A DNA stretch of 64,000 nt from a virus: IMG/VR virus record IMGVR_UViG_3300044701_000569, positions 124,001 to 188,000 of that record; one strand, given 5' to 3'. Both the position numbers and the translations under genes were made by a program. The notes beneath the pieces are model-generated. The model did not search any database, was not told the origin of the DNA, and was given only the letters and a program-made list of their open reading frames with translations. Positions within the stretch are counted from its first letter, which is position 1; every line of letters starts with the position of its first letter. Shown here one piece after another: positions 1 through 64,000 of this stretch.

Positions 1-323
1 TTAGGAGAGCGTCCGCGCTCAATCCTATAATCAACACCACTTTTTTCAAAGTGCAGTGTAACTAACATGCCTTTGTTGTTGGTTTTGTTAATTAAGTTAT
101 TCTTCTTAATGTTAGTTAATGCTTGGCCGTACAGTGCATAACTGAGTGCATTAATAATAGTAGTTTTGCCTGTACCGTTACGAGAACCAGTATCGTCACC
201 TCCTTGATCTAAGTTTTCGCCAAGCACTAGAGTTAGCTGTTCCTTGTTAAAGTTAACAGCTTGAGTTTGGTTGCCCACACTCATAAAGTTTTTTACAGTA
301 AGATCTTTAATTTTTATTGTCAT
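1..323 (-). CDS. gp46: gp46-like recombination endonuclease ATPase subunit (N-terminal part only)
   Basis: This is the SbcC/Rad50-type ATPase subunit that pairs with gp47 to resect DNA ends for phage recombination and replication. The reading frame opens with ATG at 323-321 and stays open to the window edge, so only about 107 residues are visible. Residues near 45-55 form a Walker A loop, GSRNGTGKTT, followed by an ALYGQAL-type stretch, as in the ATP-binding head of SMC-like nucleases. The gp47 stop codon overlaps this start in the sequence TAATG, which implies translational coupling. The coiled coil, Walker B and C-terminal half lie outside the window. Identity rests on the Walker A and the gp47 partner. 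Confidence 0.93.
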   Translation of the reverse strand, partial: MTIKIKDLTVKNFMSVGNQTQAVNFNKEQLTLVLGENLDQGGDDTGSRNGTGKTTIINALSYALYGQALTNIKKNNLINKTNNKGMLVTLHFEKSGVDYRIERGRSP

Positions 324-1333
324 TATAACCCGTGATATATTTCTAGCAGTGTTTTCTTGTCAAAATTATCAGTATCAAGTTCTGATATTTCGCCCGCAAC
401 AATTTGATCTACGGATTCAAATCCGCTGATATCTAAATTAGTTGAAATTTCTTCAATCTGTTTCTGCGGTATCAGTGTAATTTCTCTACAGTCATATGTA
501 GACATAAATGTTTCTTTGATAAAATTTGCTTCTTCGTAGCTGATTGGAATGTCCAGAGTAACACGCAGATACATCTTTGATTTGATTATTTCTTCTGTCT
601 TATCCAATAGCTTTGACAATGATACAGTCCTATACTTAGGACAATTATCCCAATTAATATACTCTGGTTCACCGTCATTTTCTTTATCAAGAATCATCAT
701 ACCTCGTGCATCGTCCCATGCATCTGCATAGTTGTGCGGAAATGCATTGCCAATGTAGTGTATTGCGCCCTGTTGTTGACGCTTATGAAAGTGTCCTGAG
801 AACACATACTTTTGATGTTTGAAGTGTTCTGCTTTGAGATCGCCGTGATCAGGCATCTGTACCATAGCATTCATATAAAAGTAAGGAAGTTCAAAATGTC
901 CAAACATATATTTTGTTTTGATCTTTTCGATATTCTTCCATTCGTCTCCAACAAGCCACGGAATTAGTGCAACATCTTCACTAACCATAATCTTGTCTAC
1001 AAATGTGATGCCTGGTATGTGTCTACCAAATGCAGTTGATGAAACATCACGCTTATCTTTGTAGTACATGTCGTGGTTTCCAACAAACATGTAGAAGTTT
1101 TCAAAGGCAGCACCTAGCTTTTCCATGCTGCGAATAGTTGCATCCATAGTTGCTAGATTGAGGCTGTTTCTATTGTGATGCCAGTCTCCACAAAAAATGC
1201 CTGTTTCACAACCCTGCTCCTTAGCAGTGGCAATGAACCAGTCTACGAATTCTTCGCAGTCATTGTTGTGTACTGTAGAGTTACCTTTCAATCCAAAGTG
1301 GATATCAGTAAATACTGCTGCCTTTTTAAACAA
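323..1333 (-). CDS. gp47: gp47-like recombination endonuclease nuclease subunit (Mre11/SbcD type)
   Basis: Calcineurin-like metallophosphoesterase of 336 residues, the nuclease partner of gp46. The metal-binding motifs are in the usual order: D10-I-H12, GDWHHNR at 49-55, GNHD at 85-88, GHFE at 145-148 and GHFH at 180-183. The start codon is TTG at 1333-1331. It is supported by a GGAG ribosome-binding site seven bases upstream and by the family's N-terminus beginning just before the first motif; no ATG lies between it and that motif. The gene is followed by gp46 with a TAATG overlap and lies 60 bases after gp55, with its own candidate sigma70 promoter in that gap. Family assignment is secure; the exact DNA substrate is inferred from T4. 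Confidence 0.95.
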   Translation of the reverse strand: MFKKAAVFTDIHFGLKGNSTVHNNDCEEFVDWFIATAKEQGCETGIFCGDWHHNRNSLNLATMDATIRSMEKLGAAFENFYMFVGNHDMYYKDKRDVSSTAFGRHIPGITFVDKIMVSEDVALIPWLVGDEWKNIEKIKTKYMFGHFELPYFYMNAMVQMPDHGDLKAEHFKHQKYVFSGHFHKRQQQGAIHYIGNAFPHNYADAWDDARGMMILDKENDGEPEYINWDNCPKYRTVSLSKLLDKTEEIIKSKMYLRVTLDIPISYEEANFIKETFMSTYDCREITLIPQKQIEEISTNLDISGFESVDQIVAGEISELDTDNFDKKTLLEIYHGL

Positions 1334-1356
1334 AGTTATACTCCAATTGTTTTACT

Positions 1357-1385
1357 AGTGTAAGATAAGATGTAATAAAAGTCAA
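1357..1385 (-). promoter_or_regulatory. candidate sigma70-type promoter for gp47-gp46
   Basis: On the minus strand TTGACT (1385-1380) is followed after 17 bases by TACACT (1362-1357). That is five of six matches to the -35 consensus and four of six to the -10 consensus, at optimal spacing. It lies in the gap between the gp55 stop and the gp47 start, so it could add early transcription of the nuclease genes. In AT-rich DNA such matches also arise by chance. Confidence 0.4.
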
Positions 1386-1393
1386 GACTAATT

Positions 1394-2224
1394 TTACGAA
1401 TCGCCGTTGCTGTCATTGTATCTTTTTTGAGCTGCTTCAAATTCGCCTTGATGCTGTCTTGTAAATGACGGATTCAAATCATTCATTTCTAAGATGTCGT
1501 CGCGAATATTTTGATTACGCTTTTCAATATTAATAACTCGCACGAAACTGTTAGTAACGGCAGCAGTATAATAAGCAAAAGGATTGTTAGACTTACTTTC
1601 ATCGAATTGTAATCCTATCTGTGTGAGTTGTAAAATGGCTTGCCCGCGCATTTCATCGTTGTAAGTATAACCTCGAACGTTGCCTCTAGTAGCGTATCTT
1701 TCGCATAGCTTCATCCACATCATTGCAAGGGTTCTTGTAGCTTGTCCGTGATCTTTTGAAAATTGTCCGTTCTGCATACCGCCAGTCCAATGACTTTTTC
1801 CTACGCAGACTAACTCGTCGTTGTCGTCAAATTTCCAATGTTGGAACGGTGGAAAGTTTAATTTGGTTTTGCTGTCTGCAATACTTTTGGGGTTTTTCTT
1901 TCGCCCACTTTCGTCCGGTATATGATCAAATGTCATTATACGAAATACAAGATCAGTCTTGTTTATTTTCTTATAATCAACTTCGCAATCACTTTGCTTA
2001 ATCTTTTCTCCTGCTGCTCGCCTTGCATCGTAACTTTCGTTACCTAGCTTTTTAGCTTTATTGCGTTTAGCTTCTGCAACTGTTCTTACATTGATTTTTT
2101 CTAGACTAGGCAAAATGATGTCATAGTCGCCGTATTCTGGTGATACATAGCTACAATACGTATTTTTTGATTTATGAATCTCTGCTAGTATGTCTTTATT
2201 GTTTAAATAATTTTTTGTTTTCAT
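1394..2224 (-). CDS. gp55: gp55-like late-transcription sigma factor
   Basis: Sigma factor that directs host RNA polymerase to phage late promoters. The C-terminal half carries the recognisable region: MMWMKLCERYATRGN, then YTYNDEMRGQAILQL, NPFAYYTAAVTNSFVRVIN and a basic KRNQNIRDD, which matches sigma region 2 as kept in T4 gp55. At 276 residues it is longer than T4 gp55 (185), owing to an N-terminal extension. I place the start at ATG 2224 because a GGAGA ribosome-binding site lies seven bases upstream; a GTG at 2242 would extend it by six residues but has no such site. A consensus sigma70 promoter lies directly upstream. The late boxes upstream of several structural genes here are its expected targets. 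Confidence 0.92.
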   Translation of the reverse strand: MKTKNYLNNKDILAEIHKSKNTYCSYVSPEYGDYDIILPSLEKINVRTVAEAKRNKAKKLGNESYDARRAAGEKIKQSDCEVDYKKINKTDLVFRIMTFDHIPDESGRKKNPKSIADSKTKLNFPPFQHWKFDDNDELVCVGKSHWTGGMQNGQFSKDHGQATRTLAMMWMKLCERYATRGNVRGYTYNDEMRGQAILQLTQIGLQFDESKSNNPFAYYTAAVTNSFVRVINIEKRNQNIRDDILEMNDLNPSFTRQHQGEFEAAQKRYNDSNGDS

Positions 2225-2247
2225 TTTGATTCTCCGGATCACTAACT

Positions 2248-2276
2248 ATTATAATATACATAGATAATTTTGTCAA
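2248..2276 (-). promoter_or_regulatory. perfect consensus sigma70 promoter driving gp55
   Basis: Minus strand: TTGACA at 2276-2271, a 17-base spacer, and TATAAT at 2253-2248. Both hexamers and the spacing match the bacterial housekeeping consensus exactly. The gp55 start follows 24 bases after the -10 box. This predicts strong early transcription of the late sigma factor by unmodified host polymerase. The -35 box shares base 2276 with the late promoter on the other strand. Confidence 0.8.
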
Positions 2277-2283
2277 CTAAATA
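2276..2283 (+). promoter_or_regulatory. T4-type late promoter for the baseplate operon
   Basis: ACTAAATA lies 17 bases before the ATG of the tail-tube cap-like gene and matches six of eight bases of the T4 late -10 box TATAAATA. There is no -35 element on this strand, as expected for gp55-type recognition. An AGGAGAG ribosome-binding site (2289-2295) follows. ATACT at 2281-2285 can pair with AGTAT at 2294-2298, which would place part of the ribosome-binding site in a small hairpin loop; that pairing is only five base pairs. Confidence 0.6.
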
Positions 2284-2300
2284 CTTACAGGAGAGTATCT

Positions 2301-3278
2301 ATGTCATTATTTGGTGGTTTTAATATAGGCGGTGCAATTAACAGTGCAACATCTAACTTTTCTAGTGTCTCGGGTGTTATAGGCAGCATTACTGGCGGCC
2401 TCAACTCAACACTGGGTAAATTTAACAGCCAATTTGGCGGCATACTTGCAGGCACTAACATTGGCAGTACTATTAATAAAGCAGCTAGAGTAGCTGGTAT
2501 AGTTGATAACTTATTAGGCAATGGCTCTAGACTCAAAAATATAGGTGGCGCCTTCCGCGGTGTAGGCAATGCAGCACAGGGAGTGTTTGTTGGAGCTAAC
2601 CCTCGTGACAGATCTGTACAAGTTGCCATAGCTAGAGAAGACGCTGTTTCAAACAGAACAGATACATCAACAGCTGGTGACTGGCGTGTTAGTTTAAGTG
2701 TTCCTGCTGACATAGCAACTAGTCCTGTTTTTGCTTCTTTTTCTGGTACAGGTAGAACTGGAGGCAGAATGGTGTTTCCTTTTAATCCAACAATATTGTT
2801 AGGGCATACTGCTTCATATGCAAAAATTTCGCCTACACATACTAATTACCCCTTCAACGCATATCAGAACAGCAGTATTGATAATATAACTATTACAGGT
2901 GATTTTTACAACGAGAACGAAGCTGATGCACTATATTGGGTAGCTTGCTTACATTTCTTAAGAACTATGACCAAAATGTTTTATGGCAGTGGTGATAAAA
3001 CTGGTAATCCTCCTTTAGTATCAAGACTAAACGGTTATGGGAAATATGTTCTTAATGATATTCCTGTAGTTATAACAAACTTTACAGTAGATCTGCCTCA
3101 GGATGTTGATTACATTCCTGTGGTTGTACCAGGAGATTCGTCCCCAAACTATGTACCAACTAAATCAACGGTTACTGTTACTTGCCAGCCAAATTATGCA
3201 AGACGTGCTGTGTCAAGATTTGATCTTAAGAAGTTTGCTGAAGGTGGATTTATTAACGGTAAGGAAGGTTTTGTATAA
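2301..3278 (+). CDS. gp48: baseplate tail-tube initiator/cap protein, gp48/gp54-like
   Basis: First gene of the rightward structural operon, 325 residues. The N-terminal 100 residues are rich in Gly, Ser, Asn and Ile (GGFNIGGAINSATSNF), typical of proteins that thread through the tail tube or hub. The rest has the tail-tube-like character of T4 gp48/gp54: a MVFPFNPTILLGHTASY segment, ITGDFYNENEADALYW near 195-212, and a C-terminal LKKFAEGGFINGKEGFV. In T4 these proteins cap the baseplate and seed tube polymerisation. Only one such gene is present here, so it may cover both roles. The stop codon overlaps the gp53 start (TAATG). I chose gp48 over gp54 by gene context, not by a decisive motif. 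Confidence 0.65.
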   Translation: MSLFGGFNIGGAINSATSNFSSVSGVIGSITGGLNSTLGKFNSQFGGILAGTNIGSTINKAARVAGIVDNLLGNGSRLKNIGGAFRGVGNAAQGVFVGANPRDRSVQVAIAREDAVSNRTDTSTAGDWRVSLSVPADIATSPVFASFSGTGRTGGRMVFPFNPTILLGHTASYAKISPTHTNYPFNAYQNSSIDNITITGDFYNENEADALYWVACLHFLRTMTKMFYGSGDKTGNPPLVSRLNGYGKYVLNDIPVVITNFTVDLPQDVDYIPVVVPGDSSPNYVPTKSTVTVTCQPNYARRAVSRFDLKKFAEGGFINGKEGFV

Positions 3279-3583
3279 TGGCAACTAATAGTAAGACACT
3301 AGGTCCTTACGGCACAACTAATATTACAAGTTCTGGGTATCTTGATATTATGAAAATACGTGCTGTACCTGCAGCCTCTGATGATATTCTTTATGAAATA
3401 ACTTCGTCTTATACACATAGACCTGATTTATTAGCTTACGATCTCTACGGAGAAAAAAATCTATGGTGGATTTTTGCGCAAAGAAACTTAGACGTTATTA
3501 AAGATCCTATCTATGACTTTGTTGCAGGTACAAAAATATATCTTCCACAGGGACAAAAATTGAGACAGCTTTTAGGAAAGTAA
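3278..3583 (+). CDS. gp53: gp53-like baseplate wedge subunit
   Basis: Small wedge protein, 101 residues, about half the length of T4 gp53 (196), so the core fold is kept and extensions are lost. The recognisable block is RPDLLAYDLYGEKNLWWIFA followed by RNLDVIKDPIYDFVAGTKIY, a signature of phage gp53 and related LysM-like tail proteins. In T4, gp53 joins neighbouring wedges to the hub. It starts inside the previous stop codon (TAATG) and is followed one base later by the next gene, so the three are probably co-translated. Confidence 0.88.
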   Translation: MATNSKTLGPYGTTNITSSGYLDIMKIRAVPAASDDILYEITSSYTHRPDLLAYDLYGEKNLWWIFAQRNLDVIKDPIYDFVAGTKIYLPQGQKLRQLLGK

Positions 3584-3584
3584 G

Positions 3585-6500
3585 ATGGCCATATCATTAG
3601 GATCTATATCAAGCGGTGTGACTAGTGCTATTAATGGAATAACATCTTCTTTTAATACTCTCACGACAAATACGTTTTCAAATAGTTCTAATTTTCCTAA
3701 CGGTGTAAATGCTGTTTCTAGAAATCTTTCTCAAAACGGTTCTGCCAATCCTAATGCTAATCCACTGTCTGCTATTGGTGGATTGTCAAATCAATTATTA
3801 GGTGATTTTAACCCTGTTTCAAAGTTATTAAATCAAGGCGGCGCAGCACTTGGTGCAATAAACAAGCTGAGTAGTTTAGGATCTACAACCAGTCTAGGAG
3901 GACTGCTAGGAGGCCAATCTAAACCTCCGTCTGTACAAAGTCTTATAGCAGGCAAATTAAAATCTTCAAATTTAGGATCTTTTGCAGCTACGATTGAAAG
4001 TTTAGGTTCTATAGGATCAACTGTTGCAAAAAGCAATATTGGCCCGTTTAATTCAGTAACGGTGGTTAATAGGAGTTCTGCTGACCTTTCTGGTGTAGCA
4101 CTGATACAACGTGCTAGAACTTTTATGGAATCTTACAAACCAGAAGTAGGTCAAGGGTCAGCTAAAAATGACGGTATAACTAACTATGTAAAAACTCCTG
4201 AAGGCAGAATTTTAAATCCTTTAAGAGATTCTAATTCTAACAATTATATCATAACACTGGGCATTTTAGATGCCGACCAAGTAAACAACCCGTCAAGCTA
4301 TCGTAATGCTGACGGATTTAAAAAAGTATTACTAAAGTCTGGCGGCGGCCTAAGAAGTTCTGGTTATGCTAAAAGGATTAGAACTTTTGCTGAGGGCGAA
4401 GAAGACGCAGAATATTTTATTGAAGATCTTGAAGTCAGTGCAGTTATATGTCCAAATCCTAACACCAGTACAGCTTTAGGAACTAACGTTACTTTTAAAA
4501 TTATAGAACCATACAGTATGGGAAAAATTATTGAGGCCATGATGATAGGCTCTCAAGAATGCGGGTTTTCTAGCTACTTAGAAGCACCGTTTTGTATTAA
4601 AATAGAATTTTTAGGTTGGGATGAGAATGGAGAAAAAGATGCATATATAACTCCTCCGGCATATATTCCAATAAGAATTAATAAGATGGATCTTAACATA
4701 GGACAGCAAGGTAGCACCTATCAATGTACTGCTGTTCCGTTTAATGAATCTGCTCTAAGTGACGTTGCAAATAAAACAAAAGTAGCTACTAGCGCATACG
4801 GTGATACTGTACATGCTATTTTAGAAACTAGTAAAGAATCTGTTACTTATACGGTCAATGGTCAAATAGAAACACTTGAAGATAAGAAAGTTATAAAAGG
4901 ATATGATCGATATCTAATCTGTTTTCCAAAAACACAACAGGATCTAATAAAGGCAATAGAAAGTAAAAGTGTTGATACAAGCGCACTAAAAGCAACACAA
5001 GATGCCGACGATCAAGAAAGACGTCGTAGGGGCATTGGAGAACCTGTGCGCAATCCTAATCCTAATGCTGCCGCAGCCTCGGTGCCTGTAATCAGTACAG
5101 CACCGAACACTTATTTGTTCTTAAAGGCCTGGGCTGAAAATACAGCTAATATGAATGATTTTGGCCTAAGCCCTGTAGTAGTAGATACTAGAGCTGGTGG
5201 CGATCAGTCACATGGTCGTGCTGGCGCTGTAATTAATCAAGAAACTTCGACTATACAAAGAGACAGTCCGTCAAATGCACCTTCGGAAAAATCTAGAAAA
5301 TTTAATTTTACTGAAGGCGCTAAAATGACAGATATCATAACAGAAGTTTTGATGAGCAGTTCTTATGTTCAGGAACAAGCAGCAGCACCTTCACAAAACG
5401 GGTTTAAAAAACATTTTAGAATTGAAACTATGGTATTTGTAGAGCCCGACGAAGGGGGTATACAGGCGCAGATTGGTAGACCTAGAAAAACATATGTGTA
5501 TGCTGTACATCCTTATTGGACATATGAAGCTAGGCAGTTAGCCCCGGGTCAAACTCCTGCTAATGTAACTCAGGTAAAAGACCAAGCAAAAAAAGAGTAC
5601 AACTATTACTATACTGGTCAAAATGAAGATGTGTTAGATTTTGATATAAATTTTAATCTAGCATTTTTCCAAAATATTAGATCTGATATAGGACAGAATT
5701 CAGCTACTACAATAGGTCAAGAAAACACTTCTACAGGACCAAGACCTGGTACAGTTGTTGCTTCTAGTGGTGACACTCCAACACCTGCTAGCAACAATGG
5801 TGAAGCAGTTCCGGGTGTAGAATATACTGCATCTAATCGATCTGTATCCAGCGGCGGCACTAGAATAGGAACTGTTGATCAAAGTGTTAAACGGGCTATT
5901 GCAGAAGAATTTCACAATAGGCTTATTAACAGTCCTGCAGACATGGTTACAGCAGAAATGACAATTTGGGGAGATCCTTATTACATTCCCTCTAGTGTAG
6001 GAAATTATAATCCTGCGCCCGGCGAACCAACGGTTACTGCTGATGGCACTATGTCATACATGCGTGATGAAGTTTTTGTGGTTATAAACTTTTTAACTCC
6101 GTTAGATTATTTTATGAACGGATCTACAATGGATTTTCCAACCTATGTTAGACCTTTCAGCGGACTTTATCAAGTAGTGACTGCAACTAGTACTTTTTCT
6201 GCAGGAACATTTAAACAGCTTTTAAAAGTAATAAGAGTTCCCGGACAAAATGGCGAACCAGGAACAGTTAATAATTCTGGTGTATTGCAGACAGGGGCTA
6301 GAGAAAATGTAACAGTACCCGATGTTGCTCAAAATATTAATCCTAATCCAGAACAAGCACCACTTGCAGCACCTACTTCTGCAGATGTAGATCGTACTCT
6401 TACTGGTATACAAAATCTTAATATAGATGAAGGATCAGCAGCATCGTTTTCTCAAGCTAGATTAATGACAGGTGAAACTCCAGCCTCGCCTTCACAAGTG

Positions 6501-6923
6501 GTAACTAATCCTCTATCCAGCATTGCTAGTGTTATACCTGCAGAAGAATTAGCAAACCTTCCAATAGATTCGGCGTCAAGATTAGGCATTACGGCTAATC
6601 TAACTTCTACGATATTTCCTTTAAAATTACCAAATAATTTTTCTAGTGGTTTGCCGTCTTTGGCAGCAGTTAATGCTTCAAATTTATCTAGTACACTACA
6701 ACGTAGCGGATTAAATGTTCCTGCTAACGGGTCATTACCATTTAATCTTCCTTCAGCACCTAATCTGCCACCGTTACCTGGAATAGGCGGCAGTTTAACA
6801 ACAGCAGCAGGAGCACTAACTAGTAACGAAACTATAGGACGTATCCAATCTTCAGTAAATTCTTTAGCGTCAGGATTAAGTACTCAAGCTAGGGCTGTAG
6901 GTTTGCGTCCACCTACTGGTTAA
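3585..6923 (+). CDS. large baseplate/hub structural protein, unassigned
   Basis: A protein of 1112 residues with no motif that names it. Residues 1-160 are Ser/Asn/Gly/Leu-rich and low in charge, like the N-terminus of the cap-like protein at 2301. The middle (about 290-400) is a dense beta-type region with IEAMMIGSQECGFSSYLEAP and IRINKMDLNIGQQGSTYQCT. Around 480-520 lies a charged linker (DDQERRRRG). The last 200 residues are again low-complexity Ser/Leu/Asn/Pro. There is no signal peptide. It sits between gp53 and two peptidoglycan-cutting tail proteins, so a hub or central-spike role comparable to T4 gp27 is plausible, but that is position-based inference. Confidence 0.6.
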   Translation: MAISLGSISSGVTSAINGITSSFNTLTTNTFSNSSNFPNGVNAVSRNLSQNGSANPNANPLSAIGGLSNQLLGDFNPVSKLLNQGGAALGAINKLSSLGSTTSLGGLLGGQSKPPSVQSLIAGKLKSSNLGSFAATIESLGSIGSTVAKSNIGPFNSVTVVNRSSADLSGVALIQRARTFMESYKPEVGQGSAKNDGITNYVKTPEGRILNPLRDSNSNNYIITLGILDADQVNNPSSYRNADGFKKVLLKSGGGLRSSGYAKRIRTFAEGEEDAEYFIEDLEVSAVICPNPNTSTALGTNVTFKIIEPYSMGKIIEAMMIGSQECGFSSYLEAPFCIKIEFLGWDENGEKDAYITPPAYIPIRINKMDLNIGQQGSTYQCTAVPFNESALSDVANKTKVATSAYGDTVHAILETSKESVTYTVNGQIETLEDKKVIKGYDRYLICFPKTQQDLIKAIESKSVDTSALKATQDADDQERRRRGIGEPVRNPNPNAAAASVPVISTAPNTYLFLKAWAENTANMNDFGLSPVVVDTRAGGDQSHGRAGAVINQETSTIQRDSPSNAPSEKSRKFNFTEGAKMTDIITEVLMSSSYVQEQAAAPSQNGFKKHFRIETMVFVEPDEGGIQAQIGRPRKTYVYAVHPYWTYEARQLAPGQTPANVTQVKDQAKKEYNYYYTGQNEDVLDFDINFNLAFFQNIRSDIGQNSATTIGQENTSTGPRPGTVVASSGDTPTPASNNGEAVPGVEYTASNRSVSSGGTRIGTVDQSVKRAIAEEFHNRLINSPADMVTAEMTIWGDPYYIPSSVGNYNPAPGEPTVTADGTMSYMRDEVFVVINFLTPLDYFMNGSTMDFPTYVRPFSGLYQVVTATSTFSAGTFKQLLKVIRVPGQNGEPGTVNNSGVLQTGARENVTVPDVAQNINPNPEQAPLAAPTSADVDRTLTGIQNLNIDEGSAASFSQARLMTGETPASPSQVVTNPLSSIASVIPAEELANLPIDSASRLGITANLTSTIFPLKLPNNFSSGLPSLAAVNASNLSSTLQRSGLNVPANGSLPFNLPSAPNLPPLPGIGGSLTTAAGALTSNETIGRIQSSVNSLASGLSTQARAVGLRPPTG

Positions 6924-6934
6924 TGGAATATTAA

Positions 6935-8677
6935 ATGGCAACACAATCAATCACACAACAAGATAAAGCAGTATTAAACTTATGTTCTAAAAAAGAAGCT
7001 AAGAGTTATAATACTGTCTACGGTGGCGACGAAGTAAATCTTGTTGAAAAAACTGTCGCAGAAGTTATTCTCTGGCAATCTGAAATTGTAAGAACTCGCA
7101 GAAATTGGTCTAGTGCTGTAGGCAAGTATCAAATGCTTAAGGCAATTGTTGAAGAAGAATCTAAAGCCTTTACTCTTGATCCAACACAAACTAGATACAC
7201 CGCTGATGTACAAGACGCTATGATGATAAAGCGTTTATCACGTTTTCGTAAATATAATCAATTTAAGTCAAAGAGTCTTGGCGGTTCAGAATTAGAAAAC
7301 GCACAGAAATTTTGTGTTGAACTAGCAAAAGAATTTGCTAGTATTCCTGTGCCTTATGATATGAGAGGTGCGCATCGACAGGTTCAAAAAGGCCAATCAT
7401 TTTATGCAGGAGACGGCACAAATAAAGCACATCATAACCCTGACACGTTTGTAGCTGCGTTAATAGATATAAGAGCTGGAGGCACTGGCGCTACAGTTAA
7501 AGATGTAGAAACTAGTAACGGATCTGTAACAGGAAGCAATGCTCATTCACCACAAGGTGAATCTAATAGAGCAAGAATGAATAATTTTGCTACCGGCGGT
7601 GGTACACATGATGGCAGACGTGTTACAGGAAATAATACAACAGCACAGCGACAGGGCTTGCCGCCTGCAGAAAATGTATACGTTTATGAAGTAATAGATC
7701 CTCTTGACGATAGATATGATTTTAGAACGGGTAAAAAAGTAACTGATATAACGTTGTATGGAACATCGTCTGTTGCAGCATATAACCAAGCCAACAGTGC
7801 GACAGCAGCAAACACACCTGCTTCTCAAGCAGGTGTAGCATCTGCAGATGGTGTCAAAGATCCTGAAAATTTTACAGAAGAAGAACTTAGAAATCTAATG
7901 GAAGGTAGAGATCGTGTAGCAACACAGCCTGGAAGATACTCTGATCTGTTTACAGATCCTTATGATCCTAGCCAACTACTAACAGTGCCAGGAAGACTTC
8001 CACCAACACCAATTCCGGGATCTACTCCACCAAGAGCAGAACCAAGGTCAGGACTGTTTGGCCCAGCCCCAAGAGGATTACCAAAGCCTCCGGAAAAACA
8101 GGCAAGCAATATACCAACATTGCTGACGGGCGCAATATTAGCCGGCGGCTTGCTGTTGACTAAACCAAAACAAGAACAAACAAATAAGAGAGATAACTCT
8201 GTTAGATTACAACAGTCTCTTGATAAAGCAAAACGAGACATTGCTAGTTTGATTTCTACAATGACACAAATTTACAACAATCAGAGCGAGTCTTATGGTA
8301 CATTTTTACAGAGCGAATTGATTGTAGCACAAACAACGCTTAATACTGCTAGAGCAAATTTAATAACAGCTCAAGCAGGCGGAAATCCTACAGAGATCGC
8401 CGCCGCCGAAGCAGCAGTTTTTACTGCACAAACTAGAGTAACAGGACTGCAAAATAAAATCAATCTAGGATCTCCATACGGACTAACTACAGCCGAACGT
8501 CAGCGTAGAACAAGAGAAGATCCTACTTATAATAATTCGTTAGCTGACTTAACTACTCTAGTAAATGTAACAGTTCCTAGAATAGTTTCCCAAGCTAGAA
8601 GTTTTGGAATAGATTTAATTCAACCAAATATGAGCGCACAAATATCAGCAGTTCCACCAGTGGTAACATTTAGTTAA
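6935..8677 (+). CDS. tail-associated lysozyme-like protein with C-terminal coiled coil
   Basis: A protein of 580 residues. Residues 1-180 follow the pattern of a phage lysozyme-like domain: KKEAKSYNTVYGGDEVNL with E21 as candidate catalytic acid, TVAEVILWQ at 40-48, SAVGKYQM at 60-67, LAKEFASIPVP at 130-140, and SFYAGDGTNKA near 155-165. Such domains cut peptidoglycan strands. Residues 185-390 are a Gly/Pro/Thr-rich linker. A hydrophobic stretch (TLLTGAILAGGLLL) lies near 394-408, and 420-540 is Ala/Gln-rich heptad-like sequence suggesting a coiled coil. T4 places its lysozyme inside gp5; here it appears in a separate gene just upstream of a gp5-like protein. The domain call comes from motif spacing only. 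Confidence 0.65.
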   Translation: MATQSITQQDKAVLNLCSKKEAKSYNTVYGGDEVNLVEKTVAEVILWQSEIVRTRRNWSSAVGKYQMLKAIVEEESKAFTLDPTQTRYTADVQDAMMIKRLSRFRKYNQFKSKSLGGSELENAQKFCVELAKEFASIPVPYDMRGAHRQVQKGQSFYAGDGTNKAHHNPDTFVAALIDIRAGGTGATVKDVETSNGSVTGSNAHSPQGESNRARMNNFATGGGTHDGRRVTGNNTTAQRQGLPPAENVYVYEVIDPLDDRYDFRTGKKVTDITLYGTSSVAAYNQANSATAANTPASQAGVASADGVKDPENFTEEELRNLMEGRDRVATQPGRYSDLFTDPYDPSQLLTVPGRLPPTPIPGSTPPRAEPRSGLFGPAPRGLPKPPEKQASNIPTLLTGAILAGGLLLTKPKQEQTNKRDNSVRLQQSLDKAKRDIASLISTMTQIYNNQSESYGTFLQSELIVAQTTLNTARANLITAQAGGNPTEIAAAEAAVFTAQTRVTGLQNKINLGSPYGLTTAERQRRTREDPTYNNSLADLTTLVNVTVPRIVSQARSFGIDLIQPNMSAQISAVPPVVTFS

Positions 8678-8685
8678 GGATTACA

Positions 8686-11313
8686 ATGACAGCAACAAAC
8701 TCATATTCAAGAACCAGTGACGCTGTTACACCGTTAAGAGACGCAGGTCCTTACGAGGCAGTAATAGTAAGCCATCTTGACCCGATGTATATGGGGACAC
8801 TTGAAGTTGAACTGATCAAAAATACTGAAGCGGGTGGAACACCCCAACGTAGCGGACAATTAGTAACAGTTAGATACCTTAGTCCTTTTTACGGAGTAAC
8901 CCCTTCTAATGGTTTAACACCTAACGACGGATTTCAGCACACACAAAAAAGTTATGGAATGTGGATGGTCCCACCGGATGTGGGAACTAGAGTACTTGTA
9001 ATATTTGCTGAAGGAAATACAGCCTACGGGTATTGGATTGGCTGCATACAAGATCAGGGTATGAATTACATGATGCCGGGCGCAGGACAAGCATCAACTA
9101 CTCTTACAACAGCTGGAACACCTCAAAACTTAAAAGGTCAAAAGCTACCCGTTGGCGAATATAATAAACTAATTGAACAAGGATCTAAAGTAGATCCAAC
9201 TCTATTTGAAAAACCTTACAATAAAGATTTTACTGAAATATTAGAAGTTCAAGGGTTGCTAGTTGATGAAGCTAGGGGCACAACAACTTCTAGTGCAAGG
9301 CGAGAAGCACCTTCAATGGTGTTTGGTATTAGCACACCTGGACCTTTAGATAAAAGAAATCAACATCCTACAGCAAAATACGGCTCGGCAACAGAAGCAG
9401 CAGATTATCCCTTTAATAGACTAGGCGGGTCGTCGTTTGTAATGGATGACGGTGATGATAAGTTTGTTCGAGCTACACATGCTGCTGATGGCCCTCCTAT
9501 ATACATTAATAAAGAAGGTGGCGAACAGGGCGGCGACGAAACTATTCCTCAAAACGAGTTATTAAGATTTAGAACTAGAACCGGACATCAAATCCTTTTA
9601 CACAATTCTGAAGATTTAATCTATATAGCTAACAGTAGAGGAACGGCTTGGATAGAATTAACTTCAGACGGTAAGATAGATATCTATGCTTATGATAGTA
9701 TTAGTGTTATGTCTAACAATGACATAAACTTTACTGCTGAAAGAGATTTTAATATTGATGCAGGTAGAAACGTTAACATAAGAGCACAAGCTAGATTCTC
9801 AGATGGTAAAGAATCAGACAACGGCATCGAAAGCGGTAGAGTTCAAATTGAATCTAAGTATAATATGAATTTTGAAGTGGGTAAAGATTTAAAAACCACT
9901 GTACATCAGAATCATCATATTGTAGTTGATAACTCTATGAAGATTTTAACAAAGTCTGACTTTAATCTAAAAAGCGAAACCAATGTGTATTTGAATACTT
10001 CGCAAAACTTTCATGAAAAAGCTGGTCACAGTTGGTATAGAGAAGCCGGCTCAAACATTAACGATACTGCTGGAGCACAATACCTTAACAAAGCAGCAAC
10101 AATGGACTTTTTATCTGCAGGACATATTCATTCCTCTGCAGGTTCAACTATTGTAGAAAACGCAGGAGCATCAATCTCTAATAATGCTGGCGCTAGCATA
10201 CATCATGTAGCAGCATCAGGAATAAATCTACTAGGTGGATCTATAGTAGCAGGTGATGCAGGGGTTATACATTGGAACAGTGGACAAGCAGCGTCGGGTG
10301 TTAATACTGCTGCCACACCCGCAACACCGCCTACAGAACCTGAAATAGCAGAAAATGTTATAAAATTAACACAAGTTATATTACCATATATACCGCCAGG
10401 TGCGCAACAGGCAGTGTCTTATGAAAGTATTCTTTGTAGAGCACCACAGCATGAGCCTTGGGTACATCATGAAAATTATAATCCAAAAGGTTTTGTTCCT
10501 GATCAAACAGATAGAGAAGCTCCTGGTGAATTACCTTTATCTGATCGTGTTCTTACAGTTGACACATTCCGTAAGAATAAAGACGGAGCAGCAACTAGTA
10601 CGTTTGTTCAAGCAATTGGACCTGCTAATAAAGATGAATTCAGTAACAGCGGAGATAGCGTATTCCATGGCGAAAACAGCAACACTTCTGGAGCACCTGG
10701 TGGAGCAAGGGGTGGCGGCTCTGGCGGAGGATATGGACAAGCTGGCAGCGGCGAAGCCAGCGGTACAGTTGGGTATGACGGTCAGGGTAAACTAGTTGCT
10801 GTTAGATCAAAGAGTGGAAAAACTGCACAGGTTGCGGAATGCTTTAAAGAATATTTCCAAGGATTTATTGACGATCTCGAAGCAACAGGATATCAAATTA
10901 AGCTATTAGGCGGCTACAGCAAGCGTCAAATTAACGGTAATCCTAACAAATGGAGTATTCATGCCAGCGGCGCAGCTATTGATATTAACTGGCCGCCAAA
11001 CGTAAGGAACCAAGCACCTAATGGAATGTACACCCCAAGACCACCAAACGCACCTTTAACAGACATGCCAGTGCAGAAAGTCAGAGAGTTGTGTCGTAAA
11101 TGGGGCCTAGGTTGGGGAGGAGATTGGAGATCAATAGACGATGCTATGCACTTTAGCGCAGCAAAACATGAAGGTGGAAGATGGCCTGTAAGAAATGATG
11201 GTAGAATTCCGTCAACATCAGCACTACCTGGTAATAATCCTACAACCGGCAGACCTACTAATGCTGACTCTCCACAGCCACCGCGTCAAAGCACTCAAGG
11301 TAAAACAGAGTAA
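8686..11313 (+). CDS. gp5: gp5-like baseplate hub/needle protein with C-terminal M15 peptidase
   Basis: 875 residues in three parts. Residues about 20-130 form an OB-fold domain (EAVIVSHLDPMYMGTLEVEL, MWMVPPDVGTRVLVIFAEGN, YWIGCIQD) like gp5-N and VgrG. Residues about 300-540 hold short beta repeats (INFTAERDFNIDAGRNVNIR, and later repeats around SAG and NAG) expected to form the triple-stranded membrane-piercing needle. Residues about 695-845 are a VanY/M15-type zinc peptidase: SIHASGAAID gives H759 and D766, and DAMHF gives H822. This replaces the T4 lysozyme domain, and it is at the C-terminus, not between OB fold and needle. A Gly/Ser linker precedes it (about 660-690). Predicted target: host cell-wall peptide cross-links during DNA entry. 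Confidence 0.9.
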   Translation: MTATNSYSRTSDAVTPLRDAGPYEAVIVSHLDPMYMGTLEVELIKNTEAGGTPQRSGQLVTVRYLSPFYGVTPSNGLTPNDGFQHTQKSYGMWMVPPDVGTRVLVIFAEGNTAYGYWIGCIQDQGMNYMMPGAGQASTTLTTAGTPQNLKGQKLPVGEYNKLIEQGSKVDPTLFEKPYNKDFTEILEVQGLLVDEARGTTTSSARREAPSMVFGISTPGPLDKRNQHPTAKYGSATEAADYPFNRLGGSSFVMDDGDDKFVRATHAADGPPIYINKEGGEQGGDETIPQNELLRFRTRTGHQILLHNSEDLIYIANSRGTAWIELTSDGKIDIYAYDSISVMSNNDINFTAERDFNIDAGRNVNIRAQARFSDGKESDNGIESGRVQIESKYNMNFEVGKDLKTTVHQNHHIVVDNSMKILTKSDFNLKSETNVYLNTSQNFHEKAGHSWYREAGSNINDTAGAQYLNKAATMDFLSAGHIHSSAGSTIVENAGASISNNAGASIHHVAASGINLLGGSIVAGDAGVIHWNSGQAASGVNTAATPATPPTEPEIAENVIKLTQVILPYIPPGAQQAVSYESILCRAPQHEPWVHHENYNPKGFVPDQTDREAPGELPLSDRVLTVDTFRKNKDGAATSTFVQAIGPANKDEFSNSGDSVFHGENSNTSGAPGGARGGGSGGGYGQAGSGEASGTVGYDGQGKLVAVRSKSGKTAQVAECFKEYFQGFIDDLEATGYQIKLLGGYSKRQINGNPNKWSIHASGAAIDINWPPNVRNQAPNGMYTPRPPNAPLTDMPVQKVRELCRKWGLGWGGDWRSIDDAMHFSAAKHEGGRWPVRNDGRIPSTSALPGNNPTTGRPTNADSPQPPRQSTQGKTE

Positions 11314-11325
11314 GGTAAATACTGT

Positions 11326-11763
11326 ATGAGCACATTAGAAAAAAATCTTTACAAAAGAGTTACTGTAACTTCAGGACCGCAACGAGGACAAGTTGGTAGA
11401 GCCTATAGAGGATTTTCTACAGTTAATGAAGCTACTGACGGTTTTGCTCTCTATGACTTTGAACTCATTAAACAGGACATAATTAATCATTTCCATATAA
11501 GACAGGGTGAAAAATTATCTGACCCTAGTTTCGGAACAATTATATGGGACATGCTGTACGAACCATTTACGGCACAGGTTAAAGAAGCTATTATTCAAAA
11601 TGTTACAGAAATAGTTAATTATGATCCGCGTGTTCAAGTAGAAGAAGTTATAGTTGATACTTATGAGTCTGGCATTTCTATTGACTGCACTCTATCATAT
11701 CTACCCTATAATATATCAGAACAGTTAAGATTTAAGTTTGACCAAGCTGCTAGTATTGGATAA
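11326..11763 (+). CDS. gp25: gp25-like baseplate wedge subunit
   Basis: 145 residues, close to T4 gp25 (132). It belongs to the gp25/GPW family of lysozyme-fold proteins that lack activity and join wedge to sheath. The family core is visible as HFHIRQGEKLSDPSFGTIIW followed by DMLYEPFTAQVKEAI and DPRVQVEEVIVDTYESG. A GGTAAATA at 11314-11321 resembles a late box but ends only four bases before the start codon, so I do not annotate it as a promoter. gp6 follows after a 55-base gap that carries a better late promoter. Confidence 0.93.
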   Translation: MSTLEKNLYKRVTVTSGPQRGQVGRAYRGFSTVNEATDGFALYDFELIKQDIINHFHIRQGEKLSDPSFGTIIWDMLYEPFTAQVKEAIIQNVTEIVNYDPRVQVEEVIVDTYESGISIDCTLSYLPYNISEQLRFKFDQAASIG

Positions 11764-11787
11764 TTAAGTTAGCATATAATTGCTACA

Positions 11788-11795
11788 GATAAATA
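11788..11795 (+). promoter_or_regulatory. late promoter for gp6
   Basis: GATAAATA, seven of eight matches to the T4 late box TATAAATA, ends 23 bases before the gp6 ATG in the 55-base gap after gp25. A GGGGAAA ribosome-binding site (11808-11814) follows. The box sits within the short palindrome AGATA-AA-TATCT (11787-11798). Confidence 0.65.
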
Positions 11796-11818
11796 TCTAA
11801 TATAGATGGGGAAACAGT

Positions 11819-14800
11819 ATGTCTTCAACTGACAGACAATCAAGATTATTAGCGACAGAAGATTGGAAAACAATTTACCAATCTTTCCGTAACGCAGACT
11901 TCCAGAGCTACGACTTTGACAACCTTCGTCGTACGATGATTAACTATCTGCGTCAAAACTATCCAGAAGATTTTAACGATTATATTGAGTCTAGTGAATA
12001 TTTGGCTCTTATAGATTTAATTGCATTTTTAGGTCAAAATCTTAGTTTCCGTATCGATCTTAATGCAAGAGAAAATTTCTTAGAAACAGCAGAACGCAGA
12101 GAAAGCGTTCTTAGATTAGCTAGACTTATTTCCTATAATGCTACACGAAATCAAGCAGCTAACGGGTTATTAAAATTTGAAACTGTAAAGACTACAGAAT
12201 CTGTATTTGACAGCACTGGATTAAATCTAGCTGGTATAGTTGTACGTTGGAATGATAGAGGTAATTCTAATTATTTTGAACAGTTTATTAAGATCTTAAA
12301 CGCAGCACTGCCTGTGAACGGAACTTATGGTCGTCCTATTAAGAGTGATAATATTGCAGGAGTGCTGACACAGCAGTATAGATTTAATGCTGCAAATATT
12401 GATATTCCGGTATATCCTTTTACACGAAACATCGAAGGAACATCGACTAGATTTGAAATTGTAAGTTCTGATATTTTAAATGGCTCTATAGTAGAAGAAC
12501 CTCCTCTACCGGCTAATAATCCTGCTTTCCTATATAGAGATGACGGTCAAGGAGCTAGTAGCTCTAACACTGGTTTCTTTATGCATTTCCGTCAAGGTCG
12601 TTTAGACAGCGGACCATTTACAATAAACAATCCTACACCTAATCAAATAGTTGCTATAGATTCTGTAAACATTAATAACACTGATGTTTGGCTTTATAGT
12701 ACAGACTCTAACGGTATTGAAACTGAATTGTGGACAAAACTCGAAGCTATTGAAGGAAATAACATTATATACAACAGCTTGTTTCGAGGAATAAGAAATG
12801 CATATGCTGTACAAACTAGAATTGAAGATAGAATTAATCTAATTTTTAGTGACGGTGTATTTGGAAATTTACCTTCAGGCAATTTTAAAATTTATTATAG
12901 AACTAGTGAGAACAGAAATTCTATTATAAATCCAGGCGCCTTAACTAATGTTTCTATTGATATACCATATATTAGTAAAAATAATACCCAGGAAACACTC
13001 ACAGTAAGTTTAAATCTAAAGTATTCTATATCTAACGGTGCTGCTTCAGAAAGCAACGAAGAAATAAAGTCAAATGCTCCTGCTACTTACTATACACAGA
13101 ATCGATTAATTACTGCTGAAGATTATAATGTTGGACCTTTAGGTATCAGCCAAGATATTATCAAAACAAAATCTGTTAACAGAATAGCTAGTGGTATTAG
13201 TAGATACTACGATTTAAAAGATGCTAGCGGGAAATATTCAAATACTAGTCTTTTCGCCGACGACGGTATTTTATATAAAGAAGAATTTTTAAGAAAAACA
13301 GCATTTACTTTTGCTACCCAGTCAGATATTGAGGGAGTAATTTATAATCTTATAGAACCAATACTAGCAAGTGCTAATACTAATAATTTTTATCTTGCCA
13401 AATACGGAAAGATAATTGTTTCTGATCTTGGTGTAGATTGGTCACAGATTACTAAATCTACTAATAGATGTACAGGTGTGTTTGTTGACGCTGACCTAGC
13501 AAGACAAAAAGTTGGAACATTTACCGCCAACAGCCTTCGATTGGTCGAAGCAGGATCAATGCTTAAATTTACAGCACCAGATGGATATCATTTTATGCCA
13601 GACGGCACCTTAATGCAAGGTGATGCAGATCATCTAGGCTCTACTTCTTATAAATGGGCTAAAGTAATAAGTGTTTATGGTAACGGTACTCAAATTGATT
13701 CTAGTGGATCGGGATCTATTGTATTAAACGATATTATACCTGAAGGCGCTGTTCTGAATCAAATTATTCCAAAGCTATCAAGAGTTTTAATTGATGATAT
13801 TAAATCTCAAATAATTGATAGAGTTTTTGCTTATAGAGATTTTGCACTTCGTTATGATCAAGAAGCTAGACAGTGGAAAATTATTACAGCTGAAAACATC
13901 AACACAGTAAATCCATGGAGTACTGGCAAGGCAGGCGACTCTAGCGGACAAAATCTAGACTCAAGTTGGATATTAAATTTTAAAACAAATGGTCAATCAT
14001 ATACTGTAACTTACAGAAATCTACGTTACGTATTTGAAAGTGCAGGAGAAATACGATTCTTCTTTGATAGTGCAGATAAAATTTATGATCCTAAAACAGG
14101 CCAATTAGTTAAAGATAAGATTTCTGTTTTAAACATTAACAGAAAGCCTGACAGTTTAGTACCGTTTACAAAAGACTATATTTGGACAATTAGTGATGCA
14201 TTTAGAGATACAGAAGGATATGTTGATTCAAGAAAAATTCAAGTTGAATTTTTTGACAACGATGACGACGGCGTAGTAGACGATCCTGATTTATTTGAAC
14301 AAATTGTAGCCGAAGCAATAAATCCTTCTTCTAAATTTGTATTCCAAAAGAAATATATGACCACTGACGGAGTTGAAGATTTCAAATACTTTAATAATTC
14401 CAGTGGCACAATTATGGTTAAGAATAATGAAGCTGCAATTGGATCTCCCAGCAGTTACAATGACGGACAAGTGTTCTATTTAATTGAAGAAGGCCTGTTC
14501 AAAGTATTAAATATTACCAATAACAATACAACTGTTACAGTTGATTATAAAGCATTTGTTGGTAGAAATGATCTTAAATTCCACTATGTACACGTTGCAG
14601 ATTCAAACTACAGAATTGACCCTAGTTCTACAAACATCATTGATACCTATTTGTTAACTAAAGGTTATGATACTGAATATAGAAAGTATTTGAGTAGCGA
14701 CACTGCTGTACAACCGCTGCCTCCAAGCAGCGACGAGTTATTTAGAAGTTACGGTGCTGAAATTAATAAAATTAAGTCTATAAGTGATGAAGTTGTTTAC

Positions 14801-15253
14801 CATCCTGTAAAATATAAGTCTCTCTTTGGTAGCAAAGCAAGATCAGATCTACAGGTTACATTTAAGATAGTAAAAAATCCTGCTCTAACAGTAAACAACA
14901 ATGAAATAAAAGCTAAGGTAATTGATTCAATTAATCGATTCTTTAGTATAGAATACTGGAATTTTGGTGATACTTTCTATTTCTCAGAGCTAAGTGCTTA
15001 TGTAATGAATGGCTTATCACCAGAACTAGTATCATTCTTAATGGTACCAAAGCAGTCAGATCAAGGCTTTGGAAGCCTTTTTGAAGTTAAATCAGAAAGC
15101 GATGAAATTTTTATCTCGGCAGCAACAGTTTCCGATATAGAAATTATCGACGAAATAACAGCAACAAATCTTAAAGCTCTAGGCAATGTAGTTACAAGTG
15201 TATCATCAAGCAAGAGCGGAATACAAAGTTCGTCAAGTAGAGGTTCATATTAA
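11819..15253 (+). CDS. gp6: gp6-like baseplate wedge protein (Baseplate_J family)
   Basis: 1144 residues against 660 in T4. The N-terminus has the strong family signature DFDNLRRTMINYLRQNYPED, then LIDLIAFLGQNLSFRIDLNA and RESVLRLARLISYNATRNQA (about 35-110). A central ITAEDYNVGP near 430 starts the baseplate-J beta region. The C-terminus holds AKVIDSINRFFSIEYWNFGD followed by FYFSELSAYVMNGLSPELVS, the dimerisation end of gp6. In T4, gp6 dimers form the inner ring that holds the wedges together. The extra 480 residues are inserted mostly between these parts and look like added beta domains. It ends two bases before the giant gene. Confidence 0.92.
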   Translation: MSSTDRQSRLLATEDWKTIYQSFRNADFQSYDFDNLRRTMINYLRQNYPEDFNDYIESSEYLALIDLIAFLGQNLSFRIDLNARENFLETAERRESVLRLARLISYNATRNQAANGLLKFETVKTTESVFDSTGLNLAGIVVRWNDRGNSNYFEQFIKILNAALPVNGTYGRPIKSDNIAGVLTQQYRFNAANIDIPVYPFTRNIEGTSTRFEIVSSDILNGSIVEEPPLPANNPAFLYRDDGQGASSSNTGFFMHFRQGRLDSGPFTINNPTPNQIVAIDSVNINNTDVWLYSTDSNGIETELWTKLEAIEGNNIIYNSLFRGIRNAYAVQTRIEDRINLIFSDGVFGNLPSGNFKIYYRTSENRNSIINPGALTNVSIDIPYISKNNTQETLTVSLNLKYSISNGAASESNEEIKSNAPATYYTQNRLITAEDYNVGPLGISQDIIKTKSVNRIASGISRYYDLKDASGKYSNTSLFADDGILYKEEFLRKTAFTFATQSDIEGVIYNLIEPILASANTNNFYLAKYGKIIVSDLGVDWSQITKSTNRCTGVFVDADLARQKVGTFTANSLRLVEAGSMLKFTAPDGYHFMPDGTLMQGDADHLGSTSYKWAKVISVYGNGTQIDSSGSGSIVLNDIIPEGAVLNQIIPKLSRVLIDDIKSQIIDRVFAYRDFALRYDQEARQWKIITAENINTVNPWSTGKAGDSSGQNLDSSWILNFKTNGQSYTVTYRNLRYVFESAGEIRFFFDSADKIYDPKTGQLVKDKISVLNINRKPDSLVPFTKDYIWTISDAFRDTEGYVDSRKIQVEFFDNDDDGVVDDPDLFEQIVAEAINPSSKFVFQKKYMTTDGVEDFKYFNNSSGTIMVKNNEAAIGSPSSYNDGQVFYLIEEGLFKVLNITNNNTTVTVDYKAFVGRNDLKFHYVHVADSNYRIDPSSTNIIDTYLLTKGYDTEYRKYLSSDTAVQPLPPSSDELFRSYGAEINKIKSISDEVVYHPVKYKSLFGSKARSDLQVTFKIVKNPALTVNNNEIKAKVIDSINRFFSIEYWNFGDTFYFSELSAYVMNGLSPELVSFLMVPKQSDQGFGSLFEVKSESDEIFISAATVSDIEIIDEITATNLKALGNVVTSVSSSKSGIQSSSSRGSY

Positions 15254-15255
15254 TA

Positions 15256-18200
15256 ATGTCTAATCATACTCAAAATGAAAATGCTTTGCCTGTACCAGGC
15301 AACAACAGTAGAGCTGTTTCGGATCTGCTACCTAGATATTTTAGAACTGAAGCAAATAAAAAGTTTTTACAATCAACATTAGACCAACTAGTACAACCTG
15401 GTGTAGCAGAAAAAATTAGTGGATTTTTTGGAAGAAAAAATTCTAAAGCATATGCTGCTGGAGACAATTACATTGGTGATGTTTCTAAAGCAAGAGAAAA
15501 TTACCAGTTAGAACCTGCACTGGTTATAAAAGATAATCTAGACAATGTAACTTTCTACAAAGATTATAACGACTATGTAAATCAGTTAAAGATTTTTGGT
15601 GCTAACACAACTAATCACAGTAGACTTAATAGTCAGGAAACTTATGCTTGGAACCCAAATATAGATTGGGATAAGTTTGTTAATTTTAGAGAATATTATT
15701 GGATACCAACTGGACCTAAAACAGTAAGAGTTACAGGTCAGGCCAAAGAAGTAATCAGTACCTATACAGTACGTCTTACTGATAATGGTGATAATGTTTC
15801 TTATCTATTTTCTCCCGACGGTTTTACGTCAAACCCAAGCCTTAAGCTATACAGAGGACAGACTTATAGATTTGACATAGATTGTGTTGGTCATCCTATG
15901 GCTATAGCAATCAGTAGAACATTTACTCCTGGTAACGCTGTAGTTGTTGCAGGTCGAGAAGGTGTTAGAGGCGAAGGGCTCTTTGACGCAAAATTATACG
16001 GCAACGATTACGATCTTGGCGATTATATCATTCTACCAGACAGCGGTTCAGTAACCTTTGACGCCGATGAAAATGTTTCTACACTTTATCCAGATGGTAT
16101 TCGTAAGTTAGGAGAAGCTGGAGAAGAAATTGCAAACGTGTATATAGAAAAGGGAATTATTGAATTTACTATTCCCATTAATGCTCCTGACAAATTATAT
16201 TACATATCTAAGAATGATGTTGATGTTAGTGGTTTAATAAAAATTTATGACATTGAAGAAAATACTTTCTTAGATGTTGAAACAGAAATATTAGGCAAGA
16301 AAACCTACAAGAGTGCTAACGGTATTGAATTTACTAACGGTCTTAAAGTTGAATTTTTAGGTACAGTAGTGCCTAAAATATACAGCGAAGGTAATTGGTA
16401 TGTTGAAGGAGTAGGAGATAAAATTAGATTAATTGAAGAAAAAGATTTAATTATTCCAGCTTCATATACTGCTAATATAAATGTTCCTTTTGACAGTGAG
16501 GGGTTTGATACTCTTCCCTTTAGTGATTCATCTTCTTATGCAAAAGAAAAAGATTATATTGTAATTAACAGATCTAGTAGAGATAGAAATCCTTGGAGCA
16601 GATATAATAAATGGATACACAAGGACGTATTAATTAAAACTGCAGAATACAACAAGATACCATTTGATATAGATGAAAATCTAAGAGCTAAACGTCCTAT
16701 TATTGAATTTGAAGCAGGCTTAAAACTCTATAATTACGGATCATTTGCAAAACTAGACGTTGATTTAGTAGATGCTTTCACGCTTGATGTTTTTTCAACA
16801 ATTGAAGGTAGTCTAGGATATAACATTGACGGTATTGATGTAGCTGACGGAATGAGAATTTTATTCACAGCAGATCGAGACAAGTTAGTAAACGGAAAAA
16901 TTTATCAAGTAAAATTTGTAACTATAGGTAATAACAGACAAATAAGCCTTATTGAAGTTTCTGACTCTGAACCTCTTGATTTAGAAACTGTGTTTGTTAT
17001 CAACGGTAATAATTATGGCGGCAAAACATTTCATTATCACGGCGATAGATGGATGTTAGCGCAAGAAAAAACAAAGAGAAATCAACCGCCGTTATTTGAA
17101 TTAGTTGATGCAGAAGGAAATAATCAAAGTAATTCAAATATTTTTAATGCTACTACATTTAAAGGTAGTAAGATCTTTAGTTATAAGATTGGCAATGGAG
17201 CCAATGATATAGAATTAGGATTTCCTTTAAGCTATAAAAATATTGAAAACAGCGGTGATATTGAATTTGAATTTAATCTTCTTACAGATACGTTTACCTA
17301 TCAAACCGAAACAGATATTATTTCAGTATCAACGTCAACTAGCTGTTTAAAAAAGTTTACTGATAGAACAAATTTTGATTATGTTAACGGTTGGTCAAAG
17401 ACACCAACTGTTTCAAAGCAAAAGGTAATTAGACAATACGTTTCTACCCAAGCAGAAAATAATAATTTTCAAATTGATGTTTATAACAAGGCTGCTTTTA
17501 TTACAGATCTTCGAGTAAACGTTTTTGTTAATAATAAGTTAAAGAAACAAGAACTAGATTATACACTTGATAGAATAAATGAAAAAGTATTTGTTAGATT
17601 TTTTAATGATTTAGAAGAAAATTCTAATGTTATTTTAAAGACTGATTCTACTACACCTAAGAACGATAATGGTTGGTATGATTTTCCTATCAATCTAGAA
17701 AGAAATCCGCTTAACGAAGATATATCGACATTTACGTTAGGTGAAGTTATTGATCATGTTGATAGCATGATTGAAGATATTTACGAGTTTACTGGCACTT
17801 ATCCTGGACCTAGTAACTTAAGAGATCTTGGAGAACTAGATGTTTACGGTAAACGGTTTGTAAAACACAGTAGTCCGTTAAATCTTGCTTTATATCATAT
17901 TACTAACAAGAAGTACAACATAGTTAAAGCTATGGACTACAGCAGAAAAGAGTATGCAAGATTTAAAAGAATCTTTATTGAAACTGCTTCTACTTTAGGA
18001 TATGACGGTGAAATAAAACAACACGTTGATTTAATTCTTAAAGAAATTAACCGAGATAAGGTTAAGTCACAACCGTTCTATTTTTCAGATATGATAAATT
18101 GGGGGAACGATAACAAGGTTATAGAGTACGAAGTCCTTGATCCTCGCAATCCGTTTTACCCACTATCAGAAGTATTTGATATAACAGTACCAAGCCAGCG

Positions 18201-21200
18201 AGCAGTTAATGTATACCTAAACGGATATCAGTTAGTACACAATAAAGACTATACATTTAACAATGAAGGGTTCTTAGTACTTGATAGTTATCAACAAGAA
18301 GGTGACATTCTTAGAATATACGAAACTTCGTCTACTGACGGATCATTTATTCCGCCAACACCTACTAAATTAGGTTTATATCCTTCTTATGTACCACAAC
18401 TTATTATAGATGATACCTATCTATCAGAAGAACCTGTTATTAACGGACCATTTAAAATTTATGGTGAAGATGAGACTACTTCAAAAATAGGTTGGTTTTA
18501 TCCTGTATACACAAGTCGTCGAGCTGCTCAAAACGCAGACTCAAATAATGCAGCAAAACAACTAGTTCTAGCAGGTTATAACAGAGTACTGTATATTCCT
18601 ACTAATACAGGTATTGAAGCCGGAACTGATAATGTTGAACTTGATGAGTATCCTGTAGGAACTGCTGTAATACGAGGACACGACGGTAGTTTTGTTAAGG
18701 CATTTAAGGATTATAGAGATACCCTTATAATAGATCTTGAAAAACGAATATTCAATAATATTAAAGTTTTTTATAATCCACTAGAAACTGAGCTTCTTTA
18801 CGGTGAAGGAACGCTAAGTCTGTTTGATTTTGTACCCGGCAAATTTAGAAAAACTGAATTTACTAGAAACGAAATAAACGAATCTTTACGAGGATCTTTC
18901 GTAGAGTGGCTAAGCCTAGTTGAGACTGATTACACTAGTAATTATTTTTACGAAAGAGAAAATCAATTTACATTTAACTACAGTACCATGACTAACGTAG
19001 TTGATGGAACTAGTCTACCTGGATTTTGGAGAGGCGTTTACAAAGAACAATTTGATACTGATCGTCCTCACAGTCACCCATGGGAAATTTTAGGATTTAC
19101 TATTAAACCAAAGTGGTGGAACGAAGTTTATGGACCTGCTCCTTATACTGGTAACAACGGTGTTATGTGGGGTGATATTGAGAAAGGCATTATAAGAGAG
19201 CCTGGAAAACAGGTTAGGGTTTTAGAAAAGTTTGCTAGACCGGGACTCACTTCATTCATACCAGTTGACAGCAAAGGTAGATTGCTATCTCCTATTGCTG
19301 CTAATATTGCAAAAAATTTCGTATACAGAAATACTACACAGAGTTTTGAATTTGGTGATGAAGCTCCTGTTGAAACCGCTTGGAGAAGAAGTTCAGAGTA
19401 TCCGTTTGCTATTCTTAGAGCATGGGTTTTAAATCAGCCATCAAAAGCTATGGGCGTAGGATTTGATACCTCTAGACTTGATAAGAACTTAGTAGGACAG
19501 TATGTTTATAAAGATACTAAAAAGCATTTAACATTAGCAGATCTTCAGTTACCAAATACTTATGAAGACGCTTCAAGAATTCAAACATCGGGATTAATAA
19601 ATTTCATTTATAATCTTGTAGCAAGTAATATCTTAACAGTTTATAATGACTATAAAACAGACCTAGTATCTATTAGAAATCAATTAGGATTAAAACTAGG
19701 CGGTTTTACAGATAAGCAAAAGTTAAAAATTGTACTAGATAGTAGAAGTCCTAAAGCTAGTGAATCAGAAGGTGTATTTGTTCCTGAAGAGAACTACCAA
19801 GTATTTTTAAACACAAGTTCACCTGTTGAAACGATTGTATACAGTGGTGTAATTGTTGAAAAAGCACCTGACGGATTTATTATTCGCGGCTACAATAACG
19901 AAATTCCTTATTTTAAATATTTTCAAACTCAGTCAACACAGAATGATGTTACTGTAGTAGTTGGCGGTATAACTGAAAGTGCAAGCGAATGGGCAGCTAA
20001 TAGACGTTATGTTAAAGGTCAGCTGTTAATCAATTCTTTCAAATACTATAGAGTAACAGATAATTTTACTTCAGGACCAAGTTTTACAACAAATAATCTT
20101 GCTCTGTTATCTGACATTCCTATAGTAGGTGGTAAAAGAGCACAATTTAAGAAAAATTTCTTAAAATCAAGTAACAAAATTCTAACCTACGGTACTAAGT
20201 TGTCAACGTCGCAAGATGTTGTAGATTTTATATTAGGTTATGATGCATATTTAAAATATCAAGGTTTTACATTTGATTATTTTAATCGCGAAACAAACTT
20301 TGTTGAAAATTGGGACAATGCAGCTAGAGAATTTTTATTCTGGACTACACAAGGATGGGCGTCAGGAACAACTATATCGTTAAGTCCGGGTGCAACATCT
20401 CTAAATTTATCAACAGCTTACTCTGTTGCTGATGATATTCTTGATGTATTCTACAGCTACGGTGTAGTAAAGCAGGATGGCGATGCTTTAGATAGAAAGT
20501 TTATTTCTATATATAGAAATAAAAATGTGTTTGAAGTAAGACCTAAAAACACTAATGATGGCATATACGGTGTTTCTATTCCTGTAGTTCAGAAGGAACA
20601 TGTACTATTAATAGATAATACCACAGTGTTCAATGATATAATCTATCAACCATCTACTGGTTATAGACAGGAAAGATTAAAAGTTACAGGTTATCGATCA
20701 GATAACTGGACTGGCGGCCTAGATATTCCTGGATTTATATTTGACGATGCAACAATAACAGACTGGGAACCTTGGCAAGATTATAGCGTAGGATCTCTTG
20801 TAAAGTTTAAGCAATTTTATTATGTTGCAATATATCAAATTACTGGATCAGAAGAGTTTAATAGTAATTTTTGGTATAGACTCAATGAAAAACCTGTACC
20901 AAAATTATATACAAACTTTGATTATAAGATAAATCAATTTTCTGATTTTTATGATTTAGATTCTGATAACTTTGATGCTGAACAGCAAAGATTAGCTCAA
21001 CATCTAATAGGTTATCAGAAGAGAGAATATCTTGCTAATATCATTAACGATGACATCAGCCAGTATAAGTTCTATCAAGGATTCATACAAGACAAAGGAA
21101 CAAAAAATGCAATAACAAAATTGTTTGATCCTTTAAGTGGTTCTGATAGAGATAGTTTTGATTTCTACGAAGAATGGGCTATACAAGTAGGTCGTTACGG

Positions 21201-24200
21201 TGCTGTTGACAATGTTCAACAGGTTGAATACACTCTTGAAGAAAAGAAATTCCAAGAAGCGCCGCAGCCAGTACAGTTAGTTGATCAGTTACCAGTTGAA
21301 TCGTTTGATAATATCTATAGAATAAGACCATTTGAAGTTTACGACAAACCTGAAGGATACAATCATAAGCCGTTTCCAACTACTACAATAGATCCCGACT
21401 ATCTATTAAGCAGTGGTTATGTACACGAAGAAGATGTTGAGTACAAGGCCGGCTCTATTGATGATTTAGAAATAACAGATATTAATCAGCTACAGCTAGG
21501 ACAGTATATTTGGTTAACTAGAACTAACAGTGATGGGTGGACCGTTTATCAAATTTCTGATGCTATTGCAAATGTTACTGCCTTAGAAGCACTAGGTACG
21601 TTTACAGAAAACAACAAACCTATAATCAAATTAACTCTTGATAAATGGGCTGCTCCTATATTAAATGTAGGTGAATTAATTGCTGTCAAAGGAGCGACCG
21701 AATTTAATCTTACAGGTATTCATGAAGTAGATTTTCTAGATGCTGCAACAGTAAACATAGTTGCACCAGTTGAAAATGAAATAGAGCCTTTTGATAATCA
21801 GAAGTTTGTACTTGTAAAGTTAAGACAAGTACGTGTTTCTAATCTAGCTGCATTGAATAATCTAATACAAGAACAGATCTACGACAAGCAAAAAGTTTGG
21901 GTTGATAATTACAAAGATAATAATTGGGGTGTGTATCAGAATTCTCCAGTATACGGTGCAGTACAACAAGCACTAACTAATCCTGCACTGTTTGACAGTA
22001 CAGATCATAGATACAGCACTTCGATGACAGCAACAGATAATAATTATAATCTGTTTGTTTCTGCACCTGGCGACGGCGACGGCGTCGTATATCATTATAG
22101 AAGAACTAGGGATACAAATAATCTAATACAGGAACCAGCAATTAATCCTGATAGAGATCTCTTTAATACTACTAATAGTAACTTTGGCGAAAGTATTTCT
22201 GTAAGTCCTGACGGAGAGTTCTTAGCAGTTGGTATACCAGATGCTAGCCAAATAAAAACAAGATTTAGAGGTAATTTTGATCCCACACAGACTTATAATA
22301 AAAATGAAATAGTAAAATACAGAGAAAGTTTGTGGAAAGCCAATAGAGTTATTCTGCCAACAACAACAAATCAGCCATTCTCAACATTTGATACCTATGT
22401 ACAATTGGTGAACGAAGCTGACAGTGATTCTACAGCTATTAAACTTTTAATATCGGGTAATCCTGGTCTAGATAATAGTATATCAGATCATTTCTTAGTA
22501 CGTGCTCCGTTAGATATGTACCTTGGTACAAAATCTGGAGACCTAGTAAAACTAGGATGGAACCCAGTAAGTTTTGCTTATCCAACACTTGATCCTTATA
22601 CCCCGTTTGACAATGAGATACCTGAACTGTCTTCTTATATTGAAAATACACATGAGATACAGGCTAAGATTGATCACATATTATTTGTTGAAACATTTGT
22701 TGGTCTACCTGAGGTAGGAGAGCGAGTAACAACAAATACCGGGTCAGGCATAGTTCATTATGTAGATATCAAGGGTGATAGTGCAGTTATTTACGTTAAG
22801 GAAACTAACGGTACTTTTGATTTAACTGGTGAATTGTTTATTGATGACGCAGACTTTATTGGTTTTTATTCTGAAGAAGAAACTTATAATGTTGCAAGCA
22901 ATCTAGGAGGTTTCTGGTTATTTAAAACCTATAGAGTTGGAGAACCACCCGAATCAGGTTATACTAGTGAGCTGTCAAATGTAGACGGTTTTACTTACAA
23001 TAATAATAGCCGCTGGTATGACATTGGTAGAGGACTAGTTTATGTAGACGTTGTTACTGAAGAACACATAGGTAATCCTGGCAGACCATTTAACTATTAT
23101 AATATACAAAAGACTATCAGTGAAATAGGTGTTTACATCAGTAATAATAATCAAGCTAGTTTTATTGGACAGCTAACTTATTTTGGTGATCCTGGTAGAA
23201 CCTATCTTGTAGATACAGAAGATGAATATCCATCTAATCTATGGGTAGTCCGTGGATCAAAGGTTTATACTGACACTATTGAAACAGGTGACCACATTGA
23301 ATTTCGTCTTTATGATCTAGACAACAGAACTATCGATCTAGCATCAGCTGGACTTAGCTACGACATTTTAAATAAAGAACAAACTGTTTACGATCTTTGG
23401 GACGGATACATTGATTTTGAATACACTCGCTTCAACGCAGATGGTGATCCTTACGAGCCTGTAATAGGCGATATCTTACAAGATATACAAACACCGTTTG
23501 ATGAATTTGGAGGATTAGCACTTACTAGCTATTCAACTAGCACTGCTGAAGTTGTATTTTATCAACGAAAATTTAACTTTGTGCGTGTGTTTGTAAAGAA
23601 TAAAACAGGTAACTGGGCAAGACTAAACAACATTGGAAGAGTTGAAGTACGTAGACTTGCTAATGTTACTGCACGTGGATCAAGTGATGTTTCGAGAACC
23701 ATCGCTACAATAAACGATTTTAACAATGATGTTGTGCTAGGAAATGATCTTATTGGTAAGCTAGTTGTTTTCCAACATACTAGTAATTTTCCTCTAGTTT
23801 CAAATCCTTATATAACAGACGAAGAATATTATTTCTTCAATGAAGTAATTGATAACGGTGCTGCTAGAGACGAAAATCCACCAAACAGTTTAAACAAGGA
23901 CTATACGCAGGTTTATAATATTCCGGGCGATGAGTTTGGTGCAGTAGGTCCTAATAGTGCAGGCGCAGTTGCAATTTATAACAAAACTGCAAACGGTTCT
24001 TATAAGCTTCTAGTTCTGTTAAGTAGCGAATATGCAACGACTAATAGAAAATTTGGACAAAAAGTTAAGATAATACAGAACAAAGGTCTGTACACATTAT
24101 TTGCTTCTAGCGTTGGTGACACTTCGGACGATTACGGATCAATTGAAATCTTCAAACACGGGTACGAACCTGGCGAATATTTTAAAGGCAATTGGAAAGT

Positions 24201-27200
24201 ATCATCTAGTTACCTAAAAAATGATATTGTACGTAACAGAGACAATTATTACAAGGCAATAAAAAATATTTCTCCTGATGATAGTATTAATATTAATAAT
24301 TCTATCTACTGGAATAAAATTAGCTGGAGACAAGCTAAGGATGAAAATTATCAAGGAGCCCTTAATACTGCGTATCCTTATTCAATAGGATCTATAGTAA
24401 GTTATGACGGCTCATTATATAGAGCAAAAACTAATATTGCTGCAGGATCTAGTTTAAACTTTAATGAGTGGGAATTAGTATCAAACAATATTGATTATTT
24501 GGGATATTTGCCTAACAGAACAAGCAATGCGTTTTATGGTGAAGAAATTTATTCACCGTCAAGCACTTATATAGAACAGTTTGCTATAGATTATGACGTT
24601 AGCGATAGCGGATCAGTTATAGCAGTACTCACAAAAGAAGTTGATTCAGATAGTACTTCTAGAGTCAATCTAGTAATTTATAGATTAATAGATGAGCAAT
24701 ATCTTCTAGATCAAACTATTGAGTTAGGTAAAAATACAACTAGAGTGTCAATAAGTCCTCAAGGAAATATTATTGCTGTATCTGAACCTGAAAATGATGA
24801 AAGAAAAACTGATCAAGGTAAGGTGGTTGTTTACAGACAAGTTAATGGAGCATTTGCTTATGCACAAACTCTGCTTCCTCCGCAAAATGAGGAATCTGAA
24901 AAGTTTGGTTCAAGCATAGCTTTTAGCGATGATAATTTTGTTGTGTCAAGCCTTAACGGTGACATGAAGATACCAACTACATTTGATGTGGATAATAATA
25001 ACGAAACAACGTTTGATAGAGACTACACAACATTTAAAAATGTTATTAAAGATACGGGTGTTGTTTATATATTTGAAGATATTGAAGATAGTTTAGTATA
25101 TTCTGAATCGTTCAGATATGATAATGCTACAATACAGTTTGGTGAAAACTTGTTATCTAATGGTAATCATATCTACGTTGGTATGCAGAGTGTTGGCAAC
25201 GACAACTATAAAGGAACAATTCTTAACTATCGTAAAACAAAGAATGCTGTTGCATGGAACAGAACAAGAGAACTAGTCCCTCCTGTAGATGTTTCAAAGA
25301 TTCGAGGAGCGTTCTTATATAATAAAAGAACTAATCAAATTGTAACTTATTTAGATTACATAGATCCTATACAGGGTAAGATAGCAGGACCTGCAGAACA
25401 AGAAATTACTCATAGAGTTCCTTATGACCCTGCTACATACAACGTTGGTGTATTTACAGGCGTTGACAAAGATACTTTCTGGGCCGAAGAACATGTGGGC
25501 GAAGTATGGTGGAATCTAAAAACAGCAAGATTTACATACCCATATCAAGGAGATATACAGTATCAAAAGGCCAATTGGAATGAGCTACAGCCTGGATCGT
25601 CTATCGATGTTTATGAATGGGTTGAAAGTCGATTCCTTCCTAGTCAGTGGGACACACTAGCTGATAGTGAGTCTGCACTAAACGAAGGCATAAGCGGAGT
25701 TTCAATTTACGGTGATAATCTCTACACTCAAAAGTTTGTATATGATCCTGTTTCTAAAACATTTAGTAATAGATTTTATTTTTGGGTAGGTAGAAAATTA
25801 ACAGTACCCAAAGTTGAAAACAGATCTCTAAGTGTATTTGATATAGCTAGACTAATAGCAACGCCACGAGAGCAAGGCTACAGATTTGTTAACTTCTTAG
25901 GTTCAGATAGATTCCTGTTGAATAATTGTGATTCTTTAATCTATAACGATGATATAGTATTGAATATTAAATATGCAACTGGTAAAAACACAGAACAACA
26001 GCTTCACAGTGCATACTATATTATGTCAGAAGGATTAGAATCAAGTTCTATTCATCCCGACATTGAACGAAAATGGTTTGATAGTTTGATAGGATTTGAT
26101 GAACAGAATAGAACAATTCCTGACACAAAACTAACTGTAAAACAAAAATACGGAGTTCAAAACAGACCTCGACAGAGTATGTTTGTAAACAGAGAAGAAG
26201 CTCTAAAGCAGGTTATTGAAAGAATAAATTCTGTACTAGTTACTGAGTCTATTTTAGATAGTTATAACACATCGTCGCTGATGTTAAAGGATAACGAACC
26301 AACTGAAATAGATAGAACTTTTGACAGCACAATTGATACACTTGAAGAATTAAGATTTGTTAGTACAAACAAGATTTCTCAAGCTGTTCTTACACCTATA
26401 ATTCAAAATGGACGCATTGTTCGTGTTGATATAGATGATCCAGGTCGAGGATATAAAATTGTACCTACATATACACTGGTAGGACCAGGAACTGATGCTG
26501 AATTTGAGCTTACTATTAATAACCTAGGACAAATTACAGATGTAACTATTCTTAATTCAGGAAGAGGTTATGATGATAACACTAGAATCCTTGTTAGAAA
26601 ACATAGTGTATTGGTAAAAAATGATGCATCAATACACGGTAAATGGGCAATTTATTCTTGGAATAATGAAACAAGTTCATGGTTTAGATCTACTATACAA
26701 GGGTATGATGTAACAGCTTATTGGTCTTATGCTGACTGGTATGCTAATGGCTATAACACCTTTACTAAAATAGATCATGAGATTGATGTAACTGATGACA
26801 TTTTTAAACTAAATGTAAATTTAGGTAGTACTGTAAGAATAGCTAATGTAGGATCAGGTGGTTGGTTACTTCTAGAAAAAATAGCAGCAGTTGACTCTGA
26901 AGATTACACTGTTAATTACAAAACTATTGGTAGACAGAACGGAACTATACAATTTAAAGACACTCTGTATAATTTCCAAAAAAATACTATAGGATTTGAT
27001 AATAGAAACTATGACAGTGTTGCATACGACAATCTTTCAGCAAGGGAATTGCGAATCATTTTAAATGCAATAAAGAACGATATTTTTGTAGGTAATTTAA
27101 AAGTTGAATATAACAAATTATTCTTTGCATCTTTACGATATATTCTTACTGAACAGAATTATGTTGATTGGTTCTTTAAGACTAGCTTTATTAAGATTAA

Positions 27201-30200
27201 ACACAATGTTGGTAAGCTAGAACAAGACCTAACTTTTAACACAGATACTTTACCAAGTTATAGAAAATATGTTGAAGAAGTTAAACCTTACAAGACTGTT
27301 ATTAGAGAATTTGTAAGTGCTTATGAAACTACTGAAAATACGAATAGTTCAGTATCTGATTTTGACTTACCTCCATTCTATAGTAAACTAGATAGAAAGA
27401 ATATTACTACTGATGCTATTGTAGTATCAAGTAGAATAATCAGTGACGACGAAAATTTAACAGAATATCCAAGAAAAAATTGGTTAGATAATGTTGGTTA
27501 TATTGTTAAAGAGATACAGGTCAAAAATGGCGGCAGCGGATTCTTATACAAGCCTGTTGTTCGCTTAGTTGGAGGAGGAGGAACAGGTGCTACAGCTGAA
27601 GCATATTTAGGTTATGGAAAAGTTACGTCTATTAAAGTAATAAATCCTGGCAAAAATTACATTACTGCACCTCAGGTTATTATTGAAGGATCTCAACTAG
27701 ACACCGGAACTCCAGCAACTGCTTCTGCTATTCTTGGCAGCGGTGTAGTTAGAACTCCAACAGTAAAAATTAAGTTTGACAGAACTTCTAAAAACTACTT
27801 TATTAGCACATTAGATCAGACTGAAAATTTTATTGGTGAAAGCATAAGAACTACCTACGACCTAGAATGGCCTATCGATTTGCAACCAAAAAATATTAAG
27901 GTTTATATCGATAACGAAGAACAACTTAGAAGTACATATACTTGTTCTAACGCAACAAACAAAGACATTGGTTATACTAGACAACAGGGTAGATTAAAAT
28001 TTGTTAAGCCGCCTGTACTTGATGCAGCTATACGAATAGAATATAAGCGTCCCCTGTCTATGTTAAATGCATCTGATAGAATCAATTTTGCTTATAACCC
28101 TCTAGCAGGAATGCTAGGCAAAGACTTAGCACAGCTAATGGATGGTGTTGACTACGGCGGCGTTGAAGTAACAAGTTTTGACTTTGGTGGTCCTGGTGGC
28201 TGGGACGTAAAAGGATGGTATACTGATACTTGGGACACGTTTGACAATACATTTGAAGATGATGTGTTTACATTTGACGGTTCAACTTCAGTAATAGAAT
28301 TATCAACTGTTCTCGAAAACGGTGTGATCTATAACATATACCTTAACGGTGACAGAATAGATGATCCTAATTTTGGAACACCTCAGCAGTATAATCCTAA
28401 TGCCCGAATGCCAAGTATTATAGGCGACGGTGAAACTAAGATTATTGATCTAGGAGAATACGGATTCTTTGCTAACGACAATGACGTTTTGATTGTTAGA
28501 AAGTACACTAGTGATGGTAGCTTTATTCCAGATCCTGAAAGTTATGATACTGCATTATCTGGTGGAGATTTACCTTATACTACAGCTAAGGGAGTTAGGG
28601 CTGAAGAAATTGTAGTTGACGGCGACGGATTTGTAACACCTACTACAAGTAAGGGTCCTGAAGAATTAGTACCAGGACAAGTATTAGACACAGTTGATAT
28701 CAAAGTTTATACTAGAGATAGTGTAGGTCAGGGAATGATTTATAGTCAAAGTTACATAATGGATGCAACTGTAACTACATACTCGTTAGGAGTTGTTCCT
28801 GGCACTCGACCTTCTATATTTGTTAAAATGGATAACAGATTATTAGCCAATGAAGAGTATACTATTGATTGGGAAAATAATTCAATAACAATTCTTACAC
28901 CTATAGACGGTGTAGAACTTAATATTTTAACTGTTGAAAGAGGCGGACAGGACATAGTTGACTATGGTAGAATTATAGCAGATGCTTCAACTACTGACTA
29001 TGAAATTTCTAGAAAATATGTAGAAGGAATGACAGCATTTGTTACAGTTGACGGAATTCAAATTCATGTAATTCTGTATGCTTCTGAATTAAACGAAAAT
29101 GCAGTAATTAGATTTGAAGAAGTGCAAGATGCAGGTGCAGTTATACACTGGACGCTGTTTTCAACAGATACGGTTGTAAATTATAGCGTTGTATCAAAGG
29201 AAACTTTTGTAGCAGACGGAGTTAACAATTTGTTTGTATTAGCTTCAGCACCGTTCTATTCAATACCTACAACTTATAATATAATGGTAAAAGTTGAAAA
29301 TAGAATACTTAATCCCGGCTATAATATCCAGTACGAGATTCCCGCTAATAGACAGAGAGAATATCCTTTAGAATCTTTCCAACAACCTGGGAATGCATTA
29401 CTTACTGAAAATATTAATGTCTATGTTAATGGTTCACAAGTATTTGCCCCAACACAATGGAGATTTGACATCTTTAATAGTAGCGTAATACTTTCGGATG
29501 CAGTTGGTGATGTAGGTGATACATTAGAAATATATGTAATATCTGACGGGGAATACCAATTAAACGGCACTAACTTAACAATAGGTCAAACGCCAGACGA
29601 TGGTGATACTGTAGAAGTATTCAAATTTAGCAATCATGACCTTGTTGGCATAGAGCGCATAAACTATGATGTTGTTGCTAGAGATACATTGATAGCAGAA
29701 GATATTGATTATGTAACATACAATCGATTAACAGTAGGTGAAATTAAGTTAAGAAAGCCTGCTGCGGATGTACAATATGTTTGGGTAAGCGTAAATGGAG
29801 AATTATTAACACCTAGTGTTGATTACTATCTTGTTGATAACAAAAAGAAAGTTAGATTAGTTAGAAGACCTGCTCAAAATGATGCAATTGATATCATTCA
29901 CTTTACGCCGCCGGTGTCTCAGCCTAAGTTTGCGTTTAGACAGTTTAAAGACATGCTGAATAGAACACACTACAAGCGTTTAGACGCACCTACTACAGTT
30001 CTAGCACAGCCATTAAACTCTTATGATTTAAGAATTGAAGTTGAAGACGGAACTAGTTTACCGTTGCCAAACAAGGGTGGTAATTTACCGGGTATTATAT
30101 TTGTAAACGGTGAACGTATTGAGTATCTTGTAAAAGAAGGAAATACACTAAGACAACTTCGTAGAGGTACTCTAGGAACAGGTGTAAAAGATACACACGA

Positions 30201-30651
30201 TGCTGGTTCAGACGTATACGATCAGAGTATGCTAAAAACAGTTCCATACAAAGATGTTACACAAATACAAAAAGAAGAGGGTAACGGAGTTACTAGTACA
30301 TGGACATTAAACTTTAAAGCTCAAACAGTTAACGAGTTTGATGTGTTTGTTGCAGGTAGAAGATTAAGAAAAACAGCAATAGCTGTGTTTAATCCTATAC
30401 AAGCACTAGACAGCACCGATGGAGATACTGTATCACCTGCTGAATTTACATTAAATAACACTGTAAATGAAGAAACGGGAGAAATTATTAGTAGTCAAGT
30501 ACAACTTGCTGTTGTACCTGGCAATAAGCAAACAGTAAACTTTATTAGGAAAATAGGAAAAACCTGGGCAGCACCCGGTGAAACACTATCAACCAGTCAG
30601 GCTGATATTGGAATTTTCTTGAGAGCAGGAACAACCAAGCTGCCCGAATAA
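15256..30651 (+). CDS. giant modular baseplate/adhesin structural protein (5131 aa)
   Basis: One uninterrupted frame of 5131 residues, roughly 570-580 kDa, in the place T4 gp7 occupies after gp6. The N-terminus (LPRYFRTEANKKFL, YWIPTGPKTV) looks like a baseplate-docking segment of marine T4-like phages. Modules seen: at least nine beta units of the form V-x-V-N-G-x-x-L with an aromatic D-Y tail (near 754, 984, 4214, 4358, 4522, 4677, 4720, 4842, 5029); FG-GAP-like propeller blades (about 2255-2335, 2890-2970, 3110-3240) with SVSPDGEFLAVGIPDA; five carbohydrate-binding-like units of CBM5/12 style (about 1575, 1838, 2341, 2977, 3038); and two GxGY-type repeats (about 3712-3782 and 4082-4145). 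No catalytic motif or signal peptide is visible. Function is inferred: baseplate wedge plus host-surface binding. Confidence 0.8.
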   Translation: MSNHTQNENALPVPGNNSRAVSDLLPRYFRTEANKKFLQSTLDQLVQPGVAEKISGFFGRKNSKAYAAGDNYIGDVSKARENYQLEPALVIKDNLDNVTFYKDYNDYVNQLKIFGANTTNHSRLNSQETYAWNPNIDWDKFVNFREYYWIPTGPKTVRVTGQAKEVISTYTVRLTDNGDNVSYLFSPDGFTSNPSLKLYRGQTYRFDIDCVGHPMAIAISRTFTPGNAVVVAGREGVRGEGLFDAKLYGNDYDLGDYIILPDSGSVTFDADENVSTLYPDGIRKLGEAGEEIANVYIEKGIIEFTIPINAPDKLYYISKNDVDVSGLIKIYDIEENTFLDVETEILGKKTYKSANGIEFTNGLKVEFLGTVVPKIYSEGNWYVEGVGDKIRLIEEKDLIIPASYTANINVPFDSEGFDTLPFSDSSSYAKEKDYIVINRSSRDRNPWSRYNKWIHKDVLIKTAEYNKIPFDIDENLRAKRPIIEFEAGLKLYNYGSFAKLDVDLVDAFTLDVFSTIEGSLGYNIDGIDVADGMRILFTADRDKLVNGKIYQVKFVTIGNNRQISLIEVSDSEPLDLETVFVINGNNYGGKTFHYHGDRWMLAQEKTKRNQPPLFELVDAEGNNQSNSNIFNATTFKGSKIFSYKIGNGANDIELGFPLSYKNIENSGDIEFEFNLLTDTFTYQTETDIISVSTSTSCLKKFTDRTNFDYVNGWSKTPTVSKQKVIRQYVSTQAENNNFQIDVYNKAAFITDLRVNVFVNNKLKKQELDYTLDRINEKVFVRFFNDLEENSNVILKTDSTTPKNDNGWYDFPINLERNPLNEDISTFTLGEVIDHVDSMIEDIYEFTGTYPGPSNLRDLGELDVYGKRFVKHSSPLNLALYHITNKKYNIVKAMDYSRKEYARFKRIFIETASTLGYDGEIKQHVDLILKEINRDKVKSQPFYFSDMINWGNDNKVIEYEVLDPRNPFYPLSEVFDITVPSQRAVNVYLNGYQLVHNKDYTFNNEGFLVLDSYQQEGDILRIYETSSTDGSFIPPTPTKLGLYPSYVPQLIIDDTYLSEEPVINGPFKIYGEDETTSKIGWFYPVYTSRRAAQNADSNNAAKQLVLAGYNRVLYIPTNTGIEAGTDNVELDEYPVGTAVIRGHDGSFVKAFKDYRDTLIIDLEKRIFNNIKVFYNPLETELLYGEGTLSLFDFVPGKFRKTEFTRNEINESLRGSFVEWLSLVETDYTSNYFYERENQFTFNYSTMTNVVDGTSLPGFWRGVYKEQFDTDRPHSHPWEILGFTIKPKWWNEVYGPAPYTGNNGVMWGDIEKGIIREPGKQVRVLEKFARPGLTSFIPVDSKGRLLSPIAANIAKNFVYRNTTQSFEFGDEAPVETAWRRSSEYPFAILRAWVLNQPSKAMGVGFDTSRLDKNLVGQYVYKDTKKHLTLADLQLPNTYEDASRIQTSGLINFIYNLVASNILTVYNDYKTDLVSIRNQLGLKLGGFTDKQKLKIVLDSRSPKASESEGVFVPEENYQVFLNTSSPVETIVYSGVIVEKAPDGFIIRGYNNEIPYFKYFQTQSTQNDVTVVVGGITESASEWAANRRYVKGQLLINSFKYYRVTDNFTSGPSFTTNNLALLSDIPIVGGKRAQFKKNFLKSSNKILTYGTKLSTSQDVVDFILGYDAYLKYQGFTFDYFNRETNFVENWDNAAREFLFWTTQGWASGTTISLSPGATSLNLSTAYSVADDILDVFYSYGVVKQDGDALDRKFISIYRNKNVFEVRPKNTNDGIYGVSIPVVQKEHVLLIDNTTVFNDIIYQPSTGYRQERLKVTGYRSDNWTGGLDIPGFIFDDATITDWEPWQDYSVGSLVKFKQFYYVAIYQITGSEEFNSNFWYRLNEKPVPKLYTNFDYKINQFSDFYDLDSDNFDAEQQRLAQHLIGYQKREYLANIINDDISQYKFYQGFIQDKGTKNAITKLFDPLSGSDRDSFDFYEEWAIQVGRYGAVDNVQQVEYTLEEKKFQEAPQPVQLVDQLPVESFDNIYRIRPFEVYDKPEGYNHKPFPTTTIDPDYLLSSGYVHEEDVEYKAGSIDDLEITDINQLQLGQYIWLTRTNSDGWTVYQISDAIANVTALEALGTFTENNKPIIKLTLDKWAAPILNVGELIAVKGATEFNLTGIHEVDFLDAATVNIVAPVENEIEPFDNQKFVLVKLRQVRVSNLAALNNLIQEQIYDKQKVWVDNYKDNNWGVYQNSPVYGAVQQALTNPALFDSTDHRYSTSMTATDNNYNLFVSAPGDGDGVVYHYRRTRDTNNLIQEPAINPDRDLFNTTNSNFGESISVSPDGEFLAVGIPDASQIKTRFRGNFDPTQTYNKNEIVKYRESLWKANRVILPTTTNQPFSTFDTYVQLVNEADSDSTAIKLLISGNPGLDNSISDHFLVRAPLDMYLGTKSGDLVKLGWNPVSFAYPTLDPYTPFDNEIPELSSYIENTHEIQAKIDHILFVETFVGLPEVGERVTTNTGSGIVHYVDIKGDSAVIYVKETNGTFDLTGELFIDDADFIGFYSEEETYNVASNLGGFWLFKTYRVGEPPESGYTSELSNVDGFTYNNNSRWYDIGRGLVYVDVVTEEHIGNPGRPFNYYNIQKTISEIGVYISNNNQASFIGQLTYFGDPGRTYLVDTEDEYPSNLWVVRGSKVYTDTIETGDHIEFRLYDLDNRTIDLASAGLSYDILNKEQTVYDLWDGYIDFEYTRFNADGDPYEPVIGDILQDIQTPFDEFGGLALTSYSTSTAEVVFYQRKFNFVRVFVKNKTGNWARLNNIGRVEVRRLANVTARGSSDVSRTIATINDFNNDVVLGNDLIGKLVVFQHTSNFPLVSNPYITDEEYYFFNEVIDNGAARDENPPNSLNKDYTQVYNIPGDEFGAVGPNSAGAVAIYNKTANGSYKLLVLLSSEYATTNRKFGQKVKIIQNKGLYTLFASSVGDTSDDYGSIEIFKHGYEPGEYFKGNWKVSSSYLKNDIVRNRDNYYKAIKNISPDDSININNSIYWNKISWRQAKDENYQGALNTAYPYSIGSIVSYDGSLYRAKTNIAAGSSLNFNEWELVSNNIDYLGYLPNRTSNAFYGEEIYSPSSTYIEQFAIDYDVSDSGSVIAVLTKEVDSDSTSRVNLVIYRLIDEQYLLDQTIELGKNTTRVSISPQGNIIAVSEPENDERKTDQGKVVVYRQVNGAFAYAQTLLPPQNEESEKFGSSIAFSDDNFVVSSLNGDMKIPTTFDVDNNNETTFDRDYTTFKNVIKDTGVVYIFEDIEDSLVYSESFRYDNATIQFGENLLSNGNHIYVGMQSVGNDNYKGTILNYRKTKNAVAWNRTRELVPPVDVSKIRGAFLYNKRTNQIVTYLDYIDPIQGKIAGPAEQEITHRVPYDPATYNVGVFTGVDKDTFWAEEHVGEVWWNLKTARFTYPYQGDIQYQKANWNELQPGSSIDVYEWVESRFLPSQWDTLADSESALNEGISGVSIYGDNLYTQKFVYDPVSKTFSNRFYFWVGRKLTVPKVENRSLSVFDIARLIATPREQGYRFVNFLGSDRFLLNNCDSLIYNDDIVLNIKYATGKNTEQQLHSAYYIMSEGLESSSIHPDIERKWFDSLIGFDEQNRTIPDTKLTVKQKYGVQNRPRQSMFVNREEALKQVIERINSVLVTESILDSYNTSSLMLKDNEPTEIDRTFDSTIDTLEELRFVSTNKISQAVLTPIIQNGRIVRVDIDDPGRGYKIVPTYTLVGPGTDAEFELTINNLGQITDVTILNSGRGYDDNTRILVRKHSVLVKNDASIHGKWAIYSWNNETSSWFRSTIQGYDVTAYWSYADWYANGYNTFTKIDHEIDVTDDIFKLNVNLGSTVRIANVGSGGWLLLEKIAAVDSEDYTVNYKTIGRQNGTIQFKDTLYNFQKNTIGFDNRNYDSVAYDNLSARELRIILNAIKNDIFVGNLKVEYNKLFFASLRYILTEQNYVDWFFKTSFIKIKHNVGKLEQDLTFNTDTLPSYRKYVEEVKPYKTVIREFVSAYETTENTNSSVSDFDLPPFYSKLDRKNITTDAIVVSSRIISDDENLTEYPRKNWLDNVGYIVKEIQVKNGGSGFLYKPVVRLVGGGGTGATAEAYLGYGKVTSIKVINPGKNYITAPQVIIEGSQLDTGTPATASAILGSGVVRTPTVKIKFDRTSKNYFISTLDQTENFIGESIRTTYDLEWPIDLQPKNIKVYIDNEEQLRSTYTCSNATNKDIGYTRQQGRLKFVKPPVLDAAIRIEYKRPLSMLNASDRINFAYNPLAGMLGKDLAQLMDGVDYGGVEVTSFDFGGPGGWDVKGWYTDTWDTFDNTFEDDVFTFDGSTSVIELSTVLENGVIYNIYLNGDRIDDPNFGTPQQYNPNARMPSIIGDGETKIIDLGEYGFFANDNDVLIVRKYTSDGSFIPDPESYDTALSGGDLPYTTAKGVRAEEIVVDGDGFVTPTTSKGPEELVPGQVLDTVDIKVYTRDSVGQGMIYSQSYIMDATVTTYSLGVVPGTRPSIFVKMDNRLLANEEYTIDWENNSITILTPIDGVELNILTVERGGQDIVDYGRIIADASTTDYEISRKYVEGMTAFVTVDGIQIHVILYASELNENAVIRFEEVQDAGAVIHWTLFSTDTVVNYSVVSKETFVADGVNNLFVLASAPFYSIPTTYNIMVKVENRILNPGYNIQYEIPANRQREYPLESFQQPGNALLTENINVYVNGSQVFAPTQWRFDIFNSSVILSDAVGDVGDTLEIYVISDGEYQLNGTNLTIGQTPDDGDTVEVFKFSNHDLVGIERINYDVVARDTLIAEDIDYVTYNRLTVGEIKLRKPAADVQYVWVSVNGELLTPSVDYYLVDNKKKVRLVRRPAQNDAIDIIHFTPPVSQPKFAFRQFKDMLNRTHYKRLDAPTTVLAQPLNSYDLRIEVEDGTSLPLPNKGGNLPGIIFVNGERIEYLVKEGNTLRQLRRGTLGTGVKDTHDAGSDVYDQSMLKTVPYKDVTQIQKEEGNGVTSTWTLNFKAQTVNEFDVFVAGRRLRKTAIAVFNPIQALDSTDGDTVSPAEFTLNNTVNEETGEIISSQVQLAVVPGNKQTVNFIRKIGKTWAAPGETLSTSQADIGIFLRAGTTKLPE

Positions 30652-30654
30652 ATA
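30647..30654 (+). promoter_or_regulatory. late promoter before the fibre operon
   Basis: AATAAATA, seven of eight matches to TATAAATA, overlaps the stop codon of the giant gene and ends 16 bases before the ATG at 30671. It is the only promoter-like element between the giant gene and the fibre genes. Confidence 0.55.
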
Positions 30655-30670
30655 CAATGTGGAAAAGGAA

Positions 30671-31273
30671 ATGAGCGAAATTATGCAAGATAACAGCGGA
30701 ATTTTAGTACAGGGACACATAAAAATATATGATCCTCTTTCTAAAGAAATCTACGTTAATAAGCGCAATGCCATCCATTACGAAAATATGAGTATAGCAC
30801 TAGCTGAAAGTTTAAGTAATGCAGGGCAAGGGTTTATTTACGAAATGAGCTTTGGAAATGGTGGTACATCTATAGATCCTACCGGTATTATCACCTATTT
30901 AACTCCTAACTCGGCTGGCACAAATGCCAGCTTATATAATCAAACATATTCAAAAGTAGTTGATGACAGATCAGTGAACAACACCGATCCGGCAAGAAAT
31001 TTTATTGAAACAAGGCATTTGAGCGGTACAAATTATACAGATGTTATTGTAAGTTGTTTGTTAGATTACGGTGAACCAGAAGGTCAAGATGCATTTGACA
31101 CAGCAGCAGACACTAACGGAAGTTTTGTATTTGACGAATTAGGATTAAGAAGTTATTCTCCTTCGGGCACAGGTAGACTTATTACTCACGTTATTTTCCA
31201 CCCCGTACAAAAATCTTTGAATAGATTAATTCAAATTGACTATACTGTACGAGTACAGAGTCTATCGGGCTAA
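30671..31273 (+). CDS. small virion structural protein, unassigned
   Basis: 200 residues, in the interval between the giant baseplate gene and the first fibre. I place the start at ATG 30671 (GGAA seven bases upstream). A GTG at 30659 would add four residues, and an ATG at 30683 would remove four. The sequence is beta-rich with VQGHIKIYDPLSKEIYVNKR near the start, YEMSFGNGGTSIDPTGI in the middle, a DELGLRSYSPSG turn, and a C-terminal HVIFHPVQKSLNRLIQIDYT. Residues 50-80 resemble tail-protein segments that describe how fibres attach. I do not recognise a named T4 counterpart. Context suggests a baseplate component or fibre connector comparable in position to gp8 or gp9. Confidence 0.6.
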   Translation: MSEIMQDNSGILVQGHIKIYDPLSKEIYVNKRNAIHYENMSIALAESLSNAGQGFIYEMSFGNGGTSIDPTGIITYLTPNSAGTNASLYNQTYSKVVDDRSVNNTDPARNFIETRHLSGTNYTDVIVSCLLDYGEPEGQDAFDTAADTNGSFVFDELGLRSYSPSGTGRLITHVIFHPVQKSLNRLIQIDYTVRVQSLSG

Positions 31274-31283
31274 GGAGTAGAGA

Positions 31284-33338
31284 ATGGCATACGAAGTACG
31301 TTATACAGACAGTGTAAACAAGGGTATTATTGTCGTTGAAGACGGCACACTTAATACTGAAACCTCATTGGCGCTGCCTGGTAGAAGTAATACAGGATAT
31401 GGACAGGCAGTAGCTGAAAATTTTCTACACTTACTTGAAAATTTTGCAAATACTAACCCTCCAACAAGACCAGTTGAAGGTCAGCTATGGTACGATAATA
31501 CAGACGGTGTAGACCAGTTAAAGGTTTATGATGGTACTACTTGGGCCGCAGCAGGCGGCCTAAAGAAAGCTCTATCACAACCTGCCGTAGCAAACTCTTT
31601 AGCTGGTGACTTATGGGTTAATACTGATGCACAGCAGCTATATTTGTTTACTGGTAGTCAATGGATCTTAGTAGGTCCTGATTTTAGTGACGGCTTATTA
31701 ACAGGCGCTAAAGCTGAAGTAATTGTAGGCATTGACGATATTAGTTACAATGTTTTAACAATTAAAATTGAAGATAAGCCTGCTGCAATTATAAGCAGCC
31801 AAGCATTTACACCTAAGAGTGCAATACCTGGTTTTAGAGCAGGTATTCAGCCTGGTTTTAATATAGCATCAACACCTATTGTAGGATTACAGGTCTTAAA
31901 ATATTTTGGAATTTCAGAGAAGGCAGAAAATTTAATAGTTGCAGGCGAATCAATACCAGCTAGTAACTTTTTAAGAGTTGATGCAGCCTCCACTACAAAT
32001 TTTCAATTAAAGGTTAAGACTAATGACGGTATACAGATTGGTTCAGGCGGACAAATAAACATTAAAGTAGCAGGCGAAGCTGGTGTTATACAACACAATA
32101 CTCCTGGTGCTAACATTGATTTTATATTAAGAGAAGGTAATACTAACAATACTGTTATGCGTATTGATAGTACACAAAAAGTTGGTATTAATAATACAGC
32201 TCCTGACGAAGACTTAGACGTAGTTGGTAACGTACAAATTAGTTCGAAGCCAACAGATGCAACTACCGGTGTACTAAAGATAGAAAGCACTATAAACTCA
32301 GATGATATCAACGAAGGTTCTTTAATTGTTAAAGGTGGTGCAGGTATTGCATTGAATCTTAATGTGGGCGGAAATGTTGATATTGACGGAGTATTAGTTA
32401 CAGCTAATATTACACCAGACTCAAATAGTGCTAGAAACATTGGTAGCCCAATTAACAAATACGATCAAGTTTATGCAACTACGTTTTTTGGTAATGTACA
32501 GGGTAATGTAAGCGGTACAGTAACAGGTAGAGCAGGCTCAGCAGACAAGTTAGCTTCAGCTACTACGTTTGCAGTTGATGGTGATGTTGAACCTAACAGT
32601 TTTGCTTTTGATGGACAAACAGGTGGATCAACAAAAACTTTTGATATTAGAGTTCGCAACAGTTTTGTAAGTAATAAAGATGTTATTTACGATGTAGATA
32701 ATGCTGATGAAATATTAGTAAACAAAGTAATTGGTGAATCTGGACTTTACAGAGTTACTAAACGTAACTTTTTAAAAAGTATACCACTAATTCCTCCTGG
32801 TGTTTTTATGCCTTACGGGGGAATCACCCCACCGGCGGGGTGGCTACTATGTGACGGTTCAGAAGTCCGTAAGTCTGATTTTACTATTCTATGGGAAGCC
32901 ATTGGATTTAACTTTAGAGATGCTTCTTTAATCAGTGACGGCGGTGTTAATTATTTTGCCCTGCCAGATCTAAGAGGAAGATTCCCACTAGGTGCTGACA
33001 ATATGGGCGGTCCTAGTGCTAATAGAGTTACTAGCTCAGCTGCTGATGCAATAGGTAATAGTTCAGGAGAAGAAAGTAAAACTATTGGAATAGAAAATTT
33101 ACCAGAACACGAGCATGACTTAGAAGGTCCAAGTGGTACACAGTATTATGGCATACGAGTGGGAGCAGGCGCTCCGTTAGACGATGCAGCTATAACACTG
33201 CCAATAGAGCCCGGCGCAGGCGGTACCCAAGGATTTGCATCAAGCGGCGGCGTACTTACAGCCTCAACATTAGGAACTCCACTAGATGTAATGAACCCAT
33301 ATCTAGTTGTAAACTATATAATATATACTGGACAATAA
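31284..33338 (+). CDS. tail fibre protein with tail-collar domain
   Basis: 684 residues, first of three fibre paralogs. Residues 1-90 are the shared docking module: VEDGTLNTETSLALPGR, GYGQAVAENFLHLLENFA, GQLWYDN, LKVYDGTTWAAAGG. The shaft includes the turn-rich ARNIGSPINKYDQVYATTFF and VSGTVTGRAGSADKLASATT, common in marine phage fibres. From residue 505 there is a phage tail-collar domain: MPYGGITPPAGWLLCDG, FALPDLRGRFPLGADNMGG, then LPEHEHDLEG and a closing NPYLVVNYIIYTG. Collar domains trimerise short tail fibres such as T4 gp12. The stop codon is one base before the next fibre's start, and the ribosome-binding site GGAG is nine bases before this start. Confidence 0.85.
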   Translation: MAYEVRYTDSVNKGIIVVEDGTLNTETSLALPGRSNTGYGQAVAENFLHLLENFANTNPPTRPVEGQLWYDNTDGVDQLKVYDGTTWAAAGGLKKALSQPAVANSLAGDLWVNTDAQQLYLFTGSQWILVGPDFSDGLLTGAKAEVIVGIDDISYNVLTIKIEDKPAAIISSQAFTPKSAIPGFRAGIQPGFNIASTPIVGLQVLKYFGISEKAENLIVAGESIPASNFLRVDAASTTNFQLKVKTNDGIQIGSGGQINIKVAGEAGVIQHNTPGANIDFILREGNTNNTVMRIDSTQKVGINNTAPDEDLDVVGNVQISSKPTDATTGVLKIESTINSDDINEGSLIVKGGAGIALNLNVGGNVDIDGVLVTANITPDSNSARNIGSPINKYDQVYATTFFGNVQGNVSGTVTGRAGSADKLASATTFAVDGDVEPNSFAFDGQTGGSTKTFDIRVRNSFVSNKDVIYDVDNADEILVNKVIGESGLYRVTKRNFLKSIPLIPPGVFMPYGGITPPAGWLLCDGSEVRKSDFTILWEAIGFNFRDASLISDGGVNYFALPDLRGRFPLGADNMGGPSANRVTSSAADAIGNSSGEESKTIGIENLPEHEHDLEGPSGTQYYGIRVGAGAPLDDAAITLPIEPGAGGTQGFASSGGVLTASTLGTPLDVMNPYLVVNYIIYTGQ
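32825..32842 (+). repeat. GC-rich intragenic inverted repeat in the collar codons
   Basis: CACCCC-ACCGGC-GGGGTG forms a six-base-pair GC-only-plus-one stem within the TPPAGW codons of the collar domain. GGGGG at 32817-32821 can pair instead with the CCCC arm, giving two mutually exclusive hairpins. It stands out in AT-rich DNA. No T-run follows, so it is not a classic terminator. Confidence 0.5.
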
Positions 33339-33339
33339 G

Positions 33340-35232
33340 ATGAGTTATCAATTAAACAAAACAGACGGAACGATTTTAACTGATTTAATTGACGGTCAAA
33401 TTGATACCGAAAGTACTAATCTTACTCTGGTAGGTAAAAACTACACCGGTTATGGCGAAGCGTTTAATGAAAACTTCATTAAACTTCTAGAAAATTTTGC
33501 TAACACCGCTGCTCCTAGTAATCCGTTAGAAGGACAGTTATGGTGGAACAGCAGTGAGCAACGTTTAAAAGTTTATGATGGTACAGTATGGAAAGCATCA
33601 GGTGGCCCTTACGTACAAGAAACAAGACCTCAGATGGTTGCAGGCGATCTGTGGATTGACAATTTAAACAATCAAGTATATGCCTATGATGGTACAGATA
33701 CTATCCTTATTGGGCCACTGTATACACAGTCACAAGGTATAAGCGGATTTCAAATTGCAAACATACTTGATACTCAGAGCAGATCAAGAACAGTAGCAAA
33801 GTTTTTTATTGGCGGTACGTTAGTAGGAATTTTTAGTAACATAGAATTTACGCCAACGTATTCTCAAAGGATTACTAGCCTTGTAACTGAAGACAATCCT
33901 AGCGGTATAATATACGAAGGATTTAACATCATAAATTCTAGCACATTTAAGTTTTATGGTACTGCTCAAAGTTCTAATGCTCTTGTAACAGCTTCAGGAG
34001 CAATTAGAACTGCTGATCAATTTTTACCATCAGACAGTGACGGAATTACTGTAGGTACATTAACTATACAAAACTCTGGTGGTTTAACTATTGGACTTTC
34101 ACAAAATAACGTACAAAAAGTTGTTGGTCCTAGATTTTATATTGAAAATCAGTTGAGAGATCATGATATAAGTCTGCGTGTTAGAAGTACTGCATTTGAA
34201 TCTATTATTGTTGATGCAATTTATGTTGATGCATCAACTGCAAAAGTAGGTATCTTTACTACTAACAGATTGCCTGAGTATACACTAGATGTTGAGGGTG
34301 ATTTAAGAGTAACAGGGAATCTAATAGTTCAAGGTGATACAACAACAGTTGAAGTATCTACGCTAAAAGTTGAAGATAAGAACATTGAACTAGCTGCACT
34401 TAATGACAGCAGCCTAGGTGATGATACTGTTATTGATGGCGCAGGAATTATTGTTAGATCCTCGGACGGCAATAAAACTATTACTTGGGAACTATTAACA
34501 GATTCTTGGACATTTAATAAAAATATTGATCTTTCAGATAATACGTTAAGTTTAAGTATTGGCGGCAGTACTAAATTGACTACAAACAGCTTATCAAATA
34601 TTTTATATGCTGATGATCTTGTAAGAATTGGTACACTACAGTTTTTAGATGTTGATAACATAAACATTAATAGTAATACTATAACTAGTAGTTTAGATCT
34701 AGTAATTACTGCTGCTTCAGGAATTAATATTACAGCCGGTGGTGACATTGCAGTACAAGATAGTCAAAAAATTACCGGACTAGCAGACCCTACAGCAGCA
34801 CAAGATGCTGCAACTAAAGCATATGTTGATCTTGCTACAGTAACAGCACCTGTTGTTTTTAGCTTAGATATTACTGGTTTAGGATCTGGACTTACATTAC
34901 AAACTAACGTTGCAGCTTACTTAAATGATTTGTTTCCTTCCACAGTAGATAACAACGGAAAGATTGCTAGAATACATACAACTTCTTATACTGGGTCTAC
35001 TGTAAGCGGTATTGTTGTTAGTATTACAGAGACTCCTGATACATCAGGAGTATTATCACTGTCTAGAGTAGCTGTAGATTCAAATGGAACACAAAATGAG
35101 TCAGTTATACAGGATATAGTGTCCTCAAATACAGCGTCAGGCATAGCAGTTTTAACACCAGTTAGAAGTTTAATGGTTTTCCAAAGCACAGGTTTAGGAT
35201 GGAGTCATGTGTCAACGACTGCTTATCCGTAA
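33340..35232 (+). CDS. tail fibre protein, second paralog
   Basis: 630 residues. It opens with the same docking module as its neighbours (GYGEAFNENFIKLLENFANT, GQLWWNS, LKVYDGTVWKASGG) and then follows the first fibre for about 200 residues. A segment near 320-400 reads VTGNLIVQGDTTTVEVSTLK and VEDKNIELA, then DGAGIIVRSSDGNKTITWEL, a shaft module common in marine T4-like fibres. ITGLADPTAAQDAATKAYVD (about 477-496) is the hinge motif that usually precedes a receptor-binding tip. The tip (about 500-630) is Thr/Ser/Val-rich, with no collar or chaperone domain and no named family. It is probably a proximal or alternative fibre subunit. Confidence 0.82.
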   Translation: MSYQLNKTDGTILTDLIDGQIDTESTNLTLVGKNYTGYGEAFNENFIKLLENFANTAAPSNPLEGQLWWNSSEQRLKVYDGTVWKASGGPYVQETRPQMVAGDLWIDNLNNQVYAYDGTDTILIGPLYTQSQGISGFQIANILDTQSRSRTVAKFFIGGTLVGIFSNIEFTPTYSQRITSLVTEDNPSGIIYEGFNIINSSTFKFYGTAQSSNALVTASGAIRTADQFLPSDSDGITVGTLTIQNSGGLTIGLSQNNVQKVVGPRFYIENQLRDHDISLRVRSTAFESIIVDAIYVDASTAKVGIFTTNRLPEYTLDVEGDLRVTGNLIVQGDTTTVEVSTLKVEDKNIELAALNDSSLGDDTVIDGAGIIVRSSDGNKTITWELLTDSWTFNKNIDLSDNTLSLSIGGSTKLTTNSLSNILYADDLVRIGTLQFLDVDNININSNTITSSLDLVITAASGINITAGGDIAVQDSQKITGLADPTAAQDAATKAYVDLATVTAPVVFSLDITGLGSGLTLQTNVAAYLNDLFPSTVDNNGKIARIHTTSYTGSTVSGIVVSITETPDTSGVLSLSRVAVDSNGTQNESVIQDIVSSNTASGIAVLTPVRSLMVFQSTGLGWSHVSTTAYP

Positions 35233-35237
35233 TTTAC

Positions 35238-35245
35238 GATAAATA
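35238..35245 (+). promoter_or_regulatory. late promoter before the third fibre gene
   Basis: GATAAATA, seven of eight matches to the late box, lies in the 42-base gap after the second fibre and ends 29 bases before the next ATG. An AGGGG ribosome-binding site (35261-35265) follows nine bases before the start. Confidence 0.65.
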
Positions 35246-35274
35246 ATATAAAGCACTATTAGGGGTTATTACAG

Positions 35275-36768
35275 ATGGCTTATCAAATTGATAGATATAA
35301 TAATACAACACTTACAGTTGTAGAGGACGGAACCGTAGATCAGACCACTGATCTTAAGTTCATCGGTAAAAACTATGCTGGATACGGTGAAATTCAAAAC
35401 GAAAACTTCCTGTTTTTGCTTGAAAACTTCGCTGGCGCTAATGCTCCACCGAGGGCCATTGGCGGACAGTTATGGTTTGATTCAACAGGCGGCGGAAAGC
35501 TAAAGTTTTATGATGGCGGCCAATGGAGAGCTACAGGTGGCTCAGCAGTTTCCCCTACAGAACCTACAGGACTTACAGACGGTGATTTTTGGTGGGACAG
35601 TGCTAACGACCAGTTATATGTTTATAACGGAACTGACTATGTATTAATTGGACCACAAAACGCTGGCGAAGGCGTTACACAGATGGTCAGTTTAGAACTA
35701 CTTGACACAACAAACGCTACAAAGAGTGTAATTGCTGCAACAATACAAGACGAAATTGTTGCGATTATGAGTTCTAGTGAATTTACCCTAAATGCTGCTA
35801 ACCCTATAGTGGGCTTTGATAGAATTAAGAAGGGTATTACACTAACCTGGACAAAATTAGCTGACAACGGCAAAACAAATAGTGCAGCCGCAGCAGGAAA
35901 AGATTTTAATTTTTGGGGCACCGCATCAGATGCTGATAGACTTGGTGGATTTGCAGCAAGCGAGTATGTAAGATCAGCACCTGGGCAAATAACAGAGTTT
36001 ACAAGTATTGTTAAGTTTCCTGATGATGGTATTCAAGTTGGTAACGATTCGGATTTCAAGCTGTTTGTTGATGAAGGAGCAAAGGCTGTTATAGAAAATG
36101 CTGAAGGTTTAAGCAGCGAAATTACATTTAGAACTACTAATCCTGTTGGCACAACTGTACACTCTTTATCAATAAACAATGTTGGTCTTGTTCCTGCTGT
36201 CGATAATGTTTTTGACGTAGGTACATCAGGTGCTAAGTTTAATACAATTCATGCTTCTGTGTTTAATGGAGAAGCAACTAAAGCAGCAACATTAAGAGTA
36301 GGAACCAACAATTGGTTCTCAGCTAACATAAGTGCTACACCTAATACTATTGCAGCTAGAACAAGTGACGGAAATATTGCAGCTAACCTATTCCAAGGAA
36401 CTGCTACACAAGCACGTTATGCTGACTTAGCAGAAAAATATACAACTGACCAAGAATATCCAGTAGGTACTGTGATGTGCGTAGGAGGAGACGCTGAGAC
36501 AAAGGCAACTAGATTAGGCGATATGGCTATTGGAGTTATATCAGAAAAGCCTGCACTGCTTATGAACTCAGAAGCCGAAGGGCAAGCTATTGCACTTAAA
36601 GGACGAGTACCAGTAAGAATAGTTGGACCAGTTTCAAAAGGAATGCTTGTTTACGTTTATAAAGATGGTACAGCATCAACTATTGGTTCAAGTAGTTTAG
36701 TTGGAGTAGCTCTTGAGACAAACAATGCTGAAGGCGAAAAATTAGTAGAATGCGTACTAAAAGTTTAA
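35275..36768 (+). CDS. tail fibre protein, third paralog, with C-terminal self-assembly-type domain
   Basis: 497 residues. The N-terminal module matches the other two fibres (VEDGTVDQTTDLKFIGK, GYGEIQNENFLFLLENFA, GQLWFDS, LKFYDGGQWRATGG). The middle contains GTASDADRLGGFAASEYVR and DNVFDVGTSGAKFNTIHASV. From about residue 378 the sequence ARYADLAEKYTTDQEYPVGT starts a domain with MAIGVISEKPALLMN and GRVPVRIVGPVSKGMLVYVY. It resembles the C-terminal region of phage fibres related to peptidase-G2/endosialidase-chaperone tips, which help trimers fold and may be cleaved off. No catalytic residue can be assigned by eye. It has its own late promoter, so its dose may differ from the other two. Confidence 0.8.
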   Translation: MAYQIDRYNNTTLTVVEDGTVDQTTDLKFIGKNYAGYGEIQNENFLFLLENFAGANAPPRAIGGQLWFDSTGGGKLKFYDGGQWRATGGSAVSPTEPTGLTDGDFWWDSANDQLYVYNGTDYVLIGPQNAGEGVTQMVSLELLDTTNATKSVIAATIQDEIVAIMSSSEFTLNAANPIVGFDRIKKGITLTWTKLADNGKTNSAAAAGKDFNFWGTASDADRLGGFAASEYVRSAPGQITEFTSIVKFPDDGIQVGNDSDFKLFVDEGAKAVIENAEGLSSEITFRTTNPVGTTVHSLSINNVGLVPAVDNVFDVGTSGAKFNTIHASVFNGEATKAATLRVGTNNWFSANISATPNTIAARTSDGNIAANLFQGTATQARYADLAEKYTTDQEYPVGTVMCVGGDAETKATRLGDMAIGVISEKPALLMNSEAEGQAIALKGRVPVRIVGPVSKGMLVYVYKDGTASTIGSSSLVGVALETNNAEGEKLVECVLKV

Positions 36769-36777
36769 GGAATCAGC

Positions 36778-37719
36778 ATGGCAGACATAAGTGCAGCAAG
36801 GCTTAATAACTTACAGTCTAGACTGGAGCTGATACTCGGCAACGGTTCTGGACCAAGCGGTTACGGTCAACCTTTAATAAGTAGTCAAGTATCTAATATA
36901 GACGGAAGTCTTATCTCTGCTGCCGATATCAATGCAATCTATGCTGATATGGTTAAAGCACGAGTGCATCAAGTAGGTGTTGAACCAACAGAAATAGCAG
37001 AATTAATATCTAATCTTAATATAATTGCAGAAGATACTAGTTTTTTCATAGGTGATGACGGTATTACAGTAGTAGATCCTGATGGATCTAAAAAGGGTAT
37101 TATTGATTATGAAACCTTAATGTCTACTATAGAAACAGACAAATTTTCTGCGCATACATCACAAGTAACTTTAGAACCTGGTATAACCGGTCAGCGAACT
37201 GCTGACTGGAATGGTTTAATCTATCAAGAAATTACTGTAAATTTCAACAATGCCGATCATCGTAGACACTTTTTTAATACAGGCGGCAACATTAGATTTA
37301 CTGGAAATAACAGCGGCGCTACTCTACCTAAAGGGTTAGATTGGAATTTATTGTTAACTGAAGTAGGATCAGTTAACTTTACCTACGCAACAACTTCATC
37401 AACCGGTGCTGGAAGCGGTTCAGCAATTGGTAACTATCAATTAACATCAACATATCAAACTGTGTTCTCTAGAATCGGCGGCGGAACCTACACTGGAATT
37501 TATAGCGGTGTCTATGCTGGTAATCTTTACACTATAAAAGCAAGATCACTGTCTTCCAGCAGCATACAATTTAGAATTGAATTTAACGATGTTGTTACTG
37601 ATCCTATTATAGACAACAATGTTGATGGTCGTTTGATTAGCACAGTACAGCACGTAAGAGCAAATTCTTCAGCAGTTTCGGTAGTAGCACCTACTTACAC
37701 GATCGATACTACTCTATAA
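36778..37719 (+). CDS. structural protein of unknown role, paralog of the next gene
   Basis: 313 residues. It shares with the next gene an N-terminal helical part (LQSRLELILGNGSG, MVKARVHQVG against LVRARVHQIG, LMSTIETDKFS against LMTSIETDKLS) and a C-terminal beta part (WNGLIYQEITVNFNNADHRR, HFFNTGGNIRFTGNNSGAT, GSGSAIGNYQLTSTYQ). The HFFN(T/A)GG(N/K)IR motif is the best marker of the family. There is no signal peptide. It is placed among fibre genes under late control, so it is almost certainly a virion protein, perhaps a fibre adaptor. I do not recognise a T4 counterpart. It starts nine bases after the third fibre. Confidence 0.65.
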   Translation: MADISAARLNNLQSRLELILGNGSGPSGYGQPLISSQVSNIDGSLISAADINAIYADMVKARVHQVGVEPTEIAELISNLNIIAEDTSFFIGDDGITVVDPDGSKKGIIDYETLMSTIETDKFSAHTSQVTLEPGITGQRTADWNGLIYQEITVNFNNADHRRHFFNTGGNIRFTGNNSGATLPKGLDWNLLLTEVGSVNFTYATTSSTGAGSGSAIGNYQLTSTYQTVFSRIGGGTYTGIYSGVYAGNLYTIKARSLSSSSIQFRIEFNDVVTDPIIDNNVDGRLISTVQHVRANSSAVSVVAPTYTIDTTL

Positions 37720-37734
37720 TAAATCCTCATTCTT

Positions 37735-37754
37735 TAGAGTATATAAATACTCTA
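37735..37754 (+). repeat. perfect inverted repeat enclosing the late promoter
   Basis: TAGAGTAT-ATAA-ATACTCTA is an eight-base-pair perfect stem with a four-base loop, in the 51-base gap between the two paralogous structural genes. The late box TATAAATA (37742-37749) lies across its centre. It could act as an RNA hairpin at the 3' end of the upstream transcript, as a DNA cruciform or as a binding site. Confidence 0.7.
37742..37749 (+). promoter_or_regulatory. exact T4 consensus late promoter
   Basis: TATAAATA matches the T4 late promoter box in all eight bases and ends 21 bases before the ATG at 37771. An AGGGG ribosome-binding site at 37757-37761 follows. It is the best late box in the window and anchors the interpretation of the others. 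Confidence 0.8.
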
Positions 37755-37770
37755 CTAGGGGTTTTATAAT

Positions 37771-38763
37771 ATGCCAACGACAACGTTAGTAACAGCTACG
37801 AGATATAATCTGCTCAAGAATAGGATTCACACTATTCTTGGAACTTCACTAGTATCTACGCCAACATCTGGATACGGACAGAGTACATACAGTAGCGGTG
37901 TTACCGGAAACTATAATACAAACACTACAGCTACAGATCTAATAGATGATCAGGATTATAGAGAAATTTATATTGATCTAGTTAGAGCTCGAGTACATCA
38001 AATAGGATCAGCAGCTTTTACACAGCAGCCTACTCCCCTAGGTGACTTTTCTGCTAATGGAGCAGCCACTGACAAGGTAGCAGAAGCTTATATTGCCGGC
38101 TTAGAAAGTCTTATGACTTCAATAGAGACTGATAAATTATCTATATTTGAATCAACTCAGGCAACATTAGAAAATTTAAGAAATTCTCTTGGTACAACTA
38201 TACAAGGTTCTAGGTTTGAATCTATAAGCGGAACTTGGAACTCTACCCTATCGTTTATTTTTACAGTTAGTTTTACGTCAGCAGAAGAACGTCGACATTT
38301 TTTCAATGCAGGCGGCAAGATTAGAATTACTGCAAGTAAAACTGGCGCAGATGTTAATCCAAAAACAGCTAGCTGGAGAACCTTATTATCTGGTTTAGGA
38401 CAGATTATTTTTAATCACAACAGTACTACTAATAGTGCTAGCTTTGGAACAGGCTCTGCAATCGGAAATTACGGATTAACTAGCTCTTATCAGTTAATAT
38501 ATAGGGGTTATTCTAGTGCATATTTTTCAAATGCTGTGGAAGTGTATGCTTTACAACTTAATTCTTCACAAATACAGTTTAGAGTCTATCTAGCAGATCA
38601 ACGTAGCGAAAATATTGACGAACAGGTGTTTGGCGATTTCTTTGTTAGCCCAACTATCCTACGTCCGGAAGGAACAGTTAGTATAAACGGAACTGTTTAT
38701 CCTACTGTGCAGATAACCACAGCACCTGTAGGTGCTGTCATTACCAATCTAACAGCAATCTAA
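37771..38763 (+). CDS. structural protein of unknown role, paralog of the previous gene
   Basis: 330 residues, clearly homologous to the preceding 313-residue protein across its whole length (YNLLKNRIHTILGTS, LVRARVHQIGSAAF, LMTSIETDKLS, RRHFFNAGGKIRITASKTGA, GTGSAIGNYGLTSSYQ). The C-terminal 60 residues differ, ending VNGT-like SINGTVYPTVQITTAPVGA. It is the last gene of the recognisable virion region; the accessory block begins about 100 bases later. The exact late box directly upstream indicates late expression and a virion role. No enzymatic motif is visible. Confidence 0.65.
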   Translation: MPTTTLVTATRYNLLKNRIHTILGTSLVSTPTSGYGQSTYSSGVTGNYNTNTTATDLIDDQDYREIYIDLVRARVHQIGSAAFTQQPTPLGDFSANGAATDKVAEAYIAGLESLMTSIETDKLSIFESTQATLENLRNSLGTTIQGSRFESISGTWNSTLSFIFTVSFTSAEERRHFFNAGGKIRITASKTGADVNPKTASWRTLLSGLGQIIFNHNSTTNSASFGTGSAIGNYGLTSSYQLIYRGYSSAYFSNAVEVYALQLNSSQIQFRVYLADQRSENIDEQVFGDFFVSPTILRPEGTVSINGTVYPTVQITTAPVGAVITNLTAI

Positions 38764-38868
38764 TATTGCATTTTTAAAAAAATGTGTTATACTATTAGAT
38801 AACATATTCAGTTTCTTACGACTTCAATCCATAAACTGACTATATAATTAAAACCCTTGGAGACTCTT
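38764..38868 (+). promoter_or_regulatory. leader of the accessory block: hairpin and weak promoter-like boxes
   Basis: This gap separates the virion genes from the 25-kb accessory block. Bases 38782-38807 can fold into a nine-base-pair AT-rich hairpin (core TGTTAT/ATAACA with an eight-base loop and one G-U pair). It might weakly terminate late transcription, although no long T-run follows. TATACT (38788-38793) and TATAAT (38843-38848) resemble sigma70 -10 boxes. TTGCAT (38766-38771) is a poor -35 sixteen bases before the first; the second has no convincing -35. No good late box is present. I read it as a possible separate, non-late control point, with low certainty. Confidence 0.35.
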
Positions 38869-39222
38869 ATGGACGAAAGATTAGAAAAAGCTCTTAAGTT
38901 TAGCAATTACATGGTTACGCTAAACAATCAAAAACGAGTCATTAAAGAAAAGTATTTTGAAGACCTCATGTACTTTAACAGTGGTTGCCAATTTACTGTT
39001 ACGAAAGAATTAATTACGTTTGTTGGTCTGTTAATAGAACGAGGTAATGACTCTGATGTTGTACTAACTGACGATAACGACATACCTGCTAAGATATCAG
39101 ATCTAGGTTCTTTTTATGATGACATCCTTAATATTTACTTTACAGCATCAAATACGTATTACACAAAATACGAAGAACTTAAGAAAAACAGAAAAATAGA
39201 AACTCTAGTAAACCATGAATAA
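38869..39222 (+). CDS. small conserved-looking protein, unknown function
   Basis: 117 residues, mostly helical and acidic, no cysteine pairs or membrane segment. I use ATG 38869, because GGAGA (38859-38863) lies five bases upstream; a TTG at 38857 would extend it by four residues but lacks a site. The sequence runs LEKALKFSNYMVTLNNQKRV, KYFEDLMYFNSGCQFTV, then a short Asp-rich loop (VVLTDDNDIPAKISD) and a helical tail with YTKYEELKKN. It looks like a small adaptor or chaperone. It overlaps the next gene by eight bases (ATGAATAA), so it opens the coupled accessory block. No function is proposed. Confidence 0.6.
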   Translation: MDERLEKALKFSNYMVTLNNQKRVIKEKYFEDLMYFNSGCQFTVTKELITFVGLLIERGNDSDVVLTDDNDIPAKISDLGSFYDDILNIYFTASNTYYTKYEELKKNRKIETLVNHE

Positions 39223-40072
39223 TTCAAGAGGCGTTGTTTTATTTGCTAGAAACAATGGCAAACTTGATTATGTTAAACAGGCTGTATTTCTAGCAAAGAG
39301 AATTAAGAAATATCTAAATTTACCAACAACTGTAATAACAGATAGTGCTGATTATTTAGAAAAAGCATTTGATACAAATATTTTTGATAAAATTATTACA
39401 GTTGAATATTCTGAAACTAAAAATAATAGAGCTTATTTTGACGGTTCATTGTTTCACAAAACTGCTCCATTTAAAAATGACATGCGAGACGGTGTCTACA
39501 ATTGGTCACCTTACGATGAAACAATCTTAATGGATACTGATTATATCATATGCAATGATCTACTATTAAAATGTTTTGAGTCAAACAATGATTTAATGCT
39601 GTTTAAAGATTCATACGACCTAGCTCATTTTAGAAATCAAGATGAATTCAAACACATTAGTGACTTTACTATAGATTTTTATTGGGCTACAGTTGTGTTC
39701 TTCAGAAAAACAGATGAGAATGAAGTCTTTTTTGATCTTATACGCCATATTAAAAAAGAATGGAATCACTATAGACGTGTCTATCAAATAGATTCAGGAT
39801 TGTTTAGAAATGATTTTGCGTTTAGCATAGCTGTTCATATTATGAATGGATTTTCTAAAGGGTCTTTTGTAGCACCTTTGCCGGGAAAACATTACTATAC
39901 TATTGATAGAGATATTCTACAGAGTCTCGATGAAGACAGTATGTTATTTTTAGTAGAAAAGAAAGATCATTTAGGCGAATATACACTAATAAGAACTGAA
40001 AAACAAAATATTCACGTTATGAATAAGTTTAGTTTGGAACGAGTAATTGATGAGGAGATGTCTAATGGATAA
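39215..40072 (+). CDS. GT8-like nucleotide-sugar glycosyltransferase, copy 1
   Basis: 285 residues. The N-terminus RGVVLFARNNGKLDYVKQAV followed by AKRIKKYLNLPTTVITD is the nucleotide-sugar-binding start of a GT-A fold. DETILMDTDYIICN carries a DxD motif (D107, D109) that would hold the metal and the sugar donor. No membrane anchor or signal peptide is present, so it is expected in the host cytoplasm. The next gene is a paralog with the same start and the same DTD motif. The donor and acceptor cannot be read. The family call (GT8 or a close phage relative) comes from motif order; confidence that it is a glycosyltransferase is moderate to high. Confidence 0.72.
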   Translation: MNNSRGVVLFARNNGKLDYVKQAVFLAKRIKKYLNLPTTVITDSADYLEKAFDTNIFDKIITVEYSETKNNRAYFDGSLFHKTAPFKNDMRDGVYNWSPYDETILMDTDYIICNDLLLKCFESNNDLMLFKDSYDLAHFRNQDEFKHISDFTIDFYWATVVFFRKTDENEVFFDLIRHIKKEWNHYRRVYQIDSGLFRNDFAFSIAVHIMNGFSKGSFVAPLPGKHYYTIDRDILQSLDEDSMLFLVEKKDHLGEYTLIRTEKQNIHVMNKFSLERVIDEEMSNG

Positions 40073-40910
40073 GAGTAGAGGCATCTTAGTATTAGCTCAA
40101 AATTCTACAGTAGCAAATTATGTTGAACAGGCTGCACTTTTAGCTATGAGCCTTAAAGTTACAAACCCTAGCACACTTATAAGTGTAGTTACTAATGATG
40201 AAGTTCCTACAGAATATGTAAAACTGTTTGATAAGATTATTCCTATACCGTTTGAAGATGATGCAGACGCAACAGAATGGAAGATTGAAAATAGATGGAA
40301 GCTATATCACGCAACACCTTATGATCAAACAATGGTATTGGATACTGATATGCTGATCCTACAGGATATATCAAGTTGGTGGAAGTTTTTAGAAAATTAC
40401 AAATTATATTTTACAACTAAAGTTTTTACTTATAGGGGCGAAGAAGTTACTAACGACTTTTATAGAAAAACTTTTACATCTAACAATCTTCCTAATCTAT
40501 ATAGCGGACTTCATTATTTCGAAAAGAGTAAACTAGCACTAGAGTTTTATACTTGGCTTGAACTTGTTATGCAGAACTGGGAATTGTTCTACGGATTGTA
40601 TGCTAAAGAAAATTATCCTGGTAGATGCAGTGTAGATGTTAGTGCAGCAATCGTAGCTAAAATTCTTGATTGTGACTCTGAAATTACAAACAATTATGCA
40701 GAATTTCCTACTTTTACTCATATGAAACCTCATATACAGAATTGGATTAGACCTAATGAAAAATGGCAAAACTGTGTTGGAGTTTACATTAATAGAAATT
40801 GTGAAATTAAAATAGGAAATTTTTCTCAGTTAGGTATCTTACATTATACAGAAAAAGATTTTGTAACACCTGAATTAATTGAACGCTATAGGAATTACCT
40901 ACATGTCTAA
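40065..40910 (+). CDS. GT8-like nucleotide-sugar glycosyltransferase, copy 2
   Basis: 281 residues from ATG 40065, chosen because AGGAG lies seven bases upstream and the resulting N-terminus (MDKSRGILVLAQNST) lines up with copy 1 (MNNSRGVVLFARNNG). A TTG at 40047 is less likely. YDQTMVLDTDMLILQD contains the DxD motif (D93, D95). Later features are a SGLHYFEKSKLALEFYTWLE stretch and TFTHMKPHIQNWIR, with the HMKP element in the position of the conserved C-terminal His/Lys of GT8-like enzymes. It overlaps copy 1 by eight bases (ATGGATAA). The pair probably arose by tandem duplication, and they differ enough to use different substrates. Confidence 0.72.
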   Translation: MDKSRGILVLAQNSTVANYVEQAALLAMSLKVTNPSTLISVVTNDEVPTEYVKLFDKIIPIPFEDDADATEWKIENRWKLYHATPYDQTMVLDTDMLILQDISSWWKFLENYKLYFTTKVFTYRGEEVTNDFYRKTFTSNNLPNLYSGLHYFEKSKLALEFYTWLELVMQNWELFYGLYAKENYPGRCSVDVSAAIVAKILDCDSEITNNYAEFPTFTHMKPHIQNWIRPNEKWQNCVGVYINRNCEIKIGNFSQLGILHYTEKDFVTPELIERYRNYLHV

Positions 40911-42288
40911 TTTTGCCGATTTTTTAAAAACACTAAACATTGAAGTAGATGTTGTAGCCAATTCTTTTGTCTATTATGATCCTACAAACGGAAAAATAGA
41001 AAAAATAGGTAACAAATATGTCAAAGACGATTCGTTATCAATACTAGAAGTTCATCACAGCACTGTAACTGATATTATAAATGGTACTAAGAGTCCTGAT
41101 GATTTTATTGTAGAGTACGATGTAGCTTTAAAACAGTTAGCTCTAAAAGAGAAGACATACGAAGATAACAATTCTAAAATAGATACTAGCATGCATCGCT
41201 TGCCTGTAGTAAGAACAGTTTCAGATGAAGCAGGCGACAGAAGTTCTTTAATTTTTAACGGCATCTACGACGGTGTTGAAGTTTTTATGTGGATTAGCGG
41301 AACTAGATTTACAAAAGGTATGCTAGTTTGGTATAAGAATACTGTTTACAAACTGTTAGAAGATATCGAATTAGAAGAGTTTGACGAATCAAAGGCAGAC
41401 GTATTTGTAACTGATGTAGTTGTATCTAATATAAAAAGCATTAATCATTTTGTTGAATACAAAGTCATGTTTAAATCTATTTTTGAAGGTGTACACGTAG
41501 ATGTATGGTATAGAGACCTAGAACATTTACCAGGGCAGCATGTTTGGATTTACAACAATGTTTATAGAATTAGAGAACATCAATCAGCTGATACTTCTTT
41601 TAATTTAGAAAATGCAGAACTTGTTCTAAGCAATGTTTTGCTGTATGGAGATATTAACAAATCTTTAACATTTGTTTCTGTGCTTTCCCCAGGAGATAAA
41701 ATTTTAGATAATAACAGGCTGTATCTTTGCTTAGATGAAAAGCTAAACGCAAAGATGCAAGAAAAGTCAATTGTTTTTTATACTTCAAAATATCAAGGAC
41801 TGTTATATGACGAAGAATTAAAAACTCTTACAAAATTTTCCTTTACTGAAAAGCATAATAAACTTCTAGCAGACAATGAAAAAATAAAAGATACTATTGA
41901 GTTGCTTGATAATAGCACTATTGAAGATGGCGCAAAGGTATTAATTGGCAAAAATTTGTACCTAGCTACTAGATTAGAAGTACGAGATATTGATGTAAAT
42001 GTTGTTCAAAATAATTTATTAGGTTGCTGGGAAATTTACCTAGGTAAGAAGACCAAAAGAAGTCTTCAAAAAATTAGTTATGTAGGACAAGACACATTGT
42101 ATTTCAGTGTTACATCTAAGTACGATCCTAATATACTTTATAGAACAATGGAATTTTCTTTAAGCAAACTGTTAAACGATGTTTCACAAATTTATCCCTA
42201 TCAAAATGATTGGGAACGAACTAGAGAAGATGTAAGTGTATACACTTCTAAGTTTTTTGATACCTACTCTCATGAGGTACTAGAATGA
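40903..42288 (+). CDS. repeat-containing protein, possibly surface- or sugar-binding
   Basis: 461 residues from ATG 40903 (AGGAA eight bases upstream; an earlier TTG at 40879 is unlikely). The N-terminal 85 residues (NSFVYYDPTNGKIEKIGNKY, DDFIVEYDVALKQLALKEK) look like a phage structural lead-in. At least four spaced units with a Gly, a hydrophobic strand and an aromatic Tyr follow: GMLVWYKNTVYKLLED near 139, GQHVWIYNNVYRIREH near 211, GDKILDNNRLYLCLDE near 264, GAKVLIGKNLYLATRL near 343. They resemble the carbohydrate-binding-like units of the giant protein. There are no catalytic motifs. It could be an adhesin or a scaffold for the surrounding enzymes. Function unknown. Confidence 0.5.
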   Translation: MSNFADFLKTLNIEVDVVANSFVYYDPTNGKIEKIGNKYVKDDSLSILEVHHSTVTDIINGTKSPDDFIVEYDVALKQLALKEKTYEDNNSKIDTSMHRLPVVRTVSDEAGDRSSLIFNGIYDGVEVFMWISGTRFTKGMLVWYKNTVYKLLEDIELEEFDESKADVFVTDVVVSNIKSINHFVEYKVMFKSIFEGVHVDVWYRDLEHLPGQHVWIYNNVYRIREHQSADTSFNLENAELVLSNVLLYGDINKSLTFVSVLSPGDKILDNNRLYLCLDEKLNAKMQEKSIVFYTSKYQGLLYDEELKTLTKFSFTEKHNKLLADNEKIKDTIELLDNSTIEDGAKVLIGKNLYLATRLEVRDIDVNVVQNNLLGCWEIYLGKKTKRSLQKISYVGQDTLYFSVTSKYDPNILYRTMEFSLSKLLNDVSQIYPYQNDWERTREDVSVYTSKFFDTYSHEVLE

Positions 42289-43208
42289 GCCAAAAAATTA
42301 AAGTTGTTGATTATGACATCATATACCTATCCTATGATGAACCAAATGCCGAAAAAAATTATGCAGATTTGTGTAAAAAGATACCGTGGGCAAAACGTGT
42401 TCACGGTGTTAAAGGATCCGATGCAGCACACAAAGCCTGTGCTCGTCTAAGCGAAACTGATAGGTTCATCACAGTTGACGGTGACAATGTTGTTAGAGAA
42501 GAATTTTTAAATCAAGAAATTGATTTTGTTGAACACACAGATCTTACAAATTGTGTAATCAGTTGGAGCGGCCGCAATGCTATCAACGGGTTAATGTATG
42601 GTAACGGTGGATTAAAATGTTGGCCTAAAGATTTTGTTCTCAATATGAAAACACATGAAGCAGCGGATCCAACAAACAAACACGCACAGGTTGACTTTTG
42701 CTGGGATGTGCAGTATATTCAAATGAACAGTTGTTATTCAGATGTATACAACAATGCTACGCCTGCACAGGCTTGGAGAGCAGGTTTTAGAGAAGGAGTT
42801 AAACTAGCTCTTGATAGAGGAGTAAAACCTTCAAAGGAAGACTTTCTAAAAAATCATTGGCGTTGTTTGCATTGGCTTTATATTTGGACAATGGTCGGAA
42901 CTGATATTGAAAATGGTAAATGGGCAATACTAGGGGCTAGAGAGGGTCTTTATAAAACTATGCTTACTGAATGGGACTATGTAAACGTTCGTGATTTTGA
43001 ATACCTTAATGATCTTTGGGCTAAAGAATTTGAAGCAATGCAAGATTCTGACATTGATTCTAGAACTACATTTCTTGGACAAGAACTTAGTGAAAAACTA
43101 AGCATTCCTATAGGTGAAGTACTAACATCGGATCAAAGTAAATTTTTTAAAACAGTTTACGAGCATCCTGCTAGAACTGATCACCAAAGGTTTATTGAGC
43201 GCCTATGA
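42285..43208 (+). CDS. glycosyltransferase-like protein, EPNAEKN/DGD family, copy 1
   Basis: 307 residues. The N-terminus DYDIIYLSYDEPNAEKNYAD, then AKRVHGVKGSDAAHKACA, then RFITVDGDNVV (DGD at 65-67), has the order of a GT-A nucleotide-sugar domain with a DxD-type metal site. A second gene of the family lies at 56199, sharing SYxEPNAEKN, AKRVHGxKG, VDGD and NxINxLxYGxGGxK. This copy has an extra C-terminal 90 residues. Donor and acceptor are unknown. It overlaps its neighbours by only ATGA on each side. Glycosyl transfer is inferred from the fold-like motif order; no close named family is recognised by eye. Confidence 0.55.
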   Translation: MSQKIKVVDYDIIYLSYDEPNAEKNYADLCKKIPWAKRVHGVKGSDAAHKACARLSETDRFITVDGDNVVREEFLNQEIDFVEHTDLTNCVISWSGRNAINGLMYGNGGLKCWPKDFVLNMKTHEAADPTNKHAQVDFCWDVQYIQMNSCYSDVYNNATPAQAWRAGFREGVKLALDRGVKPSKEDFLKNHWRCLHWLYIWTMVGTDIENGKWAILGAREGLYKTMLTEWDYVNVRDFEYLNDLWAKEFEAMQDSDIDSRTTFLGQELSEKLSIPIGEVLTSDQSKFFKTVYEHPARTDHQRFIERL

Positions 43209-44599
43209 GCAAAAGCTATTACAATATTAATGCAGAAAATATTAGAGAAGAACTAGATAAAGTAAGTTGTTCTATGTGTCTTGCTAAATGGACACAAGTT
43301 ACTATGCATTTGCATAACGGACACACACATAGCTGTCATCATCCTGTTCCCCATAAGATTCCTCTAGAAGAACTACTAGAAAGTCCCCACGCACTACATA
43401 ATACACGTTTTAAAATTGAGCAGAGAGAAAAAATGCTTAAAGGTGAACGACCTAAAGAGTGCGACTACTGTTGGAATATAGAAGATTTAGGCAAAGACTA
43501 TCTCAGCGACAGACATTTTAAAAGCGGAGAATATTGGAGTTCAGAATACAAAGATGAAATTCTAAAAGACCCACTACGCAAGGATTTTCTTCCTACATAC
43601 CTAGAAGTTAGTTTTTCAAATGTTTGCAATTTTAGCTGCATGTATTGCAGTCCGCAGATTAGTTCAAAGTGGGTTGACGATGTTAAAAGAAATGGTCCTT
43701 ATGATCTAGGTGATTTTAAACATGCTGATTTAAGTTATTTAGATCAAAAAGGTTTAACTCCTATACCTGAAAGGGAAGACAATCCTTATATTGACGCATT
43801 TTGGGAAATATGGCCTGAGTTATATCAAAAACTTAGAGTGTTTAGAATTACTGGTGGAGAACCTTTACTAAGCAAACATACTTGGAGAATTCTAGAGTAT
43901 GTTCAAGCTAATCCTAATCCTAACATTGAAATAATTATCAATAGTAATTTGTGTGTGCAAGATAATTTTATTGATAGATTAATAAAAATAGGTAATGATC
44001 TTATTACTAATTCTAAGGTAAAAAGATTTGAAATCTACACCAGTGTTGAGAGTGAAGGACGCCAAGCTGAATATATACGTCCAGGATTAGATTACGACAA
44101 ATTTATAAACAATCTAATACGTGTGACTACTGAGATGCCAATGATTAAATGGCGTTCAAAAGTAGTAATTATGGCAACATATAATCTGTTGAGTATACCT
44201 AGATTTAGAAAACTACTTGAATGGTTATTAGAGTACAGAAAAACTCATTCAAACCCTCAATGGAAAAACATTTGGATTGATATTAGTTATCTTCGTTATC
44301 CTAGTTGGCAAACGGTTAGTCTAGCTGACGAAAGTATGCTAAAGATTATAGAATCTGATCTTGAATTTTTAAAAGCAAACGATCAAAATATTGTAGGTTG
44401 GCACGGATTTCAAGATACAGAAATTGAAAAGTTTGCTAGAATGTATAAGTATGCTGTTGAGTCAAGACAGAAGCTAAATCCTATAGAAAAAGAACGTTTT
44501 TACAATTTCTTTAACCAGCATGATCAACGCAAGGGTTTTAATTTTGTAGAGGTGTTTCCTGAGTTGGAAGAATTTTATAATGACTGTAGATCGAAGTAA
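43205..44599 (+). CDS. radical SAM protein with N-terminal auxiliary-cluster (twitch-like) domain
   Basis: 464 residues. The radical SAM core is shown by C141-xxx-C145-xx-C148 (SNVCNFSCMYC), which binds the 4Fe-4S cluster that cleaves SAM, and by TGGEP at 216-220, which contacts SAM. Unlike classic SPASM enzymes, the extra cysteines come first: C22, C25, C44, then C86 and C89 in ECDYCW, which probably bind an auxiliary cluster. I call this arrangement class A. The next gene is a close paralog, sharing HNGHTHSCHHP against AQGETHSCYHP, GERPKECDYCW and DNPYIDAFWE. The substrate is unknown; auxiliary clusters usually go with peptide or carbohydrate oxidation. Confidence 0.88.
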   Translation: MSKSYYNINAENIREELDKVSCSMCLAKWTQVTMHLHNGHTHSCHHPVPHKIPLEELLESPHALHNTRFKIEQREKMLKGERPKECDYCWNIEDLGKDYLSDRHFKSGEYWSSEYKDEILKDPLRKDFLPTYLEVSFSNVCNFSCMYCSPQISSKWVDDVKRNGPYDLGDFKHADLSYLDQKGLTPIPEREDNPYIDAFWEIWPELYQKLRVFRITGGEPLLSKHTWRILEYVQANPNPNIEIIINSNLCVQDNFIDRLIKIGNDLITNSKVKRFEIYTSVESEGRQAEYIRPGLDYDKFINNLIRVTTEMPMIKWRSKVVIMATYNLLSIPRFRKLLEWLLEYRKTHSNPQWKNIWIDISYLRYPSWQTVSLADESMLKIIESDLEFLKANDQNIVGWHGFQDTEIEKFARMYKYAVESRQKLNPIEKERFYNFFNQHDQRKGFNFVEVFPELEEFYNDCRSK

Positions 44600-45917
44600 A
44601 CTTTCAGAATACCATTTAATACATCTAAAGAAAAGTGACGAGATTTCGTCTACTTTCTGTTCTGCTAAATGGCATATGGTTACCCTGCATCTTGCACAGG
44701 GAGAAACTCATAGTTGTTACCATCCGTGGACACACAAAGTTCCCCTAGAAGAATTAAAAAATAATCCAGGTGCAATACATAATACACTCTTTAAAAAGAG
44801 TCAACGTAAACTTATGCTCAATGGAGAACGTCCTAAAGAGTGTGAATACTGCTGGCGTATGGAAGATTTAGGTAATATCAGTGATAGAATAATTCGTAAT
44901 GCTGAACCTTATGCTAAAAATGACCTAGACACTTTTAAAACATACACTGGCGACGAGGATGTCTACCCGCGCCATGTAGAAGTGAGCTTTAGTACAACCT
45001 GTAATCTTAAATGTTCTTACTGTAATCCTACAGTAAGTTCTAAGTGGCTTGAAGAAGTTAATCAATATGGCGGTTATAAAACAAGTACTGAGTTTAATGA
45101 CTATATCAAACCAGGTAAACCTCTACCATTTATATTAGATAGAGAACACAATCCTTATATTGACGCATTTTGGGAATGGCTACCGGACGCATACCCTCAT
45201 ATGCATGTCCTTCGTGTCACTGGCGGTGAGCCTCTTATGAGTAAACACACGTTTACTCTGCTGGATTACATTGCTGAAAATCCTAATCCTAAACTAGAAG
45301 TTGTAGTTAACTCTAATATGTGTGTGCCTGATAAGCTGATTGATCAAGCTATAGCAGCAGGTAAAAAGATAGTAGAACGTGTGGGTGTATTTAAGATGTT
45401 TGCAAGTCTTGACAGCGTTGGTGCTCAAGCCGAATATCAACGTTACGGTTTAAATTTTGAACAGTTTACAAAAAATGTAAGACGTTTCTTAGATGAAATC
45501 CCCAACAGCAAAGTTTCATTTACTTGCACCTTTAATGTATTCAGTGTTCCTAATGTAAAAGGCTTTATGGAATATATGTATAGTTTACATAAAGATTACG
45601 GTAAGAGAATAAACTTTGACACACCGTATTTGCGTTTTCCACCACATCAGTGTGTACAGATATTGCCAAATGAGTATGTAAAATATTTAGAGGCTGCTGA
45701 AGAATACATGATAGAAAAGTCATTTCCTCAGCTTACAATTGACAAGATTCAACGATTAAAAAGTTATATGACAAATAAAACTTTTACAGAAGAACAGTTA
45801 TCTACGTACAGAAAAGACTTTGTTATATTTGTAGACGAACACGATAAACGCAGAGGAACAAATTTCTTAGAGACTTATCCTGAGCTAAAAGAATTTTACG
45901 AGTTGTGTAATGAATGA
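44580..45917 (+). CDS. radical SAM protein, class A, close paralog of the preceding gene
   Basis: 445 residues. N-terminal cysteines C27, C46, C88 and C91, core motif C141-xxx-C145-xx-C148 (TTCNLKCSYC) and TGGEP at 214-218. Alignment with the previous protein is nearly gap-free through the core, including NPYIDAFWEWLPDAYPHMHV, SNMCVPDKLID and a C-terminal FVDEHDKRRGTNFLETYPEL against FFNQHDQRKGFNFVEVFPEL. The two genes are therefore a recent tandem duplication. The overlap with the previous gene is 20 bases, longer than most junctions in the block. One cysteine of the N-terminal pair seen in the paralog (C22) is absent. Confidence 0.88.
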   Translation: MTVDRSKLSEYHLIHLKKSDEISSTFCSAKWHMVTLHLAQGETHSCYHPWTHKVPLEELKNNPGAIHNTLFKKSQRKLMLNGERPKECEYCWRMEDLGNISDRIIRNAEPYAKNDLDTFKTYTGDEDVYPRHVEVSFSTTCNLKCSYCNPTVSSKWLEEVNQYGGYKTSTEFNDYIKPGKPLPFILDREHNPYIDAFWEWLPDAYPHMHVLRVTGGEPLMSKHTFTLLDYIAENPNPKLEVVVNSNMCVPDKLIDQAIAAGKKIVERVGVFKMFASLDSVGAQAEYQRYGLNFEQFTKNVRRFLDEIPNSKVSFTCTFNVFSVPNVKGFMEYMYSLHKDYGKRINFDTPYLRFPPHQCVQILPNEYVKYLEAAEEYMIEKSFPQLTIDKIQRLKSYMTNKTFTEEQLSTYRKDFVIFVDEHDKRRGTNFLETYPELKEFYELCNE

Positions 45918-46770
45918 AATTTACATTAAATTTTCTAATGACTCGTATATTCAGATAGAATTATTAAAAAATAATTTTGTTGATGAATGGCTAGAAGTTT
46001 TTCAAAAAACTTCTAAATCAAATATTGGAACATTTAGAATAACTCCGCTAGTAGGATTAGAGTATTGCGATAATGAAATTAATAAATCGATAGATCGTCT
46101 TAATGAAATTTTTGCCAAACTTAACTCTTTAACAGGTGTATCTGCCAACATTCCGGTGTTAACAAGACAAAATATATCAAGAAAACTGTGCAATAAAATA
46201 CATCGTATTTTTACAACTCTTGTAAATTCTCAAGGTACAAAGTATAATTTTGGTTCGTCAATTCAACTTAACGGATTAGATTTAAAAAACCATAGAGATT
46301 TAATATATGAAATAAACGACAACATTCATTATGTTGAAAAAATTTTTCATGCTAACTCAGAATTTTTAAAAAATAATCAATCAAATTATGGATTGTTAAA
46401 TTTTAAAAACAAAAAAATAGAAAAAATTAGAAAAGATTATTTTAAATTTTTAACTAATGACACACAGTATGATGTTTTTATAAACGCAAATATTTGCGGC
46501 AAAAGCTATTTAAATTGTTTTTGGGACAATGATATACCAACAAATTATGATATAAAAAACGAAGAAAGTTATTGCGCTGATTTAGAATTTTTTATTCATA
46601 AGCCATCGTTTATTGACCTTATGCAGTATACTGAGTTTACAAACTGGTTACAGAAATATAGTCTTCCAGTTAATAATATAACATCTGGCAGAATGCCTGT
46701 AGGTAAAATAAAGGACAAACTGCTTAAAGATACAGACAGCATAGAAATAAAGAATATCGAATATGCTTAA
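45910..46770 (+). CDS. unknown protein, divergent paralog of the gene at 53717
   Basis: 286 residues, very AT-rich, Asn/Lys/Ile-rich. No named domain is visible. Two blocks match the protein at 53717: a helical block with N-x-x-I-H (LIYEINDNIHYVEK against CELNGLIHKLEG), and a C-terminal order of G-K, F, E-F-F, W, G-x-V-G-x-I (ICGKSYLNCF, DLEFFIHK, NWLQKY, GRMPVGKI here; GETGKNMAHIF, LSEFFLPF, KKWCIKH, GKWEVGQI there). Both lie beside radical SAM genes, so they may be partner proteins or binding subunits. Eight-base overlaps on both sides (ATGAATGA and ATGCTTAA) tie it to them. Function unknown. Confidence 0.55.
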   Translation: MNEIYIKFSNDSYIQIELLKNNFVDEWLEVFQKTSKSNIGTFRITPLVGLEYCDNEINKSIDRLNEIFAKLNSLTGVSANIPVLTRQNISRKLCNKIHRIFTTLVNSQGTKYNFGSSIQLNGLDLKNHRDLIYEINDNIHYVEKIFHANSEFLKNNQSNYGLLNFKNKKIEKIRKDYFKFLTNDTQYDVFINANICGKSYLNCFWDNDIPTNYDIKNEESYCADLEFFIHKPSFIDLMQYTEFTNWLQKYSLPVNNITSGRMPVGKIKDKLLKDTDSIEIKNIEYA

Positions 46771-47719
46771 AAAGATTTGGTTTAAAAAAGATTATGAAAC
46801 TTTTTTTATTACATGGAGTTTACATAACCTATGTAACTTTCGCTGCGACTACTGTCCACCAAATTTAAATAACGGCACTACAAAAAATATTTCATTTAAG
46901 CATGTAGAAACGTTTTTTAACAATCTAAGACAAAAGTTACCAAACAAAAAATTTATATTTGCATTTAGTGGCGGAGAACCAACTCTTCATCCTGAGTTTA
47001 TTGACATGATCAAATATCTTAGCGACAATGGTTGTGAAATATGTATGACCTCAAATGGTAGTAGGAGCATTGATTGGTGGCAACGTGCAGAACCTTATGT
47101 TGATCACTTAGTTTTTAGTTATCATCCTGGTTGGACTAAACCTACAAAGCTAAAAGAAAATATAGATTTTTTAACACAAACTAGTTGGGTAAATCTTGAT
47201 TTGATGATGAATCCTACTCATTGGGACGAAATCATTTCATTAGGTGAATCTTTTAAAGACAAGCCTAATATTGCTGTAACTTACTTGCCAATACAAAAAG
47301 ATTTTGGTAATGGTGCTAATGGTTTAATTGATTACACAGAACAACAGTTAGAATTCCTTAAGAATCCTCCTAATTACTGGGGAAAGTTTCAACCTGCTAA
47401 ACATAAATTAGAAAAATGTAAAGGACAGTTTGGTAGAGGGTTAAAATTTATGGAAACATCTGAAGGAACAAGACAGTTAGATTACAAATATTTAATTGCA
47501 AACGATCTTAATAGATTTAAGGGTTATGAATGTAACCTAGGCATGGAAGGTCTAATTGTTGAAATAAACGGTGATATATACAATGCTTATTGCCATGTAG
47601 GAGGTGTTGTAGGTAATATTTTTACCGGCGAATATAATCTAACAGACACTCCAACTATTTGCCCTGCTAATTATTGTTCCTGTTCAGTTGACATTGAAAT
47701 CTCAAAGAGAAAAATATGA
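46763..47719 (+). CDS. radical SAM protein with C-terminal cysteine-knuckle domain
   Basis: 318 residues, first member of what I call class B. The radical SAM core is at the N-terminus: C24-xxx-C28-xx-C31 (NLCNFRCDYC) and SGGEP at 69-73. After a YTEQQLEFLKNPP element (near 190) and a linker comes a compact domain: C257 in GYECNLGMEGLIVEINGD, C277, then C300, C305 and C307 in ICPANYCSC. Five cysteines are enough for an auxiliary Fe-S cluster. The same domain ends the proteins at 57932, 62657 and 63636 and begins the one at 49029. It overlaps the class A gene downstream by ATGA. Reaction unknown. Confidence 0.86.
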   Translation: MLKKIWFKKDYETFFITWSLHNLCNFRCDYCPPNLNNGTTKNISFKHVETFFNNLRQKLPNKKFIFAFSGGEPTLHPEFIDMIKYLSDNGCEICMTSNGSRSIDWWQRAEPYVDHLVFSYHPGWTKPTKLKENIDFLTQTSWVNLDLMMNPTHWDEIISLGESFKDKPNIAVTYLPIQKDFGNGANGLIDYTEQQLEFLKNPPNYWGKFQPAKHKLEKCKGQFGRGLKFMETSEGTRQLDYKYLIANDLNRFKGYECNLGMEGLIVEINGDIYNAYCHVGGVVGNIFTGEYNLTDTPTICPANYCSCSVDIEISKRKI

Positions 47720-49032
47720 CTAAAAAAAGAGACAGTTTCTGCATAATGCCTTTCATACATCTTCATAATATGAGCAGTGGTCTTATGAAGATGTGCTGTA
47801 TAACAGAAAAGCCAATTGTAGATGATTTTGGTAAAACTGTTTTTATAGGCAATCAGCCTATCAACGAAGTGTGGAACAACAACTTTATGCAGACTGTGCG
47901 CAAGTTTATGCTTGAAGGCAAAGAACTTTCATTATGCAAAGACTGCTATGATGTAGAAGATAGTGGTGGCAAAAGTTTACGTAATGAATATAATGAAAAT
48001 TACAAAGAACAATTTACACAGTTTATTGATGAAGCAAAAACTAATGATGGCAAGATTAAAACGTTTCCACCGTTTATTGAATTAAGAACTGGGAACAACT
48101 GTAATAGTGCTTGCCGTATGTGTAATACTAATGACAGCAGCTTAGTATATAAAGAAAACACAGAAATTCACAAGACTCTAAAATCTAATGGGTTTGATTC
48201 TCGCACAGTAGAACACGGATATAGAATGATGGGAGATCCTGAGAAAATTATTTTTGGTCTACAGGATGATAGAATGCAGACTAGGGTAATGGACTTAGAT
48301 AAGCATTTTGATGAAATAATTGAAAACATACATCATATAAAATTAATTACACTCAGTGGTGGAGAACCTTTCCTATTAGAAAAAACAGCAGTTCTTTTAG
48401 AAGAACTTGCAAACAAGAACCCTAATGTAATTTTATACATTAATACTAACGGATCTATTCTTAGCGATAGATTAATATCTGCTCTAAAGCGTATTGAAGA
48501 AGTTAGAATCTGCGTAAGTCTTGATGGACATGGAGCTATACAAGAGTATATTAGATATCCGCTCAAATGGGAAAAGATTGAAAGAAATATCTATCAATTA
48601 AAATCTTTAACCAAGAAAGGATTTTATCTAAATTTTAATATTACAGTACAAGCACTGAATGTACTCAATCTAGATCCTTTATTAACGATGCTGGTAACTG
48701 ATTTTATTGGACATCATGTTAATCTTTCATTCTTAACAAATCCTACACATTTTGCTGTTCAGCAGTTACCACAGGCTGTAAAAGAACGAGCAGTTGAGCT
48801 TAACAAGGAGTTAGCTAATAAAATAAATTCAGTGCCATCATTGCCTGGTTATTTTACTGAAAACAAAGTAAGACTAGCAGAACGGTTACTTGAATTAAAT
48901 TCTTTTATGCTAGCAGAAACAGCGCCTAATCCTGAAATGTTTGAAAGATTTAAAGCTAACATAAAGATTTATGACTATTACAGAAAACAACAGCTCGCAG
49001 ACTATGCACCAGATTGGATTCCTTTTCTATGA
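47716..49032 (+). CDS. radical SAM protein, class A (N-terminal twitch-like domain)
   Basis: 438 residues. The N-terminal domain reads FCIMPFIHLHNMSSGLMKMC with C9, C27 and C28, then C74 and C77 in LCKDCYDVEDSGG. The core motif is C129-xxx-C133-xx-C136 (NNCNSACRMC), with SGGEP at 214-218 and the substrate-side strand ICVSLDGHGAIQEYIRYP near 265. It belongs with the proteins at 50014, 51290 and 61248: the FC-x-x-P-(W/F)-(V/I)-H start, the CC pair and the RYP element are shared. It is placed directly between a class B gene and the permuted class B gene. Substrate unknown. Confidence 0.88.
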   Translation: MTKKRDSFCIMPFIHLHNMSSGLMKMCCITEKPIVDDFGKTVFIGNQPINEVWNNNFMQTVRKFMLEGKELSLCKDCYDVEDSGGKSLRNEYNENYKEQFTQFIDEAKTNDGKIKTFPPFIELRTGNNCNSACRMCNTNDSSLVYKENTEIHKTLKSNGFDSRTVEHGYRMMGDPEKIIFGLQDDRMQTRVMDLDKHFDEIIENIHHIKLITLSGGEPFLLEKTAVLLEELANKNPNVILYINTNGSILSDRLISALKRIEEVRICVSLDGHGAIQEYIRYPLKWEKIERNIYQLKSLTKKGFYLNFNITVQALNVLNLDPLLTMLVTDFIGHHVNLSFLTNPTHFAVQQLPQAVKERAVELNKELANKINSVPSLPGYFTENKVRLAERLLELNSFMLAETAPNPEMFERFKANIKIYDYYRKQQLADYAPDWIPFL

Positions 49033-50012
49033 ATAAATTTGTTAGAATAATTAGAGACGGAGAATACACAGACTACACTCCGCAAGATTTAATACACAAC
49101 GATGTAAACAAATTTTCAGGCTGGAAATGTAGTGCAGGTTCTGAAGGTCTGTTTATTGATTGGGACGGTAGTGTGTGGCCTGCTACATGTGAAGTAGGAA
49201 GAAAAAATTATTATCTTGGATCTCTCAAAGATGAACATCCTATTAAACTTTTAAATGAATACATAGATTGCTATCATAATTATTGTCCTTGTTTAGTTGA
49301 AATATATCTTCCTAAATATAAAAGTTCTAAAAACGAACTTAACGAGATTAAGGAAGGTGCAGTAGATTTATCAGATTTTAGTGCAGTAACACGAGCCAGT
49401 AAGTTTGATAGAGATAGAAAATATATCATGTGGGCTTTTGGTCGCAAGTGTAATTTTTCTTGTTCTTATTGCGATGATAACAGTCACAGTAAGCTAGATA
49501 GTGATTTAGTAGAACTAGCAGCAGTTACTAAGGCACTTGGGTATGCTGAACGTTTTAGAGAAGGCAAACCTTTAATGTGGAGTTTTACTGGCGGAGAACC
49601 TACAATTAATCCGTTATTTCTAGGACTAGTAAAGAATTTAAGTAACAAGGGCGACGTTATTACAGTAGCAACTAACGGTAGTGCGCCTAGCGAGTATTAT
49701 GCAGAGTTAGCAAAATATGCTAATATAAATATCAGTGTGCATTTTGAATTTTTAAAGCCAGAAAAACTTCGTCGCATTACAGAATCAATTATATCATCAC
49801 AACCTCATTGGTTTGGATTAAATTTTATGATTATGCCAGGTAAAGCTGAGTTAACATATTCCTATGCATCAATACTATCGGATATACCGAAGTTTAAAGA
49901 AACTGCCACAGTACATTTTGATATTTTAAGAAAAAAGAATACAGGTATATATGAGATATATTCTGAACAGGACATGCAGATAATTAACAAATTAAAGTTG
50001 GGTGAATATTAA
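49029..50012 (+). CDS. radical SAM protein with its cysteine-knuckle domain at the N-terminus (permuted)
   Basis: 327 residues from ATG 49029, which overlaps the previous stop (ATGA); a TTG at 49014 is less likely. Residues 25-95 are the domain that ends class B proteins: NKFSGWKCSAGSEGLFIDWD (C34), C54, then C81, C86 and C88 in CYHNYCPC. The radical SAM core follows: C141-xxx-C145-xx-C148 (RKCNFSCSYC) and TGGEP at 187-191. The protein stops right after YSEQDMQIINKLKLGEY, the element that in class B precedes the linker to the knuckle domain. The order is therefore reversed relative to its siblings. It may be a functional permutation or the relic of a deletion between two tandem genes. Confidence 0.85.
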   Translation: MNKFVRIIRDGEYTDYTPQDLIHNDVNKFSGWKCSAGSEGLFIDWDGSVWPATCEVGRKNYYLGSLKDEHPIKLLNEYIDCYHNYCPCLVEIYLPKYKSSKNELNEIKEGAVDLSDFSAVTRASKFDRDRKYIMWAFGRKCNFSCSYCDDNSHSKLDSDLVELAAVTKALGYAERFREGKPLMWSFTGGEPTINPLFLGLVKNLSNKGDVITVATNGSAPSEYYAELAKYANINISVHFEFLKPEKLRRITESIISSQPHWFGLNFMIMPGKAELTYSYASILSDIPKFKETATVHFDILRKKNTGIYEIYSEQDMQIINKLKLGEY

Positions 50013-50013
50013 T

Positions 50014-51297
50014 ATGAATCAAGAAGATCTAAAGAATTCAAAATCGTTTTGCATTATGCCATGGGTGCATTTAGCAACAGAGCCTAGCGGCGATGTAAAA
50101 ATCTGTTGTTTGTCAAATAAGAGAATTCGTTCAACTGATAGAAATCATAACCTTGGCCAAGATGATGTTATTGAGATTTTTAACAGCGATCAAATTAGAC
50201 GTAATAGAAAAAACATGCTAGAGGGCGTTAGAATACCTGAGTGTGTGCATTGTTGGAAGGAAGAAGACACTGGCGGACTGTCTCAAAGGCAGGGAGTGAC
50301 AGAGCAGTGGTTAAGAGAATATCCAGAACTGTTAGACATGATTGAAGAAGCTGTAAAGAACGATTATCATGTTAATCATGCTCCTATGTACTATGACTTT
50401 AGATTTGGAAATCTTTGCAATTTAAAGTGTCGCAGTTGCGGATCTTTAAATAGTACACAAATTAACAAGGAATACACAGAGCTAAAAGAAAAATATCCTA
50501 GCACTACATTCTTTTTTGACAGCGGAGAGAAGTACGAAACTCTTAATGAGTGGTATAAGACAGAACAGTTTCACAACAACGTATACAACAATATTGATAA
50601 AATACGAAAAATATATGTTACCGGCGGCGAGCCAACCCTTATCGAACAAAATTATAAGATAATGGAAAAGATTGTAGAAATTGGCAGAGCTAAAGAAGTT
50701 ACAATTATGTTTAACACTAACATGACTAATCTACGTGATGATTTTTACGAGTTAATTGTTAAATTTAAAAATGTAGAAATGTGTATATCAATTGAAGGCT
50801 ACGGTGAAATACAAGAATATTTGAGATATCCGGCTAATTGGAAACAGATAGACAAAAACATTAGACGACTAGCTAGCCTACCTCCGCATGTTCAAATTTT
50901 TGCAGTACCTGTAATCCAAAGTGTTAACTTAGAATACACAGTTGATTTTTGGAAATATATTGAAGACATTAATAATGAATATGGCTACTACAGAGTAAGA
51001 TTGTTACCAATTCTTTTAGACAGTCCGGCTATGAGTGATCTAGGAATATTGCCACTTGAGTATAAATTGAAATGTTTAGCTAAACTAGAAGAATATGTAA
51101 AGTCAGCCAAGTATATAATGGAAGATCCTCACTTTGTAGGTAGGTATAACAATATCAAATCAAAATGTGAAAAAGATCTTTATAATCCAAAGCTGTTAAC
51201 TCAGTTTAAAACATTTACAGATATACTTGACAAAAATAGGGGTCAGAGTTTACAATTAGTAAATCCTTCGCTTTATGAGATATTAGAAAATGTCTAA
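50014..51297 (+). CDS. radical SAM protein, class A
   Basis: 427 residues from ATG 50014, one base after the previous stop; a GTG at 50002 has no ribosome-binding site. N-terminal cysteines C13, C31 and C32 (FCIMPWVHLATEPSGDVKIC) and C77/C80 (ECVHCWKEEDTGG). Core motif C135-xxx-C139-xx-C142 (NLCNLKCRSC), TGGEP at 203-207, then MCISIEGYGEIQEYLRYP. It resembles the protein at 47716 most closely, including the DxxGxGxIQEYxRYP strand with Glu in place of Asp. The GDVKICC segment matches the cluster-binding hairpin of SPASM/twitch domains. Substrate unknown. Confidence 0.88.
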   Translation: MNQEDLKNSKSFCIMPWVHLATEPSGDVKICCLSNKRIRSTDRNHNLGQDDVIEIFNSDQIRRNRKNMLEGVRIPECVHCWKEEDTGGLSQRQGVTEQWLREYPELLDMIEEAVKNDYHVNHAPMYYDFRFGNLCNLKCRSCGSLNSTQINKEYTELKEKYPSTTFFFDSGEKYETLNEWYKTEQFHNNVYNNIDKIRKIYVTGGEPTLIEQNYKIMEKIVEIGRAKEVTIMFNTNMTNLRDDFYELIVKFKNVEMCISIEGYGEIQEYLRYPANWKQIDKNIRRLASLPPHVQIFAVPVIQSVNLEYTVDFWKYIEDINNEYGYYRVRLLPILLDSPAMSDLGILPLEYKLKCLAKLEEYVKSAKYIMEDPHFVGRYNNIKSKCEKDLYNPKLLTQFKTFTDILDKNRGQSLQLVNPSLYEILENV

Positions 51298-52504
51298 CAA
51301 AGATACTTGGTGCATATATCCGTTCGTGCATCTAGCTACTTTTACTAACGGTGATATTACTCCTTGTTGTGTTGCGAGATCTTACAAGGGATTAAATCTT
51401 CACGACATTACTCTAGAACAAGCGTGGAATCATCCTAGTGTAAAAGATGTTCGACAGCGCATGTTAAACGGAGAAACAGTTAGAAATTGTCAAGACTGTT
51501 ACAATGCAGAACAGCACGGAGTTGACAGTCACAGAACCAGCAGCAACAGAGTGTTTGAAAAAGAACACGGATTAACTAAAGAACACTTTGTCTCTAGTGA
51601 ACTAGATATTTCCAAATTGATTACTCTTGATCTTCGATTAGGTAATACGTGTAATCTAAAATGTGTTATGTGTCGTCCTAACGAAAGTCATAAGTGGTAT
51701 GATGATATATTAGAACTCAAACAAATTGATCTTCCTAAGATTGTTTCTGATGATATTTCTTATAAGGCAAATTATAATCGTAACGACTATAATTGGGTTA
51801 ACAACAAACTTTTTTGGGATAATATTGATACAATACTTCCCAACATACGAGAGTTTATTTTTGGTGGCGGCGAACCTTTCATGTTGAAAGAAGTCAAAGC
51901 ACTGCTTCAAAAAGCAGTTGATATGGATCTTGCAAAAAATCTTACAATTAGATTCCACACCAACGGAACTTATTTAACAGCCAACGACTTTAAGTTATTA
52001 CAGCATTTTAAAAGAATCCAATTAATGTTCAGCATTGATGGAGTTGATGAAGTAAATTATTTTTTGAGATTTCCTGCAGAATGGAAAAAAGTTATTGATA
52101 CTATTAATGAGAATGAAAAGTACGGTAAAAATATTGAATCTTACATTCTTTGTAGTCTAACAGGCGTAAGTGCATTCTATTTAGATCAACTCTATGACTT
52201 TGTTTATGAACAGAAATGGAATAAGTTATCCATTGAAAATATAATTTTAGGTAGAGTACATAATCCGGTTTACCTTAATCCTCAAACTCTTGATGATAAC
52301 AGAAAACAATTGATTAAAAACAAATGGGAAAATATTCTAATCAAGTATCCCTCTGTGTCAAAAACTATTATAGAAAATTTAAATTGGATTCTAGGAGAAA
52401 ATACTGAAAGCTCTATAGATGCTACTATAAGCTATGTAAATAGTCTTTGTAAGATTAGATCAATTGACAAAGATATACTAAGAGAGTTTATCAATGGCAA
52501 TTAA
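51290..52504 (+). CDS. radical SAM protein, class A
   Basis: 404 residues. N-terminal cysteines C8, C26 and C27 (WCIYPFVHLATFTNGDITPC) and C67/C70 (NCQDCYNAEQHG). Core motif C121-xxx-C125-xx-C128 (NTCNLKCVMC) in the context LDLRLGNTCNLKCVM, which is nearly identical to the protein at 61248. GGGEP at 192-196. The strand IQLMFSIDGVDEVNYFLRFP corresponds to the AVSIDDITDRNYYIRYP of 61248, so these two form a subgroup of class A. It overlaps the previous gene by eight bases (ATGTCTAA) and the next glycosyltransferase-like gene by eleven. Substrate unknown. Confidence 0.88.
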   Translation: MSNKDTWCIYPFVHLATFTNGDITPCCVARSYKGLNLHDITLEQAWNHPSVKDVRQRMLNGETVRNCQDCYNAEQHGVDSHRTSSNRVFEKEHGLTKEHFVSSELDISKLITLDLRLGNTCNLKCVMCRPNESHKWYDDILELKQIDLPKIVSDDISYKANYNRNDYNWVNNKLFWDNIDTILPNIREFIFGGGEPFMLKEVKALLQKAVDMDLAKNLTIRFHTNGTYLTANDFKLLQHFKRIQLMFSIDGVDEVNYFLRFPAEWKKVIDTINENEKYGKNIESYILCSLTGVSAFYLDQLYDFVYEQKWNKLSIENIILGRVHNPVYLNPQTLDDNRKQLIKNKWENILIKYPSVSKTIIENLNWILGENTESSIDATISYVNSLCKIRSIDKDILREFINGN

Positions 52505-53720
52505 TCTTTGGTATGATTATGTGAGCAGCAATCAAATTGTAAATAATTTGATTTCAAAAGATTTAAGAAATGAGTATCTTTTAGATTCAACACGACGATC
52601 TGGTAATAACTTTTTACGTTATAATGCAGAACTTCCTAATTTTTTAAAAAATGCAGGAATACCATTTTCGTTAAATTTCTCTCAAGCAATACCTTATCTT
52701 AAAGATTACAATTGGAATGAAACTCAGTATCTTCCAATAGAATTTAATTTTTTTAAATCTGCAGAACCTAAGGATTTAAACTTTGTAGATTCTTTTTTCC
52801 TAAAAAACGGTAAGGCAAATACAGAGTTTTTTGTTTGGTTTCCGCACGAAGCTCCAGATAAAGTTTCTACTGAATATTTTGAACTTCTTAATAAAAATTA
52901 TCCCCATATACCTATTCGTTTTGCACACGGCAATTTGAGAACTCCTAAATGGATTGCGGATCAAGATTTTATAAATTATCGAGCTTTTGATTATTTTTGG
53001 TGGGTACAGCAACAGTTTCCTAGAACAGTCTTAGATAAGAATAAAGAAGAAGTACATACCTTTACGTTCTATAATCATAGAAGTCGATCATTTAGAGCTA
53101 TTCCATATTATTCACTTTTAACTGCTAACAAACTAGTTGGTGCAAAAGCTACCTATCACGGTTACTCGGATAACAGCGAGAACTCAACAGACATTGTTAA
53201 TTATTCAATACAAAGAGAACAAGGAGAGATACCTTGCGAATATTTAAACTTTACTCAGGATGTTAAATTTTTAGATTGGTTAAATTTAAATTCGTCTAGC
53301 AGTTTTAATTTTCAACATTTTGATTTTGTAAATTTGTCTTTACACAGTGATTCATACTTAGATTTTTCAACAGAAACATATCCTTTTGAAAAAGATGATC
53401 ATTTTTTTGTTACAGAAAAAACATATAGACCAATTGCTAGCGGCTGCATATTTTTAACACTTTCACAACCAGGAATGCTTAAATATCTAAAATCAAAAGG
53501 CATTCAAACTTTTGATGATCTATTTGATGAAAGTTATGACACAACTAGCCACTGGTACAACAGATGGAAGATAATAGAAAAAAATATTGACATCTGGTTA
53601 AGTCTTGGTAAAGAAGGCCGTAAAGATTATTATAAGAAAAGTTTTGATAAATTGGTTCATAATCAAAATGTTTTTTATTCAAGAGATTTCGCAGAAGAAA
53701 TAAGGAAGCTATTCCAATGA
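52494..53720 (+). CDS. GT-B-type glycosyltransferase-like protein (fucosyltransferase/exostosin-like), copy 1
   Basis: 408 residues. The diagnostic part is C-terminal: FFVTEKTYRPIASGCIFLT (305-323), then LKSKGIQTFDDLFDESYD (332-349). This matches the nucleotide-sugar site of GT10 fucosyltransferases and exostosin-like enzymes, where (V/I)TEK-x-(Y/F) precedes a Gly turn. TFYNHRSRSFRAIPYY near 191-206 corresponds to YNGKIRPHRLYA in copy 2 at 59453. A WFPHEAP segment lies near 115. No signal peptide. The N-terminal half is variable, as expected for the acceptor-binding domain. Donor and acceptor unknown. Confidence 0.65.
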   Translation: MAINLWYDYVSSNQIVNNLISKDLRNEYLLDSTRRSGNNFLRYNAELPNFLKNAGIPFSLNFSQAIPYLKDYNWNETQYLPIEFNFFKSAEPKDLNFVDSFFLKNGKANTEFFVWFPHEAPDKVSTEYFELLNKNYPHIPIRFAHGNLRTPKWIADQDFINYRAFDYFWWVQQQFPRTVLDKNKEEVHTFTFYNHRSRSFRAIPYYSLLTANKLVGAKATYHGYSDNSENSTDIVNYSIQREQGEIPCEYLNFTQDVKFLDWLNLNSSSSFNFQHFDFVNLSLHSDSYLDFSTETYPFEKDDHFFVTEKTYRPIASGCIFLTLSQPGMLKYLKSKGIQTFDDLFDESYDTTSHWYNRWKIIEKNIDIWLSLGKEGRKDYYKKSFDKLVHNQNVFYSRDFAEEIRKLFQ

Positions 53721-54547
53721 AAATGGAATTTTATAACAAAGATAATCTCACAGGGGTAATTGAAATAAAAGTGTTTGAAACCCAAACAGCAAAAACCTTT
53801 GTTGATGTTATTTCTAAAACTAACAAAACATCATCAACTACTAATCATAGTATTAGCAGAAATAAGATAGAAATTATTAACGATTTTCTTCGAATGAAAG
53901 AAGTTGTTAAACAGTATAATGATACCTCTTATGACAGAAAAATAGATGTTGATTTAGAAAAAGATTTTAGTTTACACAAACTTTTTGATTTACACGAACA
54001 CTTTGAACATTTAGGAGAACGCAAACGTTCTAATGATCCTACACTTAGTATTAAAGCATACAACGAAGTTATCAACATAGGTTGTGAATTAAACGGATTA
54101 ATTCATAAATTAGAAGGTAACTTATATGGAGGACAATGGTTACAGGCCCTATATAAAAAGCCAGACATTGTAAGAATTCCGTTAACCAAAGAAATAATAT
54201 CAGAAGCAGTGCCAGGTTATAGAAAAGATGTCCTATATGTTGGTTATGGAGAAACAGGCAAAAACATGGCACACATATTTCAAATGAATGAGCACGAATT
54301 ATTAGAAAGAAAGATGGTCCAACCTCAAAGATATATTTTAAGTGAATTCTTTTTGCCATTTAATGACATGCCTTTAGATTATGAAGGATATAAGAAATGG
54401 TGCATTAAACATGATGCAGCTGAAAAAGGTTACGACTACGAAAATCCTATTTGGTATGGAAAATGGGAAGTAGGCCAAATAGTTAAAAAATCGTTTAACA
54501 ACTTATCAAGTTTCCCTCAGTACGATACTATAAGGTTCGTTATATGA
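53717..54547 (+). CDS. unknown protein, divergent paralog of the gene at 45910
   Basis: 276 residues. A helical central block (LHKLFDLHEHFEHLGERK, AYNEVINIGCELNGLIHKLE) leads to a C-terminal block with DVLYVGYGETGKNMAHIF, RYILSEFFLPFND, GYKKWCIKHDA and WYGKWEVGQIV. The same residue order occurs in weaker form in the protein at 45910. The DLHEHFEHLG stretch holds several histidines that could bind metal, but the paralog does not keep them, so I do not assign a metal site. It starts with ATGA overlap after a glycosyltransferase-like gene and ends with ATGA overlap before the first SGNH gene. Function unknown. Confidence 0.55.
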   Translation: MKMEFYNKDNLTGVIEIKVFETQTAKTFVDVISKTNKTSSTTNHSISRNKIEIINDFLRMKEVVKQYNDTSYDRKIDVDLEKDFSLHKLFDLHEHFEHLGERKRSNDPTLSIKAYNEVINIGCELNGLIHKLEGNLYGGQWLQALYKKPDIVRIPLTKEIISEAVPGYRKDVLYVGYGETGKNMAHIFQMNEHELLERKMVQPQRYILSEFFLPFNDMPLDYEGYKKWCIKHDAAEKGYDYENPIWYGKWEVGQIVKKSFNNLSSFPQYDTIRFVI

Positions 54548-55374
54548 GTAAGTTGGTAATTTTTGGAGATAGTTTTGCTGATAAAGTGTTAACACATATT
54601 CCAGAAGATAAACAAGCATGGTTTGAAATTTTATCTAAAAAGTTGAACAAAGATTTAGTAAGTTACGGATTAAACGGAACGTCTATTAGTTACTCTGTAT
54701 CTAAGTTGTTTGAATATCTTAATTCTCTTCAATACCATCCAGATGACATAATAGTTTTTGTAACATCTGCTCTAAGTAGATTGCCTCTAGTACACGATAA
54801 AATTGTTCCTAATTATGCATCAAAGTGGTTAATGTATTTAAATGGTGATTTGTCTAAAAAAGATAACGCATGGGCACACTTTCATCAGAACCATAATTTT
54901 TATAAAATGTATCATCAATTTTTTAATTACGAGCAAGTAAAGCAACAAAAAATAGGCATTGCATTGACATTAAAAGGATTACCTAATTTAACTGTAATAC
55001 TGTCAGCATTTGAAGATGTAACTGAAGGATTAATAGATGATCGATTAGATTTATTAAAAAATGATACCAACTTTATTTTAATAAATGCAAAATTATTTCA
55101 AATTAGTGAAGCAGAGTTTGCTCCAACAGGCACAACATATGTTAACTTTACTGATTTTTTTGGAGGAGAATGCAGACATTGCCATTTATCAAATTCTAAT
55201 AATCAAGAATTAGCAGATCAATTATATAATTGTATAACACATCAAAGTAATAACTATTTTAATAAAGACAATTTTAAAAAGCATTTTATTCCGCTTGATT
55301 ACACACAGACTGAAATATTAAATAAAGAATTGTTATCACTTTGGGGTAGAGGAGTTAAAAAATATAATGTCTAA
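54544..55374 (+). CDS. SGNH-hydrolase-like protein, tandem copy 1
   Basis: 276 residues. LVIFGDSFAD (4-13) is a standard SGNH/GDSL block I with S10 as candidate nucleophile, followed by SYGLNGTSISYS with G42/N44 in the oxyanion-hole region. The late histidine lies in GGECRHCHLSNSNN (H214), but the residue three before it is Arg, not the usual Asp, so the catalytic triad is either rearranged or incomplete. SGNH enzymes of this type often add or remove acetyl groups on glycans. No signal peptide, so it acts inside the cell or on assembled phage. The next gene is a same-length paralog starting with the same twelve residues. Confidence 0.7.
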   Translation: MSKLVIFGDSFADKVLTHIPEDKQAWFEILSKKLNKDLVSYGLNGTSISYSVSKLFEYLNSLQYHPDDIIVFVTSALSRLPLVHDKIVPNYASKWLMYLNGDLSKKDNAWAHFHQNHNFYKMYHQFFNYEQVKQQKIGIALTLKGLPNLTVILSAFEDVTEGLIDDRLDLLKNDTNFILINAKLFQISEAEFAPTGTTYVNFTDFFGGECRHCHLSNSNNQELADQLYNCITHQSNNYFNKDNFKKHFIPLDYTQTEILNKELLSLWGRGVKKYNV

Positions 55375-56197
55375 ATTGGTAATTTTTGGCGATAGCTTTG
55401 CAGATAGAATACGCCTTACAAAAAATTATAATTCTGTAGTATGGTATGAATTACTAGCAGATCGATTAAATTTGCAACTTCACCACTACGGAATGAACGG
55501 AACTTCTATAGAATATTCTATTTTAAAACTATATCAATATTTAAATTCTGATAATTATTCAACAGACGATGTTATCATCTTTGTGTGTACTAGCAGTACA
55601 AGAGTTCCTTTAGTTCACGAAAATCTTAATCCTAAATATGCAGCGCATTGGTTAAAGTTTTTACAAGGCGAACTAGTAAATAGCGCCGAGAAAGATTTAG
55701 TTAATCATTATCAGAAAAACAATTTATTTTATAAAACATTGTTTTCATTTTTTAATTACGATTTAGCTCAAACACAAAAGAGTCATGCCGCATTATTGCT
55801 AAAAACACTACCAAATACCGCAGTAATTATGACTGCATTTGACGACATACTTGCTATTAAACCTAATAGAAACGTTCTTAACGATACAGATAATTTTTTA
55901 TTAATAAACGCTAATCTATTTGCTATTTCAACTAACGAATTTGCTGAAGGTCTTAAATACGACACTTTTAGAAATTTTTTTAAAGGAGAAGTAAGAAATT
56001 CTCATTTAGGAACAACTAATAATAATATACTTGCTCAACAGTTATACAACTGTATTAAAAATAAATCAAGCAAGTATTTTATAAAAGAAGAATATAAAAA
56101 AAATTATATAAAATTAGAAATAAACAATACTACAAAAGAAATTTATGACTACGAGTTAGTTAAAATTTGGCGAGAAAATTTAAGATTAGAAGATTAG
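55367..56197 (+). CDS. SGNH-hydrolase-like protein, tandem copy 2
   Basis: 276 residues, same length as copy 1. Identical start (MSKLVIFGDSFAD, S10), then HYGMNGTSIEYS, VCTSSTRVPLVHENLNPKYA against VTSALSRLPLVHDKIVPNYA, and GEVRNSHLGTTNNN with H213 and again Arg three residues before. The shared Arg shows the missing Asp is a family trait, not a mutation in one copy. The C-terminal 50 residues are Lys/Asn-rich and diverge. The junction with copy 1 is the eight-base overlap ATGTCTAA. The pair is a tandem duplication that has diverged well past recent identity, which suggests two distinct substrates. Confidence 0.7.
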   Translation: MSKLVIFGDSFADRIRLTKNYNSVVWYELLADRLNLQLHHYGMNGTSIEYSILKLYQYLNSDNYSTDDVIIFVCTSSTRVPLVHENLNPKYAAHWLKFLQGELVNSAEKDLVNHYQKNNLFYKTLFSFFNYDLAQTQKSHAALLLKTLPNTAVIMTAFDDILAIKPNRNVLNDTDNFLLINANLFAISTNEFAEGLKYDTFRNFFKGEVRNSHLGTTNNNILAQQLYNCIKNKSSKYFIKEEYKKNYIKLEINNTTKEIYDYELVKIWRENLRLED

Positions 56198-56198
56198 T

Positions 56199-56882
56199 AT
56201 GTACGACATTGTATTCATAAGCTATCAAGAACCTAACGCTGAAAAAAATTGGGAAAATCTTAAGTCAAGATTTTCTACGGCTAAAAGAGTGCATGGTATA
56301 AAAGGCATACATCAAGCACACATTGCTGCGGCTAAAAAGTGTTTTACAAAGATGTTTTGGGTAGTTGATGGCGACGCAGAAATTTTAGACACTTTTGATT
56401 TTAATTATACAGTGCCTGAGTGGGAGTTAGAAACAGTACATGTTTGGCGCAGTAAAAATCCTATAAACGATTTAGTTTATGGTTATGGGGGTGTAAAACT
56501 ATTACCTCAGCGATTGACTAAAAACATGGATATATCTAAACCAGATATGACTACAAGCATATCGTCATATTTTCGAGCAATGCCTGACGTTTCAAACATT
56601 ACGGCATTCAACACAGATCCATTTAACACATGGAAAAGCGCATTTAGAGAATGTGCTAAATTAGCAAGTAAAACTATAATCAGACAAAACGAGGATGAAA
56701 CAAATGAAAGGCTGCAAATTTGGCAGAATGTTGGACAGGACAGACCTTTTGGAGAATATGCTATTCGGGGTGCTTACAGCGGCAGTAATTTTGGTAATTT
56801 ACATAGGGGTATCCCAGATGTCTTAAAACAGATAAACGACTTTGATTGGCTAGAGGAACAGTTTCGTGCAGAAAATTTCTAA
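56199..56882 (+). CDS. glycosyltransferase-like protein, EPNAEKN/DGD family, copy 2
   Basis: 227 residues, shorter than copy 1 at 42285 because the C-terminal extension is missing. Shared motifs: DIVFISYQEPNAEKNWENL, AKRVHGIKGIHQAHIAAA, VVDGDAEI (DGD at 57-59), NPINDLVYGYGGVKLLP, and TWKSAFRECAKLA against AWRAGFREGVKLA. The conserved DGD suggests a metal-bound nucleotide sugar. It starts one base after the previous stop and is followed by a 17-base overlap with a radical SAM gene, as copy 1 is also followed directly by a radical SAM gene. That repeated neighbour order suggests the two halves of the block share ancestry. Confidence 0.55.
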   Translation: MYDIVFISYQEPNAEKNWENLKSRFSTAKRVHGIKGIHQAHIAAAKKCFTKMFWVVDGDAEILDTFDFNYTVPEWELETVHVWRSKNPINDLVYGYGGVKLLPQRLTKNMDISKPDMTTSISSYFRAMPDVSNITAFNTDPFNTWKSAFRECAKLASKTIIRQNEDETNERLQIWQNVGQDRPFGEYAIRGAYSGSNFGNLHRGIPDVLKQINDFDWLEEQFRAENF

Positions 56883-57939
56883 CATACGCCAGGTTCATAT
56901 AGAACTAACAGACAAGTGCCAAGCACAATGTCCTATGTGTGCTAGAAATTTTCACGGGGGTCCTACTAGACCGTTTATAAAAAACGGTGACATTTCTATT
57001 GAACAGTTTAAGGAATGGTTTCCAAAAGCATTTTTATCTCAGCTAACAAACTTTTATAGTTGTGGGAATTATGGTGATCCTGCTTTTGCAAAAGATTGTT
57101 TAGAAATATATTCATATGTTCGAGAATGTAATCCAACTACACGTCTAGCTCTGCATACAAACGGAGGAATGAGGAATCCAGATTGGTGGAGTAAACTAGC
57201 AAAGGTTTTAGGATCTTCTGCTAACTCAGAAGTTGTCTTTGCTGTAGACGGATTTAAAGACAAGCACGAATTATATCGCAGAAATACAAATTTTGATAAA
57301 GTTATAGAAAACATGACAGCATTTATCGAAGCTGGCGGCCGAGCAAGGGTTGACAGTCTAGTATTTGCACACAACGAGCACGATGTAGAGGAACTAGAAC
57401 AATATTTAAATAATCTAGGTGTTGATAATGTAAATTTTGTTAGTACAACACGATTTTATGAAATGGATTCTTTTCCTGTACACGATTTAGACAATCGTCA
57501 TGTGTATGATTTAAAACCAGCACAGCGAATAGAATTTAAAAGAAATCCTAATAATGCTTTGGATCAATTAGTAGACCAACAGTTTAGAGATAAAGTAATT
57601 GGTGCTGCTGAAATATCACCTCTTTGTGTATCTGAACAGGGTATATACGTTGATCCTTACGGAAACATTCTGCCCTGCTGCTGGATAGGCAGTGATTATC
57701 TAGAAGAACCAATAGAAGAAATTTTGCCAATACATTATTTAAGAAATTTAAGTGTACAAAATACAAAGAACATGCTTAAAGATATAACAGTACCTAATTG
57801 TCAAGATAAGGTACTTTACAATTCGTCGGATGTTTTGTGGTCTAAACTGTCAGATTATTGGACAGGAGAAAACAAATGTATGACCTGTGTAAAGGTCTGT
57901 TCAAAGGCTTTGTATAATAGTAGAAAGAATAATGAATAA
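56866..57939 (+). CDS. radical SAM protein with C-terminal SPASM-like domain
   Basis: 357 residues, distinct from classes A and B. The start is GTG 56866, supported by AGAGGA eight bases upstream. Core motif C18-xxx-C22-xx-C25 (DKCQAQCPMC) lies close to the N-terminus. The usual GGEP is replaced by CGNYGDP (66-72), a variant known in some SPASM enzymes. The C-terminal cysteines are C254, C271, C272, C312, C338, C341 and C345 (GNILPCCWIG, KCMTCVKVC), the layout of a SPASM domain that binds auxiliary 4Fe-4S clusters. FAVDGFKDKHELYRRNTNFD is the typical DG-x-x-x-x-x-x-YR strand. SPASM proteins commonly modify peptides, but no precursor gene is visible. Confidence 0.87.
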   Translation: MQKISNIRQVHIELTDKCQAQCPMCARNFHGGPTRPFIKNGDISIEQFKEWFPKAFLSQLTNFYSCGNYGDPAFAKDCLEIYSYVRECNPTTRLALHTNGGMRNPDWWSKLAKVLGSSANSEVVFAVDGFKDKHELYRRNTNFDKVIENMTAFIEAGGRARVDSLVFAHNEHDVEELEQYLNNLGVDNVNFVSTTRFYEMDSFPVHDLDNRHVYDLKPAQRIEFKRNPNNALDQLVDQQFRDKVIGAAEISPLCVSEQGIYVDPYGNILPCCWIGSDYLEEPIEEILPIHYLRNLSVQNTKNMLKDITVPNCQDKVLYNSSDVLWSKLSDYWTGENKCMTCVKVCSKALYNSRKNNE

Positions 57940-58915
57940 TTTTCAAAATATACCCTGGCAAAACATAAAGCAGTTTGGCCAACAAACAATGCTACAGAAT
58001 CCTCTGTTCACTGTGTCTTGGATACTAGCAAGATTCTGTAATTACAACTGTTCTTATTGTTGGCCTTATGCTAGATCCAGCACTCCCGACCATCAAACTT
58101 TAGAAACTTATATTAAAACAATGGATAGTATCAAAGAGCAGGCTCGAAATAATGGATTTACAAACTTTCATTTTAGTTTTAGCGGAGGAGAACCGACTGC
58201 TTATAAACAGTTTGGAGACCTTATTGAACATTATGCAAGTGATGCATTACCTGACTATCAAAGTATACACATGACAACTAACTTATCGCCAGGTAGTAAG
58301 TGGTGGAGTAAATGGTTAGAAGCTACTAGTACATTACATAGAAAAAGTATTACAGCTAGTTTCCATGCTGAACATGCACAAGAACAGGAATTTGGAGATA
58401 AGTGTCTACAATTAATGAATGCCGGAGTATTTGTAACCATAAATCAAGTTATGGTTCCTTCGCAGTTTTATGATCTTTATGCTAGGTGCGAACGATTTGT
58501 AGAAAGAGGTATTAATGTTACTCTTAAACCGCAGAGTGATCCTACTGCTAGTTTTGTAGTTAACGGTTATACTGAAGATCAAATACATAAGATGCAGACA
58601 GGATTCCCACAGAAGTGGTTAGGTGAAGAGGTTTCACAAGTAGAACTTCAGGACTATGAGGGTAATAAATATTACATCGATCAAGCTGAACGGTTTAACG
58701 CATTTGGATTTAATAAATTTAAAGGTTGGCTTTGCAATGCAGGATACCAAGGTATTGTAATAAGAGAAAATGAAGTAAAAAGAAGTTATAGTTGTAAAGA
58801 TGTTCCGATTGGTACACTTGAAAACGGTTTTACAATTTTTGATAGCCCAACAGTATGTATTAGTGAATCGTGTGTTAGTAGCGCAGACAGCAAAATTCCT
58901 AAAAGGAGAAATTAA
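57932..58915 (+). CDS. radical SAM protein, class B, with a reduced cysteine knuckle
   Basis: 327 residues. N-terminal radical SAM core: C36-xxx-C40-xx-C43 (RFCNYNCSYC) and SGGEP at 84-88. YTEDQIHKMQTGFP marks the end of the core, as in other class B members. The C-terminal domain keeps C268 (GWLCNAGYQGIVI), C288, C309 and C314, but the last cysteine of the usual C-x-C pair is replaced (CISESCVSS). The DG turn of the siblings is also lost (RENEVKRS). The auxiliary cluster may therefore have an open coordination site or be absent. Overlaps the previous gene by eight bases (ATGAATAA). Confidence 0.84.
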   Translation: MNNFQNIPWQNIKQFGQQTMLQNPLFTVSWILARFCNYNCSYCWPYARSSTPDHQTLETYIKTMDSIKEQARNNGFTNFHFSFSGGEPTAYKQFGDLIEHYASDALPDYQSIHMTTNLSPGSKWWSKWLEATSTLHRKSITASFHAEHAQEQEFGDKCLQLMNAGVFVTINQVMVPSQFYDLYARCERFVERGINVTLKPQSDPTASFVVNGYTEDQIHKMQTGFPQKWLGEEVSQVELQDYEGNKYYIDQAERFNAFGFNKFKGWLCNAGYQGIVIRENEVKRSYSCKDVPIGTLENGFTIFDSPTVCISESCVSSADSKIPKRRN

Positions 58916-59460
58916 TGTTTAAAGAAGTAGCAATAGATTATGATTTTAGTATTTTTCTAAATGCTGATTACAATCAACACGAAGGTAGCTGTGTTAAACA
59001 CCAAGTATACGAACTAACAGACATTCATGAAAAGTTTGGAGGATTTCCTAACACTTTCTGTCTAGAAAATACTAAAATACATCAACTTTGGTGGACGGCT
59101 GATAATATAGACTTTAGCAGACTAGGCAGTCAACTTGGTATGGAGATTATTACAGTTAGTTCAATACTTCAACCTCCTGGCAATGTAATTCCGCTACACA
59201 GAGATACATTCTTTCAAATTAAAAAGAGATATCCTGACGATACTAGAAAAAAGGTTAGAGCTAATATGTATCTAGAAGATTGGAAAGTTGGACACATCAT
59301 TCAATATAGTAAAGATTCGGATTCTAACGAATGGGCCAACCATACACACTGGAAAGCTGGTCAAGGTTTATTATGGGATGAATCTATCCTTCATATTGGC
59401 GCAAACATAGGGTTACAAAACAAGTATACTCTACAGATATCCGGCTTTTTAAATGAATAA
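58915..59460 (+). CDS. 2OG-Fe(II)-type hydroxylase (aspartyl/asparaginyl hydroxylase-like)
   Basis: 181 residues. Candidate iron ligands are H95 and D97 in NVIPLHRDTFF and H160 in ESILHIGANIG, followed by K170 in a strand that would hold 2-oxoglutarate. The order H-x-D ... H ... basic residue in a double-stranded beta-helix, with RANMYLEDWKVGHIIQY between them, fits the aspartyl/asparaginyl beta-hydroxylase branch. The expected reaction is oxygen-dependent hydroxylation of a protein side chain or small molecule. It starts inside the previous stop (TAATG) with a good AAAGGAG site and overlaps a glycosyltransferase-like gene by eight bases. The substrate is unknown. Confidence 0.65.
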   Translation: MFKEVAIDYDFSIFLNADYNQHEGSCVKHQVYELTDIHEKFGGFPNTFCLENTKIHQLWWTADNIDFSRLGSQLGMEIITVSSILQPPGNVIPLHRDTFFQIKKRYPDDTRKKVRANMYLEDWKVGHIIQYSKDSDSNEWANHTHWKAGQGLLWDESILHIGANIGLQNKYTLQISGFLNE

Positions 59461-60646
59461 AATAGTTCTATGGTACGATGATTTGCATAAAAGTAACTGT
59501 AGTTATGCGGATGCTGTCTACCCTACTAGAACTATTGTCAACAAATTAAACACTAATAAAATAGAATTTTCTATAAAACATCTAGGTGATCCTGTTGATC
59601 ACTCAGATACAAATGTTTACATTATTGAATTGTTGAATGTCTATATCGACTATGACATTTTCTCTTTAATTACAGAAGAAACAAAAGAGTTACTAAGACA
59701 AAATGTAAAATTAGTACTCTATTACCCAAGAGAAGGTCATGCGTTTGATAATTGGCTATTAAACATTTATAAAAATCTTAAAAAACATAATCTGTTAACA
59801 AATAAAATTTTCTTTGCATACGGTGATAACGAATTTGTAGAAAATTATTTAACATATATCAAAGAGCACAATATTGAAGATTTTTTAATCCCAATATTGT
59901 TTGATTTTTATAAAGGTGACTATTATGAAAACGCTAATTGTTTTAACAGATCCCTTAGTCACAAAAGAAAATTTGATTATTTGTTTTATAATGGAAAGAT
60001 AAGACCACATAGGCTATACGCAGTTGCTGAATTAAAGCATCGTCAAATTTTAAATAACGGTCTAGTAAGCCTAATTGGATCAAAACATACGATAGGTCAT
60101 TATGAAATAGATGAGTGTTTAAAAATACTAACAGAAAATAATTGCTGTCATTCTTATATAAAAGAATTTGCAAACAATTGGTCATCGTTAGTTCTTGATA
60201 CTGATAATAACAATTTTTCTCAAAACGCAGTTTACAATAATGCAATTAATCATTATTCCTCAACTTTTTTTAGTGTAATAAGTGAAACAGGGTTAGTATA
60301 TAGATTTATTACAGAAAAGATTTATAAACCTATGGCAAATTTACATCCGTTTATTCTTATAGGACCACCAAATATGTTAAGTTTATTAAGATCTAAAGGA
60401 TATAAGACATTTCCTGAAATGTTTAATGAATCATATGATAGTGAATTAGATCCTGTTAAACGAATTAACTTAGTTTTAGACGAGATAGAAAAATTTGCTA
60501 ATCTACCTACTGAAGAAAAACAAGAAAAATTTAAATCTATTAAAGACAAATTAGAATTTAATAAATCTCTATATATAAAAACTGCAAGGGATTCTAAAGC
60601 TAAAGATTTTATTGATATGTTTAAAACGATAGGTAATACAAAATGA
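59453..60646 (+). CDS. GT-B-type glycosyltransferase-like protein (fucosyltransferase/exostosin-like), copy 2
   Basis: 397 residues. The C-terminal site RFITEKIYKPMANLHPFILI (284-303), then LLRSKGYKTFPEMFNESYD (311-329), matches copy 1 at 52494 and the nucleotide-sugar site of GT10/exostosin-like enzymes. YLFYNGKIRPHRLYAVAEL near 176-194 is the second shared element. The N-terminal half shares LWYDD/LWYDY at the start but little else, consistent with a different acceptor. ISETGLVYR just before the ITEK motif is a typical Glu-bearing strand in this fold. No signal peptide. It is followed by a methyltransferase with ATGA overlap. Confidence 0.68.
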   Translation: MNKIVLWYDDLHKSNCSYADAVYPTRTIVNKLNTNKIEFSIKHLGDPVDHSDTNVYIIELLNVYIDYDIFSLITEETKELLRQNVKLVLYYPREGHAFDNWLLNIYKNLKKHNLLTNKIFFAYGDNEFVENYLTYIKEHNIEDFLIPILFDFYKGDYYENANCFNRSLSHKRKFDYLFYNGKIRPHRLYAVAELKHRQILNNGLVSLIGSKHTIGHYEIDECLKILTENNCCHSYIKEFANNWSSLVLDTDNNNFSQNAVYNNAINHYSSTFFSVISETGLVYRFITEKIYKPMANLHPFILIGPPNMLSLLRSKGYKTFPEMFNESYDSELDPVKRINLVLDEIEKFANLPTEEKQEKFKSIKDKLEFNKSLYIKTARDSKAKDFIDMFKTIGNTK

Positions 60647-61251
60647 AAGTTGAGATTGAAGATGTTTTATTTTGGATGGATGCCATACGTAATAGCGAAG
60701 ATAGGTATCGAACTCTTGAAAGTTTTTGGAAAGGTCAAATTCGAAGTAAAGTATGGTTAATTAATAATTTAGATTTATTAGTTAATGCTTATCCTAAATC
60801 TATTGTAATTCATGGGGGATGGAATGGAGTTCTTGCTAGTTTACTTTTTAATAGTAAAATAATGAATATTTCTCATATTACCAGTGTTGATATTGATACA
60901 GTCTGCGAAGAAACTGCAAGAACAGTAAATAAACGTCAAGAAATTGAAGGTAGGTTTAAAGCAGTTACAGCTGATATGTGTACATATCAATATGAACAAG
61001 TACCAGACATTGTTATTAATACTAGTTGCGAGCATATAACACAGGAGCAATATGAGGAATGGTTAAATAATGTTCCAGAACAAACTCTTATTGTTTTACA
61101 AAGTAATAATTACTTTGAGTTAGAAGAACATATAAGATGTAGTATTGATGTAGAAGATTTTAAAAATATGTCTAAAATAAATGTTATGTACAGCGGTGAA
61201 TTTGAAACACCAAAGTATAAAAGATTCATGCTAATAGGAAAAAAGAAATGA
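60643..61251 (+). CDS. class I SAM-dependent methyltransferase-like protein
   Basis: 202 residues. SIVIHGGWNGVLASLLF (53-69) fits motif I (Gly-rich SAM loop), ITSVDIDTVCEETAR (79-93) gives the acidic residue for the ribose, AVTADM (107-112) is motif III-like, and PDIVINTSCEHI (121-132) is motif IV. This order is that of a Rossmann methyltransferase. The INTSCEHI motif, with Cys-Glu-His, could take part in catalysis or metal binding. The acceptor is unknown; the neighbours suggest a sugar or a modified product of the radical SAM enzymes. Overlaps are ATGA on both sides. Confidence 0.75.
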   Translation: MKVEIEDVLFWMDAIRNSEDRYRTLESFWKGQIRSKVWLINNLDLLVNAYPKSIVIHGGWNGVLASLLFNSKIMNISHITSVDIDTVCEETARTVNKRQEIEGRFKAVTADMCTYQYEQVPDIVINTSCEHITQEQYEEWLNNVPEQTLIVLQSNNYFELEEHIRCSIDVEDFKNMSKINVMYSGEFETPKYKRFMLIGKKK

Positions 61252-62660
61252 CTGATAAATTTTGGTGTAATTCAGGTAACAAGCAGTTAGAAAAATACCA
61301 ACAAGAAATTGAAACAAAGTCCGGTACACCAACCTTTTGCGTATTACCATGGATACATTTTGCTACACGCCCTAATGGAGATATGAGACTTTGCTGTTCA
61401 GCTAACGCTAGCGGCGCCGGCCAAGATCATGAAGTTGGGTTGGTAAAAATGGAACACGGTCGTCCTGCAAACTTTGGTCGTGAAACTCCTATGCAAGCAT
61501 GGAACAACGACTATATGAAAAGTGTTAGAACAACTATGATAAAAGGTGAAATACCATCAAGTTGTTCTAAGTGTTTTAGAGAAGAAGAAAAAGGCGTAGT
61601 TAGTAAACGTGTTTGGGAAACAGGCACTTGGATGCTAGATGGTATTGATCTTAAGGAATTAATTGAAAATACAGACGAAGATGGTATTGTACCAGAACGT
61701 TTGCAGTATCTTGATTTAAGACTAGGACACACTTGTAATTTAAAATGTGTTATGTGTAGTCCTCATGATAGTAGTAGATGGGTAGATGACCATAAAAAGA
61801 TTTATCCTTTATTTCAAAATGACTCGCTTAAAAAGCAAATGAGTTGGGACGCGGGATCTTTTAATAATTATTGGTATGAAAATCCTGTATTTTGGGAACA
61901 GATGTATGCACAGATACCCTATCTAAAGCAGGTTTACTTTGCAGGCGGCGAACCTTTAATGATAAAGGAACACAAGAATCTTTTAAAAGAAATTGTACGC
62001 CAAGGTTATGCTGATAAGATTTTAATTAGATACAATTCTAACGGATTATTACTAGACGAAGAAACATTAGAGTTATGGAAAAATTTTAAGAAAGTAAAAT
62101 TTGCTGTGAGTATTGATGATATTACTGACAGAAACTATTACATTAGATATCCGTCTGATTGGGATAGATTAGAAAAGAATATGCATATTCTTGATAATAC
62201 GCCTAGCAACGTACAAGTAAGTATTGCTACAGCTATTCAAATCCTAAACATAAAAACTCTACCTGAATTAGCAAAGTGGAAAATTACACAGAATTTTAAA
62301 AAGATAAATTTTGAAAATGTTTATGAAGGTATACAAGCCGGCGGCGGAATAGTAAACATGCACTTATTGTATATACCTACTTTTTTAAGTATACGATGCT
62401 TGCCTAAAGAGGACAAGCAAGAAGTAAGAAAAATATTTGAAGATTTTAGATTATGGCTTCTAGAAAACTATACACAAGATTCAGACTTTTGGAATGTAAA
62501 TCCGTATGGGTGGAAGCGTTGGCAGGCTGTTTTAGATTTTATGGACGGTGAAGATCATACACACGAACTACCGGCATTTAAAGAATACATACATAAACTA
62601 GATTCTATTAGAAACACAGATTTTAAAACTATTTTTCCGTTATTGAGTCACTTAGTATGA
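61248..62660 (+). CDS. radical SAM protein, class A
   Basis: 470 residues, the longest radical SAM protein here. N-terminal cysteines C31, C49 and C50 (FCVLPWIHFATRPNGDMRLC) and C106/C109 (SCSKCFREEEKG). A further C7 precedes this domain. Core motif C163-xxx-C167-xx-C170 (HTCNLKCVMC), AGGEP at 232-236, then FAVSIDDITDRNYYIRYP. It shares LDLRLG-x-TCNLKCVMC with 51290. An insertion of about 20 residues between C50 and the RET element (ANASGAGQDHEVG) distinguishes it. It is paired with a class B gene by an ATGA overlap, as 44580/46763 and 47716/49029 lie together elsewhere in the block. Confidence 0.88.
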   Translation: MTDKFWCNSGNKQLEKYQQEIETKSGTPTFCVLPWIHFATRPNGDMRLCCSANASGAGQDHEVGLVKMEHGRPANFGRETPMQAWNNDYMKSVRTTMIKGEIPSSCSKCFREEEKGVVSKRVWETGTWMLDGIDLKELIENTDEDGIVPERLQYLDLRLGHTCNLKCVMCSPHDSSRWVDDHKKIYPLFQNDSLKKQMSWDAGSFNNYWYENPVFWEQMYAQIPYLKQVYFAGGEPLMIKEHKNLLKEIVRQGYADKILIRYNSNGLLLDEETLELWKNFKKVKFAVSIDDITDRNYYIRYPSDWDRLEKNMHILDNTPSNVQVSIATAIQILNIKTLPELAKWKITQNFKKINFENVYEGIQAGGGIVNMHLLYIPTFLSIRCLPKEDKQEVRKIFEDFRLWLLENYTQDSDFWNVNPYGWKRWQAVLDFMDGEDHTHELPAFKEYIHKLDSIRNTDFKTIFPLLSHLV

Positions 62661-63655
62661 AACAACTAGCAAGAGTTATTACTACACAAGATCCTACTCT
62701 TTTAGATGTGAGATTTTGGCCTACCGATATTTGTAACTTTAGTTGTAACTATTGTTTTCCTGGCAGTGTTCTTAACAAGTATCGTTATCCTAAAAATGTC
62801 AACACTGTAATAAAGAATTTTAGAATACTGTTTGATGCATATATGAAACTGCATAACAAGAAAAAGTTTAAGATAAACATAGTAGGGGGAGGTGAACCTA
62901 CATTATGGCCGCATCTCTCAGAGTTCTGTCAAGGCATTAAAGAAACACATCCAGTTGAAATACAATTGACTTCTAACGGCAGTAGAACTCTTAGATGGTG
63001 GGAAGAAAATAGTTTATATGTTGATAAAGTAGTATTAAGTTGTCATTACAAAGATGTTGACATTAATAATTTTATTCAAGTAGCTGATTATATTTTTGGA
63101 AGAGGTACAGACATAGGTGCTCTAATGCTTATGGATGCTACGGCTTGGGATACATGTGTTGAATTAATTGAACAAATGAGAAGCAGTAAACATCCTTGGA
63201 TTATACAAGCAAAAGAAGTTGTAGATGCTCCAGGATATGATATAAGAAACTATACAGCAGAACAGCTCAGTTATTTTAAACAACCTTTTAAACGTGTTCC
63301 GGATACTAATTGGATTATTAATAACATACATAGATTTAGAGTACACGAAAGTGTATCGCTTTATGATGATAATTCTGTAGAGCTAGCACTACCTAACTAT
63401 TACATAGTTAATAAATTAAATCAATGGAAGGGTTGGAATTGTAATGTGGCTCTTGAAAATCTAGTTATTACTTATGACGGTACAGTTACAGGTAGTTGTC
63501 AAGAACCTGTGTTTTCTAATTCTAATTTAAATATGTTTGCAGAAGATTTTGAAGAAAAATTTAGCGAAGAATCGCTAAGTTTAAAAACATTAATTTGTCC
63601 AAGAATGAATTGTAGCTGCCAACCAGATACGCACATTACAAAATGGAAGTCTTAG
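62657..63655 (+). CDS. radical SAM protein, class B
   Basis: 332 residues. Core motif C26-xxx-C30-xx-C33 (DICNFSCNYC) and GGGEP at 77-81, followed by IQLTSNGSRTLRWWEE, which is close to CMTSNGSRSIDWWQR of 46763. YTAEQLSYFKQPFK ends the core. The knuckle domain has C262 (GWNCNVALENLVITYDG), C281, C314, C319 and C321 (ICPRMNCSC). A 12-15 residue acidic insertion (EDFEEKFSEE) lies before the last cysteines. It is the last plus-strand gene; its final 20 bases overlap the 3' end of a convergent homolog on the other strand. Confidence 0.87.
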   Translation: MKQLARVITTQDPTLLDVRFWPTDICNFSCNYCFPGSVLNKYRYPKNVNTVIKNFRILFDAYMKLHNKKKFKINIVGGGEPTLWPHLSEFCQGIKETHPVEIQLTSNGSRTLRWWEENSLYVDKVVLSCHYKDVDINNFIQVADYIFGRGTDIGALMLMDATAWDTCVELIEQMRSSKHPWIIQAKEVVDAPGYDIRNYTAEQLSYFKQPFKRVPDTNWIINNIHRFRVHESVSLYDDNSVELALPNYYIVNKLNQWKGWNCNVALENLVITYDGTVTGSCQEPVFSNSNLNMFAEDFEEKFSEESLSLKTLICPRMNCSCQPDTHITKWKS

Positions 63656-64000
63656 TCAGCGGAATGTCTGCTGCACAAGTACACCAATTTCTATCACAAA
63701 TTATTTCTGATGCTGGAATACGAAAATCTCCTTTATAGATATTTCCTAAACTACCGCCAACCCTGCAAGTAGCTCGGTGTACTTCACCATCCCAGTTAAT
63801 CATTAGACTTTCAATACCTGCACTGCATTTCCAATCTTTAAATTTATTCATATGCAGTTTTATTATATCATTAGCATGATATAGATCTTTGTTGTCAACT
63901 ATGCAATTTTCTTTTGCTGTTGCGTTGTTTTCTAATAGATATTTTAAGTCATTAGGTTGATATCTCATGTCGTCGAACCAATCGTGATCACCTTCGGTCC
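63636..64000 (-). CDS. radical SAM protein, class B, C-terminal part only (continues beyond the window)
   Basis: The minus-strand frame is open from the right edge to a TAA at 63638-63636, giving about 120 residues without the core. The visible part begins with HDWFDDMRYQPNDLKYLLEN, which corresponds to the YTEQQL element of class B, then a linker and the knuckle domain: WKCSAGIESLMINWDGEVHR, a second Cys, GSLGNIYKGDF, and ICDRNWCTC. An ATG at 63968 lies inside the frame but is not the likely start, because coding similarity continues upstream of it. The radical SAM motif itself should lie outside the window. It is convergent with the gene at 62657 and marks a strand switch in the block. Confidence 0.82.
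   Translation of the reverse strand, partial: TEGDHDWFDDMRYQPNDLKYLLENNATAKENCIVDNKDLYHANDIIKLHMNKFKDWKCSAGIESLMINWDGEVHRATCRVGGSLGNIYKGDFRIPASEIICDRNWCTCAADIPLTKTSIL

Follow-up and report, generated by a model that had tools for sequence, protein, structure and literature searches.

The window analysed here is a stretch of 64,000 nucleotides from the 357,559-base record of an uncultured phage, and its right part is occupied by a cassette rich in radical SAM (rSAM) genes. The cassette begins at 38869 and runs beyond the right window edge to about 72311; at 33.4 kb it is larger than the 25 kb given in an earlier reading made from the letters alone (the sequence-only reading). Coding sequence fills 99.9% of it; the genes overlap and leave no small gene standing free. 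Phage fibre genes flank it on the left and on the right. The left fibre block (30659-38763), collinear in the related contigs L184-L192, ends 105 bp before the cassette on the same strand, and the same junction is seen in independent contigs. Because fibre genes lie on both sides and the left junction recurs, a misassembly of bacterial and phage DNA, one of the outcomes that would have spoken against the sequence-only reading, is ruled out. The fibre-type proteins 36778 and 37771 had no match in cultured phages. Genes are named below by their first coordinate.

Table 1. Features of the cassette and its left border within the window.
Feature	Position	Strand	Evidence or remark
Two paralogous fibre-block proteins	36778-37719, 37771-38763	+	'GYGQ', 'RHFFN.GG' motifs; left cassette border
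Small conserved protein, first cassette gene	38869-39222	+	In phages and L116, found with the GT8 pair and the fibre-type gene
Two GT8-like glycosyltransferases	39215-40072, 40047-40910	+	Glycogenin profile match, E 1.8e-4
Protein without assigned function	40879-42288	+	Related phages have it in the same place
DGD' protein, longer paralogue of 56199	42285-43208	+	33% identity to 56199
Two N-twitch rSAM proteins	43205-44599, 44580-45917	+	NF033640 314.7, 337.5 bits; PF04055
Protein upstream of class B rSAM gene	45910-46770	+	No family match
Class B rSAM, C-terminal Cys knuckle	46763-47719	+	PF04055 5e-11
N-twitch rSAM	47716-49032	+	NF033640 316.1 bits
rSAM with N-terminal knuckle-type Cys domain	49014-50012	+	PF04055 3.7e-13; weak SPASM, residues 39-75
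Two N-twitch rSAM proteins	50002-51297, 51290-52504	+	NF033640 343.2, 299.5 bits
Putative glycosyltransferase	52494-53720	+	FucT-like C-terminal motif only; best PDB match fucosyltransferase, E 0.55
Protein without assigned function	53717-54547	+	No Pfam or PHROG support
Two GDSF-motif, SGNH-like proteins	54544-55374, 55367-56197	+	Motif only
Core DGD, predicted GT-A-fold protein	56199-56882	+	AlphaFold pLDDT 92; Foldseek
Core rSAM RS1	56866-57939	+	PF04055 4.9e-12
Core rSAM RS2	57932-58915	+	PF04055; most conserved gene
Putative 2OG-type hydroxylase, optional insert	58915-59460	+	Motif only; in 11 of 80 loci
Putative glycosyltransferase, optional insert	59453-60646	+	Motif only
Core predicted methyltransferase-fold protein MT	60643-61251	+	AlphaFold pLDDT 89; Foldseek
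Core N-twitch rSAM RS3	61248-62660	+	NF033640 397.5 bits
Class B rSAM, often next after RS3	62657-63655	+	PF04055 7.8e-9
Twelfth rSAM gene, C-terminal part	63636-64000 (fragment frame 63636-63998)	-	Complete in L014:1636-2526

Profile searches bore out the eleven rSAM genes, and a twelfth at the right edge, that had been proposed from motifs. Pfam PF04055 exceeded its cut-off in 11/11 complete rSAM genes of the window, between 43205 and 63655 (43205, 44580, 46763, 47716, 49014, 50002, 51290, 56866, 57932, 61248 and 62657). CxxxCxxC occurs exactly once in each of these proteins; GGEP is present in ten of them and GNYGDP in 56866. The twelfth gene crosses the window edge (G000 187636-188526 when complete). 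The right arm of the cassette is convergent and continues past the window edge, in L014, with a thirteenth rSAM gene (L014:2519-3850) followed by other genes; among those at the right end are one for a beta-hydroxylase (Asp_Arg_Hydrox) and one for a PP-loop protein. The latter (L014:3774-4517) carries an SGG.DS motif and CxxCxxC, but profile searches did not place it with the QueC/7-deazaguanine enzymes: neither Pfam QueC nor the PDB gave a match. Across the 357,559-base record PF04055 has 13 matches, all at 167.6-189.4 kb, and at the Pfam level no rSAM gene was found outside the cassette.

Seven of the thirteen rSAM proteins belong to the N_Twi_rSAM subfamily (NF033640): 43205, 44580, 47716, 50002, 51290 and 61248 in the window, and L014:2519-3850. 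They score 299-398 bits against the full profile, 129-228 bits over its curated cut-off of 170 bits, and by this margin a chance origin of the matches was dismissed. The other six do not reach the cut-off and fall outside the subfamily. Cysteines C17, C35, C81, C84 and C139/C143/C146 are invariant in 7/7 members, and this N-terminal set precedes the CxxxCxxC domain. NF033640 is a sequence subfamily whose table entry carries no function. Prokaryotic viperin (pVip) defence was considered and rejected, the matches being partial, confined to the rSAM core and well short of the 180 bits that NCBIfam sets as cut-off.

The remaining assignments of the sequence-only reading fared unequally. Of its four glycosyltransferase-like genes, the 39215/40047 pair proved GT8-like, with a conserved DxD and no Pfam match, whereas 52494 and 59453 retain a motif but gave no Pfam match and no significant PDB match by profile search. 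The SGNH-like proteins 54544 and 55367 do carry GDSF but had no Pfam, PHROG or significant PDB match. Likewise, the 2OG-type motif of 58915 was found but neither a Pfam nor a significant PDB match. The two DGD-family proteins were upheld: 42285, with homologues in phages and in Bdellovibrionota, and 56199 are paralogues, and the latter was modelled with a GT-A fold. For the putative methyltransferase, 60643, a class I methyltransferase fold is predicted.

A conserved core lies within this set, comprising DGD, RS1, RS2, MT and RS3. The synteny comparison suggested by the sequence-only reading found all five genes, in few arrangements, in 35/35 spanning viral loci, and the set recurs in hundreds of other viral contigs. 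Of 338 contigs, the 80 best match RS2 at 73-79% identity, leaving aside a single near-identical one. Among 50,697 records of cultured phages, none matched RS2 or DGD. Foldseek matches of the DGD model are nearly all GT-A glycosyltransferases (E 3.6e-5, at a moderate TM of about 0.4), and D57 and D59, a DxD-type motif, are invariant; DGD proteins are thus predicted to have a GT-A fold and are putative glycosyltransferases. The MT model matched DnrK (E 1.8e-10) and also nicotianamine synthase, and 60643 is a putative enzyme with a predicted class I methyltransferase fold. Profile searches of the PDB gave nothing significant for either protein. Insertions between the core genes, for example UGD plus SDR or a hydroxylase plus a transferase, and many other accessory genes vary from locus to locus. 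The earlier description of the region as variable cargo therefore holds for these insertions but not for the core and the left boundary, which are conserved. Core and accessory genes alike are under purifying selection (dN/dS 0.07-0.19).

SPASM/twitch rSAM enzymes are best known for peptide maturation, and the cassette proteins match many peptide-maturase NCBIfam models in part; their substrate might accordingly be a ribosomal peptide, or else a small molecule, that is matured for use against competitors or the host. All of these model matches are below cut-off, however, and the cassette has no recognisable gene for export or for a peptidase. With coding so dense and genes overlapping, no free small ORF stands beside the maturases, in agreement with the earlier failure to find a precursor peptide, and gaps of >75 nt occur at only 8/573 core junctions. 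A RiPP cluster is ruled out as the main reading by the lack of a free small ORF, and peptide or small-molecule maturation in any form is improbable.

The five-gene set is also present on chromosomes of Bdellovibrionota, bacteria of predatory type. RS2, MT and DGD each occur in 17/291 Bdellovibrionota genomes, many of them metagenome-assembled. RS2 and MT share a genome in 16 cases (p 3e-24) and RS2 and DGD in 14 (p 2e-18), in a test that takes no account of shared ancestry; the core genes co-occur also where they are unlinked. RS1 is fused to DGD in one genome (635 aa), and once DGD is fused to two Glycos_transf_2 domains (1220 aa). Neighbours of the bacterial core include family-2 glycosyltransferases and FAD/UDP-galactopyranose-mutase-like genes; at some loci, e.g. 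L099, such glycan neighbours are absent. Exact RS2 patterns found no match in the bacterial genomes, and the counterparts were recovered with an RS3 alignment. The phage versions of RS2 and RS3 group apart from the bacterial ones, at about 45-54% identity, once L098 and L129, viral or possibly viral contigs, are set aside. L129, although titled Neomarinimicrobiota, was treated as a phage contig because its assembly holds a gp23 89% identical to that of the phage and its DGD groups with phages. The RS2 branches dividing phage from bacterial groups are weakly supported, and with this grouping a recent transfer from Bdellovibrionota to phage is unsupported.

The wide differences in accessory genes among loci, together with the variable cargo that T4-like phages keep near fibre genes according to one report (PMC7029224), would suit a hypervariable region of unrelated auxiliary genes, each acting alone. 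The invariable core of the viral loci, the co-occurrence of unlinked core genes in bacteria, the fusions and the uniform purifying selection largely contradict this explanation, which we regard as very improbable. The conserved core, co-occurrence and fusions support instead the multi-step pathway proposed earlier.

On balance, a surface glycan or glycoconjugate is probably what this pathway builds and chemically modifies in the course of infection. The glycan version is favoured because of the GT-A fold and the fusion to family-2 glycosyltransferase domains, the glycan neighbours in Bdellovibrionota and in Vibrio phage K566, and a sugar-nucleotide operon (phosphomannomutase/dehydrogenase/epimerase/cytidylyltransferase) elsewhere in the phage. 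Against it, no cassette enzyme has a characterised close homologue, the structural matches of DGD are moderate, some bacterial core loci have no glycan neighbours, and neither a flippase nor a glycosyltransferase acting on a lipid carrier was recognised among the cassette genes. In the proposed scheme the core would make a shared scaffold. The sugar transferred by DGD, or else its acceptor, would be modified by RS1-RS3 and the methyltransferase through C-H chemistry and methylation. Strain-specific decorations would come from exchangeable genes (extra rSAM, GT8-like and other transferases, hydroxylases, sugar-nucleotide dehydrogenase/epimerase pairs). Fe-S clusters, and perhaps electrons, could come from the IscU, A-type Fe-S carrier and ferredoxin that the phage encodes outside the cassette.

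The product may alternatively sit on the virion. GT8 and DGD would then add sugars to fibre proteins of the phage itself (the 36778/37771 family), and rSAM enzymes would alter the sugars or the peptide. The same-strand start of the cassette just past the fibre block is in keeping with this, as is the constant order of fibre-type gene, 38869 homologue and GT8 pair in related phages and in L116, a Bdellovibrionales locus where the fibre-type homologue adjoins cassette genes. Among the 291 Bdellovibrionota genomes only L116 has the fibre-type gene and the 38869 homologue, side by side. Sixteen other genomes, however, carry RS2 without a fibre-type homologue, and the fibre protein is therefore not the general substrate of the core; 37771 was rejected as a universal substrate, being present in only 1/291. 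In the cultured jumbo phage K566, moreover, N-twitch-like rSAM genes stand beside two GT8 genes near annotated PagP and LpxC (Pfam). Fibre modification is the main alternative, possible but the less probable, and the host envelope is the more likely site of the product. Of the substrates named in the sequence-only reading, the host surface glycan is favoured over the fibre, and a small molecule is disfavoured. The direct junction between cassette and fibre genes fits virion modification too. An envelope product would alter recognition by phages or predators. It is conceivable, if rather doubtful, that the glycan represents a new rSAM-tailored class whose five-gene core is shared by Bdellovibrionota and a large group of uncultured jumbo phages, the phages infecting or competing with these bacteria and rewriting it.

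Phage O-antigen conversion by gtr-type cassettes likewise alters the host surface and recognition. The proposed outcome is alike, whereas the chemistry here is dominated by rSAM enzymes, and no GtrA/GtrB/GtrC-like genes were recognised in the cassette. In described glycan pathways rSAM enzymes are rare, usually one or two per pathway. Multiple rSAM genes in T4-like phages are already known. The marine T4-like genome TARA_ERS488813_N000010 has a comparable number (12) and an Fe-S A-type carrier gene, but is 183 kb and was read only as Fe-S metabolism (PMC5332604). Pelagimyophages, likewise T4-like, carry a host recognition cluster (PMC7029224), a SAR11 myophage island between VrlC and gp14, which resembles the cassette in its large size, tail fibres, glycosyltransferases (mostly GT8) and rSAM gene cassettes; its role, the authors propose, may be to modify the host surface and to avoid coinfection. 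Those genomes are 132-164 kb against 357 kb here, the gp23 here is closest to that of jumbo T4-like phages of other hosts, and the parts of the report consulted do not describe the rSAM/DGD/methyltransferase core or a bacterial counterpart. We found neither the core nor its counterpart in bacteria nor the fusions described earlier in the literature.

Thirteen rSAM genes in one operon-like block, and a core in hundreds of viral contigs, make an abundant and unstudied viral chemistry accessible to experiment. The common pathway links phages to Bdellovibrionota, and new GT-A and methyltransferase-fold families are offered by the predicted structures. Vibrio phages K566 and K567 share with the cassette N-twitch-like rSAM genes beside GT8 genes, but the rSAM genes are fewer, identity is only 20-28%, and RS2 and DGD have no match there. 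K566 nevertheless provides a cultured system with a related rSAM/GT8 cluster.

Eleven complete genes in the window scored above the Pfam cut-off for Radical_SAM; in each there is a single CxxxCxxC motif together with a motif of GGEP type. The frame cut by the window's right edge proved to be the terminal part of a complete twelfth radical SAM (rSAM) gene, and a thirteenth follows; the twelve rSAM genes of the sequence-only reading are borne out. A PF04055 scan of the whole record gave 13 matches, every one within the cassette stretch; a divergent QueE-like frame right of the cassette had no Pfam match. Six of the 11 complete window proteins, and rSAM 13, belong to NCBIfam NF033640, here with a Cys-rich twitch domain N-terminal to the radical SAM domain (N-twitch). 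The others are shorter, with a Cys knuckle that is mostly C-terminal (N-terminal in 49014). Pelagimyophages have been described as having a host recognition cluster that holds glycosyltransferases and rSAM cassettes (PMC7029224), and 12 rSAM genes have been reported from one T4-like marine genome (PMC5332604).

The cassette was measured at 33,443 bp and continues past the window, in place of the 25 kb proposed earlier. Coding density is 99.9%, with overlaps of 4-30 bases between most genes, and the right-arm genes are mostly convergent. A block of fibre-type genes (36778/37771 family), collinear among related contigs, flanks it on the left; on the right lies a gene whose product has an Mtd_N tropism-determinant domain. 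The major capsid protein shares 65-70% identity with its counterparts in jumbo T4-like phages that infect Sinorhizobium, Vibrio, Pseudomonas and enterobacteria. One 5131-aa frame, located upstream of the fibre block, encodes a giant, presumed structural protein.

Features and their positions (the window is bases 124001-188000 of the 357,559-base virus record G000; L014, L015 and L017 are further stretches of the same phage)
Feature	Position	Remark
Cassette	window 38869 to ~72311 (L014:10311)
Complete rSAM genes	window 43205-63655	11 genes
DGD	window 56199 (start)	core
RS1	window 56866 (start)	core, rSAM
RS2	window 57932 (start)	core, rSAM
MT	window 60643 (start)	core
RS3	window 61248 (start)	core, rSAM
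DGD'	window 42285 (start)	longer DGD paralogue
Right-arm genes		Asp/Asn beta-hydroxylase-family protein; PP-loop protein; several proteins of unknown function
5131-aa frame	window 15256-30651
QueE-like frame	L014:19082-19954
FolE	L015:328-1026	GTP cyclohydrolase I
Transglycosylase (DpdA/TGT)-like	L015:6974-8533
Sugar-nucleotide-type operon	L015:9273-11902 (G000 215273-217902)	NAD epimerase, UDP-glucose/GDP-mannose dehydrogenase, PMM-family phosphomannomutase, cytidylyltransferase
Fatty acid desaturase	L017:5437-6141
Desaturase-like frame	L129:13248-14000	related phage contig
IscU	L017:7647-8042	NifU_N, E 2e-55
Ferredoxin	L017:14343-14690	DUF3470-type
A-type Fe-S carrier	G000:C1:266414-266716
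DGD'-DGD fusion	L116:11430-12980	516 aa
B12-binding rSAM protein	L112:5069-6613

An IMG/VR search with RS2 gave 338 encoding stretches; identity was 73-79% in the best 80 of these loci, one near-identical contig set aside. Gene clustering of the RS2 loci defined a fixed core of DGD, RS1, RS2, MT and RS3, complete in 35/35 viral loci spanning the region. Insertions between core genes comprise sugar-nucleotide dehydrogenase and epimerase-type genes, a hydroxylase with a putative transferase, or further rSAM genes. The median number of rSAM genes is 8 (maximum 12) in loci 19 kb or longer. For core and accessory cassette genes, dN/dS was 0.07-0.19. RS2, DGD and DGD' had zero matches among 50,697 cultured-phage records. 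The 335-kb contig L129 (PBPT01000016.1) is filed under a Neomarinimicrobiota genome; it is very probably a jumbo phage, because its assembly contains a gp23 89% identical to that of the present phage.

An alignment search with RS3 found about 20 contigs from Bdellovibrionota, of which some reach hundreds of kilobases, with clustered core homologues in shuffled order. Identity to the phage proteins is 44-50% for RS3, 47-54% for RS2, mostly 33-38% for RS1, 36-50% for DGD or DGD' and 31-38% for MT. Among 291 Bdellovibrionota genomes, RS2, DGD and MT each had strong matches in 17; RS2 occurs with MT in 16 (hypergeometric p 3e-24) and with DGD in 14 (p 2e-18), kinship being ignored, and in several genomes the co-occurring genes lie on separate contigs. 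Many of the bacterial records are metagenome bins. Phage and Bdellovibrionota sequences form separate groups in trees, which speaks against recent sharing. Searches of mainly open-access literature revealed no account of the five-gene core, of its counterpart in bacteria or of the fusions. Three Bdellovibrionota chromosomes carry another dense rSAM cluster, in which Asp/Asn-hydroxylase-like genes resemble the phage right arm; one of these clusters has about 10 N-twitch-like genes within 21 kb. A B12-binding rSAM protein lies near the core in a Bdellovibrionota-type genome.

Predicted structures gave a GT-A fold for DGD and a class I methyltransferase fold for MT. RS1 is fused to DGD in one Bdellovibrionota protein, and DGD to two family-2 glycosyltransferase domains in another; a DGD'-DGD fusion was seen on the Bdellovibrionales chromosome L116. 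On three Bdellovibrionota contigs, core genes or MT adjoin family-2 glycosyltransferases and/or FAD enzymes, one of the latter weakly similar to UDP-galactopyranose mutase. In the cultured Vibrio phage K566, N-twitch-like rSAM genes adjoin two GT8 genes, and genes for an annotated PagP and an LpxC-family protein lie nearby. IscU, ferredoxin and the A-type carrier are a plausible Fe-S source for the 13 rSAM enzymes. Folds, fusions, bacterial neighbours, K566 and the phage Fe-S and sugar genes thus favour a glycan or glycoconjugate as the substrate. The rSAM chemistry could be epimerisation, deoxygenation, C-methylation or another reaction. The glycan-type labels given earlier to 52494, 59453, 54544, 55367 and 58915 hold at the motif level only.

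Glycosylation of the fibre would fit the start of the cassette straight after the fibre genes and the retention of the fibre-type gene, 38869 and the GT8 pair together. In L116 the cluster comes after pheS-pheT and repeats the phage order of fibre-type protein, 38869, GT8, GT8, short protein, DGD' and N-twitch rSAM. However, the remaining RS2-bearing Bdellovibrionota have no fibre-type protein, and the K566 gene context indicates the envelope. A product on the host envelope is favoured, by inference, as about twice as likely as one on the fibre.

The QueE-like, FolE and DpdA/TGT-like frames, among which Pfam confirmed FolE only, suggest that the phage may make a 7-deazaguanine DNA modification. 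The phage also carries a fatty acid desaturase gene, with a similar frame in L129.

Follow-up and report, generated by a model that had tools for sequence, protein, structure and literature searches.

The 327-residue protein encoded at 49029..50012 on the plus strand (ATG at 49029, TAA at 50010-50012), hereafter P0001, is very probably a circularly permuted Twitch-type radical SAM enzyme that belongs to an old and widely spread subfamily. As profile comparisons show, one part of the protein is homologous to the core of its STM4011-like siblings and the other to their C-terminal Twitch (half-SPASM) domain, with the order swapped, and proteins of this kind are a new, circularly permuted variant of Twitch-type radical SAM enzymes. 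The gene is located in a window of 64,000 nucleotides (bases 124001-188000 of a 357,559-base virus record) from the genome of a large tailed phage. A limited literature search yielded no SPASM/Twitch enzyme that is circularly permuted in nature, and nothing relevant on permuted radical SAM proteins or on an N-terminal SPASM domain.

Domain order of P0001

We built separate HMMs for the Twitch domain and the core solely from canonical proteins, i.e., those in which the core precedes the Twitch domain. The Twitch HMM matches residues 6-104 of P0001 (iE 3.7e-25) and the core HMM residues 132-317 (iE 3.6e-31), in swapped order compared to the canonical proteins; as a control, 500 shuffled copies of P0001 gave only 5-7 stray matches at E<10. 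From these matches, hhalign and secondary structure, the N-terminal Twitch domain including its leading hairpin spans residues 6-98 (49044..49322, plus strand). It is followed on the same strand by a junction linker (residues 99-130; 49323..49418), which is the least conserved part of the protein, and by the radical SAM core (residues 131-317; 49419..49979), which is also detected by Pfam Radical_SAM (3.6e-13; PF04055 at residues 137-251, 50.5 bits versus a cut-off of 29.5). Pfam SPASM at residues 34-70 scores 17.7 bits and stays under its cut-off of 21.5. The comparison of permuted and canonical Twitch domains by hhalign gives 99.8%, and an independent curated model, NF038073 (the STM4011 family), matches residues 30-90 of P0001 with its C-terminal part (positions 200-255 of 278).

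Against a full-length canonical profile, native P0001 aligns in 2 pieces, one of 110 bits (profile positions 6-201) and a second of 71 bits (profile 225-311) that is located at the N-terminus. Upon rotation of the sequence at residue 99-111, the best rotation point, a single piece is obtained that covers profile positions 6-311 with 190.7 bits. In the same scan, the score of a relative from Bdellovibrionota (L176) rises from 118 to 222 bits, and the canonical sibling P0002 (46763..47719, plus strand), included as a control, scores best unrotated. Profile stretch 201-225, left unmatched by native P0001, corresponds to the linker that connects the YSEQ helix with the hairpin preceding the first Twitch cysteine, and its absence from the native alignment indicates that the new ends lie in that linker.

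AlphaFold models were obtained for P0001 (pLDDT 89.0, pTM 0.87) and P0002 (pLDDT 86.3, pTM 0.87), with the pTM of 0.87 describing confidence in the predicted arrangement only. Counted from the first Twitch cysteine, both proteins have equal offsets for the hairpin strands, for the helix that follows and for the 2 strands thereafter, and the core elements occur in identical order, shifted by approximately 118 residues, so that, e.g., helix 313-323 of P0001 corresponds to helix 193-200 of P0002. For both models, the best PDB match found by Foldseek is BlsE (7vob), over 208 columns for P0001 and 295 columns for P0002; the shorter alignment is expected, since a sequential aligner meets the permutation. 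In SkfB, the polypeptide runs back to where the core begins, which places the first Twitch strand beside core strand 1 (PMC6231123), so that the two modules could plausibly be joined in either order. We infer that P0001 folds as a two-domain enzyme of the same kind, its Twitch domain packing against barrel strand 1. The original prediction had placed a cysteine-knuckle domain at the start of the protein and the core behind it, and the swapped HMM matches, the gain upon rotation and the models all agree with this; the models also argue against an unrelated fold for the N-terminal cysteines, as these are located in the same fold elements as their counterparts in the siblings.

The SPASM/Twitch motif consists of C-x(9-15)-G-x4-C, followed by further cysteines including a CxC. 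In P0001, the Twitch cysteines are C34, C54, C81, C86 and C88, with the spacing C34-x12-G47-x6-C54, C81, C86-x-C88, and the same domain contains the invariant Lys96. The core has the CxxxCxxC motif (C141/C145/C148, residues 141-148; 49449..49472, plus strand), which provides the ligands of the SAM-binding [4Fe-4S] cluster and is invariant across 25 permuted proteins, as well as the SAM-binding motif TGGEP (residues 187-191; 49587..49601, plus strand), assigned from the sequence and the permuted alignment. The YSEQ element (residues 311-314; 49959..49970, plus strand) opens the last helix and can be aligned in the canonical and permuted families; it precedes the linker to the Twitch domain in canonical members and is located 13 residues from the C-terminus in P0001. 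CxxxCxYC, GGE(P), the Asn of TNG, SxH, the Twitch cysteines and a Lys 8 residues past the last cysteine are common to both orders, with the proviso that Cys54 is not universal, being absent from some permuted relatives; the Tyr of the YSEQ element is nearly conserved in both. The claims that all cysteines and TGGEP are intact and that the protein ends near the YSEQ element are supported.

Compared to a 71% identical homolog (L009), P0001 has an identity of 62% in the linker and of 76% and 70% in the two domains. The corresponding dN/dS (NG86) is approximately 0.13 overall, 0.12 for the Twitch domain, 0.10 for the core and 0.34 for the linker, values that are rough because synonymous sites are saturated. 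At the level of codon changes, this shows that both halves are under purifying selection, and with the motifs intact the protein is apparently functional, as had been suggested.

The gene block and known families

Structural-type genes, among which is one open frame of 5,131 aa (15256-30651), reach to approximately 38.8 kb of the window, after which a block rich in radical SAM genes begins that extends beyond the window end. Six members of N_Twi_rSAM (NF033640) are present in this block, with 299-398 bits versus a cut-off of 170, and 2 of these flank P0001. The upstream gene (47716..49032, plus strand; 316 bits) overlaps with its TGA the ATG of P0001 (ATGA), and the downstream gene (50002..51297, plus strand; 343 bits) overlaps or abuts its end, starting either with GTG at 50002 or with an ATG just past the stop. 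The neighbours further include canonical siblings, a possible methyltransferase and many genes without assignment, and almost none of the non-radical SAM genes are named by Pfam or PHROGs. Also in this region are a 286-aa gene of no recognised family (45910-46770), which the related contigs L009 and L010 lack at that place, and, within the block, an adjacent pair of paralogs (54544-55374 and 55367-56197) that by eye are SGNH-hydrolase-like.

Three core-Twitch proteins are encoded inside the window and a fourth crosses its end: P0002, P0003 (57932..58915, plus strand), P0004 (62657..63655, plus strand) and a protein of which the window holds the C-terminal part (63636..63998). The original prediction that the Cys-rich domain ends all 4 siblings stands insofar as they are core-Twitch by HMM classification, but the protein at 63636 is on the minus strand and its gene begins past the window end, and P0003 has a partly degenerate Twitch domain that lost part of the cysteine set. 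In P0003, the closing CxC reads CVS and the second Twitch cysteine is displaced; the protein may no longer bind an auxiliary cluster.

With its CxxxCxxC, its GGEP and a significant core match, P0001 belongs to the radical SAM superfamily, but it can be filed neither under NF038073 nor under NF033640, as it fails the tests of both. It reaches 22 bits versus a cut-off of 200 for NF038073, through the Twitch part only and at the N-terminus, and 36.5 bits versus 170 for NF033640, through the core only (residues 119-229). Core and Twitch domain of the STM4011 family and of the siblings in the window are homologous to those of P0001 and share its invariant residues, but the order of P0001 is reversed. 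NF033640 proteins resemble P0001 in having an auxiliary-cluster-type domain before the core and are its neighbours on both sides; however, their N-terminal domain has no profile similarity to that of P0001 (hhalign probability 1-2%), and their core is in a separate clade. SkfB, MoaA, BtrN, BlsE and SpeY likewise combine a radical SAM core with a small Cys-rich domain, and that of SkfB shares with P0001 the hairpin and the closing CxC. In described Twitch enzymes, the extra domain comes after the core, and the SPASM/Twitch domain is by description a C-terminal extension (PMC9012708), whereas in P0001 it precedes the core. The likeness to BlsE concerns the fold match to 7vob only, given that the BlsE equivalog TIGR04466 is not among the best 25 families listed for P0001. 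Annotation by domain order misses the permuted group, and no library used here names it.

Relatives and age of the order switch

An identical copy of P0001 is present on another contig, and 2 contigs from other metagenomes encode a copy that is 71% identical across residues 1-325 and lies in the same gene order to either side. To find more distant relatives, we scanned with permuted alignments and classified the matches with the Twitch and core HMMs. This yielded 42 distinct Twitch-core ORFs versus 233 core-Twitch ORFs, a ratio that is not a frequency since the sampling favours permuted relatives. At 70% identity, the permuted ORFs form 28 clusters. Virus contigs account for 18 of these and Bdellovibrionota for 9, and the remaining one comes from a marine Gammaproteobacteria MAG in which phage DNA may be present. 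Within a sample of Bdellovibrionota genomes, 12 of 291 have matches, and nearly all of these align colinearly with the permuted query. L176 is located on a 936-kb contig and adjoins folD- and gcvT-type genes, making it very likely that this gene is chromosomal. Among 50,697 sequenced-phage records, searched with P0001 and 3 other permuted proteins, there was no permuted relative. Nearly all permuted members terminate shortly past a Y[ST]xx(E/Q) element. One subgroup has a MORN-like N-terminal extension of approximately 130 residues (L082:4572-5945, L090:4260-5588; Pfam MORN under cut-off), and another has a long insert between Twitch cysteines 2 and 3 (L105:3965-5221, L107:3950-5344, L108:3965-5398, L111:4269-5630).

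In 2 core trees, a single change separates the permuted and canonical orders. For 2 other core trees, the AU test does not reject a single permuted clade (p 0.43 and 0.37), and one of these trees has a branch that unites canonical and split members (support 81/97). With about one branch between permuted and canonical members, the switch is ancient. The original prediction had proposed a tandem duplication with loss of the outer halves. As a recent, local event that involved 2 neighbouring core-Twitch genes in this phage or its near kin, this is very improbable, even though several core-Twitch genes share the cluster, a core-Twitch gene is located directly upstream of the permuted gene in 8 of the 28 representatives, and an Oligoflexia protein carries core, Twitch, spacer and Twitch on one chain. 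The order occurs in 28 clusters from phages and Bdellovibrionota, including chromosomes of the latter, permuted proteins fall on approximately one side of a core-tree branch, and the core of P0001 is nearest to permuted Bdellovibrionota proteins and away from the siblings in the window. An ancient event via duplication and trimming is one possible route to the permuted order. That an assembly or sequencing artefact fused 2 genes, for which nothing speaks except the unusual order, has a negligible probability: other-sample contigs repeat both the order and the context at 71% identity, on top of the homologs with the same order. Hardly more credible is a non-functional remnant; P0003 demonstrates that loss of Twitch cysteines is possible in the cluster, but the motifs of P0001 are all intact, dN/dS is well below 1 in every part, and its start overlaps the stop of the upstream gene.

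Domain shuffling, by which a core from elsewhere gained an N-terminal Twitch domain without any permutation within the family, would be in keeping with the SPASM-like N-terminal domains of NF033640 proteins, with the existence of stand-alone Twitch genes and with the Twitch tree, which requires 4 changes instead of 1. That tree is based on few columns, however, and its starred branches are compatible with one origin; moreover, Twitch domain, leading hairpin, terminal Lys and core all match one family, and the hhalign result rules out that the Twitch domain was derived from the N-terminal domain of NF033640. We therefore regard shuffling as improbable, albeit less so than the preceding explanations, and favour permutation within the family. 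The direction of the switch is a separate matter, since an older Twitch-core order, with core-Twitch derived, is compatible with permutation. Rooting is unstable between samplings: in the tree with the 81/97 branch, the outgroup roots among the permuted members, making these basal, and this outgroup, NF033640, itself bears an N-terminal SPASM-like domain, but 2 core trees nest the permuted clade among canonical members, and the published description of SPASM/Twitch domains is that of extensions at the C-terminus (PMC9012708). On balance, we consider Twitch-core as the older order to be rather unlikely, though it deserves more weight than shuffling.

Split genes and proposed function

On at least 5 contigs, core and Twitch domain are encoded by separate genes, with the same boundary as in the permutation (L104:4375-5332, L116:4876-5932, L117:4870-6551 and L120:4870-5824; also on L118). 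In these contigs, a core-only gene (225-231 aa) comes after the permuted gene and ends shortly past the Y-element common to the permuted family; a Twitch-only gene (95-125 aa) is next. The core-only and Twitch-only genes share a few bases, L117 being the exception, with a QueC-like PP-loop gene between the two. Such pairs demonstrate that the same boundary can be cut with both halves kept. They are not the intermediate of the permutation, since the split cores are of canonical descent, nesting in the canonical clade beside L127 (100/100). The 654-aa Oligoflexia protein (L192:3932-5896) consists of core, Twitch, a spacer of approximately 230 residues that is not recognised and a second Twitch; we rejected it as a duplication intermediate, given that a second core is not recognisable. 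The circularly permuted lipoate ligase Lpl(BA), from an enzyme family unrelated to P0001, sets a precedent, as its 2 modules occur both as split genes and as a permuted fusion (PMC10332631).

Most likely, P0001 functions as a Twitch radical SAM enzyme within a phage cluster of multiple radical SAM genes. The residues conserved in both orders suggest that it has apparently the same catalytic kit as canonical members. The CxxxCxxC cluster would cleave SAM to the 5'-deoxyadenosyl radical, which would take a hydrogen from the substrate, and the predicted Twitch cluster would accept or relay an electron or position the substrate; such roles of auxiliary clusters in electron transfer and substrate contact have been reviewed for BtrN, MoaA and SuiB (PMC9012708). 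The neighbours, i.e., the 6 NF033640 proteins, the canonical siblings and the possible methyltransferase, suggest that P0001 may perform one step in a tailoring pathway of the phage that involves multiple radical SAM enzymes, and a multi-step pathway is likely because most of the 28 representatives have another radical SAM gene within 4 genes. With BlsE as the best structural match, a small-molecule or sugar/nucleotide-type substrate is a tentative guess, with the odds somewhat against it.

The role of the SPASM/Twitch auxiliary cluster is still debated. Natural permutation and natural splitting at the same point suggest that the domain acts by its docking place and not by its connection, and the permuted, canonical and split versions provide ready material for asking whether the cluster domain acts in trans. 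It is conceivable, if doubtful, that the Twitch domain is an exchangeable module in arrays of multiple radical SAM genes (as core-Twitch, Twitch-core or 2 genes), with stand-alone or N-terminal Twitch domains serving, or being shared by, neighbouring cores in trans. Elsewhere in this phage, QueE-like and FolE-like genes and a gene that by eye only resembles DpdA/TGT are present among L011:17582-18454 (minus strand), L011:18828-19526 (minus strand) and L012:5474-7033 (minus strand), possibly constituting a 7-deazaguanine modification pathway.
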